The translations under genes and the position numbers were made by a program. A model generated the notes under the pieces. The model was not told the origin of the DNA, did not search any database, and saw nothing but the letters and a program-made list of their open reading frames with translations. A stretch of 64,000 bases of DNA from an uncultured Bacteroidales bacterium (lineage in GTDB: Bacteria; Bacteroidota; Bacteroidia; Bacteroidales; FEN-979): assembly GCA_903885595.1 (NCBI GenBank), contig CAISJJ010000298.1, positions 1 to 64,000 of the forward strand, written 5' to 3'. Position 1 is the first letter of the stretch. Each line of letters starts with the position of its first letter. Positions 1 through 64,000 of this stretch are shown in pieces.

Positions 1-1114
1 GCCGTGCGGCCATTTTTCCATGAGCAACGGATTGAACTGCCATTTTTTGTTCGCGGATACCATGTCCGCAGGCAAACACGCCCGGGATGCTGGTGTTGAG
101 ATGTTTTTTATCTACGTAAGAACCATGTTCATCCGGCAGAATCCCAAAATCATCAGCCAGGGTAGAATGCAAAATTCCTGTTGCAAGGATAATTGCGTCA
201 AACTTCCCAAGAATGGCATGCTGAAATTTCTCTTTTGTTATCGGGAAACCTAACCGGAATTCAGCGCCCATTCCCCTGATGATGTCAATTTCTGCATCCA
301 GTATCTCTTTTGGAAGCTGGTTATCCGCGATCTGGTAGCGCATGGCACCGCCGGCCTGTTTATTCTGATCGAACAATACAACGGCATACCCTGATCTCAG
401 AAGGTAAAAGGCTGCCGAAAGTCCGGCCGGACCTGTCCCAATAATGGCAATACTATTCCCACTGTTTTTTTGGGTTCCAGTTTGTCCTGGTTGCCAGGGG
501 CCTACTGATGGGGTGGCAGTTGGAATTGGAGGATTGGCTGAATCTCCCTGGTTTGGGCGAATAACCTGTTTTTCAGGGTCACCCACGACTCCATATTGAG
601 CCGCCGACCGTTTCAATAAGCAAATTGAGACTGCCTGGTCAATCGGTTTTCGCTTGCAGGCCTTTTCACACGGGGCAGGGCAGATATATCCCAGGATAAA
701 TGGCAAGGCAATCTCCTGGCGGACAATGCGGAGTGCCTGTTCAAAATCGCCCGAGGCAATCAGCCTGTTCATCAGCGGAATATCCATGAAGGCCGGGCAG
801 GACAACCTGCAGGGAGCCTCGCAATCGCCCACATGGTCGCTGAGCAGCAGTTCGAGGGCTTCTTTCCGGGCCTCCAAAACCTCCGTGGTATCTGTCAGGA
901 TTTGCATCCCTTCCGAAACCGGCATGGCACAGGAGGGTACAAGGTGATCTCGTTCAAGATCTTTCACCAGGCATACCATGCACGACGGATGGTTCGAATA
1001 TCCCGGTTTATAGCACATGGATGGAATAGTGATGCCAAGGATAGCTGCCGCCTCCATGACCGAAATTCCATCCTGCACCTCCACAGGGATGTGATCGATC
1101 GTCAGTTTCACCAT
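1..1114 (-). CDS. 2Fe-2S ferredoxin domain plus glutamate-synthase-small-subunit-like FAD/NAD(P) oxidoreductase (partial, runs off window edge)
   Basis: Minus-strand reading from ATG at 1114: MVKLTIDHIPVEVQDGISVMEAAAILGITIPSMCYKPGYSNHPSCMVCLV...DCEAPCRLSCPAFMDIPLMNRLI...GYICPAPCEKACKR...SIAIIGTGPAGLSAAFYLLRSGY; open at position 1 so absent from ORF track. Confidence 0.85.
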   Translation of the reverse strand, partial: MVKLTIDHIPVEVQDGISVMEAAAILGITIPSMCYKPGYSNHPSCMVCLVKDLERDHLVPSCAMPVSEGMQILTDTTEVLEARKEALELLLSDHVGDCEAPCRLSCPAFMDIPLMNRLIASGDFEQALRIVRQEIALPFILGYICPAPCEKACKRKPIDQAVSICLLKRSAAQYGVVGDPEKQVIRPNQGDSANPPIPTATPSVGPWQPGQTGTQKNSGNSIAIIGTGPAGLSAAFYLLRSGYAVVLFDQNKQAGGAMRYQIADNQLPKEILDAEIDIIRGMGAEFRLGFPITKEKFQHAILGKFDAIILATGILHSTLADDFGILPDEHGSYVDKKHLNTSIPGVFACGHGIREQKMAVQSVAHGKMAAR

Positions 1115-1198
1115 GCTTATTGAATCGTATTGATTTTCATCAGATTTTTTATCAACTGATTATACATGTACTGTTATCATTCCACCAAAAACCAGTTT

Positions 1199-1289
1199 TT
1201 TGCATTTTACACTTTGCACTTTACACTTACACTTTGCATTTTGCACTTTACATTTTGCACTTTGCATTTTGCACTTTGCATTTTTCATT
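1199..1289. repeat. Heptanucleotide tandem array, consensus TTTGCAY
   Basis: actttgcactttacacttacactttgcattttgcactttacattttgcactttgcattttgcactttgcatttttcat; period 7; abuts the stop codon of the 1285..3729 ORF. Confidence 0.9.
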
Positions 1290-3729
1290 TAATTACAACT
1301 GCATCAACCGGGCAAATTTCCCGGCAGATATCGCATTTTATACATTTTTCCTGGTCAATTGTATGCTTTTCATAGGGCTGAAATGTAATCGCATTCGTCG
1401 GGCATCGCTGTGCACACTTGGTGCACCCGATGCAGGAATCCAAAATTTCGTAGCGGATGAGCGGGATGCACTTTCCTGCCGGACAATGTCCGTGAAGATG
1501 GGCTTCATATTCGTCGCGGAAATTATGAAGGGTGGTGAGCACGGGGTTCGGAGCTGTTTTTCCCAAACCGCAGAGGCTACCCCTGGCGGTGCTGAGCGCC
1601 AGTTTTTCCAGCTTGTCGAGGTCAGCCACCGTTCCACGACCGCTCCGGATTTTCTCAAGCAATTCGAGCATCCGGCGTGTCCCGATCCGGCAAAAAGTGC
1701 ATCTGCCACAGGATTGGTTCTGCGTGAAGGAAAGAAAATAGTGGGCAATATCCACCATGCAGTCGGTTTCGTCAAGCACGATGAGTCCGCCCGAACCCAT
1801 CATCGTCCCTGCCTGCTTCAGCGCTTCAAAATCAATGGGCATGTCAGCAGCGGATGCTGGCAGACAGCCCCCCGATGGTCCGCCGATCTGGATAGCCTTG
1901 AATTTCCGGTCACCGGCGATGCCCCCGCCGATCTCCTCAACGATCTGCCTGATGGTAATTCCCATGGGGACCTCGATCAAACCGCCGCGTTTGACTTTGC
2001 CGGCCAGCGCAAAAACCTTGGTACCCTTGCTACCGGAGGTTCCGATCCTTGAAAAAGCCTGCGACCCATGATGAATGATCCAGGGAACCAGTGACAATGT
2101 CTCTGTGTTGTTGATCAGGGTGGGTTTATTCCAAAGTCCTTTTGCAACCGGGTAGGGTGGCCGCATCCTCGGAATGCCGCGCTTCCCTTCAACAGATGAG
2201 ATAAGAGCTGTTTCCTCTCCGCACACAAAGGCGCCGGCACCGCCAAATACCCTGACATCAAATGAAAATCCGGATCCGCTGATGTCAGATCCCAGGATGC
2301 CGTTTTCCCTGCAAATCCTTATCGCTTCGCTGATCCGTGTCACTGCCAGCGGGTATTCAGCCCTGATATAAAAGATGCCTTGTGATGACCCGGTTGCATA
2401 TCCCGCGATCAGCATCCCTTCGATAATCCTGAAAGGATAGGATTCAAGCAGCATGCGGTCCATAAAAGCGCCCGGATCGCCCTCATCGCCGTTGCAGATC
2501 ACAAACTTCTCCTTTTCCTGCTGGTCTCTTACCAACTGCCATTTCCGCCCCGTAGGGAAACCTGCGCCACCGCGGCCGCGCAATCCGCTGGCACTGATCT
2601 CATCGGTCACCATCTGCGGGGTCATTTCCTGCAGACATTTATGCAGGGATTCAAATCCCCCGGCCTGCCGGTATCCCGCCAGGTCAACCGGGTTTGTCAC
2701 GCCCCTGTTTTCCGTTGCAATGTTGACCTGTGGGCCGAGAAACCTTGACAACGGGGTATCCCGCTGTTCTCCAAGGTATTTACGGAAAGATTTCGGAGCG
2801 CCATCGGAAAGCAGGTTTTCAAACAGGTTAAAAAATCCGTTCCGGAAACGGTTGTAGGCTCCCTCAGGTTTGAAGTGGTTCAGTAAAACCTCCCTGACCT
2901 CTTCGGGTTTGATCTTTGCATAATAAGCCGGATTTTCGCCCGGTTTGATGATCTCCATGATGGGAACCTGGTTACATATCCCTACACATCCAACCTGCCT
3001 GACATCAACGCTGATCTTCGTTTTTGCCAGGGTTTTCTCAAGTTCCGTTTTTACCTCTGAACTGCCGCTGGCAACGCAACAGGATCCCAGCCCGATGCGG
3101 ATTTCCCCTTGTGTTTTTGAATTAATGTCCGGGGAAAATGTATGTTGGGAAGAGGGATTCTTTTTCCTGGCAAAAAAATCGCGGAGGATCTCTCCCACGT
3201 GCTCTGGTTCAACATGGCCAAAAGTTACCTCGTCGATCCTGACAACCGGGGCAAGGGTGCAGCAGCCAAGACACGCCACCTTTTCAATGGTAAATATCAT
3301 GGAGGCATCGGTATCTTCATCCTCATTCAGTTTCAGCTCCCGCCTGAATGCATCATAAACGAACAGCGCCCCTTTCACATGGCAGGCAGTTCCGGTACAA
3401 ACGCTTATCCGGTGTTTCCCTGCCGGTGTATGCCTGAACTGGGTATAAAAGGTCGATATGCCTGAAATTTTTGCAGGTGTGATTTCAGTGGTTTCACAAA
3501 CCCGCGTCAATGCCGCCTGTGGGAGATAATTGAATTCATGCTGGATGTCCTGCAGTATTGGAATAACGGCATCGGCGGTAATCCCGTGCCGGGCAACCAT
3601 CCTGTCGACTTTTTCGATGATATTTAGATTACTTTCCAATACAAAACAGGTGTTTATTCCCCCTGATAATGATTTTACCTTCTGCAAATGCAGGGGTGCA
3701 GGATGATCCTTCGCCCAGCGGAGATTCAC
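1285..3729 (-). CDS. Fused NuoE-like + NuoF-like NAD(P)H-binding flavoprotein with C-terminal 2x[4Fe-4S] ferredoxin domain (HndA/HndC or HydB-like); true start probably ~3600-3642
   Basis: NuoE-like N-term (CTGTACHVKGA, ACLGCC), NuoF motifs (GLRGRGGAGFPTGRKW, CNGDEGDPGAFMDR, SCGRCTFCRIGT), C-term CIGCTKCAQRCP and CIKCDICREICP; annotated M overlaps end of upstream gene, internal M at 3600. Confidence 0.85.
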   Translation of the reverse strand: MNLRWAKDHPAPLHLQKVKSLSGGINTCFVLESNLNIIEKVDRMVARHGITADAVIPILQDIQHEFNYLPQAALTRVCETTEITPAKISGISTFYTQFRHTPAGKHRISVCTGTACHVKGALFVYDAFRRELKLNEDEDTDASMIFTIEKVACLGCCTLAPVVRIDEVTFGHVEPEHVGEILRDFFARKKNPSSQHTFSPDINSKTQGEIRIGLGSCCVASGSSEVKTELEKTLAKTKISVDVRQVGCVGICNQVPIMEIIKPGENPAYYAKIKPEEVREVLLNHFKPEGAYNRFRNGFFNLFENLLSDGAPKSFRKYLGEQRDTPLSRFLGPQVNIATENRGVTNPVDLAGYRQAGGFESLHKCLQEMTPQMVTDEISASGLRGRGGAGFPTGRKWQLVRDQQEKEKFVICNGDEGDPGAFMDRMLLESYPFRIIEGMLIAGYATGSSQGIFYIRAEYPLAVTRISEAIRICRENGILGSDISGSGFSFDVRVFGGAGAFVCGEETALISSVEGKRGIPRMRPPYPVAKGLWNKPTLINNTETLSLVPWIIHHGSQAFSRIGTSGSKGTKVFALAGKVKRGGLIEVPMGITIRQIVEEIGGGIAGDRKFKAIQIGGPSGGCLPASAADMPIDFEALKQAGTMMGSGGLIVLDETDCMVDIAHYFLSFTQNQSCGRCTFCRIGTRRMLELLEKIRSGRGTVADLDKLEKLALSTARGSLCGLGKTAPNPVLTTLHNFRDEYEAHLHGHCPAGKCIPLIRYEILDSCIGCTKCAQRCPTNAITFQPYEKHTIDQEKCIKCDICREICPVDAVVIK

Positions 3730-5455
3730 TCACAACGGTGTATTTCTGATCGGCCATAAAAATGTGCATGACCCCCTTTTTGTCCATTAGGTAAACCTTC
3801 CCTTCGGCCAGCACCGGTGAGGCAAAAGTGGGGGTCCCCAGTTCCTGTTCCCAGTATTTGGTCCCGGTTTTTGCATCGTAGCATGCCAAGGCGCCGTAGC
3901 TGGTTACCACGAACAGGTACTTCGCAGTGGCCAGCGGGCTGGGAATATCAGACAAATAGTCAGTATCTTCCCATAAAAGTTTGGGGGTATCCCCGATTTC
4001 GATGGCGGAAAGTTTAGAAAAATCATTCACCGCGTACACCACCCCGTCAGCATAGGCAACGCTGGGCCCAACCTCCCCTTCAATACAGTTTATCCGCCAA
4101 AGCTCCTTTCCGTCGGCCGGGTTGTAGGATGCGACCATGGGATCGGCTGCAAGGATTAACTCAGTTCTTTTTCCGGTATGAATGATCACCGGAGAAGCCC
4201 AGGAAATCTTCACACTGCGGTTTGTTTTCCAAACAACCTCCCCGGTCTTGCCCGCCAGCGCCATAACGCTGCCTGATCCGCGCTGGTCGTACTGGATGAT
4301 CAGCAAATCGCGATACATGATCAGCGAGGAAGAATGGCCATAGTGATTCAGCGGAATTCCAAGGTTCTTTGTCCAGATTTCGTTCCCTTCGAGGTCGAGT
4401 GCAATGAGATCACCATTGGCAAAAATGGCATACACTCTTCGGCCATCGGTGGTCATTGTAGGTGCGCTGAAACCCGTTTCGCTGATCACCTTGGGTTCCT
4501 GGGCCGGACTGCCGGGAATTTTTTCAACCGTTTTACGCCAGAGGATCTTTCCGCTGTTCAGATCAATGCAATACACTTCACGCCTGGTTTCGCTGGCGCC
4601 TGTAAGAAATACCCTGTCTTTCCAGATAATTGGTGAATTGTACCCGGGAAGCGGGATCTCCGTTTTCCACCTGACATTTTTCCCGCTTTTCCCATCCCAG
4701 CTTGTAGGAATATTTTTCTGATATGCGATCCCTGTCCCGCCGGGCCCCCGGAAGGAGGTGAAATTGCCGTTAATCTCCTGGAGCGACGGATAACCGTCAG
4801 GGTTTATTCCTGCAAGCACATTACCAGGGGCTTGAGTTCCTGCTGAATCTGCCTTCAAACTATCAGCGGCTATTCCTTTTGGCATCGTTCCCGGAGTAGT
4901 CCTGGTATTTAAATCTGTTCCAGCCGCAGGCTCCTTTTCACTGGAGCCCCTGGCTGCCAGTTCCAGGTTCTTACCGAGTTCCCGGTGTGTCAGCAAAACA
5001 ATGAGCAGGGAGAGAATCACGATGAAAAGACCTGTGTAAATTACCCAGAGCCTGTTTATTTTCCTGAGGTGCCAGAAGTCTCTTCTGTCTGCTGACGGAA
5101 CATCTGGAAGGGTTTTTTGCATGAGATCGGTCGCTTTCACACAAATGACAATCACCAGGAGGCTTACAAACAAAAGGTAGCCCCCCATCCTGACCTGCCA
5201 TTGATTGGTGAAAAAAGCTTTCCGTGCAAGCAGATCCAGCTCCCTGATTTCCTGGCGCAGCGATTCATCATCCTGGTTGGCGTGAAGCCGCTCAACCAGC
5301 GTTGTAAGGACTTTTGAATTCAGCGGATCAGCCCGTTTCAGCTGGATGAAATTTACAATGATCAGCACACACAGAATCACTGCAAAAATGGCGCTTGCGA
5401 TCGCGATATTCTGAAGCAATTTACGGGTTGAAGCCGATGATGCCTGGTTCGTCAT
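3629..5455 (-). CDS. Membrane-anchored PQQ-like (BamB-like) beta-propeller protein
   Basis: Three hydrophobic segments in the N-terminal third, then repeated GxVVWKT / GKELWRI / GTKYWEQ blades. Confidence 0.8.
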   Translation of the reverse strand: MTNQASSASTRKLLQNIAIASAIFAVILCVLIIVNFIQLKRADPLNSKVLTTLVERLHANQDDESLRQEIRELDLLARKAFFTNQWQVRMGGYLLFVSLLVIVICVKATDLMQKTLPDVPSADRRDFWHLRKINRLWVIYTGLFIVILSLLIVLLTHRELGKNLELAARGSSEKEPAAGTDLNTRTTPGTMPKGIAADSLKADSAGTQAPGNVLAGINPDGYPSLQEINGNFTSFRGPGGTGIAYQKNIPTSWDGKSGKNVRWKTEIPLPGYNSPIIWKDRVFLTGASETRREVYCIDLNSGKILWRKTVEKIPGSPAQEPKVISETGFSAPTMTTDGRRVYAIFANGDLIALDLEGNEIWTKNLGIPLNHYGHSSSLIMYRDLLIIQYDQRGSGSVMALAGKTGEVVWKTNRSVKISWASPVIIHTGKRTELILAADPMVASYNPADGKELWRINCIEGEVGPSVAYADGVVYAVNDFSKLSAIEIGDTPKLLWEDTDYLSDIPSPLATAKYLFVVTSYGALACYDAKTGTKYWEQELGTPTFASPVLAEGKVYLMDKKGVMHIFMADQKYTVVSESPLGEGSSCTPAFAEGKIIIRGNKHLFCIGK

Positions 5456-6729
5456 GATTTTACCTCCTCCGGTGTAACTGGACAGTAATCAACACACCGC
5501 ATACAGCTGAAGCAAGTTCCTTTGTTCGGCGTGTAATCAGCCTGGTAGGCTATGATCAGCTGGCGGGCCAGGATGATTCCGAAGACAAGCCCGATAAAAC
5601 ATCCAAGAATCCAACTGCCAATATAGAATTGCCTGATCACGGCCGAAGCCTCTGAAAAAACCTGAGAAACGGGTTTCCCTGATGATTTGAATGCCGTTAT
5701 TTCAAAGGTTTCGGGTTGACCGTTGTTAGTTGTGGGTTCAAGAAGGGACTTTGCAAGGTGCACCTTCCCGTTTACCCCTGCCAGGGTTTCATGCAGCCGG
5801 GAGGTGGAATACCCACCGAGCAGGACGAAAAAAGGAACCAACAGGCAGATCAGGATCAGTTTTCGCAGGGTAATGGCCCGGTCCTCAGGGTTTTTACCGG
5901 GAACCGGCATATCGATGGCGTCATAGGGACACGAATCTTCACATAAGCGGCATTTGATACAGGCCGCTGGGGTGATGGTCATATGTCGCCACGAAAAACG
6001 GCTGATAAAGTTGAGCAGTACACCATAAGGGCAAAGGAACCGGCAATAGGGCCGGGCAATGAATATCCCCGAAACTAGCAGGATCCCGGCAAACAGGAAC
6101 ATGCCGAAGGAGGCATCAAACCTGAAGATTCCCACAAACGGATCGTACCTGCAGATAATGAAGTCAGTACCGGTGGCGGCATAAAGGATGGATAGCCCTA
6201 AATATAGATACGGGATCAAGCCCAGTACTGCGTTTAGCCGGGTTCCAAGCTTCTGGGGTTTGTAAGAAACCAGGTCCTGGATCGCACCGAATGGGCACAC
6301 ACCGGCACAAAAAGTCCTTCCAAAGAAAAGTGTAAAAATGAGAGGGATGACAAAAAAGGCGATAACAGTCAGCGGGATGACATAATTTTCATCAAACATG
6401 GCAAGGGTGATGTTCTGGATGGCGCCGATGGAACAAACGCAGCCTTCGCGGTAAAATCCGAAATATACCAGGGATAACACCGAAGTACAAAATACACCGA
6501 TCCGGGATCTTTTTTTCAATACCAGCCAGCTGATGACGGCAAGCGCAACAGTGAGGACAACTATATCCATGATTGCCAGTAATTCAGCCCTGGTATCTGG
6601 CTGCAAAGTATCTGGCTGCACATAGCCTGATTCAAATTCAGGTTTTGGAAAGCGCTGCACGCCGTATACATTCAGGAGCTGAATGGTCAGGACAAGTATC
6701 AGTATAAGCAGGACAGCGTTCTTCTTCAT
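5452..6729 (-). CDS. NapH/MauN-type polytopic membrane 4Fe-4S polyferredoxin
   Basis: Multiple TM segments; CAGVCPFGAIQD, CRFLCPYGVLLN, CIKCRLCEDSCPYDAID, CFSCMRCVDYCPVTP; start shortened from 6903 to MKKNAVLL at 6729 because the longer frame overlaps the upstream gene. Confidence 0.85.
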   Translation of the reverse strand: MKKNAVLLILILVLTIQLLNVYGVQRFPKPEFESGYVQPDTLQPDTRAELLAIMDIVVLTVALAVISWLVLKKRSRIGVFCTSVLSLVYFGFYREGCVCSIGAIQNITLAMFDENYVIPLTVIAFFVIPLIFTLFFGRTFCAGVCPFGAIQDLVSYKPQKLGTRLNAVLGLIPYLYLGLSILYAATGTDFIICRYDPFVGIFRFDASFGMFLFAGILLVSGIFIARPYCRFLCPYGVLLNFISRFSWRHMTITPAACIKCRLCEDSCPYDAIDMPVPGKNPEDRAITLRKLILICLLVPFFVLLGGYSTSRLHETLAGVNGKVHLAKSLLEPTTNNGQPETFEITAFKSSGKPVSQVFSEASAVIRQFYIGSWILGCFIGLVFGIILARQLIIAYQADYTPNKGTCFSCMRCVDYCPVTPEEVKS

Positions 6730-6742
6730 TCGGGATTGTGTG

Positions 6743-7333
6743 TTATTTTTTATTGTTATTTTCCTCCTGTCCTGATTCTTTGAGCAGGTAGGGCTGGTTT
6801 GCCGGAACCCGGCTGAATGCATCGGCCGGGCAACTCCTGGCGATGGAACATTGGTTACACCGGACACAGATGTTGTGCCTGATCTGCAGCTGCAGCGACC
6901 CATTCCCGAAGGCTCCGCAACCCTTCACACATTTTCCGCACCCGATGCATAATGGCTCATCAATCGTATATTCAAAGAATGGATCCTCAACGAATTTCCG
7001 TTTAATGGCATTGGTCGGACAGAGCTGGTTTTCGGCTCCCGTGGTCAAAGTTTTGGTTTCGGGCTTGAAATACCCGCCGCACAAATCACAATATCCGCAC
7101 ATGGCATAAACATGCACACATTTAACCGCCGACGGGGTGAGAACGCAATTGGTAGCACAGCGGCCACACTGGATGCATTTCGCCGGATCGAGCTGCCATA
7201 CTGTTTGCCCTGCAATGGTCTTTTTCGCCACCAGCGCAGCCAACCCGCCAATACCGATCAGCACCGAGGCCCTGGCCCCGTTGGCAATGAACTTCCGACG
7301 GTTTATTTTTGGATCATTTTCCGGAGTTTCCAT
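6743..7333 (-). CDS. Tat-type periplasmic 4Fe-4S ferredoxin-like protein (NapG/NrfC-like)
   Basis: NRRKFIANGARASVLIGIGGLAAL twin-Arg signal; CIQCGRCATNC, CIGCGKCVKGCGAFG, CVRCNQCSIARSCP. Confidence 0.8.
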   Translation of the reverse strand: METPENDPKINRRKFIANGARASVLIGIGGLAALVAKKTIAGQTVWQLDPAKCIQCGRCATNCVLTPSAVKCVHVYAMCGYCDLCGGYFKPETKTLTTGAENQLCPTNAIKRKFVEDPFFEYTIDEPLCIGCGKCVKGCGAFGNGSLQLQIRHNICVRCNQCSIARSCPADAFSRVPANQPYLLKESGQEENNNKK

Positions 7334-7553
7334 GGTTTGCTTTGGTTGGGTTCATCCTTGCTTTATCAAGGCGATATTGGTCTGCTGCCGGCAACCGGCA
7401 TTTTTCTGATACCCCGCAATGACCGCAGGCAACGTCTTGCCTGCATTCACCGGCACCGGCCCACCGGTGGATCAACCCGCCGGTTACTACGGCAATAACT
7501 GAAAGGATACCTCCCCGCACCAACATGTCTATAAATTGCCTCCTGTTTTTCAT
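7314..7553 (-). CDS. Small (79 aa) Cys-rich protein with Tat-like N-terminus
   Basis: MKNRRQFIDMLVRGGILSVIAVVTGGLIHRW...ECRQDVACGHCGVSEKC; overlaps the next gene start by ~20 bp in an operon-like layout. Confidence 0.55.
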   Translation of the reverse strand: MKNRRQFIDMLVRGGILSVIAVVTGGLIHRWAGAGECRQDVACGHCGVSEKCRLPAADQYRLDKARMNPTKANHGNSGK

Positions 7554-7562
7554 AAAACCATG

Positions 7563-8534
7563 TCAGTTTTTCTTTTTCTCTGTAAAAATACGAATCTGAT
7601 TTTTATCCGGATCGAGGACAAGAATACGGTCCCTGGAATCCACGGCCAGATCGAGCCCCGTTGTTCCTTCCGTAAACATGTCAGGCGTTGCTACCACGCA
7701 GGCGAAATCACCATTCTGACGGTAAACCTTGATACGTTCGATCCCCTTTTCACTGGTCACAAATGATCCGTCGGATAAGATGGCAAAATGCGAAGGATTG
7801 CAGCATCCGCAGAAACCCTCCATTGCCATGGTGGCTTTTCCCCAGGAGGTGATCATCTCCCCGTCCTGATCGTACTGTTCAAAGGTGTGCCTTCCCGGGT
7901 TCACCACCCATAGCTCTCCTTTTTTGCCGATACCCAGGTCAAAATAGGGACTTGGGATCACAAATCCGGGAATCCCTTTTTCAGGGTCTTTTTGCCCGAT
8001 TTGTTTTAATAATTGGCCATCCGAAAGATAATGATATACGATTTTATTCCCGGCATCTGCAACGAAAACATGATCACCTGAAACGGCGACAGAGGTAATG
8101 ATTGTTATGTCACCAGGGCTTTTCCATTTATTCAATCGTTTTCCCGCTTTGGAATAAACCTCGATATGATCCTGTATTCCAATGTAAATGAGACCATTCG
8201 AACCTGTTGCAATGCATCTCCCTGTCTCTTCAAGTGCAAACCTGGCTAAACGTTTTCCGGTACTATCTAAAACCTCCACACCGTTGTCGCCGGCAATATA
8301 AATCTGGCCGGATTTGTCGGTAGCAATTCCATGGATCACGGAAAACCCCGGCAAAATCTGCTGTGTTTCTTCATACATTACCTGCAATGTATCGCCGGGC
8401 TTCAGCGATTTCAGGTCATAGGCATATGGATTTTCCTGATTACCCTGGCTGCCGAAAAAGAGGTCCCAGCCCATAAGCACAATTACGGTCAATAAAAGGA
8501 TCAAGGCACCTGCAAGGATTATTTTCCGGTTCAT
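7563..8534 (-). CDS. NHL-repeat-like beta-propeller protein, membrane-anchored or secreted, with CGCC motif
   Basis: Signal/anchor MNRKIILAGALILLLTVIVLMGW; repeated DxxGxIYIAGD / GxLWVVNPG / DSRDRILVLDPDKNQI blades; MEGFCGCCNPSHFA. Confidence 0.75.
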   Translation of the reverse strand: MNRKIILAGALILLLTVIVLMGWDLFFGSQGNQENPYAYDLKSLKPGDTLQVMYEETQQILPGFSVIHGIATDKSGQIYIAGDNGVEVLDSTGKRLARFALEETGRCIATGSNGLIYIGIQDHIEVYSKAGKRLNKWKSPGDITIITSVAVSGDHVFVADAGNKIVYHYLSDGQLLKQIGQKDPEKGIPGFVIPSPYFDLGIGKKGELWVVNPGRHTFEQYDQDGEMITSWGKATMAMEGFCGCCNPSHFAILSDGSFVTSEKGIERIKVYRQNGDFACVVATPDMFTEGTTGLDLAVDSRDRILVLDPDKNQIRIFTEKKKN

Positions 8535-8535
8535 A

Positions 8536-9966
8536 TTATTGCGCTTTAATGTTGAGGCAAACCATTTGTTTTGAATCACGCACCAGCATATATCCCCCGG
8601 TAATCGCTATAGGTCCCCACGAATCCTGACCATCCATTATCCGGCTTTTGCTGAGAACGATGAACTGCGTCGTGGAGGCACGGGCGATGGTCATCTCCCC
8701 GTCATCATTGAGGATGTAAAACTTCCCGTCGGCCATGATGTATGGCCCCAGGCCAAAACGGTCGGTTTTACCACTGCTCATAACAGGCTGTTTAAAATCT
8801 CCTGATTTGTAGCACACAAACTGGTTTCGCAAGCCGCCGGCATCCTTGGGTTGTATCCCGAAAATATGACCGTCGGCAAAAATGGGCGTTTGCTGCTCGG
8901 AGGCCAGGCCATCCTGCGGTTTATATTTCTGCAAAACTTTTACGCCATATCGTCCCTTAACATTGGTTATCTGGATAATGGCTGATCCGGCGCCATAGCC
9001 TGCCGTGAAAAAAATCTTTCCATTGTCCAGTATGACCGGAGAAGGCGCCACCACGGAGGGGGCAAATTCAGCCGATTCCCATAGCACTTTTCCCCGGTCG
9101 GCACCTGAGGCAGAAATACCGCAAACCCCTCCAATGGAAAGATACACAAACATTTTTTTCCCCTGGAACATCATCGGCATGACCGAGGAATGAGACATTT
9201 TCCATCCCTTTGGATTGGGCGTTTCCCACACTTTTTTGCCGGTGTTGCAGTCAACCGCAATCAGCAAGGCATTTCCACCTGTCGCCATGATCGCAGTATC
9301 GCCGTCAAGCAGAGGGCATTGCCCGGTGTACCAGAAGGGGATTTCAGTTTTATATTCCTTTTCAAGGTCAATTCCCCACAGGAAATCCCCGTTGAGGCGA
9401 TTCAGGCACATGACCTGGCACTTTGGCCCGATTGAGAGGACGAATTTCTGATTCACGGCAGGAACGGTTCTCGACAGGCCATGGTTACGTTTTAAATGAA
9501 CACGATACCCGCGGCGCCACAGCTCTTCGCCGGTTGAAAGGGAAAAACACCTCAACTGGTCAGCCTTTGCGGTTTCATCATAATCAAGGAGGTAAACTTT
9601 CCCGTTATAAACAGCCGGAGCAGCATGACCTTCGCCGAGACTGACCCTCCACAGGATCTCCGGGCCATTTTTTCCGAAGCGATCAATCAGCCTGACGTTT
9701 TCCTTGCTGATATTGTCAAAGTCCGCTCCCCTGAAGCGTGTCCAGCTTGTCCCGGGGACATCCTCCGCAGCTTTAAAGAATTTGAACTCAGCCCCGATCT
9801 GAACCGGTTTTCCCTGGGAAGTCATCCCCTTTTTTCGATTGTCCATTCCGGGTACAGAGACAGTAAAAGATTTTACCGGATCATAGAAAAACCACCATGC
9901 AAGCAGTCCAAGTGCTGAAAGGATGAAAAACAGAAGGAAATACCTGGTCGGGTGCTTCTTAAACAT
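8536..9966 (-). CDS. PQQ-like beta-propeller protein with N-terminal TM anchor
   Basis: MFKKHPTRYFLLFFILSALGLLAWWFFY then WTRFRGADFDN...GPEILWRVSLGEGHAAPAV; start moved from 10026 to 9966. Confidence 0.75.
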   Translation of the reverse strand: MFKKHPTRYFLLFFILSALGLLAWWFFYDPVKSFTVSVPGMDNRKKGMTSQGKPVQIGAEFKFFKAAEDVPGTSWTRFRGADFDNISKENVRLIDRFGKNGPEILWRVSLGEGHAAPAVYNGKVYLLDYDETAKADQLRCFSLSTGEELWRRGYRVHLKRNHGLSRTVPAVNQKFVLSIGPKCQVMCLNRLNGDFLWGIDLEKEYKTEIPFWYTGQCPLLDGDTAIMATGGNALLIAVDCNTGKKVWETPNPKGWKMSHSSVMPMMFQGKKMFVYLSIGGVCGISASGADRGKVLWESAEFAPSVVAPSPVILDNGKIFFTAGYGAGSAIIQITNVKGRYGVKVLQKYKPQDGLASEQQTPIFADGHIFGIQPKDAGGLRNQFVCYKSGDFKQPVMSSGKTDRFGLGPYIMADGKFYILNDDGEMTIARASTTQFIVLSKSRIMDGQDSWGPIAITGGYMLVRDSKQMVCLNIKAQ

Positions 9967-9985
9967 AGGAAGATCCATGCGGCCG

Positions 9986-11227
9986 TCATTTTTTAAGCAC
10001 ATCATAGGCCAGCAATGTGTTGCCATGCCTGATATAAAGAACCCCCTGGTGGATGACTGGATGTGAAAAATGTTCCTTTGTGCCGGCTGTTACCTTAAAA
10101 AAGCCAGTCTGGTCCATCTTCAACGTGGCTGGATTTATCAACCGCACCTCTCCCTTCTGGTTATAGTAGTACAGCATACTGTCGGCCCAAATGATTGTAC
10201 CCGTCCCGCATTTCAGACTATCCAGAACCATGCCGGTCCCGGCATCCAGGCATTTCAACTGTTTCTTCTCTGTAACACATGAATACAGGTTATTCCCTTG
10301 TTTTATAAAACCGCCCATATAATTGTCGATGGTTTTGTTTCTCCAAACTTGTCTGATCTCTTTGCCGTCGGCTGATAACTCAAGTTTAACAGCGCCATTT
10401 CCATCTCCGGCAAAGTAATAGATGAACCCTTTGTCATAAAAAACGGTGTTGCTGTGAGTATCTCCATTGCCAGGTTTCCGTTCGGCGACCGGAATGTTAT
10501 CCTGTGGCTGTACCCATAGTAATTCGCCGGTTTCAGCATCGATCCCCAGCAGTGAATATGCAGTGAAGGTAACCAGGATATTTCGGTTGAATAACCGTAT
10601 CAGATAGGGTGAGTTGTAACCGGGAACTTCACCTTGCCCTTTGCATATCCAGATTATTTTTCCGGTGAACCTGTTCAGCGCCACCACGTTGGTGTCTTTC
10701 CCTCCCGGGACCAGGAAAACTTTATCACCATCAACCAGTGATGATTCTGCATGGCCGAACAGGGTAAATCGTCCGTGCAGATCCTTTAACATGTCGACCG
10801 ACCACTTTTTCACGCCGGTTCCGGCATCAAAACAGGCCAGGTTTCCGAGTCCTGAACATACGTAAATCAGATCGCCTGCCACTGTTGGTGCGCAGCGGGA
10901 ACCAATGTAATTTACAACCCATTCTTTACCGTAATCAGATTTCCACAGCAATTTTCCGCCGGAGGTAAAAGCGAAAAGATATCCTGTTGTGTCAATTTCT
11001 CCTGTGATATAGAGCCTGTTTCCAGTTAAAGTAGGGGATCCGTATCCATTCCCGATAATGTCGGTTTTCCATAGCATGGCCGGACCATCTGCAGGCCAGG
11101 ATTTTAAGAGGTTTTTATCGGGATACATGCCGTTCCTTTCAGCACCACGCCATTGAGATGTTGTTTGAACATAACCGGAAACAGTGCTGAAAACCAGGAT
11201 TGCCAGGATAAGGAGTTTTTTAGTCAT
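9986..11227 (-). CDS. Secreted PQQ-like beta-propeller protein (paralog 1)
   Basis: Signal peptide; SQWRGAERNGMYPDKNLLKSWPADGPAMLWKTDIIGNGYGSPTL. Confidence 0.8.
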   Translation of the reverse strand: MTKKLLILAILVFSTVSGYVQTTSQWRGAERNGMYPDKNLLKSWPADGPAMLWKTDIIGNGYGSPTLTGNRLYITGEIDTTGYLFAFTSGGKLLWKSDYGKEWVVNYIGSRCAPTVAGDLIYVCSGLGNLACFDAGTGVKKWSVDMLKDLHGRFTLFGHAESSLVDGDKVFLVPGGKDTNVVALNRFTGKIIWICKGQGEVPGYNSPYLIRLFNRNILVTFTAYSLLGIDAETGELLWVQPQDNIPVAERKPGNGDTHSNTVFYDKGFIYYFAGDGNGAVKLELSADGKEIRQVWRNKTIDNYMGGFIKQGNNLYSCVTEKKQLKCLDAGTGMVLDSLKCGTGTIIWADSMLYYYNQKGEVRLINPATLKMDQTGFFKVTAGTKEHFSHPVIHQGVLYIRHGNTLLAYDVLKK

Positions 11228-11360
11228 TTTGAGAGAGGTTTATATTATGTATGATTTGATGCACTCTTCAACTTTACTCAGGATCCATCATTCGACTTTG
11301 CTCAGGATTATCCCCCGACTTTCGCAAAGTAAGTGAAACCAACGTATGCCGGCCATCCAG

Positions 11361-12620
11361 CTATTTTCGTATATCATATGCCATCAGCACATCACCCCGC
11401 CTGACATAAAGAATTCCATCTCTGATTTCAGGATGGGCCCAGCATGGTCCTTTGCCATTTGGAACTTTAAAACTGCCTGCCAGTTCAAATTTTCCCGGAT
11501 CCGGTTTCAGCAAACCCACGTTCCCATTCTTTTCTTCGTAAATATAAAGCATGTCGTCTGAAGCAATGATTGATCCTTTTGTCTGCCATTTCTCTTCATA
11601 CATGCGCTTCCCGGTTTTCCAATCGATACAGCACCAGTTTCCACGGGCATTGTCGATCCAGTTTGCACCGTAAATATGGCCATCTATGAGCACCACACCC
11701 CCGTGATGACAGTCGAGTAAGGTATCGGTCCAAACCAGAGAGATATCAGCCGCATCAGCTGATAAACCAAACATTGCTCCAACGTGGTTGTATCCACCGG
11801 TTATGTAGAGAAAACCATCTTTAAAGAGGGGGGTTATCGTATTGGTTTTGGGAGCTCCGGGCCATACCTTCATGCTTGCCTCAGGTTTAAGTGCGGCATA
11901 ATTATATTTCCACAGAATTTTCCCGTTGACCGGGTTAACCCCGATCAAATTGTTGGCCATGACGGTAACGATCACTCTTTGTTGGCCATATTGGATCAAA
12001 CGGGGTGAAGTATAGGCGCTGGTATCATGCAATGTTTCTGACTCCCAAACGGTTTCCCCGGTATTTTTATTTAATGCCACCATGGATGTGCGGGGTCCGG
12101 CAGGTGTATAAATGACCATATCATCCACCAGTAAAAGGGACTCACAAATACCCCATTCACCATAGGCCGCATTGAATTTCTTTGCGGCATTGAATTGCCA
12201 GAGTGCCTTCCCGTCGCTGGCATTGATGCAACTTATAATCCCAAGGCCGCTGAGAAAATAAACTTTCCCGTTTTCCAGGGTCGGCGTACACCGTGTGTCG
12301 GGAAAGGAGCTGTTCCAGGAAGCGCCACAGGGGATTTGCCATTTGATCTCGCCTTTCAAATTCAGAAAGGTCAGATAATCGGTCGAATCCTTCATCCCGG
12401 TCACAAAAATTGTTTTTCCATCCGAAACGGCCGAAGAATAACCCTTTCCGATTCCGGAGCAGGACCATAAAAGCGGTGGACCTTCTGCAGGCCATTCCTT
12501 CAGAAGTCCTGTTCCGGGATAAATTCCATCCCTTTCCGGTCCGCGCCATTGGGAAACATCCTGGGAAAATATAGTTTGTGTAAAAAGGAGCAGAAAAAAA
12601 AGTGCAGAAAATCTTTTCAT
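11361..12620 (-). CDS. Secreted PQQ-like beta-propeller protein (paralog 2)
   Basis: Signal peptide; SQWRGPERDGIYPGTGLLKEWPAEGPPLLWSCSGIGKGYSSAV. Confidence 0.8.
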   Translation of the reverse strand: MKRFSALFFLLLFTQTIFSQDVSQWRGPERDGIYPGTGLLKEWPAEGPPLLWSCSGIGKGYSSAVSDGKTIFVTGMKDSTDYLTFLNLKGEIKWQIPCGASWNSSFPDTRCTPTLENGKVYFLSGLGIISCINASDGKALWQFNAAKKFNAAYGEWGICESLLLVDDMVIYTPAGPRTSMVALNKNTGETVWESETLHDTSAYTSPRLIQYGQQRVIVTVMANNLIGVNPVNGKILWKYNYAALKPEASMKVWPGAPKTNTITPLFKDGFLYITGGYNHVGAMFGLSADAADISLVWTDTLLDCHHGGVVLIDGHIYGANWIDNARGNWCCIDWKTGKRMYEEKWQTKGSIIASDDMLYIYEEKNGNVGLLKPDPGKFELAGSFKVPNGKGPCWAHPEIRDGILYVRRGDVLMAYDIRK

Positions 12621-12690
12621 ATGTTAATAATTTGATTTTAGTGGTCACATGGAATACCCATATTAACATTCACGGTTTGCAAGAGCATTA
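12618..12690 (-). promoter_or_regulatory. Conserved leader element, copy A (upstream of paralog 2)
   Basis: Minus strand TTGCAAACCGTGAATGTTAATATGGGTATTCCATGTGACCACTAAAATCAAATTATTAACATATG; near-identical to 14051-14117. Confidence 0.6.
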
Positions 12691-12716
12691 TGCTTTGGGA
12701 TATTCCCAAATAGTCA

Positions 12717-13937
12717 TTATTTCCTGAGGTTATATACCATCAAAGAAGTTCCATGCCGGACAAAAAGACGACCGTGTGCAATCACAAGGTGTGCCCAATG
12801 CTGATCTTCCCCGTAAGGGACTTTGAATGCACTGATTTTTTTAAATGAATTGGCCAATGGCTGGGCAAGAACCACCTCCCCATTATCACCATAAAGATAG
12901 AGCATCCCGTCGGAAAAAATGATATTTCCTCTGCCCGTGATCTTTTCAGAATACATTGGGGCCCCGGTTTTCCAGTCAACACAATACCAGGCCTTACCAG
13001 CATCATCTGACCCGAAAATTTTACCATTTACCAATACGAATCCGCCCATCCGGTTATCAATGCTGGTATTCCTCCATATCTCCCTGACTGAGTTTCCATC
13101 GTCTGAAACCTTGAGCATCACCCCACCCTTCCCATAGCCGGAAACACAGTAGAGATATCCCTCATGAAACAGCGGAGTATTGGCGTGCACCGAATATTTG
13201 TTGGGCTGGTCATGGCTCCATAAAAGGTTCCCGTTTGCGGCATCAATCCCAAGGATCGAGCTTGCGGTATGCGTTACCAGAATGTGCTTATTGGCCAGTT
13301 TGATCAGGGCAGGAGATCCGTAGGCACTTTCTTCACCCTTCCCGCTGCATTTCCAGATAAGCTTGCCGGTATTGGGATCAAGCGCAATTACATTGGCTAC
13401 GGTTCCGCCAACAGTGCAAAATAATTTATTTCCATCAATCAGCAGATTCTCGGTAACGCCCCATTTGATATTCGGACCCTGGTACTCTTTCAGTACATCA
13501 ACACTCCAGAGAAAATCCCCGTTATCCGATTTCCGGCAAACCAGTTTTCCCAACCCACTCAACAGGAATATCTTTCCATCGTGTATTAGTGGCGTACTCC
13601 TTACGCCCGGCCAGCTTTCAGTCCATTCTTCCCCGTATGGTACTTTCCAGGCTAATTTACCGTCCATTTCAAAACAGAAAATATAACCAATCCCATTGAT
13701 AATACCTGCCGTATAAACCCGGTCTTTTGTCACGGCTGCTGAAGAGTGGCCCTCTCCCAGCCCTTCAAAATGCCAGAGCAACGCTGGGCCGTTTTCAGGC
13801 CAGGCCTGAAGCAATCCGGTTTCATCATAAATACCATCACGGTTGGGGCCCCGCCACTGTGCAGTTTCCTGTGAAATAACATCATCATGTAATAGAAATC
13901 CAATGATCAGGATAATCAGGAGTCTTGTCTTAGTCAT
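12717..13937 (-). CDS. Secreted PQQ-like beta-propeller protein (paralog 3)
   Basis: Signal peptide; AQWRGPNRDGIYDETGLLQAWPENGPALLWHFEGLGEGHSSAAV. Confidence 0.8.
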   Translation of the reverse strand: MTKTRLLIILIIGFLLHDDVISQETAQWRGPNRDGIYDETGLLQAWPENGPALLWHFEGLGEGHSSAAVTKDRVYTAGIINGIGYIFCFEMDGKLAWKVPYGEEWTESWPGVRSTPLIHDGKIFLLSGLGKLVCRKSDNGDFLWSVDVLKEYQGPNIKWGVTENLLIDGNKLFCTVGGTVANVIALDPNTGKLIWKCSGKGEESAYGSPALIKLANKHILVTHTASSILGIDAANGNLLWSHDQPNKYSVHANTPLFHEGYLYCVSGYGKGGVMLKVSDDGNSVREIWRNTSIDNRMGGFVLVNGKIFGSDDAGKAWYCVDWKTGAPMYSEKITGRGNIIFSDGMLYLYGDNGEVVLAQPLANSFKKISAFKVPYGEDQHWAHLVIAHGRLFVRHGTSLMVYNLRK

Positions 13938-14030
13938 AAATACAAACAGGTTAAGTTACAGGCATCAAAAATAGTACAAAAAATGATACTTTTTTACTAA
14001 CCTTTATAGACCAATTCCGAAGAATATGAA

Positions 14031-14038
14031 ATATCTTT
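14031..14038 (+). promoter_or_regulatory. Candidate Bacteroidota -7 promoter box (TATCTTTG)
   Basis: TAnnTTTG consensus match upstream of leader copy B and the 14110 gene. Confidence 0.4.
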
Positions 14039-14050
14039 GGGTGCAATTTT

Positions 14051-14117
14051 CATGCAAACCGTGAATCTTAATTTATGGATATTCCATGTGACCTTTAAAA
14101 CAAATTATTATGCACAT
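14051..14117 (+). promoter_or_regulatory. Conserved leader element, copy B (upstream of Lys/Pro-rich small gene)
   Basis: CATGCAAACCGTGAATCTTAATTTATGGATATTCCATGTGACCTTTAAAACAAATTATTATGCACATG. Confidence 0.6.
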
Positions 14118-14355
14118 GAAAAAATTTATCCTTGCACTTGCAGCACTTATTATCATAAGTTTCAGCCCGGCGGTTATGACTGTATCAGGGAGCGAACCGG
14201 TTAGCCCGGAAATGCAGCAACCAAAACCCCCGCCAAAACCAAAAGCGCCAAAGAAGGCTTCCAAGCCAAAAACCCCAAAGAAACCAACGCAACCTAAAAA
14301 ACCAAAGCCAGCCAAGAAACCCAAGGCTCCGCCAAAGCCGCCGTGGATCAAGTGA
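14110..14355 (+). CDS. Secreted Lys/Pro-rich low-complexity small protein (81 aa)
   Basis: Signal peptide MKKFILALAALIIISFSPAVMTVSG followed by PKPPPKPKAPKKASKPKTPKKP repeats; leader element upstream. Confidence 0.6.
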   Translation: MHMKKFILALAALIIISFSPAVMTVSGSEPVSPEMQQPKPPPKPKAPKKASKPKTPKKPTQPKKPKPAKKPKAPPKPPWIK

Positions 14356-14356
14356 C

Positions 14357-14405
14357 GAAAACCGGGACACGGGAAACGTGACGCGGGACGCGGGACACGG
14401 GACAA
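14357..14405. repeat. Heptanucleotide tandem array, consensus CGGGACA
   Basis: cgggacacgggaaacgtgacgcgggacgcgggacacgggacaaatg; period 7; starts directly after the stop codon at 14355. Confidence 0.8.
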
Positions 14406-14440
14406 ATGAAAGATGGGGTCAACCGTTAATGGAAGGGGTT

Positions 14441-14926
14441 TTAATAGGGCGTTTTATCGATTTTTTCCGACCATTCAGTAAATAGTTCTGTCGCTTTTGG
14501 ATTGATGACCTGATGGAAACTGATTTTCCGATACGCTGGCAGCATGTTCAGCTCTTCATAAATGTGGTTGTCTTTAAAGCCGATAGCATCCGCCTCATGG
14601 CGTGTGGAACTGTACCAGACCGCTCCGATATTGGCCCAGTAAATAGCCGAAAGACACATCGGACATGGTTCGCAGGTCGCATACAATTCTGCCCCGGTGA
14701 GATCAAAATTTTGGATATGTTTGCATGCATCACGAATGGCAACAATTTCAGCATGGGCCGTTGGATCGTTTTGTGAACTTACCCGGTTTCCCCCTCTCCC
14801 GATAATTTTCCCGTCCATGACGACGACAGCGCCAAACGGACCGCCTACATTATTTCTTACCGATCGAAATGCTTCATCAAAGGCTTCTTCCAGATACGTC
14901 ATTGTATATTCCATAGAGATTTTCAT
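14441..14926 (-). CDS. guaD: Nucleoside/guanine deaminase (CDA fold, GuaD-like)
   Basis: GGPFGAVVVMDGKIIGRGGNRV, NDPTAHAEIVAIRDAC, CEPCPMCLSAIYWA; close to Bacillus-type guanine deaminase pattern. Confidence 0.75.
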   Translation of the reverse strand: MKISMEYTMTYLEEAFDEAFRSVRNNVGGPFGAVVVMDGKIIGRGGNRVSSQNDPTAHAEIVAIRDACKHIQNFDLTGAELYATCEPCPMCLSAIYWANIGAVWYSSTRHEADAIGFKDNHIYEELNMLPAYRKISFHQVINPKATELFTEWSEKIDKTPY

Positions 14927-15057
14927 TTATTTCAAGACACCCTGTCAGGGTGGACAAAATTAATCAATTAATCATTTTTATCAAGACAACCGCAATTCTC
15001 AAGCTTTATCTATAAATTTGAACCCATTCATCAGTAATCAAAATTAATCAAATAACC

Positions 15058-18000
15058 TTGTCCGACAGATTTAATCCAATTCCGCTTCAACGGCTGCTTG
15101 CACTGGCGCTTTCCGACTTCAGGGAAAACCATTTTATGGGTATTCCGGGGAGCCTGTTTTTTCGTCCCCAATTTAAGGATCCGTTCAGGATGATGCGTTA
15201 CGGGCAACTGCTTGAAACTCCCATTGGGGTGGCAGCCGGTCCGCACACACAGCTTGCTGGAAATATCATTGCAGCCTGGCTCTGCGGGGCAAGGTATATT
15301 GAGCTTAAAACCATCCAGACACTCGACGAACTCGATGTTCCCAAACCTTGCATCGATGCGCAGGATGAAGGTTACAACTGCGAATGGTCCCAGGAGCTAA
15401 GGATTCAGGAATCTTATACTGAATACCTCAATGCATGGATCATCATTCATATCCTCAGGAAGGAACTGGGTTTCAGCGGCCCGTCCGGAACGCTCTTTAA
15501 TATGAGTGTGGGATATAACCTTAACGGGATCAGGAATGAAAATGTACAGTGGTTCATGAACCATATGAGGGATTGCAAGTCAGAACTGGCGGCAGCCAGG
15601 GAATCTGTAAGGATAATCTACCCGGAGATCGACCAGATCGATATCCCGTCATGTATTTCAGATCATATCACCCTGAGTACCATGCATGGTTGCCCTCCGG
15701 AGGAGATAGAACAAATTGGCATCTACCTGATTGAGGAAAAGAAATTGCATACCACCATTAAATTAAATCCCACATTGCTGGGCGCAGGTGAACTGCATGG
15801 AATGCTCAATGACAGGCTGGGTTTCACAGCCGTGATACCAGACCTTGCTTTTGAACATGACCTGAAATATCCGGACGCTTTACGGATCCTGAAGTCTCTG
15901 CAAACTGTTGCAGCAGAAAACGGGGTACAATTTGGGGTAAAACTTACCAATACCCTTGAAAGTATAAACAACAAGGATGTTTTTGACTCATCCGAAACCA
16001 TGATGTACATGAGCGGCAGGGCATTGCATCCCGTCAGCATTTCCCTGGCCAGGAAGCTGCAAAATGACAACGAAGGCAGGCTGGATGTGTCGTTTTCGGC
16101 TGGGGTCGATTGTTTCAATATCCATGATGTGATTGTCTGCGGAATGAAGCCGGTCACGGTTTGCACAGATTTACTGAAACCCGGAGGATATGGACGTTTG
16201 TACCAGTATATCGAAAATCTCCGGTCTGAGTATACGCGTATACCTGATGATGTCAATGTAGCCCTGGCCAATCTGAACGCTTATGCCGACCGTGTTGCCG
16301 GCAACCCCGCCTATCATAAAGGTTTTTTAACCAGCCCCTCCATAAAAACTTCGCGGGAACTTGGCTGGTTTGACTGTATTCATGCGCCCTGCACGGATAC
16401 TTGTCCCACAAACCAGGATGTCCCGGAGTATATGCATCACACTGCCCTGGGCGATACTTCTGCGGCTTTCGAAACCATTTTCCGGACCAATCCTTTTCCT
16501 TCGGTCACCGGGATGGTTTGTGATCATTTGTGCCAGTTCAAATGCACGCGGATCAATTATGATGAAGCGCTGCAGATCAGGGAAATTAAAAGGTTTGTGG
16601 CGGAGAGTGGATTTACATGGACCCCACCCCCGGCCAAAGCAGAAAGGACCTCACCCCCGGCCCCTCCCCTTGGAGGGGAGGGGAGAAGGGCTGCTATTAT
16701 TGGGGCCGGCCCGGCGGGACTATCCTGTGGCTGGTTCCTTCGCAATGCCGGTTTTAATGTAGATATCTTCGAACAGAAAAAGTTGCCGGGAGGCATGGTT
16801 TCTGCTGCCATACCGTCATTTCGCCTTACTTCGCAGGCAATTGAAACTGATATTCAGCGAATCTTAGCCTCAGGTGTCCAACTGCATGACAACCATCCTG
16901 TTGATCATACCCGGTTCGAAGAACTCAGGCGTGATTACGACGTATTGTTTTTGGCTGCAGGCGCTCAAAAATCACTGGGATTAAAGATCATTGGCATTGA
17001 AGCACCCGGAGTTGTCGATCCGCTGGAATTTTTATTTGATGTCAGGCAAAACCAAAAAACCCGCTTGGGAAGCCATGTGGTGATAATCGGTGGCGGAAAC
17101 ACAGCCATGGATGCAGCCCGCACAGCTTACCGGCTGGTTGGGAATGAAGGAACTGTGACCATTGTTTACCGGCGTACGGTAAAAGAAATGCCCGCCGATC
17201 ATGGCGAAATTGAAGCAGTTAAGAATGAAGGAATTGCGATCATTGAACTTGCAAATCCCCTGCGTGTTCAATATGACGGAGAAAAGGTTACAGGAATAGT
17301 TTGTTCCCGTAATATGCTGTCTGAAAAAGGAAAGGACGGGAGGCCCTCTCCGGTCGCCATCCCTGGTTCTGAGTTTGAGATTTCATGCGATACCATCATC
17401 CCGGCCATTGGGCAACAACTTTCTCTCGACTTTCTGGATCCTGAGCAGCTTATTACCAAGCCCGGGAGCTACAAAACCCGCATTCCCAGACTTTACATCG
17501 GAGGCGATGCCCTCCGGGGCGCATCCACTGCCATCAATGCCATCGGCGATGGACGTAAGGCGGCATCGGAGATTCTTGCTGATATGGAGCACCTTCTCCC
17601 AACCCCTGCAGCACTGATGCCCTCACCCCCAACCCCAGTAGCGCTGATGCCCTCACCCCCGGCCCCTCCCCCTGAGGGGGAGGGGGGTAGTTCTAAGAGG
17701 CTGAATTTCAATATTTCAGACTTGCTACATCGCAAGGCGACCAGGGACTATGGTTCTCATCCAAATGAGACGGCAATTGATCAGCGACGGAATTTCGATC
17801 TGGTCATATCCTCATTATCTCCGGAGCAAGCCAGGAAAGAGGCCTCCCGGTGCCTGCAGTGTGATGTTATCTGCAATGTTTGTGTTTCGGTTTGCCCTAA
17901 CCTGGCGAATTTCGGATATCAGATTGAGCCAGTCCGGTATTCGCTGAAGAAAGCGGTTTTGTTGGAAGATGGCAGCATCGCATTCAGACCGGATAAAATC

Positions 18001-18411
18001 TTCAAAGTTGATCAGCAACTTCAGATCCTGAACATCCGCGATCTTTGCAATGAATGCGGCAACTGCACTACGTTTTGTCCTAGCAGTGGGCGGCCCTTTG
18101 CCGATAAACCGGGAATTTGCCTTTCGGTAAAATCGCTCAGCGAAGAGGGCTCAGGGTTTTTCCTGAGCCGGCTTCCTGAAAAACTTGTGCTGATCCATAA
18201 GGAAAACGAAAATATCAGGACCCTGAGTTTGATTGACGGAAAATATGTGTATGAAACAAACCAGGTCAAGGCGGTTATCGATCCGGCTGAATTTACCCTG
18301 GTGGATGTAAAATTTCTGATCCCTTGTGTGAAAGAATTTCATTTTGAGTTTGCAGCAGAGATGAGCATTGTAATGAAAGGGGCGATACAGGTGAGTTTAT
18401 TTGAACGTTAG
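15058..18411 (+). CDS. ygfK: YgfK-like oxidoreductase (putative selenate reductase subunit family; FAD/NAD(P), Fe-S), TTG start
   Basis: MSDRFNPIPLQRLLALALSDFRENHFMGIPGSLFF...; CTDTCPTNQDVPEYM; AAIIGAGPAGLSCGWFLRNAGF; CNECGNCTTFCPSSGRPF; contains two in-frame repeat inserts. Confidence 0.8.
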   Translation: MSDRFNPIPLQRLLALALSDFRENHFMGIPGSLFFRPQFKDPFRMMRYGQLLETPIGVAAGPHTQLAGNIIAAWLCGARYIELKTIQTLDELDVPKPCIDAQDEGYNCEWSQELRIQESYTEYLNAWIIIHILRKELGFSGPSGTLFNMSVGYNLNGIRNENVQWFMNHMRDCKSELAAARESVRIIYPEIDQIDIPSCISDHITLSTMHGCPPEEIEQIGIYLIEEKKLHTTIKLNPTLLGAGELHGMLNDRLGFTAVIPDLAFEHDLKYPDALRILKSLQTVAAENGVQFGVKLTNTLESINNKDVFDSSETMMYMSGRALHPVSISLARKLQNDNEGRLDVSFSAGVDCFNIHDVIVCGMKPVTVCTDLLKPGGYGRLYQYIENLRSEYTRIPDDVNVALANLNAYADRVAGNPAYHKGFLTSPSIKTSRELGWFDCIHAPCTDTCPTNQDVPEYMHHTALGDTSAAFETIFRTNPFPSVTGMVCDHLCQFKCTRINYDEALQIREIKRFVAESGFTWTPPPAKAERTSPPAPPLGGEGRRAAIIGAGPAGLSCGWFLRNAGFNVDIFEQKKLPGGMVSAAIPSFRLTSQAIETDIQRILASGVQLHDNHPVDHTRFEELRRDYDVLFLAAGAQKSLGLKIIGIEAPGVVDPLEFLFDVRQNQKTRLGSHVVIIGGGNTAMDAARTAYRLVGNEGTVTIVYRRTVKEMPADHGEIEAVKNEGIAIIELANPLRVQYDGEKVTGIVCSRNMLSEKGKDGRPSPVAIPGSEFEISCDTIIPAIGQQLSLDFLDPEQLITKPGSYKTRIPRLYIGGDALRGASTAINAIGDGRKAASEILADMEHLLPTPAALMPSPPTPVALMPSPPAPPPEGEGGSSKRLNFNISDLLHRKATRDYGSHPNETAIDQRRNFDLVISSLSPEQARKEASRCLQCDVICNVCVSVCPNLANFGYQIEPVRYSLKKAVLLEDGSIAFRPDKIFKVDQQLQILNIRDLCNECGNCTTFCPSSGRPFADKPGICLSVKSLSEEGSGFFLSRLPEKLVLIHKENENIRTLSLIDGKYVYETNQVKAVIDPAEFTLVDVKFLIPCVKEFHFEFAAEMSIVMKGAIQVSLFER
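16651..16690. repeat. GC-rich palindromic repeat inserted in frame in ygfK-like gene
   Basis: tcacccccggcccctccccttggaggggaggggagaaggg encoding SPPAPPLGGEGRR. Confidence 0.8.
17588..17697. repeat. Second in-frame GC-rich repeat insert in ygfK-like gene, with 30-bp direct duplication
   Basis: gcactgatgccctcacccccaaccccagta followed by gcgctgatgccctcacccccggcccctccccctgagggggaggggggtag, encoding TPAALMPSPPTPVALMPSPPAPPPEGEGG. Confidence 0.85.
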
Positions 18412-18446
18412 TGCCTATTATTTAATTAAACAAACACCAAAAAGCT

Positions 18447-19232
18447 ATGAAAAAATCATTCGTTTTCTTTATGCTCTTATTTTGCATCAAGGGCTTTTCC
18501 CAGTTCACTCTGGATTTCCAAAGTCAAATTTTCCAGTTAAGGGATCTAAAATTGAGTAATTCCTTAACAAAATATTTGGATTATGGTCAATTGACAGCTA
18601 ACCCGGATCAGTTTACCATTTACAATCTTGATGGAACATTTTATAAAACCGTCACACTTCCTGCTCCCCCAAGTGGATATGTTTTTCATTATGAAATTAC
18701 TAATATATCAGTATCACTATTTGATAACAATCCTTCAACAATCGAATACCTTGTTTGGTATGCGAATGACAGCATCGCGGGGTCCCAGAGTAATTTAGTT
18801 AGAGTGATCAGAGAGGATGGTACCATTTTGTTTAGTGAGAATAATGCATCTTATCCAAATACATATTCAACAGAAGAAGGGGCGAAATTAATGCTTCTTT
18901 ATCATTATGCAAATGGTCAATTCATTGCAAATAAAGTTTTTAGCCTTCCTGGGGAATTGCCAACCAGTATAAATGATAAGCTTGATGGAAGTAATAGCTC
19001 GAGTATTTATCCCAACCCGAACGGAGGATCATTCTATTTAAAATATAAAACGAATCCTGTGGGGGGAAGTAATCTTCAATTGTTTTCAAATACAGGTAGT
19101 CTTATTGGTACATTCAATTCAAATGATAATCCTATACATATAAATGTTCCTGGTTTGTCAGATGGTATATACTTTTTAAATAACGTATCGAATGGTGGTA
19201 TTACCAGATATAAAGTGTTTATCAAAAAATAA
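18447..19232 (+). CDS. Secreted protein with T9SS-type C-terminal sorting domain
   Basis: Signal peptide; C-term SIYPNPNGGSFYLKYK...LSDGIYFLNNVSNGGITRYKVFIKK. Confidence 0.75.
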   Translation: MKKSFVFFMLLFCIKGFSQFTLDFQSQIFQLRDLKLSNSLTKYLDYGQLTANPDQFTIYNLDGTFYKTVTLPAPPSGYVFHYEITNISVSLFDNNPSTIEYLVWYANDSIAGSQSNLVRVIREDGTILFSENNASYPNTYSTEEGAKLMLLYHYANGQFIANKVFSLPGELPTSINDKLDGSNSSSIYPNPNGGSFYLKYKTNPVGGSNLQLFSNTGSLIGTFNSNDNPIHINVPGLSDGIYFLNNVSNGGITRYKVFIKK

Positions 19233-19237
19233 CAGGC

Positions 19238-19328
19238 ACTGACGAGCCGCTAATCCGCAACAAAACCAGCATTGACGGGTCTTTTCAAAGGTTTGTCGTT
19301 TGCTGCGGTTAGCGGCCGGGCGTTAGCT
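19238..19328 (+). other. attC-like (integron recombination-site-like) folded element
   Basis: ACTGACGAGCCGCTAATCCGCAACAAA...TTTGCTGCGGTTAGCGGCCGGGCGTTAGCT: long imperfect stem with an extrahelical base, ends in GGGCGTTAG, directly after a stop codon. Confidence 0.45.
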
Positions 19329-19354
19329 CCAGTTTCAGAAAATTCCTGAATTCA

Positions 19355-19398
19355 ATAATGTATATTCCTTGTGACCAAAAACTAATTTTTAAAAAATG
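19355..19398 (+). promoter_or_regulatory. Conserved leader element, copy C (partial match)
   Basis: AATGTATATTCCTTGTGACCAAAAACTAATTTTTAAAAAATG, resembles leader copies A and B. Confidence 0.4.
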
Positions 19399-20343
19399 AA
19401 ACATTGTTATCCGTTTCTTTTTATCCTTCTTTTTATCACCGGCCCGTTTGATTCTGCTTATGGGCAATCATCCGTGGCCATAACAATTGATGATGTTCCA
19501 GGTACAGGCAAGTTGCAAAAGGATAATTTTACATCACAACTTTTACAAGAACTGGATTCGTTGAACATTCCCGTTACCATATTCATTACTGAAGGTTTAA
19601 TTTACAAGGGAGACAGGGTAGATAAAAATTTTGAACTTTTGAAAAACTGGATGAACAGAGGTTATACTACGATAGGATACCATTCATCAAGACACCCACG
19701 TTACTCAGAGGTCGGGTTGGATTCTTTTAAAATCGACGTGGAGCGCGGCGAAAATCTTGTGAAGCAATTAGCTCAGTCGAAAGGTAAATCAATAAACTAT
19801 TTTCGATTGCCATATAATGACTTAGGCAAGGATAGCCTTCAACATGCTGATATCGAAAGATATTTGTCCTCGAAAAATTACAAAATAGCGCCTTTTACTG
19901 TTGAAAGTGCCGACTGGATGTTCAATTACATTTATGAATATTACCTGGAGAAGAAAGATTCAGTAAAAGCCCGTGAAACAGCCGGTAATTATATTGCAAA
20001 GACCCTTGAGTATTTTGATTTTTTTGATTCTCTTGCATGGAAGATCTACGGAAGGCCAATCAACCAGGTTTATTTGTGCCACGACAATAGGTTGAATGCA
20101 GATTATCTGCCGGTATTGTTAATTGAAATGAAAAAGAAAAAGCATGGAATTATCAGCTTTGACGAAGCACTGCAAGACAATGTTTATCAGCAGAAAGACA
20201 ATTACTATAAGAAATGGGGAATTTCCTGGATATACAGATGGATGAAAAACCAGGAGGAGATATCATTTTTCAGTAAAAAGGAACCTGAAGATGATTCGTA
20301 TGATTTGTACAAAAAATTGGTGCAGGAAAAAAAGGAGCAATAA
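19396..20343 (+). CDS. Secreted polysaccharide deacetylase-family protein
   Basis: Signal peptide; VAITIDDVPGTG, TIFITEG, TIGYHSSRHPRYSEV, FRLPYND. Confidence 0.8.
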   Translation: MKHCYPFLFILLFITGPFDSAYGQSSVAITIDDVPGTGKLQKDNFTSQLLQELDSLNIPVTIFITEGLIYKGDRVDKNFELLKNWMNRGYTTIGYHSSRHPRYSEVGLDSFKIDVERGENLVKQLAQSKGKSINYFRLPYNDLGKDSLQHADIERYLSSKNYKIAPFTVESADWMFNYIYEYYLEKKDSVKARETAGNYIAKTLEYFDFFDSLAWKIYGRPINQVYLCHDNRLNADYLPVLLIEMKKKKHGIISFDEALQDNVYQQKDNYYKKWGISWIYRWMKNQEEISFFSKKEPEDDSYDLYKKLVQEKKEQ

Positions 20344-20380
20344 AGTTAACAAACAATAAAGAGTCTGATTTGGCAGGACA

Positions 20381-20415
20381 TCCCCCTCCCCTCCAAGGGG
20401 CGGGACGGGGAGAGG
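20381..20415. repeat. Intergenic copy of GC-rich palindromic repeat
   Basis: tccccctcccctccaaggggcgggacggggagagg. Confidence 0.5.
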
Positions 20416-20484
20416 TCACTATAAATCAGGGATTTGATAAAAATTTGAACAATCAATAAGATTCTAGTATTAAATTTGACAAAT

Positions 20485-21957
20485 ATGATTCCAATTATCA
20501 ACCAAATCACTGATCCAACTGTTTTAGAGAAGGCTGTAAGCCATTATCGCGAAAAGGGGATTATTCTGCCAACCTTCGCCCAGATGAAAAACCCGGAATT
20601 GATTCCCGGGATAATAAAAGACAAACTGAAAAGCATTGGGTTGTGGGATTTGCATCCCCTGAACCTGTTCAGGATAACCTGGAAGAATGAGCCCAAAGAG
20701 ACAGGTGGATTATACGGCGTTCCGAATTTCATCGAACTGCCAAAGGCGCTCACCGGTATCGATGCCCGGATCATCGTGTTGCTTGGCAAATGGTTCCCAA
20801 CCGGGGCACATAAAGTGGGAGCTGCTTATGGATGTCTTGCCCCGCGCATTATTACGGGAGGTTTCGATCCCACGTATCACAAAGCCGTTTGGCCATCAAC
20901 CGGGAACTATTGCCGCGGGGGCGCCTTTGACTCCTATCTTATGGATGTTACCGCGGTAGCCATTCTCCCGGAGGAAATGAGCCGCGAACGGTTTGCATGG
21001 CTGAAGGAGATCGGCGCCGAAGTGATCGCCACCCCGGGATGCGAATCGAATGTGAAGGAGATTTATGATAAATGCTGGGAAATAAAACGGACACGCAAGG
21101 ATTGCATGATCTTCAACCAGTTTGAAGAGTTCGGAAATTCATGCTGGCATTATGAAGTCACGGGAAATGCGATTGAAGAGGCATTCCGCTTGGTGGCCGG
21201 AGAAAATGCTCAGCTTTCAGCTTATATTTCCGCCACCGGATCAGCCGGGACTATTGCCGCCGGCGATTATCTGTGCACAAAATTTCCACACCTGAAGGTG
21301 GTTGCATCAGAAGCGCTGCAATGCCCGACGCTGCTGCAGAATGGATTTGGCGGTCACCGGATCGAGGGGATCGGCGACAAACACGTTCCCTGGATCCACA
21401 ATGTGCGCAACACCGATGTGGTAACCGCCATTGATGATGAGGATTGTATGCGGCTGTTGCGTCTTTTCAATGAAAAGGAGGGACATGAATACCTTGCCGT
21501 AAACGGGGTTGATAAGAGGTTGATCACCATGCTTGATACCATTGGCATTTCCGGTATCGGAAACATTTTGTCGGCCATTAAGACGGCAAAACATTTTGAA
21601 TTTACCGGTGAGGATGTCATGGTAACCATTGCCACCGATTCGGCCGGAATGTATGGTTCGAGGCTTGATGAACTTACGGCAGAACGTGGTTCCTATTCAT
21701 TGCTGCAGGCTGCACGCGATCATGAGAAGTGTATGCTCGGCACTGCGCCGTCGACAATGAAAGAATTAGGATACAACGACAGGAAAGCAATCCACAACCT
21801 GAAATATTTTACCTGGATCGAACAGCAGGGGAAGGATGTGGAGGATCTGCGCCAGTTATGGGACGACCGTAGCATCTGGCCGAAAATATTCAGCCAGCCG
21901 GCCCGCTGGGATGAGCTGATCGATGAATTTAATGAACGAACCGGGCTTTTAAAATAA
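20485..21957 (+). CDS. PLP-dependent (fold-type II, cysteine synthase-like) enzyme
   Basis: LGKWFPTGAHKVGAAYGCLAPR (Lys-PLP region), ATGSAGTIAAGDYL, TDSAGMYGSRLDEL; ORF track starts at TTG 20476, ATG at 20485. Confidence 0.75.
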   Translation: MIPIINQITDPTVLEKAVSHYREKGIILPTFAQMKNPELIPGIIKDKLKSIGLWDLHPLNLFRITWKNEPKETGGLYGVPNFIELPKALTGIDARIIVLLGKWFPTGAHKVGAAYGCLAPRIITGGFDPTYHKAVWPSTGNYCRGGAFDSYLMDVTAVAILPEEMSRERFAWLKEIGAEVIATPGCESNVKEIYDKCWEIKRTRKDCMIFNQFEEFGNSCWHYEVTGNAIEEAFRLVAGENAQLSAYISATGSAGTIAAGDYLCTKFPHLKVVASEALQCPTLLQNGFGGHRIEGIGDKHVPWIHNVRNTDVVTAIDDEDCMRLLRLFNEKEGHEYLAVNGVDKRLITMLDTIGISGIGNILSAIKTAKHFEFTGEDVMVTIATDSAGMYGSRLDELTAERGSYSLLQAARDHEKCMLGTAPSTMKELGYNDRKAIHNLKYFTWIEQQGKDVEDLRQLWDDRSIWPKIFSQPARWDELIDEFNERTGLLK

Positions 21958-21958
21958 A

Positions 21959-21974
21959 TGGGGCTTCAGCCCCA
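21959..21974. repeat. REP-like hairpin TGGGGCTTCAGCCCCA
   Basis: Perfect inverted repeat immediately after the stop codon. Confidence 0.6.
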
Positions 21975-22009
21975 TAAATTGAAAAGAAAATCAAATCAAC
22001 AATGATATC

Positions 22010-23368
22010 ATGCCTGATAAATTTCACTTCGAATGTGTTGATTGCAAGACGGAATACCCAGGTGATAAAGTCCTGTACCTGTGTCCTGCCTGCGAAAAGC
22101 TAAACCAACCCGACCGGCCGCCACGGGGCGTTCTGAAAACAATTTTCCCGTATCAGCAAATCAGGAAGTTATCCCCCGATGAAAGACTTTTCGGACATCT
22201 TGAACGTGATCATTTTCTTCCGTTAATGCCTTTGCGGGATATGAAATCATGGCCGTTGCTAAAGATCGGGGATACTCCGCTGTATCAGATCGGCAGGCGG
22301 ACAAGAGGACCAGTGGACAGGCGGGCAAGCGGACAGGCGGACAAGCGGACAAGTGGACCAGTGGACAAGCAGGCAAGCGGGCAGGCGGGCAGGTTTATGG
22401 AATCTTTGAATTTTGAATTGTATCTGAAAGATGATTCCCGGAATCCCACATTCTCATTCAAGGATCGCGCCTCGGCACTGGTTTCGGCATGGGCAAAAGA
22501 AAACGGGATCGAAACACTGGTTGCAGCCTCCACCGGCAATGCCGGTTCCTCGCTTGCCGGGGTTTGTGCTTCACAGAGACAGCGCGCGATGATCGTCGTT
22601 CCGGCAGCGGCCCCATTGGCGAAACTTACCCAGATCCTGATGTATGGCGCAACGCTGGTTGCGGTAAAGGGTACCTATGATGATGCATTCGACCTGAGTG
22701 TGAAGATCTCTGAAAAATATGGATTCTATAACCGGAATACAGCTTATAATCCACTGACCATCGAGGGCAAGAAAACAGTTTCCTTTGAACTCTTCCGGCA
22801 ACTCGGTTACCATGTCCCCGACCGCATTTTTATCCCGGTCGGCGATGGCGTTATTTATGCCGGTGTCTGCAAAGGGTTCGAAGACTTGCTGAAACTCGGG
22901 ATCATAGAACGGATGCCGGTCCTGGTTGCCGTGCAGGCGGAGGGGAGCAGCAACCTGGTCAACAACCTGAAAAGCAGTTCATTTATTGCCAAATCCTCCA
23001 AGACCATCGCCGATTCCATCTCAGTGGATGTCCCGAAATGTTTTCACATGGCAGTCGGATATATGGATGAATACCAGGGAGAGGCCGTTTCGGTATCGGA
23101 CAAGGAAATCCTGCAGGCCTCGCTGCTTCTTTCACGTTCAACGGGAATATTTTCGGAACCTGCCGCGGTTGCAGCGTTCGCTGGGATGTTAAAATATCAC
23201 GATAAGGGCATGATTCAGGCTCAATCCACAAATGTGGTGTTGCTCACCGGCAGCGGGCTGAAAGACCTGTCAGCCGTTCAGTCATCCATTCGTATTCCCG
23301 ATCCTGTAGGCCCGGACATTGATTCCGTGGAGGAACTCATTCAAAAGAATTTTTCACAAACATCTTAA
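22010..23368 (+). CDS. Threonine synthase-like PLP enzyme with N-terminal zinc ribbon and in-frame 8-bp repeat insert
   Basis: CVDCKTEYPGDKVLYLCPAC; NPTFSFKDRASALVSAWAKENG; ASTGNAGSSLAGVCA; 8-aa repeat insert at residues ~95-128. Confidence 0.75.
   Translation: MPDKFHFECVDCKTEYPGDKVLYLCPACEKLNQPDRPPRGVLKTIFPYQQIRKLSPDERLFGHLERDHFLPLMPLRDMKSWPLLKIGDTPLYQIGRRTRGPVDRRASGQADKRTSGPVDKQASGQAGRFMESLNFELYLKDDSRNPTFSFKDRASALVSAWAKENGIETLVAASTGNAGSSLAGVCASQRQRAMIVVPAAAPLAKLTQILMYGATLVAVKGTYDDAFDLSVKISEKYGFYNRNTAYNPLTIEGKKTVSFELFRQLGYHVPDRIFIPVGDGVIYAGVCKGFEDLLKLGIIERMPVLVAVQAEGSSNLVNNLKSSSFIAKSSKTIADSISVDVPKCFHMAVGYMDEYQGEAVSVSDKEILQASLLLSRSTGIFSEPAAVAAFAGMLKYHDKGMIQAQSTNVVLLTGSGLKDLSAVQSSIRIPDPVGPDIDSVEELIQKNFSQTS
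22292..22393. repeat. Octanucleotide tandem array (~12 units, consensus GCGGACAA) inside a coding gene
   Basis: gcggacaa gaggacca gtggacag gcgggcaa gcggacag gcggacaa gcggacaa gtggacca gtggacaa gcaggcaa gcgggcag gcgggcag; encodes RRTRGPVD RRASGQAD KRTSGPVD KQASGQAG. Confidence 0.95.
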
Positions 23369-23369
23369 A

Positions 23370-26102
23370 ATGATTACATTTTACCTCAACGGCCGGAAAA
23401 CAGATTTCACAGGTGATGAATCCCTCTCATTATTGCATTACCTCCGTGAACTGGCTGGGATCACCTCGGTGAAAGACGGCTGCTCGGGACAGGCAGCCTG
23501 CGGAGCATGCGTGGTGGAGATCGATGGGAAGGCAAGATTATCCTGTACCCGGAAGATAAAGTTCCTTGAAGGATCGCAGGTAATAACGATGGAAGGTATT
23601 CCGGGTGCAGTTCGCGACGTGATCGCCAGGGCGTATGTGGAGAAGGGTGCAGTTCAATGCGGCTTCTGCACACCCGGACTGATCCTGCGAACCAAAGTGC
23701 TTTTCTCGGAAAACCCAAACCCCACACGGGAACAGATTAAAAAAGCCATCAGCCTCAATCTTTGCCGGTGTACAGGCTATGTGAAAATCGTTGATGCCAT
23801 TGAGACGGCGCTGAAAATTCTGCATGACGGCATTGATGATGGCCATGTAACCACAGTTGATGGCAGAACGGTGTCGTCTGTCGGCCTTTACGACACGATG
23901 TCAGACCATAATGGTCATTCATTTCCCGGAAGTATTCCATCGGCAGCATTTGAAACCGGACACGAAATATCCGCATCTGAACCGTTTCTTTACGCGGGGA
24001 TCGGGCAATCGCTGCCAAAATACCAGGCTTACGAAACTGCCATCGGAAAGCGGCAATTTGTCAACGACATGCATGTTGAAGGAATGCTCCACAGCGCCCT
24101 TCGGTTCAGCGACCATCCCAGGGCCAGGGTATTGTCAATCGATTCCTCGGAGGCACTGAAAATGGAGGGTGTGATACGGATTTTTACCGCAACCGATGTT
24201 CCCGGTGAACGTTATACCGGTTTGATCATCAGCGACTGGCCCTTAATGATCGCCCCCGGTGAAATTACCAGGTATATTGGCGATGTCATTGCCGGGGTGG
24301 TTGCCCTTGATGAGGCAACAGCCCGGAAGGCTGCCGGGATGATACGGGTTGAATATGAGGTGCTTGAGCCGGTTTCTGACGCTCACAAGGCGCTCAATCC
24401 TGAGGCTGAACAGGTCCATCCGGGAGAAGCGAATCTGCTTGAGAAATGTATTGTCCGTCGTGGTGATCAGGTTGAAACGCTTATAAAAAACTCAGCCTTT
24501 TCAACATCAGGAATTTATGAAACCCAGCGCATTGAACATGCCTTCCTGGAAACAGAAGCGGCCCTGGCGCTCCCGACAGAAAATGGAATTCACCTCTACA
24601 GCCAGGGACAAGGTATCTATGTTGATCAGCGGCAAGTGGCTTCTATACTAGGGTTGGATGAAAACCAGGTTCGCGTGACCCTGGTGCCGTGCGGCGGCGG
24701 CTTTGGCGGACGCGAGGACATGACCGTCCAGGGTCATGTTTCCCTCTTTGCTCACCTTTTACAAAAACCGGTGAAATTGCATCTTTCGCGGGAAGAGTCC
24801 ATCATCATGCATCCCAAACGGCACCCGGTGTGGATGGACATTTCACTTGCCTGTGATGGGAAAGGAGCACTTACAGCATTAAAGTTGAAGGCCATCGGCG
24901 ACACCGGCGCCTATGCTTCGGTTGGAACCAAAGTGATGGAACGTGTGGCCGGCCATGCCAGCGGCGGATATCACATTCCCTCGGTGGATGTTGAATCCCT
25001 GACTGTTTATACCAACAACATTCCATCCGGTGCAATGCGCGGTTTTGGCGCCAACCAGGTGGCATTTGCCCTGGAAAGCTGCATCGACGAGTTATGCAAG
25101 ATGGGGAATTTCGACCGGTGGAAATTCCGTTACGATAATGCCCTGGATGATGGGAAAATGACGGCTACCGGGCAGATCCTCGGAAAGGGAGTCGGAATTA
25201 AAGCATGTCTCCTTGCATTGAAAGATAACTTTTATAATGCAAAATATGCTGGTCTTGCCTGTGGGATCAAGAATTCGGGCGTCGGTAACGGCATGACCGA
25301 TTTCAGCGACGTAAAAATCAGTATTCTTGCAAACGGCCGGGTTTTGATCGAACACGGCTGGACGGAGATGGGGCAGGGGGTACAGAACATGGCCATTCAG
25401 ACACTGAACCAGGAAACCGGTATCGACGCCTCACTTATTGATGTAGTGGTGGATACGAACGCAGGATTACCTACAGGGATGACAACCTCGTCGCGGGCAA
25501 CGGCACTGCTGGGCAATGCCATTATCGATGCTTCTGCAGCGATCAGGCAGGACCTGGATCAATTCGCAACGGGATGCCTTGACCTGCGCGGCAAAGGACT
25601 GCATCATACACTCCTTCAGCTTGCCGGAAATATCTATACAGGGAAATACTATTGTGACTGGACCACGAAGCCCGGAGCCGATGTGGAGAAGATCATCACC
25701 CACTATTCTTATGGATATGCAGCCCAACTGGTTGTTTTAAACGATTACGGTGAAATCGACAAAGTCTATGCTGCCCATGATGCCGGGAAGATCATGAATC
25801 CCATGCTTTTTGAGGGCCAGATCGAGGGGGCGGTGCACATGGGGCTGGGCTATGCGTTAACCGAAGATCTTCCGATGAAAGAAGGCAGGCTTGTAAGTTC
25901 TAAATTATCGGATTGCGGGGTGCTGCGGGCTCATCAAACCCCCGAGATCATTGTCATAGGCGTGGAAGAGCCGGACCCTGTCGGTCCTTATGGCGCCAAA
26001 GGCATCGGCGAAATCGGGCTGGTTCCGACAGCGGCAGCGGTTGCGAATGCCTTGTGCGCATTTGATGGGGTCAGGAGGACCAGGTTGCCTATGAAAAGAT
26101 AA
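23370..26102 (+). CDS. Molybdenum hydroxylase (selenium-dependent xanthine dehydrogenase/XdhD-like): 2Fe-2S domains fused to Mo-binding domain, no FAD domain
   Basis: CSGQAACGACVVEIDG, CGFCTPGLIL, NLCRCTGYVKI, GGGFGGREDMTVQ, GAMRGFGANQVAFALE, GAKGIGEIGLVPTAAAVANAL; start moved from 23319. Confidence 0.85.
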   Translation: MITFYLNGRKTDFTGDESLSLLHYLRELAGITSVKDGCSGQAACGACVVEIDGKARLSCTRKIKFLEGSQVITMEGIPGAVRDVIARAYVEKGAVQCGFCTPGLILRTKVLFSENPNPTREQIKKAISLNLCRCTGYVKIVDAIETALKILHDGIDDGHVTTVDGRTVSSVGLYDTMSDHNGHSFPGSIPSAAFETGHEISASEPFLYAGIGQSLPKYQAYETAIGKRQFVNDMHVEGMLHSALRFSDHPRARVLSIDSSEALKMEGVIRIFTATDVPGERYTGLIISDWPLMIAPGEITRYIGDVIAGVVALDEATARKAAGMIRVEYEVLEPVSDAHKALNPEAEQVHPGEANLLEKCIVRRGDQVETLIKNSAFSTSGIYETQRIEHAFLETEAALALPTENGIHLYSQGQGIYVDQRQVASILGLDENQVRVTLVPCGGGFGGREDMTVQGHVSLFAHLLQKPVKLHLSREESIIMHPKRHPVWMDISLACDGKGALTALKLKAIGDTGAYASVGTKVMERVAGHASGGYHIPSVDVESLTVYTNNIPSGAMRGFGANQVAFALESCIDELCKMGNFDRWKFRYDNALDDGKMTATGQILGKGVGIKACLLALKDNFYNAKYAGLACGIKNSGVGNGMTDFSDVKISILANGRVLIEHGWTEMGQGVQNMAIQTLNQETGIDASLIDVVVDTNAGLPTGMTTSSRATALLGNAIIDASAAIRQDLDQFATGCLDLRGKGLHHTLLQLAGNIYTGKYYCDWTTKPGADVEKIITHYSYGYAAQLVVLNDYGEIDKVYAAHDAGKIMNPMLFEGQIEGAVHMGLGYALTEDLPMKEGRLVSSKLSDCGVLRAHQTPEIIVIGVEEPDPVGPYGAKGIGEIGLVPTAAAVANALCAFDGVRRTRLPMKR

Positions 26103-26139
26103 TTCTTAAATTTATCACTGGATTTCCAATATCTTCAAT

Positions 26140-26448
26140 ATGAAAAAGATGATCGTTTCATTATGGCTGGTGCCGCTTACCATGATGGTGGCACTGGTTT
26201 TACATGCCCAGGATCCGAATGTGACAAAACAAATGGAAAAGGCCGCAAAACAGGCCTACCAGGATCTGCTGAACGAAACCGATAAAGACAAAGACGGAAA
26301 AATCAGTAAGACAGAATTTTTTGCCATCTGGAAGGATAAAAAAACCGCGGAAGAAAAATACATTTCGTGGGACATGAATAAAGATGGCTATATCACGGAG
26401 ACTGAGTACGTGAAGACTGTTAAGGATATCAGAACTAAAAAGAAATAA
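26140..26448 (+). CDS. Secreted EF-hand domain small protein
   Basis: Signal peptide; DKDKDGKISKTEF and DMNKDGYITETEY EF-hand loops. Confidence 0.8.
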   Translation: MKKMIVSLWLVPLTMMVALVLHAQDPNVTKQMEKAAKQAYQDLLNETDKDKDGKISKTEFFAIWKDKKTAEEKYISWDMNKDGYITETEYVKTVKDIRTKKK

Positions 26449-26457
26449 AGAACATTT

Positions 26458-27759
26458 ATGCTCCTGCTCAAAAACAGCACCTATATCGACTGGCAAACGC
26501 TGGAATTCAAACGCACAGATATCCTGGTTGAAGAGGGACCGGGGGGTGGCATAAGGTTTTTAAATGCCCTCACCCCCGACCCCTCTCCCGGGGGGAGAGG
26601 GGAGAACCCTGTGCCGGAAACCCAGCGAATCATTGACTGTTCCGGAAAATTCATCACCAAATCCTTTGCCAACGGACATCATCACGTTTATTCCGCCCTG
26701 TCCCGCGGAATGCCGGCGCCGAAGAAAAATCCGGTGAATTTCCAGGAGATCCTGCAATACATCTGGTGGAACCTCGACAAGGCGCTTGACCTGGAGATGA
26801 TCCGGGCGAGCGCGCTGGTTACGGCCATGGCCTGTGCGAAGAATGGCGTGACATGCGTCATCGATCACCATGCTTCGCCCGACGCAGTTAATGGCAGCCT
26901 CGAAACCATTGCAGGGGCATTTGATGAGGTAGGTGTCGGTCACCTGCTGTGTTACGAAATTTCCGATCGCGACGGAAAAGCAATTGCTCAAAAAGGGCTG
27001 GACGAATCAGCGGAATACCTTTCACATCGCCCCGGCCTTGTCGGACTTCATGCTTCATTTACGGTCGGGGATATAACCCTGAAACAAGCTGTCAGGCTTG
27101 CAGAAAAGACAAATTCAGGCATCCACATACATGTTGCCGAAGACACATCAGACCAGGAACATTGCCTTGAACATTACCATCAAAGGGTCATTGAACGCCT
27201 GTCGGATAGCGGAGTTTTGCAATTTCCAAAAACCATCCTGGCCCATTGCCTTCACCTGGATGACCATGAACGGGGACTGGTTGAAGGGTCGCCTGCCTGG
27301 GTGGTACAGAATATGGAAAGCAACCTCAACAATTCGGTAGGTTTTTTTAACTCAAAAGGTTTGGGAAATCGGATTATGTTCGGTACCGATGGCATGCACA
27401 GCGATATGTTGCGCAGCGCCAGATCGGCATTCTTTGCCGGTCATAATTTCGACACCATTGACTATGGTGAAACTTACCGGAGGTTCAGGAATGTTCACCT
27501 GTATCTTCAATCGAATGGATTTTCAGGAAACGGCGACAACAACCTGGTTGTCCTGGATTACGACTCGCCAACTCCTGTTTCCGGAGATAATTTTACCGGG
27601 CATTTTCTTTTTGGATTGGAATCAAATCATATTACACACGTTATCTCAAAAGGGGAATTAATAATCGAAGACAGAAAAATTATTACGGTTGACGAAAACC
27701 AAATACTTGCAAATTCAGTGAAGCAGGCAATGAGGTTATGGTCCCGAATGAAACAATGA
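26458..27759 (+). CDS. ssnA: SsnA-like aminohydrolase (amidohydrolase superfamily)
   Basis: GKFITKSFANGHHHVYSALSRGMP, HIHVAEDTSDQEHCLEHY, ILAHCLHLDD, FGTDGMHSDML; neighbours YgfK-like and Mo-hydroxylase genes. Confidence 0.8.
   Translation: MLLLKNSTYIDWQTLEFKRTDILVEEGPGGGIRFLNALTPDPSPGGRGENPVPETQRIIDCSGKFITKSFANGHHHVYSALSRGMPAPKKNPVNFQEILQYIWWNLDKALDLEMIRASALVTAMACAKNGVTCVIDHHASPDAVNGSLETIAGAFDEVGVGHLLCYEISDRDGKAIAQKGLDESAEYLSHRPGLVGLHASFTVGDITLKQAVRLAEKTNSGIHIHVAEDTSDQEHCLEHYHQRVIERLSDSGVLQFPKTILAHCLHLDDHERGLVEGSPAWVVQNMESNLNNSVGFFNSKGLGNRIMFGTDGMHSDMLRSARSAFFAGHNFDTIDYGETYRRFRNVHLYLQSNGFSGNGDNNLVVLDYDSPTPVSGDNFTGHFLFGLESNHITHVISKGELIIEDRKIITVDENQILANSVKQAMRLWSRMKQ
26564..26610. repeat. GC-rich palindromic repeat inserted in frame in ssnA-like gene
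   Basis: atgccctcacccccgacccctctcccggggggagaggggagaaccc encoding ALTPDPSPGGRGEN. Confidence 0.9.
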
Positions 27760-27831
27760 TCAATTCGGCAAAAATTCTTAAATATTACATATATTTTAGA
27801 ATTAAAATAACAAAACAACATAACAATTATT

Positions 27832-28310
27832 GACTGAGCGCTATTATGCCAGTGAATTTAACATTTGGAGCAGCGACCTTCATCCATACGCTCCGCAGGA
27901 GCGAAACATGGGTAAACTTATTAGGTTCAGGAGCATTTCGCTCCGTAAGTGCGAAATATTGGTAGAACGATTAGGTTCAGGAGCATTTCGCTCCATAGGT
28001 GCGAAATATTGGTAGAACGATGAGATTCAGGAGCATTTCGCTCCATAGGTGCGAAATATTGGTAGAACGATTAGGTCCAGGAGCATTTCGCTCAGTAGGT
28101 GCGAAATTATTTCCCGTTGAATCAAATCTAAATACATTGCGCACCTACGGCGCGCTGAGCTCGGGATGGGGGCATACGGGCTAACCGGATTTGGCTCCTT
28201 CAGAGCCCGAAAGGATAACTGAAAACTGCACCCTCAAACAGTAAGAATCTTGCTATATTGAATGCTTCTGGTATAATTACGATCATTCAATAACAATTCG
28301 TAATGCTAAC
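27832..28310 (+). repeat. Dispersed non-coding element, copy 1, with 50-bp internal tandem repeats (~3.6 units)
   Basis: Unit GGAGCATTTCGCTCCATAGGTGCGAAATATTGGTAGAACGATTAGGTTCA at 27930, 27980, 28030, 28080(partial); flanks match 55800-56186 in inverted orientation. Confidence 0.9.
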
Positions 28311-28449
28311 AAAATCAGCTCAGAAAGAGGTTCAGTATTTAATAGGGCTATTCCCGTTTGTGGCAATTATCGGGCTGGTCAATTGTTTGGCAACTTTTCT
28401 ACTTATACTGCTATTCAGGGCGTAACAATCAGTACTCGTCATTCTTCAT

Positions 28450-29640
28450 TCACAGTACCCTGCTCTTCCACCTGTGCTTTAAATTTCCAAGTAGCCTGGC
28501 AGGATCCTCAAACCGGTTGGTCAGCATCATGGCCGAAATGATATAGGGTTTGAATCCGGCTTGCTTATAAAGGGGCACACGGTAACGCTCAAAGACAGTG
28601 GCAGCCACCTCCCCTTCTTTACAGGAAACATCTGAAATATCAGCCGGGAGGCAGTGCATGTACAATGCTTTTCCCTCATTTGTAAGCTTCATATGATTCT
28701 CGGTACATTCCCAGTTTTTATACCTGGCATTGTTGGCAAGACAATCCTTTTCGAGACTTTTCAGACCGTCATGATCGTTCTTCCTGAGCAGCCCGGTTCG
28801 CTGCTGCATCACATGGAACGGGGCCCAGCTCTTTGGATACACAATGTCGGCGCCGGCAAATGCATCTTCCATGGAATTTACCACCCGGAAATTCCCGCCA
28901 CTCTCCTTCGCCTGTTTTCCAGCCAGTTCAACAACATCGGGGATAAGACCATAACCTTCGGGATATGCAAGATCGACCTGCATCCCAAACCGGGTCATCA
29001 ATCCGATAATGCCCTGAGGAACCGAAAGGGGTTTACCGTAACTGGGTGAATAGGCCCAGGTCATGGCGATCTTTTTGCCTTTTAAATTCTCCAGGGAACC
29101 GAAAACTGTTTTAAGGTGAAGCAGGTCGGCCATAGACTGCGTGGGATGGTCGATGTCGCATTGCAGGTTGATGATGCCTGGGCGCTGGGGCAGTACCCCA
29201 TCGGCGAAGGCTTCATCCAGGGCGGTGCCAACTTCACGCATGTAAGCATTTCCGGCTCCAAGGAACATATCGTCGCGGATTCCGATTATGTCGCTCAGGA
29301 AGGAGATCATTGCTGAGGTTTCACGTACGGTTTCACCATGGGCGATTTGCGACTTGCCTTCATCGAGATCCTGAACTGCTAAGCCAAGGAGGTTGGCGGC
29401 CGAGGCGAATGAAAATCTCGTGCGGGTCGAGTTATCCCGGAATTGCGAAATAGCCAGCCCCGAATCAAAGCAACGGGGAGAGATGTTCCGGTCGCGGAGC
29501 ATCTTCAGATCCTCAGCAACGGTCAGAATGGTTTCGAGGTTGTTGAGGCTCTTTTCCCAGGTGAGGAGAAAGTCCTTGCCGAACAGCCCGGTGGCAGAGG
29601 TGTCGGTTTGTGTTTTTAGTTCTTTGATTGTTGAATTCAT
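28450..29640 (-). CDS. ygeW: YgeW-like (knotted) carbamoyltransferase
   Basis: FRDNSTRTRFSFASAANLLG, DIDHPTQSMADLLHLK, KKIAMTWAYSPSYGKPLSVPQG, MHCLPADISD. Confidence 0.85.
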   Translation of the reverse strand: MNSTIKELKTQTDTSATGLFGKDFLLTWEKSLNNLETILTVAEDLKMLRDRNISPRCFDSGLAISQFRDNSTRTRFSFASAANLLGLAVQDLDEGKSQIAHGETVRETSAMISFLSDIIGIRDDMFLGAGNAYMREVGTALDEAFADGVLPQRPGIINLQCDIDHPTQSMADLLHLKTVFGSLENLKGKKIAMTWAYSPSYGKPLSVPQGIIGLMTRFGMQVDLAYPEGYGLIPDVVELAGKQAKESGGNFRVVNSMEDAFAGADIVYPKSWAPFHVMQQRTGLLRKNDHDGLKSLEKDCLANNARYKNWECTENHMKLTNEGKALYMHCLPADISDVSCKEGEVAATVFERYRVPLYKQAGFKPYIISAMMLTNRFEDPARLLGNLKHRWKSRVL

Positions 29641-29774
29641 GTACAAAGTTAAATTTTTACAGGGCTTATGCCATTTATAATTCTTTGATTTTTAACGCAT
29701 GCTGAATCACGGGGTAATTCATCCAGGGACTCAACCCATTTTATGAACTCAGAAGGTTTCTTTTTTGATAGTTT

Positions 29775-29920
29775 CTTTTTGAGTCTGCTCCGAAAAGGCA
29801 ATTAAAAGGAAAACCGGTCACTGAGCGAAGTCGAAGTGTTCTTATTGACAGGTGTTTGCATCCTTCTACTCCGCTCAGGATCCAATTGACCGGACCTTTC
29901 GGAGTGGGCTCTTTTTTAAA
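29775..29920. repeat. Large imperfect inverted repeat with CTGAGCGAAGTCGAAG core
   Basis: Left arm GAGTCTGCTCCGAAAAGG...CCGGTCACTGAGCGAAGTCGAAG; right arm CTTCTACTCCGCTCAGGATCCAATTGACCGGACCTTTCGGAGTGGGCTC. Confidence 0.7.
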
Positions 29921-29970
29921 TTTCAAAAACAACTTGTGTCGGATATCTGTTTTCAATTTTCCATGAATTG

Positions 29971-30026
29971 CCCCGGCCTGAAGGCCGGGGTTGAGAGGGC
30001 AAGAGACCTGACGGGGCTTTAGCCCC
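29971..30026. repeat. Pair of REP-like hairpins
   Basis: CCCCGGCCTGAAGGCCGGGG (29971-29990) and GGGGCTTTAGCCCC (30013-30026). Confidence 0.7.
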
Positions 30027-30057
30027 ATTTATTCCGCTTTGCCAATAGATTTAAACT

Positions 30058-31275
30058 TCATTCCGATAAATAATAAGCCAGCGCAGCATAAAACGCCGAA
30101 GCCGCCACCAGGTCGCTCACCGGTACCTTTTCATTGGGGGCATGCGCCAACACCTCATCTCCGGGACCGAAACCAATGCATGGGATTTTATAATACCCGT
30201 TGATGGTGACCCCATTGGTTGAAAATGTCCATTTATCGGTAAGGGGCTCTTTGTCGAACAGGCCTGCAAAGGCCTCCTGGGCGCGGATCACAAGGTGATG
30301 GTCCTCTTCGATTTTCCAGGTTGGATAATACTTCTCCATGCCATAGCGCAGACCGGTGTAGGCTGTCTCTTCATATTGTAAAACTTCGACAACCGCATCC
30401 ATGTCTTTTAGGATTTCAACAATCTCCTCCACCGCAGATTCTTTGGTTTCGCCCCAGGTGAGCCTGCGGTCGAGATGAATACGTGCATAGTCGGCAACAG
30501 CACACAAAGAAGGACTTCCTGAAACGAATTCAGAAATCGTAACACTGCCTTTTCCAAGGAAATCATCTGATTTCAGACGATCATTCAGCTTTTCAATTTC
30601 AAGGCATGCCCGGGAGGCCATGTATATAGCATTCTTTCCACGTTCAGGCGCCGATCCGTGCGACGACACACCCCTGAAGGTCACCGCAATTTCCATTCTT
30701 CCGCGTTGTCCCCGGTAAATATTAAGGTTGGTAGGTTCTGTGATTACAACAAAATCGGGTACGATCTTTTCTTCCTCAACAATATATTTCCAGCAGAGCC
30801 CGTCGCAATCCTCTTCGATGACGGTCCCTGTGAAGTAAATGGTAAGATCGCGGTCGAAAGCAAGTTCTTTGAGAATGCGGCCTGCAGTAACAACGGCTGC
30901 AGGACCGCCTTTCTGATCCACAGTTCCGCGGCCATGCACGAAGCCGTCACGTATCTCCCCTGAAAAGGGATCGCCGCTCCAGTTGGCAAGATTACCGGTG
31001 TCAACAGTGTCAATGTGACCATCGAAGGCCAGGATTTTTTTTCCGTTTCCGATGCGTCCGATTACATTTCCAAGACCATCGGTCCGAACTTCGTCAAAGC
31101 CGGCTTCAACCATCTGGCGCTTCAACTCATCTGCCATCGCCTGTTCGCCGGTGCTGAGTGATTTTATTTTTACTGTTTTCGATAAGTTTCCGGCGGTGTA
31201 ATCGGCGTATTTCCCGGCCAGCGTTTTGATTTTCTCAAGAATGTCTTTCAAAGTTCTGCGCAATTTAGGGTTCAA
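30058..31275 (-). CDS. ygeY: YgeY-like selenium-metabolism-linked hydrolase (M20 family)
   Basis: ILAFDGHIDTVDTGNL, GRGTVDQKGGPAAVVTAG, VIEEDCDGLCWKYIVEEE, TWGETKESAVEEI, WTFSTNGVTINGYYKIPCIGFGPGDE. Confidence 0.85.
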   Translation of the reverse strand: MNPKLRRTLKDILEKIKTLAGKYADYTAGNLSKTVKIKSLSTGEQAMADELKRQMVEAGFDEVRTDGLGNVIGRIGNGKKILAFDGHIDTVDTGNLANWSGDPFSGEIRDGFVHGRGTVDQKGGPAAVVTAGRILKELAFDRDLTIYFTGTVIEEDCDGLCWKYIVEEEKIVPDFVVITEPTNLNIYRGQRGRMEIAVTFRGVSSHGSAPERGKNAIYMASRACLEIEKLNDRLKSDDFLGKGSVTISEFVSGSPSLCAVADYARIHLDRRLTWGETKESAVEEIVEILKDMDAVVEVLQYEETAYTGLRYGMEKYYPTWKIEEDHHLVIRAQEAFAGLFDKEPLTDKWTFSTNGVTINGYYKIPCIGFGPGDEVLAHAPNEKVPVSDLVAASAFYAALAYYLSE

Positions 31276-31311
31276 AAATGACCGGCTAAATTACGAATCT
31301 TCAGGTCACGA

Positions 31312-32832
31312 TTAAATATAGTTTTCATTCATCCGCCTGATACGAAGGTTCCGGCGCGACTGGTACCTTACCACCCCGGTTCCTATGATCAGGAAGATTG
31401 GCAACAGGAAATTAAGATATTTGAGAAATGCCTTTTTCCCATCTTCCATCTGGTCAATCGGGCGGGAGCTGACCTCTTTGGTGCGCAGGTCGATCAAACC
31501 GGTATCGTCCGACAGCCAGTCGATTGAATTAACCAGTAGATTGAGGTTGTCGCCGGGGATCTGGCGGGCCTGCTGACCCTCCCCGTTTAGTGGAAAATCG
31601 CCGTCGGAAATTATGATCATCCTGGAGGTCATGTTTCCTGACAATTTTCCGCTCACAAGGGCGCAAACGGTCAGATTTGAACGCGGGAAGTCCTGCTGCT
31701 GCCAGTTTCGGGTGATGTTGAATGTCAGGGGCGCATTTTCCGTACCCGATTTCTCTGAGGTATTTGCAAGGGAGGTAAAGGTGATGGCATTTCCGCCGGG
31801 TGAAAAATCGATGGAACTGGCAAACTGCAGTATTACCGAATTTAGTCCTTTTGTGACAGGGTGTTGCGCAAATTTTGTGATCAGCGGCAGATAGGGGAAC
31901 CGCATATTCGATTGGAAGGTCATGCCACCCTGTTGTTGGTTCACCATTACACTTCCACAGTTCTGGTCGATGATGAAGTCGGGGTTTACCCTGAGCCCTT
32001 TCCCCTCGAGCCACTGTTCAAGCCCTGTGCTGACTGCACTGCCGGAAACCGTCTGCAGATTACCGTTCACACGGTTCATGGCAATGCATATATTCTTTCC
32101 TGTGGAGAGAAATTCGTCAAGTTTCGCTAAATGCGACGGGGGAAAGCTGTCTTTGGGGCTGACGATGACCAGCGTTTTATAATTACCCAGACTGACAGAA
32201 ATGTCATCCAGGGTGACAGGTTCGGCATCATATAGTACTAAAAGCGACTGCATAACCTGGGCCATCGCATTGAGCGAAGGCTCACCGTGCCCCTGTATGA
32301 TGGCAATCTTGGGTTTATTTTCAACCGTCATTTTTTTTATGCTGGTCGACAGACTGTATTCCATCGCCGATCCTGATTGGATAAACGGAATCACCTCCTT
32401 CTTGTCTCCATATTGAACAACAGCTCCTAAGTAAGCTTTTTGTTGCTTCACCTGGTCTTTTTCCCTGACATTGATCAGTACAGGGCTGATTCCTTCCTGC
32501 ATCGTCTTCTGTTCGGTGGCGTCGTCTTTGTTCGGGTTGATGAAATCAAAGATTACCTTCCCGTTCGACCGGTTTGAATACTCGATAAGTTCTTCCCTGA
32601 AATCACGGCGCAACTGGGAGAACTGCTGCGGAAGCTCTTCGCTGATATATGCGGTCACAGTGACAGGTTCTTTCAGCGTCGCAAGGATGTTTTTTGTTGC
32701 TTCGCTAAGCGTGTAACGCTTGTCAGCAGTGAAATCGAGCCGTAAAAAAAAGCGGTCGCCCAGGAGGTTCACTAGGATGATAGCCCCGGCGATCAGCAAA
32801 ATATAGGTGTATATCGACTTGCTTCTGTTCAT
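31312..32832 (-). CDS. gldG: Gliding motility-associated ABC transporter substrate-binding protein GldG
   Basis: RFFLRLDFTADKRYTLSEATKNILATLKEPVTVTAYISEELPQQFSQLRRDFREEL; order G-F-A on minus strand. Confidence 0.9.
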   Translation of the reverse strand: MNRSKSIYTYILLIAGAIILVNLLGDRFFLRLDFTADKRYTLSEATKNILATLKEPVTVTAYISEELPQQFSQLRRDFREELIEYSNRSNGKVIFDFINPNKDDATEQKTMQEGISPVLINVREKDQVKQQKAYLGAVVQYGDKKEVIPFIQSGSAMEYSLSTSIKKMTVENKPKIAIIQGHGEPSLNAMAQVMQSLLVLYDAEPVTLDDISVSLGNYKTLVIVSPKDSFPPSHLAKLDEFLSTGKNICIAMNRVNGNLQTVSGSAVSTGLEQWLEGKGLRVNPDFIIDQNCGSVMVNQQQGGMTFQSNMRFPYLPLITKFAQHPVTKGLNSVILQFASSIDFSPGGNAITFTSLANTSEKSGTENAPLTFNITRNWQQQDFPRSNLTVCALVSGKLSGNMTSRMIIISDGDFPLNGEGQQARQIPGDNLNLLVNSIDWLSDDTGLIDLRTKEVSSRPIDQMEDGKKAFLKYLNFLLPIFLIIGTGVVRYQSRRNLRIRRMNENYI

Positions 32833-32869
32833 GGTTCTTTCCTGTTAACAGTATTGATAAATTTTTCAA

Positions 32870-33595
32870 TTAATTTGCACGGTTGCGCTTTGACATAACC
32901 AGTTCTGTTCCAAGTAGCCCTGCGAAAATGATGGAAAGGAAATAGAGGATGTCCTTGGAGTCGATAACGCCACGTGCCATTGATTCGTAGTGCGTTGAGA
33001 GGCTCAGGTAACCAAGCAGGGCGGCGAACCAGCCCCCGGCGCTGCTGCTCAGAAGATCGAATATTAGCTGAAAGAAGATCCCGATGAAGAGCGCCACCAG
33101 CAAGGCAACAATCTGGTTTGAGGTGATGCTGCTTGCAAAGAGGCCTATGCTGATGTAAGAGGCACTCATGAAGAGCAGCCCCAGGTAACCCATCACCACG
33201 GCGCCATGGTCAATCTTGCCGATATTCGCTACCGAGACGTAGTAAGGCAGGGTCAAAGCCAGGGTGATACAAATGAGTAAAAAGGCAGCAAGGAATTTAC
33301 CCGCAATAATCTGCCAGTCGCTCACCGGCTTGGTTATCAGCAGCTCAATGGTCCCCGATTTCTGCTCCTCCGCCAATAATCCCATGGTGATGGCGGGAAT
33401 GAAGAAAAAGAGAGTCCAGAATGAGATGCCGAAAAAAGATTGCAGGCTGACCTGCCCGACAAGGAAGATATCACTGCCAAAGATCCAGGTGAAAAAACCG
33501 CTGAATCCAAGGAATAATACGATCATAACATAGGCCATCAGTGAGTCGAAAAACGACCTGAGTTCCCTCTTGGTGATGATCCAGATCTTGTTCAT
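32870..33595 (-). CDS. gldF: Gliding motility-associated ABC transporter permease GldF
   Basis: WIITKRELRSFFDSLMAYVMIVLFLGFSGFFTWIFG; ABC-2 permease TM pattern; next to gldG. Confidence 0.9.
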   Translation of the reverse strand: MNKIWIITKRELRSFFDSLMAYVMIVLFLGFSGFFTWIFGSDIFLVGQVSLQSFFGISFWTLFFFIPAITMGLLAEEQKSGTIELLITKPVSDWQIIAGKFLAAFLLICITLALTLPYYVSVANIGKIDHGAVVMGYLGLLFMSASYISIGLFASSITSNQIVALLVALFIGIFFQLIFDLLSSSAGGWFAALLGYLSLSTHYESMARGVIDSKDILYFLSIIFAGLLGTELVMSKRNRAN

Positions 33596-33642
33596 GTGCT
33601 ATAAGTTTTTGTTAAGTTGTTGAGTTTGTCAATGCATGATTT

Positions 33643-33720
33643 GCCTCACCCTAACCCTCTCCTGAAGGAGAGGGAATACTCCCCTTCTCCTTCAGGAGAA
33701 GGGGCCGGGGGGTTGAGGTG
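33643..33720. repeat. Large GC-rich palindromic repeat pair between gldA and gldF
   Basis: cctcaccctaaccctctcctgaaggagagggaatactccccttctccttcaggagaaggggccggggggttgaggtg. Confidence 0.85.
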
Positions 33721-33722
33721 TG

Positions 33723-34655
33723 TCAGTTGGGAATTGTCAGATCCCTGAATACATCTTCCAGCTTGCGTTCTACCGGTGTCATCTCAGTGAGCGACCATCC
33801 TTTTTCAACACAAAGTTTGAAAATTGCCCTGCGTGAGTTCATTGAGGCCTTACTCTGTATCTCAAACGCCTGGGTGTAATCAGGAAGAAGATCGACCAGT
33901 TCGACAGTTTCGATTGATTGGAGACAGCGGAAGATTTCATTGCGATCGCCGTCTTCAATGGTTACTTTGATGATTTCTTTGTCCTGTGCTTGCTTACGGA
34001 GGGTGGAGGCGGTGCTGTCGGCAACCAGTTTCCCCTGGCTGATGATCAGGATGCGGTCGCAGGTGGCCTCGACCTCGGCAAGAATATGGGAACTGAGAAT
34101 TACGGTTTTTTCGCGGCCGATCTTTTTTATCAGCTCCCTGATCTCAACGATCTGGTTGGGATCAAGTCCTGACGTAGGCTCGTCAAGGATCAGCACTTCC
34201 GGATCGTGAATCAGTGCCTGGGCAAGACCGACCCGTTGCTGGTATCCCTTTGAAAGCTCAGAGATTTTTTTGTACTTCTCACCTTTCAGCCCGCAAATGC
34301 TGACAATCTCCAAAATGCGCCCCCGGATCTTTCCTTTAGGGACTCCCTGTATCTCTGCAACAAATTGCAGGTAGTCGATCACTGGCATCTCTTTGTATAG
34401 CGGATTGGTTTCAGGGAGATAACCAATGTGTTTTTTAACCTCTTCGGGATTGGTTTGTACCGATATCCCGCCAACCTTTACATCGCCTTCGTTGGGACCC
34501 ATAAAACAGGTGATGATCTTCATGGTAGTGGTTTTCCCGGCGCCGTTGGGCCCCAGGAAACCGACTATTTCACCGGTATTCACTTTGAATGAGATACCGT
34601 CAACTGCCTTCTGAAAACCATAACTCTTGGTTAAATTCTCGACACTTACTTCCAT
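33723..34655 (-). CDS. gldA: Gliding motility-associated ABC transporter ATP-binding protein GldA
   Basis: GFLGPNGAGKTTTMKII, LSKGYQQRVGLAQALIHDPEVLILDEPTSGLDPNQ. Confidence 0.9.
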   Translation of the reverse strand: MEVSVENLTKSYGFQKAVDGISFKVNTGEIVGFLGPNGAGKTTTMKIITCFMGPNEGDVKVGGISVQTNPEEVKKHIGYLPETNPLYKEMPVIDYLQFVAEIQGVPKGKIRGRILEIVSICGLKGEKYKKISELSKGYQQRVGLAQALIHDPEVLILDEPTSGLDPNQIVEIRELIKKIGREKTVILSSHILAEVEATCDRILIISQGKLVADSTASTLRKQAQDKEIIKVTIEDGDRNEIFRCLQSIETVELVDLLPDYTQAFEIQSKASMNSRRAIFKLCVEKGWSLTEMTPVERKLEDVFRDLTIPN

Positions 34656-34841
34656 AAGTATTTCATTTTAAACAGATGATGAATTAGATAAACGGCGGCA
34701 AAAATAAAAAAAAGGGAAAAATCAGAAAATATTTCTTTGAGAAAATTTTTTCATCCGGGCAACTTTTTTTAATGAAAAACTGTACGGGTTAACCAAGACG
34801 AAAATTAACCGCCCTGAAAAACAATGTTGAACAGTGAGACT

Positions 34842-37800
34842 TTATTTTAATCTTTCCACAGCCATCAGGATCACCTCTCCTGTCGCAGGCAGCGAGAATT
34901 CGGGCTCTTTTTCATGACCGGCCACAGCGGAAATAGCATCTTTGATGGCCAGCCACACCGACAGTCCAAGCATGAAGGGAGGTTCTCCCACCGCTTTGCT
35001 TTGGCGGATGGTATGTTGATTTGGTACATCCTTTAACAGCTCCACCCTGAAATCACCCGGGATATCATTAATCGTCGGAATTTTATAAGTGTCAGGTGAA
35101 TGGGTGAGCAGGTGTCCTTCATTGTCCCACTTGATCTCCTCAGTGGTGCACCAGCCCATTCCCTGGATAAACCCGCCTTCAACCTGCCCGATATCTATCC
35201 CCTCGTTGATAGAATTCCCCACATCATGAATAATGTCGGTACGGAGTACCCTGTGAGCTCCGGTCAGGGTATCGATTTCCACCTCAGATACTGCCATTCC
35301 GTAGGCAAAATACAAAAAGGGATTTCCCTGGCCGGTTTCGCGGTCGAAAAATATTCCCGGCGTTTTATAAAATCCGGTTGAACTCAGACTAACCTGGTTG
35401 GGCCGGGCCAGACTGCAAAGTTTTGCAAAGGGAATTGCATAGGATGGGAATTCGATGTCGTAAATATTATTATCCCGGAAAACGATGTTTTCTTTTTTAA
35501 AATTATGTCCGGGATGCTGACTTGTCAGCTCCGTTAAGGCAAGACCGCTCAGCCTTTCTTTTATAATCTCAATAGCATTTTTAACTGCCATGCCGTTCAG
35601 GTCACTTCCTGATGAAGCGGCGGTGGGAGAGGTGTTCGGCACCATGGAGGTATTGGTGGGGTTCACCCTGATTTGTTCAGGACCTATGCCTAATTCAATT
35701 GCTGCGATCTGGAGTATTTTGGTGTGCAGGCCTTGCCCCATCTCTGTCCCGCCATGGTTGACCAGCACGGTGCCATCAGTGTAGATGTTTACCAATGCTC
35801 CCGCCTGGTTCAGGAAGGCGGTAGTAAAGGAGATGCCGAATTTCACCGGGGTAAGGGAAATACCTCTCTTAAAATGCTCATTTTCCCTGTTGAACCGGTT
35901 GATCTCCTGTCTTCGTGCGTTATATTCTGAAGAGCTGACCAGCTTTTCATACATCCTGAAAAGGTGGTTGTTTTCAACCTTTTCGCCGTAAGGGGTCAGG
36001 TTACATTCAGCGTTGCGGTAAAAATTCAGGTACCGGATCTCTGCTGCATCTTTCTTCAGGAAACGGGCAATCTGGTCAATGGCATTTTCAATAACGGCTA
36101 TTCCCTGGGGACCGCCAAATCCGCGGAAAGCCGTATTGGATGGCAGGTTGGTTTTCCAGGCTTTTCCCGTTATTGAAACATTTGGCAACCAATATGCATT
36201 ATCTGCATGCAACATTGCCCGTTCGAGAATAGCACGCGTGAGGTCGGTCGCGGAACCTGCATCTGCATTCAGGTCTACCCTGTATGCGAGGATCAATCCA
36301 TCATCGTCGAACCCGATTTCATACCTGGACATGAAGCGATGCCGTTTGCCGGTCATGATCTGGTCATCATCGCGGAACAGGTGGATTTTTACAGGTTGCC
36401 TGGTGTCATTTGCCAGCAGGGAGGCCCACGCCGCCACATGATTTCCCTGTGTCTCTTTTCCCCCGAACCCGCCGCCGATACGCTTTACTTCAACCTCAAC
36501 TTCGTTTTTTTGAACACCCAGAACTTCCGCAACGATCGATTGGGTCTCAGAAGGATTCTGACTTGATGCATGTACGAACATCTCCTTCCCTTCCCCGGGA
36601 ATGGCAAGTGCAGTTTGGGTTTCAAGGTACCAGTGCTCCTGTGCACCGGTGCATAGCTCGCCACTGATAACGTGGGGGGCAGTTTGTAATGCGGTTAAAA
36701 GATCTCCTCGTTCTATTTTCCGGACCGGAGAAATGATATCGTTGGCGGCAATGGCCGATTCGATATCGATGATAGCAGGGAGCTGTTCATATTCGATCAC
36801 GATACATTTCTCTGCCGCCAGGGCCGCCTCTTCCGTTTCGGCAGCAATCAGGGCAATTGCTTGCCCGATAAAGGTAACCTCCTTTTCAGCGAGACAGGGT
36901 TCGTCATGAATCAGCGGCCCCATCTGGTTTTCCCCCGGAATATCCCTGGCTGTAATAATCCTGCGGACTCCCGGCACTGACAAAGCCGCTGTAAGATCCA
37001 GCTGGCGGATTATAGCATGCGCGTATTTGCTATACACGACTTTACCATACAGAAGATCATTGTTTACTACGATGTCTTCTATGAACACCGACTCTCCTGT
37101 TGTATGTTTTTCTGCGCTATCGTTAACCACCCTTACAGGGTCCCACACCCTTACAGGGTCGTCAACCCTGACAATGTTGATGGTTGGCTCAAGAAAGAAT
37201 TTCAGCAATAAATTCCTGCCGGCTGTCTTCCGGTATTCAGCTTCGGCCCTGGCATCAGAGATGGGGGTGAAATCATGGTCAAAAACACGCATGGCCTCCG
37301 AAATGGTTTCACGTGACCATGATTTTCCCGTTAAATAACGCTCAGTGTTTACCGCTCGTTTTGGGATTTCAGCCAGTCCTCCATACGCCAGGATGATCTG
37401 ATGAATAATGCCATCCGTTTTAGTTACCCTGAAAGCGGCACTGACGGTCGAAATATCCATGTTTTTCCTGCGGGAGACTTTATGGGAGAAAATATACGTG
37501 CCAGGATTGATCTTAGGAATTTCAATTTCAGTTATCAATTCATCATTTCGCAGGATTGTTTTATGGTAACCGGTGATGAAATCCTCAAGGTCAATTTTCC
37601 TTGCTGAACTGGCCGATTGAACTTTGATATTGGCGCGATAGGCGATGAGCAGGGGAAGCAAATCGCCAATGGGCGAAGCAGAACCAACATTTCCGCCCAG
37701 GGTTGCGATATTTCGTATTTGCAGGGAGCCGAAAACCTGCAGCAAGGCATGAAGGGCGGGTAATCTCTCCTTCGAAAAGGCTTTGAGTTGCTCCATTGTA

Positions 37801-38624
37801 AAACCGGCGCCAATTAGGTATTGTTCCTTTTCTTCAATGCAATGCCGCAATTCACTAATACCCGAAAGATCAATGATCATGGGCAGCAACTCTTTTTTCT
37901 TTGTCTGGCGCAAGGATACATCGGTTGAACCATTCAGGATGACCGCTGAAGGATATTCTTTCCTGAGCCTGAGAGCTTCCGAGAGTGTAAATGGTTTAAA
38001 GTAGCTTTGCGGCCCTTTTTTTATTTCAATGGTTTCAGTCACCGAAGTGATCTCCTTTAACATTTCAATTACGGCAGCCTCATTCTGCGAAAATTGATCC
38101 TGTGCAGTTTCTTCAGCAACCCGCCTGGCAGCATTCAGAATGGACTGGTAGCCCGTACACCGGCATAAATTACCGGTCAGGGAATCTTCAACGATTTCAC
38201 GTGACGGATTCCGATGATTTTTAAACAGGCCGAACAGCGACATCACAACCCCGGGGGTGCAGTAACCGCATTGGCTGCCGTTGGTCTCCACCAACATTTG
38301 CTGGACCGGATGAAGAATTTTGTCCTTCTCATGAAAAACTGCGAGATTCTCTACCGTTATGATCTGCTTCCCGTGTATCATCGGGAGAAATACCAGGCAG
38401 GAATCGACCGTTCGGTAAACAAGTTTACCATCCAGGTCTGTTTCGGCCAGTACGACCGTGCAGGCACCGCAATCTCCTTCAGCACAGCCCTCTTTAACCC
38501 CCTTGTGCCCATGCAGCGAGCGGAGGTAATTCAATACTGTAGTTGTCGGCTTCAAATCATGAGTTGCTGAGAAATCAATCTCAACGATGCGATTATCCAG
38601 CACAAACCGGATAGTGTTTTTCAT
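34842..38624 (-). CDS. Xanthine dehydrogenase, fused 2Fe-2S/FAD/Mo-binding polypeptide
   Basis: CAEGDCGACTVVL, CGYCTPGVVMSLFGLF, NLCRCTGYQSI, ATLGGNVGSASPIGDLLPLL, GGGFGGKETQG, AFRGFGGPQG, AVGEPPFMLG. Confidence 0.9.
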   Translation of the reverse strand: MKNTIRFVLDNRIVEIDFSATHDLKPTTTVLNYLRSLHGHKGVKEGCAEGDCGACTVVLAETDLDGKLVYRTVDSCLVFLPMIHGKQIITVENLAVFHEKDKILHPVQQMLVETNGSQCGYCTPGVVMSLFGLFKNHRNPSREIVEDSLTGNLCRCTGYQSILNAARRVAEETAQDQFSQNEAAVIEMLKEITSVTETIEIKKGPQSYFKPFTLSEALRLRKEYPSAVILNGSTDVSLRQTKKKELLPMIIDLSGISELRHCIEEKEQYLIGAGFTMEQLKAFSKERLPALHALLQVFGSLQIRNIATLGGNVGSASPIGDLLPLLIAYRANIKVQSASSARKIDLEDFITGYHKTILRNDELITEIEIPKINPGTYIFSHKVSRRKNMDISTVSAAFRVTKTDGIIHQIILAYGGLAEIPKRAVNTERYLTGKSWSRETISEAMRVFDHDFTPISDARAEAEYRKTAGRNLLLKFFLEPTINIVRVDDPVRVWDPVRVVNDSAEKHTTGESVFIEDIVVNNDLLYGKVVYSKYAHAIIRQLDLTAALSVPGVRRIITARDIPGENQMGPLIHDEPCLAEKEVTFIGQAIALIAAETEEAALAAEKCIVIEYEQLPAIIDIESAIAANDIISPVRKIERGDLLTALQTAPHVISGELCTGAQEHWYLETQTALAIPGEGKEMFVHASSQNPSETQSIVAEVLGVQKNEVEVEVKRIGGGFGGKETQGNHVAAWASLLANDTRQPVKIHLFRDDDQIMTGKRHRFMSRYEIGFDDDGLILAYRVDLNADAGSATDLTRAILERAMLHADNAYWLPNVSITGKAWKTNLPSNTAFRGFGGPQGIAVIENAIDQIARFLKKDAAEIRYLNFYRNAECNLTPYGEKVENNHLFRMYEKLVSSSEYNARRQEINRFNRENEHFKRGISLTPVKFGISFTTAFLNQAGALVNIYTDGTVLVNHGGTEMGQGLHTKILQIAAIELGIGPEQIRVNPTNTSMVPNTSPTAASSGSDLNGMAVKNAIEIIKERLSGLALTELTSQHPGHNFKKENIVFRDNNIYDIEFPSYAIPFAKLCSLARPNQVSLSSTGFYKTPGIFFDRETGQGNPFLYFAYGMAVSEVEIDTLTGAHRVLRTDIIHDVGNSINEGIDIGQVEGGFIQGMGWCTTEEIKWDNEGHLLTHSPDTYKIPTINDIPGDFRVELLKDVPNQHTIRQSKAVGEPPFMLGLSVWLAIKDAISAVAGHEKEPEFSLPATGEVILMAVERLK
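37127..37175. repeat. Duplicated short palindromic repeat inside xanthine dehydrogenase linker
   Basis: cacccttacagggtcccacacccttacagggtcgtcaaccctgac, encoding VRVDDPVRVWDPVRVV; stem ACCCT/AGGGT shared with hairpins at 14938-14952 and 52393-52409. Confidence 0.7.
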
Positions 38625-39382
38625 CTCGAATTTCTTACATCAATCAATTTCGCAAGGATGCTGATGGCGATCTCCTGTGGGGTATCAGCCTTGAATTTTA
38701 TCCCGATCGGCATATCAATTTTCCCGAGTTCTTCAAGTGAAAGGATTTTTTCCTCTAAAAACCGCTTTTTCAGGGTCTCCACCTTTCGGTTGCTCCCGAT
38801 CATGCCCAGGTAGGCGTGTGGCTTTTTGGCAACCACTGCCAGAATTTCTTCATCAAAAATATGCTTGGGTGTTACAACCACAATAAAGGTGTCTGCATCA
38901 AAAACAGCATCCCCGATTGCCAGGAAATAATCTCTGTTAATAATGGTAAATCCGGAAAACACGGGGTCCTTGAATATCTCTTCCCTTGGATCAAAAATGG
39001 TAACCGTAAAACTGAGCTCCCGGGCAAATTGTGCCAGCGCTTTTCCAATATGACCTGCCCCGAAAATGAACAGTTTCTTTTTTGAATTCAATGGTTCGAT
39101 GTAAACCTCCATCTTACCACCGCAATGCATGTTCAGGTCCTGCTCAAGATTGAAGGCCACTTTGGCAGGTTTTCCCGAGGCTATCATGTTAATGGCCCTG
39201 GCGGCAACCTCGCTTTCAATACTTCCGCCCCCGATGCTGCCCATGATGGTGCCATCAGCAAATACGATCATCTTGGCGCCGGTTTTTCGCGGGGTCGAAC
39301 CATGCGTTTCAATTACAATGCATAAGGCTGCATGTTTTTGCCCGTTGATAATTTCTTCAATTTTCCCGAAAATCTGCTCCAT
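38621..39382 (-). CDS. xdhC: XdhC/CoxI-family molybdenum hydroxylase maturation protein
   Basis: IETHGSTPRKTGAKMIVFADGTIMGSIGGGSIE, LFIFGAGHIGKAL, YLGMIGSNRK, IDMPIGIKFKADTPQEIAISI; overlaps xdh start (operon). Confidence 0.9.
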   Translation of the reverse strand: MEQIFGKIEEIINGQKHAALCIVIETHGSTPRKTGAKMIVFADGTIMGSIGGGSIESEVAARAINMIASGKPAKVAFNLEQDLNMHCGGKMEVYIEPLNSKKKLFIFGAGHIGKALAQFARELSFTVTIFDPREEIFKDPVFSGFTIINRDYFLAIGDAVFDADTFIVVVTPKHIFDEEILAVVAKKPHAYLGMIGSNRKVETLKKRFLEEKILSLEELGKIDMPIGIKFKADTPQEIAISILAKLIDVRNSR

Positions 39383-39716
39383 GTTTATAACCAGGTTTAA
39401 TGATCTGCCTGCGATCGATTTGATTTACTTCAGATATTCTTTGCTTGTTTTCTGTTGTATTACTTTCAATGAAAACCTTATTAGCCTGCCATTTTTGTGG
39501 AGATCATATGGTATGTAAAAATACATATTTTTATGTTCATCAAGCCATCATGTTGAAACCGGAATGTATTCTGAAACATCCTTATCGGCTGAAATACCCC
39601 TTTTTTGTTGCATTTTGACAGGATTTCATAAGCCATCGTGTTTAAATGCAGTTATACTGAGCGTTTCGGTTTGCTTTCAATTTCAAACTCAAACTGCCGA
39701 AGTGAAGGTGCGCTGA

Positions 39717-40292
39717 TTATGACCGGTCCCATTGGCTAAACTCTTTGTAATCATCAGGGGTGTTTATATTCCACAGAATTCGTTCATCGGGATAGGGGAT
39801 TTCAATTCTGGTAAAGCATTGAAGTGCTTTGCGGAAATCAGTAACATCCGGATTCCGGCGAAAAAAATCAACAACATTTTTTCCAAGTAGTACGGGGTGC
39901 CCGCCATGTCCATGACAGACGGGAACTGCATAACCATCGGGGATACCCGACCTAAGTAATTCATCCAGCAAGGTGTGTTCAAGGAATGGATTATCAATGT
40001 TCTGGATAAAGCATGCAGAACTTTCCGGAACTTGTTTCAATCCCAGATGGATAGACCATCTCCGCCCTTTTTCCAATTGGTGGTTTACAACAGTAATCTG
40101 GTCCCCGGCAGGTAAAGTTTCAGGATTGAATAATTCGTTGACTATCAGTATAATTGGGTTGCAGCCATAATCCCGCAAAAAATTGACCAGGTAACCTGTA
40201 AAATTCGTTCCGTTACCAAAAGATAGCAAGGTTTTTTGAGTCCCCATGCGTCCCGAATTCCCGGCGGCCGGTATAATTGCGGAAACCGGCAT
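39717..40292 (-). CDS. MocA/YgfJ-like molybdenum cofactor nucleotidyltransferase-family protein
   Basis: MPVSAIIPAAGNSGRMGTQKTLLSFGNG; QNIDNPFLEHTLLDELL; GGHPVLLGKNVVDFFR. Confidence 0.75.
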   Translation of the reverse strand: MPVSAIIPAAGNSGRMGTQKTLLSFGNGTNFTGYLVNFLRDYGCNPIILIVNELFNPETLPAGDQITVVNHQLEKGRRWSIHLGLKQVPESSACFIQNIDNPFLEHTLLDELLRSGIPDGYAVPVCHGHGGHPVLLGKNVVDFFRRNPDVTDFRKALQCFTRIEIPYPDERILWNINTPDDYKEFSQWDRS

Positions 40293-40299
40293 GCTGACT

Positions 40300-40716
40300 T
40301 TACAGGCCGGAGCCATTGCCCATAGGGTTTTGCTGCCCTCTGTGTTGTTGCTGCGGAGGCGGCATTTGCTGAATGTCACGTTGTTTTTTCATATCTTCCA
40401 GGAAAAGTAAGTATTTTTCATACTTTTTTTCATCATGAAAGATTTTTTTTATTTTCTCTTCCCTTGAATTCATTAAAAAGGTGAGCACCTTGGCGTTGTT
40501 ATCGGCCCGGTATTTCTGCACGTCATCAATAAACCCGATGTAAGCCATCGTCATGGAATCCTTTTGGTTTTGGGTCATCTCGATCTTCTTGGCCATACTT
40601 ACAACGAACATTTTCATCTGTTCTTCAACCGGAATTTCTTTCTGCTGGTTCTGCTGTGCCATGGTTTGGCCAGAGCAAAAAATGAGAAATGCAATTAAAG
40701 CAATAAGTCTGTTCAT
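40300..40716 (-). CDS. Hypothetical secreted protein
   Basis: Signal peptide MNRLIALIAFLIFCSGQTMAQQ; charged remainder; Met/Gln/Pro-rich C-term. Confidence 0.55.
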   Translation of the reverse strand: MNRLIALIAFLIFCSGQTMAQQNQQKEIPVEEQMKMFVVSMAKKIEMTQNQKDSMTMAYIGFIDDVQKYRADNNAKVLTFLMNSREEKIKKIFHDEKKYEKYLLFLEDMKKQRDIQQMPPPQQQHRGQQNPMGNGSGL

Positions 40717-41057
40717 ACTTGTAGGTTTTCCTGTATTTTTTTTGGCAATTTAACTACAACGAGTTTATACGATTGCCTGATATAGTGTTCCCACTCAATG
40801 TAGCTGAACCTGTCTTCCTTCAAGACAGTCATCCACTGGCGCCTGGCAAAATGAGATGCCTGAATGATATCGCCCGCTTGCGTTAATTCATCAAATTGCT
40901 CTTCAGGAACTTTTAAGGCAACCTGAAGCGGAGGGTCAAGTCCGGTAAGACAAAATATTTTTCCGGCTACTGAGAAAACCAGGTGGTTCTCCCACTTGAT
41001 GTCTTCGGTCACTGCCGGAAGCGTCAGACAAAATTCACGAAGCTCTTCAATGTTCAT
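40713..41057 (-). CDS. MmcQ/YjbR-family protein
   Basis: MNIEELREFCLTLPAVTEDIKWENHLVFSVAGKIFCLTGLD...LKVPEEQFDEL. Confidence 0.8.
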   Translation of the reverse strand: MNIEELREFCLTLPAVTEDIKWENHLVFSVAGKIFCLTGLDPPLQVALKVPEEQFDELTQAGDIIQASHFARRQWMTVLKEDRFSYIEWEHYIRQSYKLVVVKLPKKIQENLQV

Positions 41058-41450
41058 GGGTCAAAATTAATAAATCTTTGGTTCATGTGTCAGGCTTGAC
41101 GTTTGTCTGTCGCATTTTACACTATTTGATTTGTCCTTCAATCCTGCAGTTGGTTGATGGGTCGAAAATTTGGGATTTCATCCATTTCACTGAAAAAAAC
41201 AATCACAACAATATTTAATTTTGAAGGTTCCGTTAAGATAGGTTGTATTCACTGTGAATTAAATATATATTTGTATTACCATCCTTAAGAATGAAAATTC
41301 AAAAGAGGTGAAGACAAAAATCTTTTTATCGCTTCAGCCTGAACATATGCTTCCAGGGATTACACAATCGAGATATTCGGATACCCCGGCAGCAAATCTC
41401 AAATCATAAATTATCTGTTATTCTGATTGTTGTAACCCAAAATAAAGTTT

Positions 41451-42068
41451 ATGGCACTGAAAGAGAAAATTAAAAACAATCCACAGCTGAAAAGCTTGGT
41501 TTTAAAAGCGATGATTCCACGAAACCGGGCGCGACCCAGGTTGTGGGTGCGCTGGTTCATCAACCCGTTTGTCCATCACAAAGGGAAACGCACAGGAATC
41601 TGCAAATCGGCGAGGATTGATGTGCTGCCTTACTACAAGTTTTCTCTTGGAGATGATTCCATTATTGAAGATTTTGCGACAATCAACAATGGAGTCGGTG
41701 ACGTTTTTATCGGTACAAAGAGCCGCATCGGGCTGGGATCAACGTTGATCGGACCCCTTAAAGTCGGGAATGATGTTCTCATCGCCCAAAATGTAGTATT
41801 ATCAGCATTAAATCATAAATACGAAGACGATACCTTGCCGATCTCCAGGCAGGGTTTTACCAAAAATGCCATCGTTGTTGAAGATGAAGTCTGGATTGCA
41901 GCCAATTGTGTGATCCTTTCAGGTGTAACAATAGGAAAACATGCCATAGTCTCGGCAGGAAGCGTTGTCAGGCGCAATGTCCCATCGTATTCAATTGTAT
42001 CAGGTAATCCGGCTAAGGTCATCAAACGACGAAACCCTGAAACGAAAATCTGGGAATGGAAAATTTAA
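41451..42068 (+). CDS. Left-handed beta-helix (hexapeptide) acyltransferase
   Basis: Hexapeptide repeats; IAANCVILSGVTIGKHAIVSAGSVVRRNVPSYSIVSGNPAKVIKRR. Confidence 0.85.
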   Translation: MALKEKIKNNPQLKSLVLKAMIPRNRARPRLWVRWFINPFVHHKGKRTGICKSARIDVLPYYKFSLGDDSIIEDFATINNGVGDVFIGTKSRIGLGSTLIGPLKVGNDVLIAQNVVLSALNHKYEDDTLPISRQGFTKNAIVVEDEVWIAANCVILSGVTIGKHAIVSAGSVVRRNVPSYSIVSGNPAKVIKRRNPETKIWEWKI

Positions 42069-42124
42069 TGCTGATTGATTTTGTCAGATGTCCGATAAAT
42101 AGTTAAATCTGCCTGAATATTTTG

Positions 42125-42132
42125 TATATTTG
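42125..42132 (+). promoter_or_regulatory. Candidate Bacteroidota -7 promoter box (TATATTTG)
   Basis: TAnnTTTG match upstream of acyl-CoA ligase. Confidence 0.5.
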
Positions 42133-42154
42133 CAACATCAATTTCCTCAACGCT

Positions 42155-42184
42155 GCCCCCGCAAGCGATTTTCGGGGGCTTTTT
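42155..42184 (+). terminator. Intrinsic terminator-like hairpin in the 5' leader
   Basis: GCCCCCGCAAGCGATTTTCGGGGGCTTTTTC, 7-bp GC stem plus U-tract, ~20 nt after the promoter box. Confidence 0.65.
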
Positions 42185-42202
42185 CGTGATAAAAAACAAC
42201 TC

Positions 42203-43846
42203 ATGGAAGACACATCCAGGTTAACATTCCCGGCTTTTTTTGCGGCAACCTTAAGCCAGTTTGGCCAACGCAATGCATTGGCGCTGGTTGGGAAACAACC
42301 GATTACCTATCTTGAAGCCAATAAGCAAATTATGGCAACAATGGCTTTCCTGGAGAAAATGGGGATTCAGCCTGGCGATAAAGTTGCCATCCTGAGTACA
42401 AACCAGCCCAACTGGGGAATTGCATACTACGCGATCACCTTTATGGGTGCCGTAGTAGTTCCGCTCTTACCCGAATTCCTGCCGGTCGAAATATTGTCGC
42501 TGCTGGAACACTCTGAAACACGGGTTGTTTTTGCCTCCGAGGGATTATTGCCCAAAATGGTGGGGATTACAACCGATTACCTGCAGGAAGTTATTAAAAT
42601 CGAAGATTTTTCAGTCATCCGGTCTTATGAAGGATGGCCTGCTTATGATGCAGAGGCGAAACCTTCTGGCGTTTACGATGTTGAAGAAGATGCATTGGCT
42701 GCCATAATCTATACATCCGGTACAACAGGAACACCCAAAGGTGTGATGCTCACGCATAAAAATATCTGTTTTACGGCGATCAAAGGTCATGAAATTCAGC
42801 CAATTAAGGCCACCGACCGGTTTCTTTCAATCCTGCCGCTGTCGCATACTTACGAAAATACCCTTGGACTGATCCTTCCGATGTACCAGGGCGCCTGTGT
42901 GTATTATCTTGGCAAACCGCCCACGCCGGCACTGTTGCTTCCTGCCCTCCTGGAGGTGAAACCCACCACGATGCTCACGGTTCCGATGATCATCGAAAAA
43001 ATATTCAGGTCAAAGGTTTTACCTGCTCTTACAGAAAATAAAGCGCTAAGACTTTTATATAAACTTCCGCCCGTTCGCAAGGTTTTACACCGGGTTGCAG
43101 GCAAAAAACTGTTGCAGACTTTTGGTGGTGAACTCAACTTCTTCGGTGTCGGAGGAGCAAAACTGAATAAAACGGTGGAACGGTTCCTGATAGAGTCACA
43201 TTTTCCCTATGCCGTGGGGTATGGCCTCACCGAATGTGCTCCGCTGCTGGCCGGGTTTAACCCCCAGCATCCGGAACTTCAGTCAACCGGACCCGCCTGT
43301 ATTGGCGTTGAGCTGAAGATCGTCAAAACGGATGATCACAGCCACGAAGGGGAAATTTGGGCGAAAGGCCCCAACATCATGAAGGGATATTACAAGGAAC
43401 CCAAAATGACCAGTGAAATCATCACCCCCGACGGATGGCTGAAGACAGGTGATCTGGGTGCGTTTGATAAAAACAACAACCTGTTTATCAAGGGACGGGT
43501 AAAAAGCATGATCGTCAGGTCAAACGGCGAAAATGTTTACCCTGAAGACATTGAATCGGTGATCAATAATTTCCGTCATGTGGTTGAATCACTGGTTGTA
43601 GAAAAGAAGGGCAAGCTCGTTGCGCTTGTTCATTTCAACCAGGAGGAGATTGAACTGCGCTATCAATACCTGAAAAATGAAGTTGCCAACTACGTCGATC
43701 AGAAAATCGAAGAACTTCGGCAGGAACTTCAGGATTACGTGAATTCCAGGGTCAATAAATTCTCACAGGTGCAGATCGTTGTTGCACAGCAAGACCCCTT
43801 TCAGAAAACCGCCACGCAGAAGATCAAGCGGTTTATGTATACCTGA
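42203..43846 (+). CDS. Long-chain acyl-CoA ligase/AMP-binding protein
   Basis: IIYTSGTTGTPKGVMLTHKN, YGLTECAPLLAGF, GWLKTGDLGAFDKNNNLFIKGR; start moved from 42122 to METDTSRL-like ATG at 42203. Confidence 0.9.
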   Translation: MEDTSRLTFPAFFAATLSQFGQRNALALVGKQPITYLEANKQIMATMAFLEKMGIQPGDKVAILSTNQPNWGIAYYAITFMGAVVVPLLPEFLPVEILSLLEHSETRVVFASEGLLPKMVGITTDYLQEVIKIEDFSVIRSYEGWPAYDAEAKPSGVYDVEEDALAAIIYTSGTTGTPKGVMLTHKNICFTAIKGHEIQPIKATDRFLSILPLSHTYENTLGLILPMYQGACVYYLGKPPTPALLLPALLEVKPTTMLTVPMIIEKIFRSKVLPALTENKALRLLYKLPPVRKVLHRVAGKKLLQTFGGELNFFGVGGAKLNKTVERFLIESHFPYAVGYGLTECAPLLAGFNPQHPELQSTGPACIGVELKIVKTDDHSHEGEIWAKGPNIMKGYYKEPKMTSEIITPDGWLKTGDLGAFDKNNNLFIKGRVKSMIVRSNGENVYPEDIESVINNFRHVVESLVVEKKGKLVALVHFNQEEIELRYQYLKNEVANYVDQKIEELRQELQDYVNSRVNKFSQVQIVVAQQDPFQKTATQKIKRFMYT

Positions 43847-43850
43847 CCCT

Positions 43851-43885
43851 ATTTACGATTTGCGATTTTGGATTTACGATTTTTG
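43851..43885. repeat. Heptanucleotide tandem array, consensus ATTTRCG
   Basis: ATTTACG ATTTGCG ATTTTGG ATTTACG ATTTTTG beginning 5 bp after the stop codon at 43846. Confidence 0.85.
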
Positions 43886-44153
43886 GCCGGCAGTAGTTTT
43901 TTTCGTGGAAACTTTACTGGCTGATTTAACCCACTTCTTTTAAAGTTGGTGTGCGCAAATCAATTCACTTTTTCAAATCGTAGGGATAAAGTCATTTCTT
44001 TTTTATTGAACCCCGTGTTCTTTTCCCCGAAATTTAACGGCATGCCGAACAATGTAATAATGTCGGCATTTGTTTAGCCCTGTAAAATAAAATTTCCGTT
44101 TATTTGTTTTTTTTTATTCAACACATAATCGTTGGATTTAACCTTGCATTAGG

Positions 44154-44792
44154 ATGAATGTAAACCGCCAACTGGACGAACGCGCCCTGGAATTCCTATT
44201 CAGGGATCATTTCACCGGCCTTTGCCAGTTTGCGGTTGGTTATATCAAGGATACTGAGGCTGCAAAGGAGATCGTTCAGGATGCGTTTGTCAGTCTCTGG
44301 GAAAAGCGGGATTCCATCGACATGTCGAAGCCGGTGAAAACATATCTTTCAACTACAGTTCGCAACAGGTGCCTCAATTATCTCCGCGACCATAAAAAAT
44401 TCAGCAGCGACCTCCTGGCACTCGAAAATCTTTCGATCGATACAATTTACGATCAACCCGATAAACTTGTTGAATCAGATATTCACCAGCAGATTTCCAG
44501 AGCAATTGAAGAATTACCTGAGAAATGCCGTGAGATATTCAAATTAAGCCGCCACCAAAACCTGAAGTATCAGCAAATTGCCGATGAACTGCAAATTTCG
44601 GTGAAAACAGTCGAAACCCAGATGTCGAAGGCCCTCCAACACATGCGCCTCCGCCTCGCCGAATATCTGCCGGTGCTCGTTCTCTTATTTTTGCCATTCT
44701 ACCATTTTACATTTTACATTTTGCACTTTACATTTTGCACTTTGCACTTTGCATTTTGCATTTTGCCATTTTTTCATACAGCATCAGGGTAA
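44154..44792 (+). CDS. ECF sigma-70 factor with repeat-encoded hydrophobic C-terminal tail
   Basis: LFRDHFTGLCQFAVGYIKDTEAAKEIVQDAFVSLWEKR; LPEKCREIFKLSRHQNLKYQQIADELQISVKTVETQMSKAL; tail FTFYILHFTFCTLHFAFCILPFF. Confidence 0.9.
   Translation: MNVNRQLDERALEFLFRDHFTGLCQFAVGYIKDTEAAKEIVQDAFVSLWEKRDSIDMSKPVKTYLSTTVRNRCLNYLRDHKKFSSDLLALENLSIDTIYDQPDKLVESDIHQQISRAIEELPEKCREIFKLSRHQNLKYQQIADELQISVKTVETQMSKALQHMRLRLAEYLPVLVLLFLPFYHFTFYILHFTFCTLHFAFCILPFFHTASG
44694..44776. repeat. Heptanucleotide TTTGCAY tandem array (second locus) forming the sigma gene 3' end
   Basis: ccattttacattttacattttgcactttacattttgcactttgcactttgcattttgcattttgccattttttcat. Confidence 0.9.
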
Positions 44793-44828
44793 AAGCCTGC
44801 AAAGGTGTATTATAAACGGGAAAACAAT

Positions 44829-45911
44829 ATGGAAACAAATTCTACACATTATATTGATCTGATAACCAGGTGTTTTTTCGGGGAAGCATCCCCTGAAGAT
44901 ATTCTGGAACTGGAAGCATGGGTCAAAGCCAACCCCGAAAATGCAGCCCTGTTTTCGGAATATCACAAAACCTGGAAAGCTCTGGAAAATTCAAAAATCC
45001 AATCTTCCATCGACCTCAACCTTGAATTTAACAATCTGAAATCCGAAATTCGAAATCCGAAATTGGAAATCCGAAATCCGAAATACAAACCACCAAATCC
45101 GAACCGGAGCGAAGCGGAGCTCGGCGGAGCCAAATCCGAAATCCGAAATCCGAAATCCGAAATCATCTCCCTGGTCCTTCGCGTTGCAGCCGTTTTCATT
45201 CTCCTGGCAGTTCCAACCTTTTTTCTCTATCGCTATCTGGCAGTTCCGGCCGAAAAACAATTGGCTGCATCCACCGAAACCATAGAACAAACCCTCCCAG
45301 ATGGCACAGTCGTTACCCTGAATGCCGGCTCAACCCTGTCGTACCCATCGCATTTTGAGGGGGCGTTCCGCCGGGTGACCTTGCAGGGCGAAGCCTGGTT
45401 CGAGGTGGCCCATGACAGATCAAAACCTTTTATCATCACGGCAGATAATGTGCGGATCCGGGTCGTGGGCACTTCATTTTTTGTCGATACCAAAACCAGG
45501 AATGATACGAAAGAGGTAATCCTGTCGAGCGGGGTCGTAAAGGTTTATTACAATGATAAGCCCGGAACGATGGCTATGCTTTTGCCCGGCGATAAAGCCG
45601 AACTGATCACCGGCGGTTATGAGATCGTGAAAACCGCCAACCGCGATGTGAACTACCTTGCGTGGAAAACAAAACGCCTGGTCTTCACCAGTGCGTCGCT
45701 GAATGAGGTTGTTGCGCTGCTGACCAAGGTCTATCACACAAATGTCCGGTTATCCGGTGCCGGTTTGAGTGATTGCACGATTACTGCTACCTTTGACAAC
45801 CAATCGCTTGAATCGGTATTGAATGTACTCAAAGCCACCCTCGATCTGCAGATCAGGAACACCTCCGAAGGGATCGAACTCTCCGGCCATGGCTGTAATC
45901 CGGCCAGGTAA
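44829..45911 (+). CDS. FecR-family anti-sigma factor with in-frame 7-bp repeat insert
   Basis: AASTETIEQTLPDGTVVTLNAGSTLSYPSHF...VTLQGEAWFEVAHD; downstream of ECF sigma, upstream of TonB receptor; start moved from 44805. Confidence 0.85.
   Translation: METNSTHYIDLITRCFFGEASPEDILELEAWVKANPENAALFSEYHKTWKALENSKIQSSIDLNLEFNNLKSEIRNPKLEIRNPKYKPPNPNRSEAELGGAKSEIRNPKSEIISLVLRVAAVFILLAVPTFFLYRYLAVPAEKQLAASTETIEQTLPDGTVVTLNAGSTLSYPSHFEGAFRRVTLQGEAWFEVAHDRSKPFIITADNVRIRVVGTSFFVDTKTRNDTKEVILSSGVVKVYYNDKPGTMAMLLPGDKAELITGGYEIVKTANRDVNYLAWKTKRLVFTSASLNEVVALLTKVYHTNVRLSGAGLSDCTITATFDNQSLESVLNVLKATLDLQIRNTSEGIELSGHGCNPAR
45037..45167. repeat. Heptanucleotide AAATCCG array inside FecR-like gene
   Basis: Two arrays of GAAATCC units separated by gaaccggagcgaagcggagctcggcggagcc; encodes SEIRNPKLEIRNPKYKPPNPNRSEAELGGAKSEIRNPKSEI. 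Confidence 0.95.
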
Positions 45912-48591
45912 CCTCAGCATGTTGAAGAATCCCGGCCCCTGGAATCCGCTGCTCCTTGTTTTCTTTCTCAGTTTCCTTTCTGTGCCGCTATTTTCACAGG
46001 ATCTCCGGCAAAAGATCACGCTGAAGGCAACCAACAAGCCAATATCAGAGGTGCTTGCCGAAATCACCAGGATTTCAGGCATCGATTTTTCCTATAATCC
46101 CGGGATGTTGCCTGTAGGCAAACTCATATCCGTGCATGCAAAAAACAAATCCGTGGAGGAAATCCTGGATGAGGTGCTGATCCGTCACGGTATTGATTAC
46201 CTGGAGGTTGAAAGCCACCTGGTGCTTAAGCAGCGGGAGCAGAGCGAAAAAGAGAATAGGGCAGATTTGAAAGTCGCTCCATTGCGATTTACGCTGAGCG
46301 GCTTTCTGAAGGATAAAAAGACAGGTGAGGCGCTTATTGGCGCCAATGTATATGTAAAAGGAACTGCGACAGGCGTTACCACGAACGGGTATGGCTTTTA
46401 TTCGCTTACCCTTGGTGGAGGAAACTATCCGATGGTGTTCTCCTACATGGGATACAAAGAGAAACCGGTGGAGGTCAACCTGGATAAAAACACCCGCCTG
46501 TCGGTAGACATGGAGGATGATGAGCTTGATATGGAGGAGGTCGAAATTGTTGCGGATGAACATACTTCAAATGTCCTCAATCCCCAGATGAGCGAATTCC
46601 GGTTCTCCCAGAAATCCTTGTCGCAATTACCCGGTTTTGGAGGCGACCTCGATATCATCAGGGCGCTTCAGTGTGTTCCAGGAATCCAGACTTTTGGCGA
46701 TGGTTCGGCGCTCTATTATGTGCGTGGCGGCAACAGCGACCAGAACCTTTTGCTGATCGACGAAGTGCCTGTCTATAACCCCTCGCATCTTTTTGGTTTC
46801 TTTTCGGCCTTTGCCCCCGACGCCATCAACAATGTCCAGGTTTATAAGGGTGATTTCCCGGCAAGGTTTGGCGGGCGGTTATCGTCGGTCATTGATATCA
46901 AGGCCCGTGAAGGGAACCTGAAGCGTTTTGGTTTTTCGGGCAACGTCGGGCCCTATGCCTCCAGCATCACCCTGGAAGGGCCAATTGTAAAGGATAAAGC
47001 CTCTTTTTTTATCTCAGGACGTGTATCAACGCTCAACTGGCTGAACAACCTGCCCACCTTCAATAAAAGTTTCGATTTTCAGTTTTTCGACATCAATGCC
47101 AAGCTGAATTACCGGCTGAACGACAACAACCGCTTGTTCCTGACATTTTACACCGGCAGGGATGTTTTCAGCCGATATCTCTCTGTGGAGGTCAACTCGC
47201 TGGGTATCAACTGGAACAATCTTGCAGGGACATTCCGGTGGAACCATGTATTCAACAACCGGCTGTTCAGCAACACAACCCTGAATTACAGCCGTTACAA
47301 GTATTCACTGAATCTTCCGCAGGAGCAAAATGGATACTGGAATTCGCTAATTTCCAACTTCACCCTTAAAACGGATGCCTCCTGGTATCTAAACCCCAAA
47401 AACACCATCCGTTCAGGAATTGAAGTCATCTATCATCATTCCAACCCCGGAAATGTGACCATTGAAAACGGCAAGGCTGCCGTCAATGTTCCGAAAGTTG
47501 CTGAATATCATTCCATGGAATATGTTTTTTACGCATTGAACGAACAGCGCATCGGGAAGCGGTTTTCCTTCCGCTACGGGATCAGGCTCCCGGTATGGCA
47601 GGACATCGGCCCGACCGATGTTTACTATTTTGATGCGAACCACCAGGTGATCGATACCATCGGATACGGAAGCGGCGAAACATATTCCACTGCCTTCAGT
47701 CCTGAGCCACGGCTGAATATTCAATACCAGATCAATGACAAGTCATCGGTAAAGGCAAGTTACAGCCGCACCACGCAGTTCCTGCAACTGCTGTCGAATT
47801 CAACAAGCCCTTTTACCTCCCTGGAGGTATGGGCGCCGGGCGGGCCGAACATTCCGCCGCAAACAGCCGACCAGGTGGCGGTAGGCTATTTCAGGGATAT
47901 TTCACGCTCGAAATTCACCCTGTCGGTGGAGGGTTATTATAAATGGTTCCACGATCACCTGGATTACCGCGATCATGCCAACCTGCTTTTCAATACCCTG
48001 ATCGAAGGGGAATTACGCTTTGGTAAGGCATGGTCTTATGGGGTCGAATTCATGCTCCGGAAAACGACCGGGAAATTCACCGGCTGGATTGGTTACACAT
48101 GGTCAAGGGCCATGATCCAGACACCAGGGATCAACAACGGCAATGTTTATCCTGCCGGTTATGACCACCCGAACGACATCTGCATCAACATCTCCTGGGA
48201 TGACAAAAAGCACTGGATCCTTTCGGCCAACTGGATCTACCTTACCGGTGGCGCCATGACTTCCCCCATCGGATTTTATTACAACAACGGCACATCCGTC
48301 CCCATCTATGGATATAAGAACAACGACCGGCTGCCCGATTATCACCGGCTTGACCTGTCGGCCACATACGTATTCAATAAACCCGGGAACCGCTACCAGC
48401 ATAGTCTCGCCGTGACCCTATACAACGCCTACGGCCGTTTGAATCCGTTTTCGGTGAATTTCAACAAGATGATGAATGATAACGGTGATTTTGTGGTACC
48501 CTCAAACCTGAATGGTTCCTACGAACTTGTTCCGACAACGATCTCGGTCGCAGGCATTATTCCGTCCATCAATTATCAATTCAGGTTCTGA
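45889..48591 (+). CDS. TonB-dependent outer-membrane receptor with STN and carboxypeptidase-like (CarboxypepD_reg) domains
   Basis: ISVHAKNKSVEEILDEVLIRHGIDY (STN); TLSGFLKDKKTGEALIGANVYVKGTATGVTTNGYGFYSLTL; ALYYVRGGNSDQNLLLIDEVPVYNPSH plug; C-terminal strand ending INYQFRF; start approximate. Confidence 0.9.
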   Translation: MAVIRPGNLSMLKNPGPWNPLLLVFFLSFLSVPLFSQDLRQKITLKATNKPISEVLAEITRISGIDFSYNPGMLPVGKLISVHAKNKSVEEILDEVLIRHGIDYLEVESHLVLKQREQSEKENRADLKVAPLRFTLSGFLKDKKTGEALIGANVYVKGTATGVTTNGYGFYSLTLGGGNYPMVFSYMGYKEKPVEVNLDKNTRLSVDMEDDELDMEEVEIVADEHTSNVLNPQMSEFRFSQKSLSQLPGFGGDLDIIRALQCVPGIQTFGDGSALYYVRGGNSDQNLLLIDEVPVYNPSHLFGFFSAFAPDAINNVQVYKGDFPARFGGRLSSVIDIKAREGNLKRFGFSGNVGPYASSITLEGPIVKDKASFFISGRVSTLNWLNNLPTFNKSFDFQFFDINAKLNYRLNDNNRLFLTFYTGRDVFSRYLSVEVNSLGINWNNLAGTFRWNHVFNNRLFSNTTLNYSRYKYSLNLPQEQNGYWNSLISNFTLKTDASWYLNPKNTIRSGIEVIYHHSNPGNVTIENGKAAVNVPKVAEYHSMEYVFYALNEQRIGKRFSFRYGIRLPVWQDIGPTDVYYFDANHQVIDTIGYGSGETYSTAFSPEPRLNIQYQINDKSSVKASYSRTTQFLQLLSNSTSPFTSLEVWAPGGPNIPPQTADQVAVGYFRDISRSKFTLSVEGYYKWFHDHLDYRDHANLLFNTLIEGELRFGKAWSYGVEFMLRKTTGKFTGWIGYTWSRAMIQTPGINNGNVYPAGYDHPNDICINISWDDKKHWILSANWIYLTGGAMTSPIGFYYNNGTSVPIYGYKNNDRLPDYHRLDLSATYVFNKPGNRYQHSLAVTLYNAYGRLNPFSVNFNKMMNDNGDFVVPSNLNGSYELVPTTISVAGIIPSINYQFRF

Positions 48592-49412
48592 TGCGCAGCA
48601 TATTATTACTCACCGGCCTTATTTTTTTACTCCAGGGATGTGTCAAAGAGACATCGTGGCCCCTGACGGGTAACGTACCGGATAAAATCATTGTTGACGC
48701 CATCATTACCGACGAAGTTAAAACCCACTGTGTGACACTCTCATCCCCCGTAAACCAGCTTAACCAGAACCCACAACCGGTAAATGGTGCAGTGGTATTG
48801 ATCAGCAACGAAGATTCAACCTGGCAATTAACCGAATACCCCCCCAATTCAGGAATATACAACACCCCACCTTTCTTTTTTACACGTCTGCATAAAAATT
48901 ATACCCTGTTTATTTCTGTGGATGACAAGATTTACACTGCAAAAACCACAATGGTTAGCGGCTCCTTATTCGGCGAACTTCAATATTCAAAAAACGCCGA
49001 CAACAACTTGTATTATGTCGACTGGGTTGCCAATGCCTTCAGCAGTGAAAAGGCAGCCATGTGGGAGTTGTTTATCGACTGGTCGGGGGTGCCCGGGTAT
49101 GAACAACTGGATTCCCTGGATAACCATGCCAGAATGCTTTTTTACACTTTGCCAACCCTCGATGTGAGCGAAGTGTTTGCCCCCCTGATGCAATCACTCT
49201 TTTTCCCGGCTGGGACCAATATAACAGAACGCAGGTATTCACTTACCCCGGAACATGCTGAATTTATCCGTGAAATGCTTCTCGAAACCAACTGGGCTGG
49301 AGGATTATTCCCGGTTGCCCCTGCCAATGTCAGGACAAATGTGTCTGGTGGGGCCTTTGGATTCTTTGGAGCAAGCACTGTGACAGAGCTTTCGGTGATT
49401 GTAACGCCTTGA
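48591..49412 (+). CDS. DUF4249-like lipoprotein partner of TonB receptor
   Basis: Lipobox LLTGLIFLLQGC; VVDAIITDEVKTHCVTLSSP-type start; overlaps end of TonB receptor. Confidence 0.7.
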   Translation: MRSILLLTGLIFLLQGCVKETSWPLTGNVPDKIIVDAIITDEVKTHCVTLSSPVNQLNQNPQPVNGAVVLISNEDSTWQLTEYPPNSGIYNTPPFFFTRLHKNYTLFISVDDKIYTAKTTMVSGSLFGELQYSKNADNNLYYVDWVANAFSSEKAAMWELFIDWSGVPGYEQLDSLDNHARMLFYTLPTLDVSEVFAPLMQSLFFPAGTNITERRYSLTPEHAEFIREMLLETNWAGGLFPVAPANVRTNVSGGAFGFFGASTVTELSVIVTP

Positions 49413-49507
49413 TCTTATTATTAAAGTGAAGTGATTTTATTTGTGTATTGCAAAAACAACCCAACCGTTGAATCATTAGTCGTAATGCAGCGATGCGATA
49501 AATCCAA

Positions 49508-50977
49508 TTATCGGATGATGATTTTGTTTACGTGAGATCCTTCACCATTGCTCTTCCGTAAAAAATATAATCCGGCAGGCAGATCAACCGAAAAATTTCT
49601 GCTGAATTTTCCAGCCGGTATTGATTCCTCCAACAGGTTCAGGATCCTGTCTCCGTGGGCATTCAACAAATCCAGGCTTACAGAACCGTTTGTTTCGTTT
49701 GAAAATGTGATCGTGAACCTGTCGCGAACCGGATTGGGAAAAATAGTCAGAGTGCCGTCCCCGGGTTCAGCAATACCAACTGAAGTTGACTGCAATAACC
49801 TGGCTATATTACCACCGGCAATATACACACTGTTATCTGTTCCAAAATCAATACTATAGGAATAACCGCCAGGAGTCGTTGCTGTCCAGGCTGAACTTCC
49901 ATTGCTGTTCACTTTGCATACGGCTAATTGCGTCATTGTGCTGGCGGCAACATAGGCTGCACCAGATACGTCCAGTTTCATTTGTGCATGTGCCATTAAT
50001 GCCAGGCCTGAACCATCTGCATCGAGGTTTTGCCAAAGAACCATACCATCCTGGTCATACTTCATAAAAGCAGCCCCGAATGTCCCTGAATTAGGATAGC
50101 CGCTGATAACGGGATGATCATCTGATCCGGTTTCTATCCTCAACCCGGCCATGGTATTTGTTTCGTCCCAGATGAGGGTTCCTGCAGCGGATAATTTTGT
50201 TACAACACTGCCGGTATTGATGGCGTCATATTGTCCATTTACCAGGTAGGTGTTCCCAAAACTGTCGCCCGCCGCATCGCCGGCAGTAAGACTGTAAACC
50301 CCCGGGTGGCTCCAGACAGGATTGCCCTCCAGGTCAATTTTCGCATAGCCGTTTATACTTCCGAAAAAGGATCTTCCAGCTATTACAATAGCATTATCAG
50401 GCGTAAACTTGAAGTTTATGGGAGCGCCGATTCCTGCATTATCATAATAGGTCCATAAGACAGTACCGCCGGGGCTGAATTTTTTAATCTTTGTGGCCAT
50501 ACTGGTTCCGTTGTTCCCCAATCCCAGGACATAAATATTATCCTGCGCATCAACAATACATTTTTTTGTTGAAGAGCCATCAAAATCGGTTTCATAAACG
50601 TACCTCCACAATAAGTTGCCAGCCGGATTATATTTCATTACCAGGCTATTGGCATTCACCGGGTTTGAATAACCCGACCTGATGGTGCCCGTAACAATAA
50701 TATTTCCTGAGCCATCGGTTTCTACCCATGTGGCCACTTCGTGCCTGGTTTGATTTGTATTATTATAGGAGACTTCCCATTGAATATTCCCACCGGAATC
50801 TCTTTTGGTCAAAGTAATATCACCTCCGGGATTATAATCCCAGTTAACGGAATAAACATTATTCGCTGCATCGGTAGCGAGGGATATCCCTCCGGGTGAA
50901 TTAACCCAGTCAACAATCACTTGGGCTTTCGTTGTTAAACTACTTAATATCAGTGCTATAATTATCAGTTTTTTCAT
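49508..50977 (-). CDS. Secreted beta-propeller-type protein with T9SS C-terminal sorting domain
   Basis: Repeated GNxxWxxxY units; C-term TIFPNPVRDRFTITFSNE...LPAGLYFLRKSNGEGSHVNKIIIR. Confidence 0.8.
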   Translation of the reverse strand: MKKLIIIALILSSLTTKAQVIVDWVNSPGGISLATDAANNVYSVNWDYNPGGDITLTKRDSGGNIQWEVSYNNTNQTRHEVATWVETDGSGNIIVTGTIRSGYSNPVNANSLVMKYNPAGNLLWRYVYETDFDGSSTKKCIVDAQDNIYVLGLGNNGTSMATKIKKFSPGGTVLWTYYDNAGIGAPINFKFTPDNAIVIAGRSFFGSINGYAKIDLEGNPVWSHPGVYSLTAGDAAGDSFGNTYLVNGQYDAINTGSVVTKLSAAGTLIWDETNTMAGLRIETGSDDHPVISGYPNSGTFGAAFMKYDQDGMVLWQNLDADGSGLALMAHAQMKLDVSGAAYVAASTMTQLAVCKVNSNGSSAWTATTPGGYSYSIDFGTDNSVYIAGGNIARLLQSTSVGIAEPGDGTLTIFPNPVRDRFTITFSNETNGSVSLDLLNAHGDRILNLLEESIPAGKFSRNFSVDLPAGLYFLRKSNGEGSHVNKIIIR

Positions 50978-51360
50978 AAATCCATGTGTTTATTATTTTT
51001 ATTAAAAAGGAATATCCCTTAATTTAATTCATCGTTTCCATGTGCGTTGTGCATCACAATACTTCATTTGTGTTGATCGCTTTTCAAAGGAAATAGTTTT
51101 ATTTGCAGGATAACCATAGCATTTTTAAAGCAAATGTTTATTATTGAATTAATTATGTTTCTGCTGCAGTTTAAATTTAATTTAGATTAATTATAAACAA
51201 AGATAGATCATTTATTTTAATCCCAACAAAAAATGAAAAATAATTAACCCGGGGAAATCCGGAGGGGGATTTTTTTGATTTTCTTATCAGGGTACCTGTT
51301 GATTCATGTGTATTATCATCAGAAACCTAAAATCAATCATTAATTTAATCCTCAATACAA

Positions 51361-52289
51361 TGAAAACAACAAACTTGTTCCGCCTCACCCTTCTGCTCCT
51401 TGCCATCATCGGACTTTCATTCACAGGATGTAAAAAAGACAAAAATTCAGATCCTTCGGCTGATTATTCATCTTTGCAGCAGCTCTCCGGTGATGAAGAA
51501 AACGTGGAATCCTCCATGGATGAGTCGATGAATGAAGTCAATAACCTTCTTTCAGGCCAGGGCTCAAAATCGACCGAAATGGTTCCCTGTAATGCGACCA
51601 TCGATTCAACGGCCATTCTGAACGACACACTCACTATCTATATAACCTACAAAGGTTTGAACTGTCTTGGTACCCGTTATCGCTACGGAAAGGTTGAAGT
51701 CAGGCAAAAGGTCGGCACCCGGTGGTTCCAGGAGGGAGCGACCGTAATTGTTAAGCATATCAACTTCACCATCACAAAGGTTAGAAACCAGAAAATGATC
51801 ATCCTGAACGGGGTTAAAATCTATCAAAATGTCAGTGGCGGTCTCATCTGGCAACTAGGAAACGGGATTAACACCATTGTACACAGAGTATCAGGGCAGG
51901 TAAATGTCACATTCTCCGATTCTACCACAAAAACCTGGAACATCGCCCGCCAGAAAATCTATTCCGGTATCCCTCCGTATGAATTGGTACTGACCACGGA
52001 TGGATTTGGTTCGGCAGACGGGATGGAGAATCTTATGGTTTGGGGAGTTAACCGCCAGGGTGAAAATTTTTATACACAGATTCTCCAGCCTGTAGCCCGT
52101 TGCCAGACGTGCGATTGGGATCCGACTGCCGGGATTAAAAAACATTCAATCCCCTCCGATTCAAAAAGCGCTACGCTGACCTTTGGCTATGACAGGAACA
52201 ACCAGCCCGTTGTGAATGAGTGCCCGGCCAAATATAAGGTTGACTGGCAGAAAAACAATAATTCAGGAACTATATTTCTATGGCTATAA
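51361..52289 (+). CDS. Hypothetical lipoprotein
   Basis: MKTTNLFRLTLLLLAIIGLSFTGCKKDKNSD lipobox; start moved from 51306. Confidence 0.7.
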
Positions 52290-52342
52290 CATACAAAAGC
52301 GACAACACCTCGGGGAAGGAAAAATCCCGAACTGAACTGCCA

Positions 52343-52372
52343 AAGCCGCTCCGATCATTGGGGCGGCTTTTC
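52343..52372 (+). terminator. Intrinsic terminator-like hairpin
   Basis: AAGCCGCTCCGATCATTGGGGCGGCTTTTCC, downstream of the lipoprotein gene. Confidence 0.7.
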
Positions 52373-52412
52373 CTGTTTCTGGTCAGTGTGGGGCACCCTG
52401 TCAGGGTGCTGA

Positions 52413-53558
52413 TCATTCAAAGCAACCAATATACCTTGAGATAACCATCCGCTGGATCTCTGATGTCCCTTCGCCGATCTGGAGAAGACGCTGGTCACGG
52501 TAAAAACGTTCGATATCGTAATCCTTCATCAGCCCATAACCGCCGTGGATCTGAACGGCTTCGTCGGCCACTTCACGCGCGATTTCTGAACAATAAAGTT
52601 TGGCCATCGCGGCCTCTTTTGCATAGGGCTGATCATTCGATTTAAGCCACGCGCCTTTGTAAAGAAGATTCCGCGCCAATTCGATCTTTGTTGCCATGTC
52701 GGCTAATTTGAAGGCGTTGATCTGGAATTGGGCAATGGGTTTCCCGAACTGCTTGCGTGTTTTGGCATAAGCCAGGGCCATTTCAAAAGCGCCCTGGGCA
52801 AGACCCAACCCCATGGCGCCTATTGCCAATCTTCCGCTGTCGAGGGTGCTCAGCATGATGCGCGATCCTTCACCTCGCTTGCCAAGCAGGTTCGTTGCAG
52901 GAACTTTGCATTCGTCGAAGAATAGCTGTGACGTGTCGGAGGCCCGCCACATCATCTTGTCGTGCATGGGCACACGCTTAAACCCTGGTGTATCGGCATC
53001 AACCAGGATGGTCGAAAATTCCTTCTGCCCGCTGGTCTCACCTGAAACAACCTGAACAGTCGCTCCTTTATTAATGGAAGAAGCCCCGTTGGTGATGAAT
53101 ATCTTCGACCCGTTTATTATCCATTGGTCATCTTCAAGCCTAGCAGTGGTCTTGGTTGCCCGTGAATCACTTCCGGCATCTGGTTCTGTCAGGCCAAATG
53201 CCCAAAGTGCATCACCGGTTGAAAGCATTGGCAGGTATTTTTGTTTTTGCTCCGCGGTTCCATAGTTCATGATAGGACCGATTCCTAATGAAATATGGGC
53301 AGCCAACGTGGCGGCCTGCGAACTGTCGACCCGGGCCAACTCTTCTACCGCAATTACATAGGCAAGGGTATCCATGTCGATTCCACCAAATTCCTGTGGT
53401 GTTCGTAACCCGAAAAAACCAAGTTCTCCCATCCGCTTGGTCAATGGGATCGAAAATTCACCCTTCTCATCCAGTTCACGGGCAAGAGGTTTTATTTCAC
53501 GTTCGGCAAAATCGCGAACGGTTTTGCGTATCATATTGTGTTCTTCAGTCAGGTACAT
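52413..53558 (-). CDS. Acyl-CoA dehydrogenase (possibly isovaleryl-CoA dehydrogenase by context)
   Basis: WAFGLTEPDAGSDSRATKTTA, QIHGGYGLMKDYDIERFYRDQRLLQIGEGTSEIQRMVISRYI. Confidence 0.9.
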   Translation of the reverse strand: MYLTEEHNMIRKTVRDFAEREIKPLARELDEKGEFSIPLTKRMGELGFFGLRTPQEFGGIDMDTLAYVIAVEELARVDSSQAATLAAHISLGIGPIMNYGTAEQKQKYLPMLSTGDALWAFGLTEPDAGSDSRATKTTARLEDDQWIINGSKIFITNGASSINKGATVQVVSGETSGQKEFSTILVDADTPGFKRVPMHDKMMWRASDTSQLFFDECKVPATNLLGKRGEGSRIMLSTLDSGRLAIGAMGLGLAQGAFEMALAYAKTRKQFGKPIAQFQINAFKLADMATKIELARNLLYKGAWLKSNDQPYAKEAAMAKLYCSEIAREVADEAVQIHGGYGLMKDYDIERFYRDQRLLQIGEGTSEIQRMVISRYIGCFE

Positions 53559-53612
53559 CGTGATGTTTTTTAGGTTGTTAACTATTTACCGGGTTCTCGT
53601 TTGCTATGTAAT

Positions 53613-53704
53613 AAACTCAAAGATCAAAATTCAAAGATCAAAACCATATATAAAACTCAAAGATCAAAACTCAAAGATCAAATCCACAAATTAAAACTCA
53701 AAAA
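53613..53704. repeat. Heptanucleotide tandem array (AAACTCA/AAGATCA)
   Basis: aaactcaaagatcaaaattcaaagatcaaaacc...aaaactcaaagatcaaaactcaaagatcaaatcc; period 7. Confidence 0.8.
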
Positions 53705-53754
53705 TTTGCTCTTGGCATAAGTATTCCTTTTCAATATTCAATGTTTTTCATTCC

Positions 53755-53810
53755 CAAATCTTCAAATCTTCAAATCTTCAAATTTCCACATCTTCAATTT
53801 CTTCATTCAA
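53755..53810. repeat. Octanucleotide tandem array (AAATCTTC)
   Basis: aaatcttcaaatcttcaaatcttcaaatttccacatcttcaatttcttc. Confidence 0.8.
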
Positions 53811-53834
53811 AATTCGTTAATCAATATTCGATAT

Positions 53835-54686
53835 TCATCTAAAGATTTCCCCAGCCATATCATACGCATCCCGTAGTGCTATGCGATTGAATTTAACACC
53901 CGTAGCGCTTCTTTCATCTGCAAATGCAATAAGGTTTTCTGTTTTAAGGTTTCCAAGCAGCTCTTTCCCTGCCATGGGACAGCCCCCCCATCCATTGATC
54001 ACGCCGTCGAAACGCCGGCACCCTGCCGTATATGCTGCGTTCACCTTTTCATACCATGCCTGGTTTGAAGTGTGCAGGTGAAGCCCGAATTCAATATCCG
54101 GAAACATCGGGATCAGGGTTGAGTAAACCATGGAGATCAGTTTTGCATCAATCTCTAAAGAAACATTCGACAATGGGATTATCCGGGCTCCTGCCTCGTG
54201 AAGCTTTCTGACCCATTCTGCCAGGATCTCGATGCTCCAGGGATCTCCATATGTGTTCCCAAAAGCCATCGAAACATAAATTATGGCATTTTTACTGCTT
54301 TGGTTACATAAACCGGTAATCAATTCAACTGTTTTCAGTGATTGTTCAACAGTCGAATTGACATTGTGCTTCAGGAATGTGGGTGAAAAAGAAAAAGGAT
54401 AGGATATGTGTGTGATTTCATCAATACCAGCCAGAATTTCTGCTCCACGGTCATTGACTGCGAGGAACATTACATTGGAAACTGTTCCCGTGAGATCCAG
54501 TTTTTTCAGAACCTCCATTGAATCGGCCATCTGCGGTATGATCCTGGGTGAGACAATACTCCCGATCTCAACGGTATCAAATCCAACATGCATGAGATGG
54601 TCAATGTAACGCACCTTCTCCGCCGTGGTAATGATCCGTGAAAACCCCTGCATCCCTTCGCGTGGTGATTCAATGATCTTTATCAT
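53835..54686 (-). CDS. Hydroxymethylglutaryl-CoA lyase-like protein
   Basis: IIESPREGMQGFSRIITTAEKVRYIDHLMHVGFDTVEIGS; FGLHLHTSNQAWYEKVNAAYTAGCRRFDGVINGWGGCPMAG. Confidence 0.8.
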   Translation of the reverse strand: MIKIIESPREGMQGFSRIITTAEKVRYIDHLMHVGFDTVEIGSIVSPRIIPQMADSMEVLKKLDLTGTVSNVMFLAVNDRGAEILAGIDEITHISYPFSFSPTFLKHNVNSTVEQSLKTVELITGLCNQSSKNAIIYVSMAFGNTYGDPWSIEILAEWVRKLHEAGARIIPLSNVSLEIDAKLISMVYSTLIPMFPDIEFGLHLHTSNQAWYEKVNAAYTAGCRRFDGVINGWGGCPMAGKELLGNLKTENLIAFADERSATGVKFNRIALRDAYDMAGEIFR

Positions 54687-55693
54687 CTTTTACCGGTTAA
54701 CGATCGCGGAATCCGGCCATTTCTGATTGATTCGGAACGCAGGCGGCGACCGACAATCCGCTCCACCATCGATCCGGTTTCCAAAACCTTGTCAACATCC
54801 AGTTGGGTATCGATGCCCATCTCGTCCATCATCACCACCATATCCTCTGTGGAAACAAGGCCTACCAGGTTCGGATCTTTATAATAATAACTCCCGGTTC
54901 CGGCAACAGGCACCCCACTCACGAAATTGGCCGGCTGCCCGCCAATTCCGCCCATCGTTGATTCATAATTGACCATCCCTGCCTGGAGGGCTGCCAATAC
55001 ATTGGCAAGTCCCCATCCCCGGGTGGTATGGAAGTGAACGATCTGTTTCTCAACCCTGACGCCTGAATCGAGCAGCATCGCGTAATAACGGTAAACTCTG
55101 TCGGGAGATGCAGAGCCATCATGGTCGGCATGCTCCACGTCGTTAACGCCTATGTCGAGCCAGCGTTTGGTGAATTCAATCGCCTTCTCCATCTTGGTCG
55201 GCCCTTCAATAGGGCAGCCCCAGATGGTACTCACAGTGCCATTTACTTTTAATCCAGCCTCTTTGGCCATCGGTACATATTTTTCAGCCATTTTCCAGTA
55301 ATCATCAAGGCTGAGCCCGGAATTTTTGCGGTGATGCGATTCACTGGTTGAGACCATGAGCAGGATCCTGTCGGGCCCCCAGCCCTCTTTCCTGGCCTGG
55401 ATGGCCCGTTCGATCGCCTTTTCACGGATGGTAATGGCTGTAATAGAGACTTTATCCAGGTGGGCGGCAACAATTTTGCTGGTCCGGATTCTCTTCAGCA
55501 CTTCATCAGCATCTTTGAACTGCGGCATGCCAGCAGGATTACCGAGATTGGTCACCTCAATATGACGGAATCCGGCCAGAATAAGTTGTTCGGCAAGCCA
55601 GACTTTGGCATCGGTGGGTATGAAAATCTCTTCATGCTGAAAGCCATCCCTGACAGTGATGTCTCCAATGGTTACTTTTTTGGGATAATTCAT
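54683..55693 (-). CDS. HMG-CoA lyase/pyruvate carboxyltransferase-like protein (second paralog)
   Basis: VTIGDITVRDGFQHEEIFIPTDAKVWLAEQLILAGFRHIEVTNLG; VHFHTTRGWGLANVLAALQAGMVNYESTMGGIGG; 4-bp overlap with next gene. Confidence 0.8.
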   Translation of the reverse strand: MNYPKKVTIGDITVRDGFQHEEIFIPTDAKVWLAEQLILAGFRHIEVTNLGNPAGMPQFKDADEVLKRIRTSKIVAAHLDKVSITAITIREKAIERAIQARKEGWGPDRILLMVSTSESHHRKNSGLSLDDYWKMAEKYVPMAKEAGLKVNGTVSTIWGCPIEGPTKMEKAIEFTKRWLDIGVNDVEHADHDGSASPDRVYRYYAMLLDSGVRVEKQIVHFHTTRGWGLANVLAALQAGMVNYESTMGGIGGQPANFVSGVPVAGTGSYYYKDPNLVGLVSTEDMVVMMDEMGIDTQLDVDKVLETGSMVERIVGRRLRSESIRNGRIPRSLTGKR

Positions 55694-55713
55694 AATTTTT
55701 ACAGCTAAAAATT

Positions 55714-55757
55714 AACTTAAAGATCAAAATTCAAATTCAAAGATCAAAATTCAAAAA
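55714..55757. repeat. Heptanucleotide array (AAGATCA/AAATTCA), second locus
   Basis: cttaaagatcaaaattcaaattcaaagatcaaaattcaaa. Confidence 0.7.
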
Positions 55758-55799
55758 CCCGGATGCACGAAGTAAATAATAACAATCCAGCAGTCACAC

Positions 55800-56186
55800 A
55801 TTTTCATATCTTATCATTTTCAAATAGAATGAGCGCAATTAAATCAAAAGAATTCAATACAGCAAGATTCTTCCTGTTTGAGGGTAAGGTTTTCAATAAT
55901 CCCTTCCGGCTCCGTAGGAGCCAAATCCTGGTAGCCCGCATACCCCCACCCCGAGCTCAGCGCGCCCTAGGTGAACAATGCATTTTTGATTTGATTCTCC
56001 GGGAAATAATTTCGCACCTACGGCGCGAGATGCTCCTGAACCTCATCGTTCTACCAATATTTCGCACCTACGGCGCGAGATGCTCCTGAATCTCATCGTT
56101 CTACCAATATTTCGCACCTACGGCGCGCATGGAAGTATGTCACTGTCCTATATGTTAACTTCACTGGTATTATAACGCTCAATCAA
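55800..56186 (-). repeat. Dispersed non-coding element, copy 2 (inverted relative to 27832-28310), ~2.6 internal units
   Basis: Reverse complement carries GGAGCATCTCGCGCCGTAGGTGCGAAATATTGGTAGAACGAT units and shared flanks (TGAGCGTTATAATACCAGTGAA; GCGCGCTGAGCTCGGGGTGGGGGTATGCGGGCTACCAGGATTTGGCTCC). Confidence 0.9.
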
Positions 56187-56190
56187 TTTT

Positions 56191-56222
56191 TCAATTTCTC
56201 AAATCTTCAAATCTTCAAATTC
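56191..56222. repeat. Octanucleotide array (AAATCTTC) forming the 3' end of the biotin carboxylase gene
   Basis: caatttctcaaatcttcaaatcttcaaattcc; encodes the C-terminal EFEDLKI-stop on minus strand. Confidence 0.75.
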
Positions 56223-58211
56223 CACCAGCATAGTAGTGCTTTCTACCCTTTCATTTACCGCAACATTGATCGATTTCACAACGGCGTCGCGGGGTGAAAT
56301 AATAAGATTCTCCATCTTCATGGCTTCGATGATCAACATTACATCTCCTTTCTTTACCTGGTCGCCTGCATTTACCTGCAACCTGATGACCTTGCCAGGC
56401 ATGGGGGATGTAACATGGTTGCTGTCTTGCCCGGCGCTTTCATACAATGATGCAGTCACGGATTCGGTAAGGATGTCATAACGCTTCAGCCGGAAAATAT
56501 GACCGCCGGTACTGAAATAAGCATGGTTCTCCGAATCTTCGGAGACCCATCCGGTATAATGGTGATGATCGATCGTGAAATCAATGCGGTGGGAAGAATA
56601 GTTAACCAGTGATGCATGATACTGTTTTCCCCGGATATCAAATAAATAGTGATTGATTGAATGCCCCGGAATGTATACCGTAAAATCCTCCTCTTCAAAC
56701 TGTAGCCTGATGCTCATCCGGTTTCTCCAATACCCGATGGTTTCCCAGAGGTTGGGCCTCCCGAAGTAACCTGTCTCAGTGTTCAGATTGCGTTTCATGC
56801 TGTAAACAAGGTATCCGATTATAGGAACATGAGTTGGGATTTCCATTTTATCCTCTCTGATAGCTTCAGTCAGGGCTGCCGTATGTTCATCGCAAAATTT
56901 CGTTGTGATGGAGTTTGTTGTAAAGGCATCGCTCTGAAGCAGTTTGACCAGGTAGGTGATATTGGTGTTTATCCCGTGAATGATATAATCGTCAAGCGCC
57001 ATCAGCATGGCCTGGCTGGCATCATGCCTGTCTTTAGCGCATACGATCAACTTGCATATCATCGGATCAAAAGAACTTTTGATTTCTGTTCCTGAAGTAA
57101 TACCTGTATCGATGCGGATTCCCTGAACTTCTGGTTCCTTATACAGGGTCATCTTTCCCGGGGATGGCTGGAAATTATTAGCGGGATCCTCAGCATAAAT
57201 GCGGCATTCAATGGCATGGCCGTGCTGGCATATCTCTTCCTGTTTAAGTCTCAGTTTATTCCCTGCGGCGACATGAATCTGTTCCTCCACGATATCGATG
57301 CCAGTAACCATTTCCGTCACAGGATGTTCAACCTGGATACGGGTATTCATCTCAAGGAAGTAAAAATTCAGCTCCTTGTCAACCAGGAATTCAATCGTGC
57401 CTGCATTGTTGTACCCTATCGCTTTGCCGATAGCGACCGCCGCCGTGCCCATTTTGTTCCTTACTTCGGGAGTGAGGGTAGGGGAAGGGGATTCTTCGAT
57501 GATTTTCTGATATCGGCGCTGAATGGAACATTCACGTTCGTAAAGGTGGACCACATTTCCAAAATTGTCCCCTATGATCTGGACCTCAATATGTCGCGGC
57601 GCATCAATAAATTTCTCAATGTAAACGGTTTCGTCACCAAAATATGCCTTCGCCTGGCGGCTGGTTGCCTCAATGGCTTCAGCCAGTTCGTTTTCTTCGT
57701 AAACGATCCGCATACCTTTACCGCCGCCACCAGCAGCTGCCTTGAGCAATACAGGAAACCCGATCTGGTGTGCCCTTTTTTCTAGTTCCTCTCTGGTTCC
57801 GGTCACCCCCTCGGTCATTGGGATGTTGATTGTTTTTACAAAAGCGCGTGCCTCGATTTTGTTTCCCATGATCTTCATGGCCTCAGGGCGGGGACCGATA
57901 AAAATAATATTGGCCTCAATGCAGGCTGATACGAATAAAGGGTTTTCCGCAAGGAATCCATAGCCGGGATGAATGGCATCACAGCCTGTTTTCATTGCCA
58001 CCTCCAGGATTTTCGGGATACTCAGGTAGGTTTCAGCCAATTCAACCTTGCCGATGCACCAGGCTTCGTCGGCCAGGGTAACATGTAACGAATCGGCATC
58101 CACCTCTGAATAGATAGCTACTGTTTTGATCGCAAGCTTGCGGGCGGTACGGATGACTCTTACAGCGATTTCACCCCGGTTGGCGACTAATATTTTGTGG
58201 ATAAGGTTCAT
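56199..58211 (-). CDS. Biotin carboxylase/biotin carboxyl carrier fused acyl-CoA carboxylase alpha subunit (methylcrotonyl-CoA carboxylase-like)
   Basis: HKILVANRGEIAVRVIRTARKL, KAAAGGGGKGMRIV, FLEMNTRIQVEHPVTEMVTGIDIV, EAMKMEN biotinylation site. Confidence 0.9.
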   Translation of the reverse strand: MNLIHKILVANRGEIAVRVIRTARKLAIKTVAIYSEVDADSLHVTLADEAWCIGKVELAETYLSIPKILEVAMKTGCDAIHPGYGFLAENPLFVSACIEANIIFIGPRPEAMKIMGNKIEARAFVKTINIPMTEGVTGTREELEKRAHQIGFPVLLKAAAGGGGKGMRIVYEENELAEAIEATSRQAKAYFGDETVYIEKFIDAPRHIEVQIIGDNFGNVVHLYERECSIQRRYQKIIEESPSPTLTPEVRNKMGTAAVAIGKAIGYNNAGTIEFLVDKELNFYFLEMNTRIQVEHPVTEMVTGIDIVEEQIHVAAGNKLRLKQEEICQHGHAIECRIYAEDPANNFQPSPGKMTLYKEPEVQGIRIDTGITSGTEIKSSFDPMICKLIVCAKDRHDASQAMLMALDDYIIHGINTNITYLVKLLQSDAFTTNSITTKFCDEHTAALTEAIREDKMEIPTHVPIIGYLVYSMKRNLNTETGYFGRPNLWETIGYWRNRMSIRLQFEEEDFTVYIPGHSINHYLFDIRGKQYHASLVNYSSHRIDFTIDHHHYTGWVSEDSENHAYFSTGGHIFRLKRYDILTESVTASLYESAGQDSNHVTSPMPGKVIRLQVNAGDQVKKGDVMLIIEAMKMENLIISPRDAVVKSINVAVNERVESTTMLVEFEDLKI

Positions 58212-59026
58212 TTCACCCAATTTGGTTTACGTTTTTCAAGGAATGCATTCATCCCTTCCTGACCTTCATCTGATGCACGGATTTCCGCTATCACCCTCGC
58301 GGTATACTCATATGCCTCCATGAGTGTCAGTTTATTTGCCACCTCATGGATCAAGGTTTTGCATTGACTCATGGCTTTGGGTCCGCTGGTACGCAACAGA
58401 GAGATCAAATCAGTCAATGCTTCATCCAGCCTTTCGGCAGGCACCGATTTATTGACCAGCCTGAATCGCTCAGCCTCCTTTCCGCAGATCCTTCTGCCGG
58501 TTAACATAAGCTCCTTGGCCCCGTATTCACCTACCCGTTTGATGACATAAGGAGAAATACAAGCCGGTACGATCCCGATCTTCACCTCGCTTAGCGAGAA
58601 GGTCGCATCATCGGTGCAGTAAGCCAGGTCGCAGGCCGACAACAACCCGTTCGCGCCGCCCAGTGCAACACCATGTACCACTGCCAGTGTTGGTTTCGCA
58701 CAGTTGTATATTGCCAGGAAACACTTTGAAAGCAGCAGGCTTTCGGTGTAATTCTGTTCATAACTGTTTTGGGAAACCGCCTTCATCCAGTTCAGGTCTA
58801 CCCCGGCACAAAACGATTTTCCCCTTCCGCGCAAAATTATGCACACAGTTTGAGGATCAAGTTTTTCAAAACAACTGATCAGCTCGTGCAACATCGTTTC
58901 ATCAAAGGCATTGTGTACCTCAGGACGGTTCAGCCAGATCGTGAGGACTCCATCATCCACTATTAAATCTATTGTTTTATACGATTTCATTGATTTGAAA
59001 TTTAAAAAATATTTGGCTAAAGCCAT
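58208..59026 (-). CDS. Enoyl-CoA hydratase/isomerase family (methylglutaconyl-CoA hydratase-like by context)
   Basis: ILRGRGKSFCAGVDLNWMKAV, AVVHGVALGGANGLLSACDLAY, SEVKIGIVPACISPYVIKRVG. Confidence 0.85.
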   Translation of the reverse strand: MALAKYFLNFKSMKSYKTIDLIVDDGVLTIWLNRPEVHNAFDETMLHELISCFEKLDPQTVCIILRGRGKSFCAGVDLNWMKAVSQNSYEQNYTESLLLSKCFLAIYNCAKPTLAVVHGVALGGANGLLSACDLAYCTDDATFSLSEVKIGIVPACISPYVIKRVGEYGAKELMLTGRRICGKEAERFRLVNKSVPAERLDEALTDLISLLRTSGPKAMSQCKTLIHEVANKLTLMEAYEYTARVIAEIRASDEGQEGMNAFLEKRKPNWVK

Positions 59027-59230
59027 TTGTCAATATGCATTTCAACCCACTAGCTAAAGCTAGTGGCAACTCAGAATCTCTGAATAGAATTGCCTCCAGC
59101 ATGAATTGCCTCCAGCTTGAATTGCCTCCAGCATGAATTGCCTCCAGCATGAATTGCCTCCAGCATGAATTGCCTCCAGCTTTAGCTGGAGGTCACAAAA
59201 GTCATGATCAATAGTGGCTTTAGCCAAACT
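59010..59230. repeat. REP-like palindromes and 16-bp tandem array (GAATTGCCTCCAGCAT x6)
   Basis: Hairpins TGGCTAAAGCCA, CACTAGCTAAAGCTAGTG, CCTCCAGCTTTAGCTGGAGG, TGGCTTTAGCCA; tandem units start 59087, 59103, 59119, 59135, 59151, 59167. Confidence 0.9.
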
Positions 59231-59654
59231 TTTGAAATCCATATTTTATGATAAACTCATCATATTCCTCTTGAAAGGTCTTTCGCTTGTGATGTTCCTC
59301 CTGATTTTTAATATATTCCCTGACTTTGTTAACCGCAGATGTCCCAACCGAAACAGCAAAATACTCATCCTGCCATTCAAATTTTTCATTAAATAAATTC
59401 TGCTTATTGATCCAGAATGATGATTCTCCTTTAATTAAATGCATTACTTTGCTCATTGTCTGATCTATCCCAAGAGAAACCAAACAGTGGCAATGATCGG
59501 AGTAACCATTAATAAAATCAATGAAGATGTTTTTCTCTTTAGCATTTTCACGAATATGCTGCCAAACCTGATGCCTGATAGCTTGAGTTAGCAGCATGCC
59601 GTGATGATTTTTGGTAGCCCAGACAAAATGAATATATACTTTAACAAAAGGCAT
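59220..59654 (-). mobile_element. IS200/IS605-like Y1 HUH transposase of REP-associated (RAYT) type
   Basis: VYIHFVWATKNHHGML, SDHCHCLVSLG (H-x-H), VREYIKNQEEHHKRKTFQEEYDEFIIKYG; stop codon lies in a REP-like hairpin. Confidence 0.85.
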
Positions 59655-59742
59655 CCGTATATCATTTTAAAATTTGACCAAATCCAATTTCATCATCAGC
59701 AATTCAAACCAACAATTATAGCTATTTACACTTCGGTATTTA

Positions 59743-61350
59743 TCACATTCTAAATATCCCATACTGTGTTTTCTCATATTTCTTATTCTGTGAGATCGCG
59801 ATGGCCAGACCAAGAATTTTCCGGGTATCAACGGGATCTATGATGCCATCGTCCCACAGGCGGGCTGTGCTGAAATAGGCAGATCCTTCATCTTCGTATT
59901 TCTTAAGGATGGTCTGCAGCATCTTTTCTCTTTCCTCTGGCGAAAGGCTCTTTCCAGAGGCTGCAAGCTGGTCCTCCTTTACCGTGATCAGCACATTGGC
60001 GGCCTGTTCCCCTCCCATCACCGAAATCTTTGAGTTGGGATACATGAAGAGGAAGCGCGGTTCATATGCCCTGCCGGCCATGGCATAGTTCCCGGCGCCG
60101 AACGATCCTCCAAATACTATGGTGAATTTAGGCACATTGGCATTGGCAACCGCGTGGACAAACTTTGCGCCATCGCGGGCAATGCCGGCACGTTCATATT
60201 GTTTTCCGACAATAAAGCCGGTAATGTTCTGCAAAAAGAGGATAGGGATGTTCCTGGAGGTGCAAAGTTCTACAAAATGAGCCCCTTTGAGGGCCGTTTC
60301 TCCGAAAAGCACTCCATTGTTGGCCAAAATGCCCACCGGGTAGCCCATGATCCGTGCAAAACCCGTGGTAAGTGTTGGGGCATACCGCTCCTTGAATTCA
60401 TGGAAGAGGCTGCCGTCAACAATCCGGGCGATGATCTCTTTCGAATCCACTGGTTTTTTCAGGTCGATGGGTAGTATGCCATAGAGTTCTTCCGCATCAT
60501 AAAAAGGTTCTTCTGCCGGGTGATTTTCCAGATTCTGATATTCATGCCGCTGGATCGATTCAAAGATATTCCTGCAAATCTGGATGGCATGTACATCATT
60601 TTCGGCCAGGTGATCGGCTACGCCTGAGATCATGGTGTGTACCTCGGCGCCCCCCAGTTCTTCGGCTGAAACTTCTTCACCGGTAGCTGCCTTTACAAGT
60701 GGCGGTCCTCCGATGAATATTGTACCCTGGTTGCGCACAATGATGGTTTCATCGCTCATGGCAGGTACATAAGCGCCGCCGGCTGTACACGATCCCATCA
60801 CTACTGAAATCTGGGGAATTCCCTGGGCCGACATTCTCGCCTGGTTAAAGAAAAAACGGCCGAAATCATACTTGTCGGGAAAAACATTGGCCTGCTCCGG
60901 CAGGAAAACACCGCCTGAATCAACCAGGTATACGCATGGAAGCCGGTTTTCCATGGCGATCTCCTGCGCCCTGACATGCTTTTTAATGGTTTCCTTAACA
61001 TAAGTGCCACCCTTGACCGTGGCGTCGTTTGCAACAATCATCACCTCCTTGCCATGGATTACCCCGATGCCGGTAATGATCCCGGCAGATGGGAACCCAT
61101 TGTCATACAACCCATAGGCAGCCAAAGTGGAGAGTTCTATAAAAGGAGTGTTGCGATCAATCAACAGGTCGATACGTTCGCGTGCAAGCAACTTGCCGCG
61201 TTCCTTGTGTCGCAGGATGGCTTGCTCAGGCCCGCCATTCCTTGCAGCCGCCAAAATCTCCTTGAACTGTGCAAGCAGCTTCACAAATACCTCCCGGTTT
61301 TGCTGGTATTCCGGGCTGCTTACCTTAATTTTACTTTCTATCCGAAACAT
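59743..61350 (-). CDS. Acyl-CoA carboxylase beta subunit (methylcrotonyl-CoA carboxylase-like carboxyltransferase)
   Basis: [112 protein letters not shown]. Confidence 0.9.
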
Positions 61351-61471
61351 GATTTATATCTGAAAAGCAATGAGTTGACTGTGACTTGTTGTAGAACGGT
61401 CTTGATTAATTATCGCGTACTAAATTAAGAATAATTCTAAATTATACAAACTTTTTCTGAAATATCCGCCG

Positions 61472-61479
61472 TAACTTTG
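61472..61479 (+). promoter_or_regulatory. Candidate Bacteroidota -7 promoter box (TAACTTTG)
   Basis: TAnnTTTG match upstream of the relA-like gene. Confidence 0.4.
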
Positions 61480-61628
61480 CGTTCGTTAACAGATAACATT
61501 GTTTTTAGAAGCAGGTTGTTCTATGGTGTGACCATTTAGTTTTGCAGATGATCACAGAGTATTTAAACATGGATAAGTTTGTTTTTTAAAGAACTTCCAT
61601 TTCAAACTGGTTTTTATTCAAAGATATA

Positions 61629-63575
61629 GTGAACATTTTTACCGATAATGTCGTTGAGGATCTGACCCTGGAAAAACTTCTTGAATACGAGCAGTTGAAC
61701 GGGGAAAAGACCATGTTGAGAAAGGCTTTTGCTGCCATGCTTCATCAGTCGTCGAGAGACCAGGAATCGGGGTATGCACAAATGGTTCTTGAAACAGCCC
61801 GGATCATTCTCGAGGATATGAGCCTTGGGTCTGATTCGGTAAAGTCCCTCATATTGAAAAATGTGGCCGACAAAGGTGTATTATCCCCTGAATCGATTGA
61901 AGCTGATTATGGTAAACCAGTCAGGGGATTGATTGAGGGGATTAATAAACTTGAACGAATTGATACAAAAAAGTACAGTACCAACAAGGAAAATTTCATC
62001 GGATTACTGTTAACATTATCGAATGATATCCGTGTCCTGCTTATCCGTTTGGGAATGCGTCTTTTCGATATGCGCCATCTCAGTGATTATCATTCTGACA
62101 AACAAAACCTGATCATAGGGGAAACCCTGGCCCTGTATATCCCGATTGCCCACCGGTTGGGGCTTTACAGGATAAAAAACGAACTGGAAGACCGGGTCAT
62201 GAAGGCAACGGATCCAACGACCTATGAACTGATTGAAAGAAAATTAACCGATACAAAAACTGACCGGGATCAATACACAGCCGATTTCATCAGGCCGATC
62301 GAGAAACGTTTAATAGAAAACGGCTTTGACTGTGAATTGAAGAGCAGGGTTAAATCGATTCCCTCCATTCGTCGTAAGATGCTGACGCAGAAAGTCGAAT
62401 TTGAAAAAGTATATGATCTTTTTGCCATCCGCGTTATCCTGAATAAAACAGTTGAAAATGATGCCGCCGACTGCTGGAAGATTTACTCGCTGGTAACAGA
62501 CATATACACCCCGAATCCCCGCCGTTTGCGCGACTGGATTTCTTTCCCGAAAGCAACGGGTTATGAGTCGCTTCACACAACGGTTATTGGTCCCGAAGGC
62601 AGGTGGGTTGAAGTGCAGATCAGGACGCGCAGAATGGATGAAATAGCCGAAAAGGGATTTGCCGCACACTGGAAATACAAATCAGGAAGCAAAGCTCAGC
62701 CTGAAACCGACATGTATGCCAGCATCAGGGAAATGCTCGAAACTCCTGTCCAGACCTCATTTGAAAAGGCCATCTCGGGCGAGAAAAAAGCGTTGTACTC
62801 CAATGAAATCTTCATTTTCACCCCGAAAGGTGATTTGAAAAAACTTAAGGCTGGTTACTCCGTACTTGATTTTGCATTCGAAATTCATTCAGAAATCGGA
62901 TCAACATGTACCGGCGCCATAGTAAATGGGAAAATGGTCCCGTTGAAATACATCCTTCAAAACGGAGACACCGTAAAAATCCTCACATCCAAGTCACAGA
63001 AGCCGAATCCGGGGTGGCTCGAAATCGTGAAAAGTCCGCGGAACATAGCCCGCGTCAAGCACGCCTTGAAAATGGAATCCTATAAGGAGGCAGATTTTGG
63101 GAAGGAGATCATTAAAAACAAGGTGACCCAGCTGGGCTATGAATTCGCCGACACACTCGTTAACAAGCTGGCCGCCTATTTTGGCTGTGAAAACATATTG
63201 GAACTGTACCAGCGTTTTGGCGAAGGGAAGGCAGATCCGAGCAAAATAAAAAAAGCATTGCTGGAACCCGACCCCGGAATTCCGGCTGCCCCGGCAGCGG
63301 AAGAGACCTTTCCTGAACGGGTATCGGACATGATGGCCGGCAAGCAGGATTTTGTGATCATTGACCCGAGGATAAAATCTCTTCACTACCAGTTTGCAAA
63401 GTGTTGCAATCCTTTACAGGGTAATGCTATTTTTGCATTTGTAAGTGTTACACAGGGTATTAAAATCCATAAAACAACCTGTCCGAATGCACATCAGCTG
63501 ATAACCCGCTATCCATACAGGGTGATGGAAGCCAGGTGGAAATCAACGGATTTACCTGCTGAAAAAGTCAAATGA
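61629..63575 (+). CDS. RelA/SpoT-family (p)ppGpp synthetase with degenerate HD hydrolase domain
   Basis: Synthetase region WISFPKATGYESLHTTVIGPEGRWVEVQIRTRRMDEIAEKGFAAHWKYK; TGS EIFIFTPKGDLKKLKAGYSVLDFAFEIHSEIG; HD motif replaced (ILKNVADKG). Confidence 0.85.
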   Translation: MNIFTDNVVEDLTLEKLLEYEQLNGEKTMLRKAFAAMLHQSSRDQESGYAQMVLETARIILEDMSLGSDSVKSLILKNVADKGVLSPESIEADYGKPVRGLIEGINKLERIDTKKYSTNKENFIGLLLTLSNDIRVLLIRLGMRLFDMRHLSDYHSDKQNLIIGETLALYIPIAHRLGLYRIKNELEDRVMKATDPTTYELIERKLTDTKTDRDQYTADFIRPIEKRLIENGFDCELKSRVKSIPSIRRKMLTQKVEFEKVYDLFAIRVILNKTVENDAADCWKIYSLVTDIYTPNPRRLRDWISFPKATGYESLHTTVIGPEGRWVEVQIRTRRMDEIAEKGFAAHWKYKSGSKAQPETDMYASIREMLETPVQTSFEKAISGEKKALYSNEIFIFTPKGDLKKLKAGYSVLDFAFEIHSEIGSTCTGAIVNGKMVPLKYILQNGDTVKILTSKSQKPNPGWLEIVKSPRNIARVKHALKMESYKEADFGKEIIKNKVTQLGYEFADTLVNKLAAYFGCENILELYQRFGEGKADPSKIKKALLEPDPGIPAAPAAEETFPERVSDMMAGKQDFVIIDPRIKSLHYQFAKCCNPLQGNAIFAFVSVTQGIKIHKTTCPNAHQLITRYPYRVMEARWKSTDLPAEKVK

Positions 63576-64000
63576 ATAGCCCATACGTCATCGAAGTCCG
63601 GAATGTTGTCAAATCATTTAAAACGGTTCAGGCCGTGCGGGGAATTGATCTGAATATTGGCCCCGGCCAGTTTGTTGCAATCCTGGGCCCCAATGGGGCA
63701 GGTAAAACAACGCTGGTGGAGATGATTGAAGGGATACAGCAGCCCGATCACGGTGAAATACGGGTCATGGGTAAACCCTGGAAAGGGAATGAAACATATC
63801 TACGGCAGCATATCGGATTGTCACTCCAGGAAACACATTTCGTTGAAAAATTAACTACCTGGGAAACCCTTCGGCTTTTTGCAAGTTTTTTTAGTATTGG
63901 AAAGGACCGGTGCGAGGAGGTGTTGCAGATGGTTGCGCTTGAAGAGAAACGGAAGGCATGGGTGGTCAATCTTTCAGGTGGTCAGCGCCAGCGGCTTGCA
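63572..64000 (+). CDS. ABC transporter ATP-binding protein (partial, runs off window edge)
   Basis: MNSPYVIEVRNVVKSFKTVQAVRGIDLNIGPGQFVAILGPNGAGKTTLVEMIEG...VVNLSGGQRQRLA. Confidence 0.9.
   Translation, partial: MNSPYVIEVRNVVKSFKTVQAVRGIDLNIGPGQFVAILGPNGAGKTTLVEMIEGIQQPDHGEIRVMGKPWKGNETYLRQHIGLSLQETHFVEKLTTWETLRLFASFFSIGKDRCEEVLQMVALEEKRKAWVVNLSGGQRQRLA

Follow-up and report, generated by a model that had tools for sequence, protein, structure and literature searches.

Rickettsia palindromic elements (RPEs) are palindromes that occur in frame in housekeeping genes and also in intergenic regions (PMC3733652). The GTAG/CGTC REPs, small palindromes known from many species, have likewise been found inside ORFs, including those of UvrA and tRNA synthetases, where they account for 20-30 aa (PMC3733652). 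Heptamer repeats (STRR-like) form dispersed 7-bp arrays that are mostly intergenic and whose mechanism of spread is not known (PMC4679880; PMC4692102). Copies of the heptamer TAACTGA within ORFs lie mainly at protein ends (PMC4679880), and repeats of the GGGAATC type are under-represented in genes (PMC4692102). A survey of prokaryotic satellites covered units of 10-200 bp, recorded short repeats derived from 6-8-bp units and described coding repeats as multiples of three (PMC6749651). In-frame palindromes and heptamer repeats are themselves already known. What is new is that several families with no relation to each other, 7/8-bp arrays among them, occupy recurrent inter-domain sites throughout one genus.

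Genomes and approach

The window, meaning the whole stretch of 64,000 nucleotides analysed here, is contig C298, one of the 547 contigs that make up a draft genome of 6.02 Mb. It was compared with 18 further genomes of the same genus (19 in total), which are fragmented and in many cases apparently metagenome-derived. For the YgfK-like, threonine-synthase-like (ThrS) and SsnA-like genes, syntenic regions from most congeners were aligned, with orthologues from up to 17 congeners. Arrays were called with Tandem Repeats Finder on stretches of the source genome and of congeners; part of the source-genome sample was picked by repeat hits, so the counts below describe the sample and not a genome total.

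In-frame repeats in the window

The initial annotation proposed that different kinds of repeats lie within five genes of the window and leave the reading frame intact. All six coding inserts were found in frame (Table 1), and they belong to unrelated families, namely 7- and 8-bp arrays, a C-rich palindrome and the 18-bp unit of xanthine dehydrogenase (XDH). The objection that distant homologues would share the inserts as ancestral protein sequence fails, as congeners and outgroups are empty or differently filled. Across the congeners, orthologous sites were seen to be empty, decayed or occupied by other repeats. Ordinary enzymes and a single anti-sigma factor are the products of the host genes. 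In these proteins the inserts occur at the borders of domains or in a loop predicted to be disordered. The proposed inter-domain or surface placement holds for most of them: both YgfK sites and XDH are inter-domain by Pfam, and the ThrS insert is predicted to be disordered.

Table 1. Repeats in the window and the genes that carry them.
Feature	Position	Strand	Host gene or setting	Encoded peptide or remark
Heptamer array TTTTGCA	1198..1291	+	intergenic-type	same family as the sigma-tail array
YgfK-like host gene	15058-18411	+		carries two inserts
C-rich palindrome, YgfK site 1	16649..16685	+	YgfK-like	SPPAPPLGGEGR, aa 531-543
Partial tandem copies, then palindrome, YgfK site 2	17598..17685	+	YgfK-like	LLPTPAALMPSPPTPVALMPSPPAPPPEGEG
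8-bp tandem array, GCGGACAA/G variants, ~11.5 units	22297..22388	+	ThrS, 22010-23368	RRTRGPVDRRASGQADKRTSGPVDKQASGQA
Palindrome	26567..26604	+	SsnA-like, 26458-27759	ALTPDPSPGGRGE
Related palindrome CCTCACCCTAACCCTCTCC..GGAGAGGG	33655..33674	+	intergenic copy	
Two copies of the 18-bp unit ACCCTTACAGGGT with palindrome ACCCTGTAAGGGT	37128..37160	-	XDH, 34842-38624	DDPVRVWDPVRV
TTTTGCA 7-bp array	44703..44772	+	ECF sigma factor, 44154-44792	upstream of FecR
AAATCCG 7-bp array	45033..45164	+	FecR-like anti-sigma factor, 44805-45911	nested second repeat, 45099-45131

Site 1 of the YgfK-like gene is located between the Fe-S domain (Pfam end 517) and the FAD domain (Pfam start 545). In the orthologue alignment the palindrome is perfect or nearly so in the window, G002, G015 and G017, decayed in G001, G003, G012, G016 and G018, and missing from G005, G013 and G020. 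The P-rich...GEG peptide is retained at this site despite the decay of the DNA. Site 2, between the FAD domain (end 832) and the C-terminal Fe-S domain (start 928) according to Pfam, consists of 30-bp partial copies from 17598 followed by the palindrome at 17650-17685. The palindrome is in forward orientation in the window and G015, reversed in G003, G012 and G016, reversed and decayed in G001, and missing from some orthologues. Given the opposite orientations, the palindrome has reached this linker at least twice, in separate events.

A comparable pattern of presence and absence was found in the SsnA-like gene. Its palindrome is intact or nearly so in the window, G002, G014 and G017, with tandem copies in G012, G014 and G017, and survives as a fossil in G003 (CTCAGCCAAAGCCCCGATTTCGGAGGGAGAG); the site is empty in G001, G008, G013, G018 and G020. 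The AlphaFold model of the SsnA-like protein was set aside for structural placement, its mean pLDDT of 54 being too poor. At the ThrS site, the alignment places the 8-mer array in the window, G003, G013, G017 and G018, mixed 8/9-bp units in G007, a degraded array in G001 and a different 9-bp IEK array in G015, while G002, G008, G012, G014, G016, G020 and the outgroups are empty. The ThrS model has a mean pLDDT of 84, and residues 97-125, which correspond to the insert, fall below 50.

The repeat assigned to an XDH linker is present, at a point where the coding sequence of six congeners is divided between two genes. It occupies the linker between the FAD and molybdopterin domains (between 479 and 509 by Pfam), and the alignment to rat XDH breaks off at this point. 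Two to three related 18-bp units were found in G008 and G017 and none in G007 and G009, and the linker is free of repeats in basal congeners. In 11 genomes, including that of the window, one fused gene encodes both the small and the large subunit; the split in the six congeners is at the repeat-bearing linker.

The insert claimed for the FecR-like gene is likewise present and in frame but is a composite of two repeats, not one. It follows the N-terminal region and precedes the transmembrane helix, ahead of the FecR domain (Pfam). The same juxtamembrane linker carries heptamer-like variants (e.g., KSKIVNRKSKIL, SSIVNRQSSIVNRQSK and NPKSQFRNPKSQF) in G001, G003, G015, G018 and other congeners; in further orthologues the linker is short and free of repeats. 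A seventh coding case, absent from the initial list, is the TTTTGCA array in the neighbouring ECF sigma factor gene. It encodes most of the hydrophobic C-terminal tail, the sigma domain ending at aa 168; the tail is related in G017 and shorter in other congeners.

Spread and renewal of the C-rich palindrome

The C-rich palindrome is about 38 bp long, and its copies start with CCCTCACCCC, end with GGGGAG and carry the 5' tag CTCACCCC. It is not particular to the lineage, as it occurs in several other phyla. The same palindrome was found on plasmids of Azospirillum, Cupriavidus and cyanobacteria. On a Pseudanabaena plasmid (L285 2501-2541) it lies in frame in a DNA methyltransferase gene (LPPSPPAPLPRGEGRNWEF), and coding insertion is therefore not restricted to Bacteroidota. 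Its distribution within the phylum is patchy (8/198 genomes). Among copies from the genus and family, host genes include Alr, CysS (four species), O-methyltransferase, MmeI, PurL, RecO, HsdM and others. Of 31 copies classified across the family, 18 are within genes, 17 of them in one orientation. Counted by distinct site, one orientation prevails at 10 sites to 1 (L177-L206, family-wide; small numbers). The HPRPLS reading frame was not seen among in-gene copies, whose numbers are again small.

Between species, palindrome copies that occupy the same site agree at 99/116 four-fold sites, compared with 986/2327 in the rest of the same genes; the Fisher p of 1e-20 for this comparison is overstated, as the pairs are not independent. 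Four-fold sites are about 40% identical between congeners, a saturation of synonymous sites that masks any target-site duplication. Plain inheritance with neutral synonymous drift is very unlikely to have produced these copies. The palindrome copies have therefore been either renewed, by new insertion or by conversion from dispersed copies, or constrained as DNA. In SsnA, CysS and YgfK site 1, frame and orientation are identical across all palindrome copies. This uniformity favours renewal of one old insertion per site, which fits better than many new insertions.

Short repeats across the genus

The inserts had been described as a feature of one region, a confinement that was not borne out: repeats lie in genes across the genus. 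In further stretches of the source genome, KSEIRNPK is encoded in an alpha-2-macroglobulin (A2M) protein, EFTIYDLRFT in PurL and KITNYELRITNY ahead of a T9SS sorting domain; an octamer occurs in HldD and two arrays in an rRNA-type methyltransferase. A GT9 heptosyltransferase (L129 7733-7852) contains three families in succession (KSGQADKRTGQQAD, IKNYELQQIT and PVTRHVSRVT), and a CGTCACG array lies within a UvrA-type protein of G013. Pfam supports the host genes in the source genome, as it does the named hosts of the palindrome. Inserts fall between Pfam domains in YgfK (twice), XDH, CysS and MmeI; that of CysS, between the catalytic and DALR domains, corresponds to a loop of 6ujd, and that of HldD maps to the 197-208 loop of 1eq2. 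Peptides encoded by inserts include TSPPAPPLGGEGR, ALTPDPSPGGR and TSGPVDKQASGQAG.

Periods of 7 and 8 bp dominate the arrays called, with 51/70 in the source genome and 30/50 and 33/57 in congeners. Their density in the sampled stretches is 10.9-15.5 per 100 kb in the source genome and 7.5-18.1 in three congeners (the G010 sample being partly selected for repeats), and it falls to 2.5 for one outgroup, a related genus, and to 0.5 for another, a genome of the same order. An exact unit is common to another sampled array for 39/51 arrays in the source genome and for 16/30, 21/33 and 20/34 elsewhere, where random k-mers would give 2.1, 0.5, 0.4 and 0.3, respectively. Shared units sit at unlinked loci, and unit families turn over between species. 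The GYGGRCAR 8-mer array was found in none of 296 other Bacteroidota genomes, and a looser octamer pattern in 8/19 genomes of the genus. For nearly all coding arrays, the same genome or that of a sister species has members of the family that lie outside gene interiors.

With "interior" defined as at least 60 codons of gene on either side, 9/51 arrays of the source genome are interior, 24/51 are wholly intergenic and the remainder lie at gene edges. ORFs make up about 90% of the sample by a crude caller, and gene interiors are under-occupied; most coding insertions have therefore been lost or were never retained. More arrays than expected have a unit that lacks stop codons on one strand and not on the other (93/148, as opposed to 41% of random k-mers). 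One related 50-bp repeat (ATTTCGCNCCTACGG...) also forms an array at 27889-28107 of the window and a second, oppositely oriented one at 56009-56127, and another copy is found in stretch L128.

Origin of the inserts

The inserts are likely to be mobile or slippage-prone short repeats that selection has filtered to linkers, with tolerant sites reused and copies renewed. This reading builds on the presence and frame of the repeats, their absence from orthologues, the dispersed families, the recurrence in linkers and the excess DNA identity of copies, all of which were observed directly. Genomes of the genus are heavily loaded with many families of 7- and 8-bp tandem arrays and with small C-rich palindromes. 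Replication slippage, together with template switching between copies, would most likely have multiplied and dispersed such repeats. A repeat within a gene would survive purifying selection only if the frame is kept and the site tolerates a flexible peptide, presumably one with no specific function; such a filter would leave repeats in inter-domain and juxtamembrane linkers and in surface loops of normal enzymes. Whichever of the three frames of a strand is read, a 7- or 8-bp unit yields an identical cyclic peptide, so that each strand of an array is open or closed throughout. Sites that tolerate inserts would be used repeatedly and their copies renewed.

The sister species G006 and G010 (about 96% DNA identity) differ by many small indels in their arrays, and a mostly coding stretch of 13 kb contains no indel of at least 6 bp between them. 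Their comparison shows array turnover between genes and caught no coding insertion. No transposase or other enzyme was tied to the repeats. The species tree from five neighbouring proteins has a star-like shape, its inner branches are weak, and it requires 4-5 changes for ThrS and 4 for SsnA; because of this shape, the order of gains and losses is not recoverable.

Arrays could instead have grown by slippage from chance seeds within genes, never being copied from elsewhere. As a full account this is unlikely, although ThrS offers a suggestive example. Native ThrS codons resemble the array unit (AAGGTGGACAAG in G003 and AGGTTGGACAGG in G007), the arrays of 8-mers at this site are all in one orientation, and G007 and G015 have the mixed and 9-bp arrays of their own described above. 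The 8-bp array reported there as 12 units is present with about 11.5; judging by these codons, it may have grown in place instead of arriving as a unit. Growth from local seeds does not account for identical units at many unlinked loci, far above chance, nor for an 8-mer family limited to the genus within the sample, and it leaves the palindromes unexplained.

The palindromes could also be REP-like elements moved by a Y1 (RAYT) transposase, the copies in genes being transposition events. They are REP-sized, dispersed and patchy across phyla, and PF01797 proteins are encoded in 14/19 congeners, and the window itself encodes one (59301-59642). The palindromes do not carry the GTAG or CGTC tag of REPs (PMC3733652), no intact palindrome flanks the RAYT loci examined, no PF01797 gene was detected in G015, which has perfect palindrome copies, and the 7/8-bp arrays would remain unexplained. 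Such an origin of the palindrome is possible but unsupported by the neighbourhoods checked, and as an explanation of the inserts it is quite improbable. The RAYT gene of the window, on the minus strand, adjoins a 16-bp array of six units in a REP-like arrangement (59087-59642); this array ends in the palindrome CCTCCAGC TTTA GCTGGAGG.

It is highly doubtful that the inserts are kept by selection for a DNA or RNA role (pause, terminator or binding site) or for the linker peptide. The near-identity of synonymous positions in same-site copies across species would agree with such a role, as would the P-rich...GEG peptide of YgfK site 1 that outlasts its DNA. Each insert is nevertheless missing from many congeners, and one repeat is replaced by another at the same site. 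The C-rich palindrome folds no better than shuffled controls (z -0.4 to -1.0), and no RNA role is therefore argued from folding. Fragmented, apparently metagenome-derived genomes and repeats that can mislead assemblers raise the prospect of an assembly artefact or of ordinary ancestral low-complexity linkers, a reading that is largely refuted and hardly credible, given that independent congener assemblies have same-site inserts with species-specific units and the outgroups have none.

For mobile or slippage-prone repeats filtered by selection, a further step can be suggested tentatively, at somewhat less than even confidence: many unrelated short repeats would, throughout the genus, land or grow time and again in the same few tolerant inter-domain linkers, with copies continually renewed from dispersed ones. 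If so, non-coding 7/8-bp arrays and palindromes would repeatedly give rise to new disordered linker peptides, whatever the frame.

Comparison with known systems

These observations extend the precedent set by Rickettsia, a single kind of element, to several kinds that are unrelated to each other, among them frame-neutral heptamers and octamers. In such linkers, the emergence of new protein sequence from junk DNA can be followed. With 18 further genomes of the genus, both the spread of short heptamer-like repeats and the frequency at which non-coding repeats turn into protein become testable. Caution is also warranted, as linker peptides such as TPDPSPGGRG and SEIRNPK in metagenomic proteins are probably repeat-derived and not conserved motifs.

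As with RPEs, a dispersed repeat is found in frame in conserved genes of this genus and is missing from orthologues. RPEs are palindromic, a property that the C-rich palindrome and the XDH unit share and the 7/8-bp arrays do not. The palindrome here, likened to RPEs by description only, differs in being about 38 bp long and present in several phyla, and the same kinds of sites also harbour an 18-bp tandem palindrome and 7/8-bp arrays that are not palindromic. The GTAG/CGTC REPs have a defining tetranucleotide tag that is absent here, the 5' tag being the one given above, and tandem arrays are not REPs. REPs of the GTAG class associate with RAYT; in this genus RAYT genes are present, with no intact palindrome near the loci checked. 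Like the STRR-like heptamers, the arrays are dispersed at many loci and mainly intergenic, 8-bp units being nearly as common. They differ in that many 7- and 8-bp families lie inside enzymes, between domains and several per site, with turnover between congeners. In contrast to the coding repeats of the satellite survey, which are multiples of three, the units that are coding here are frame-neutral units of 7 and 8 bp.
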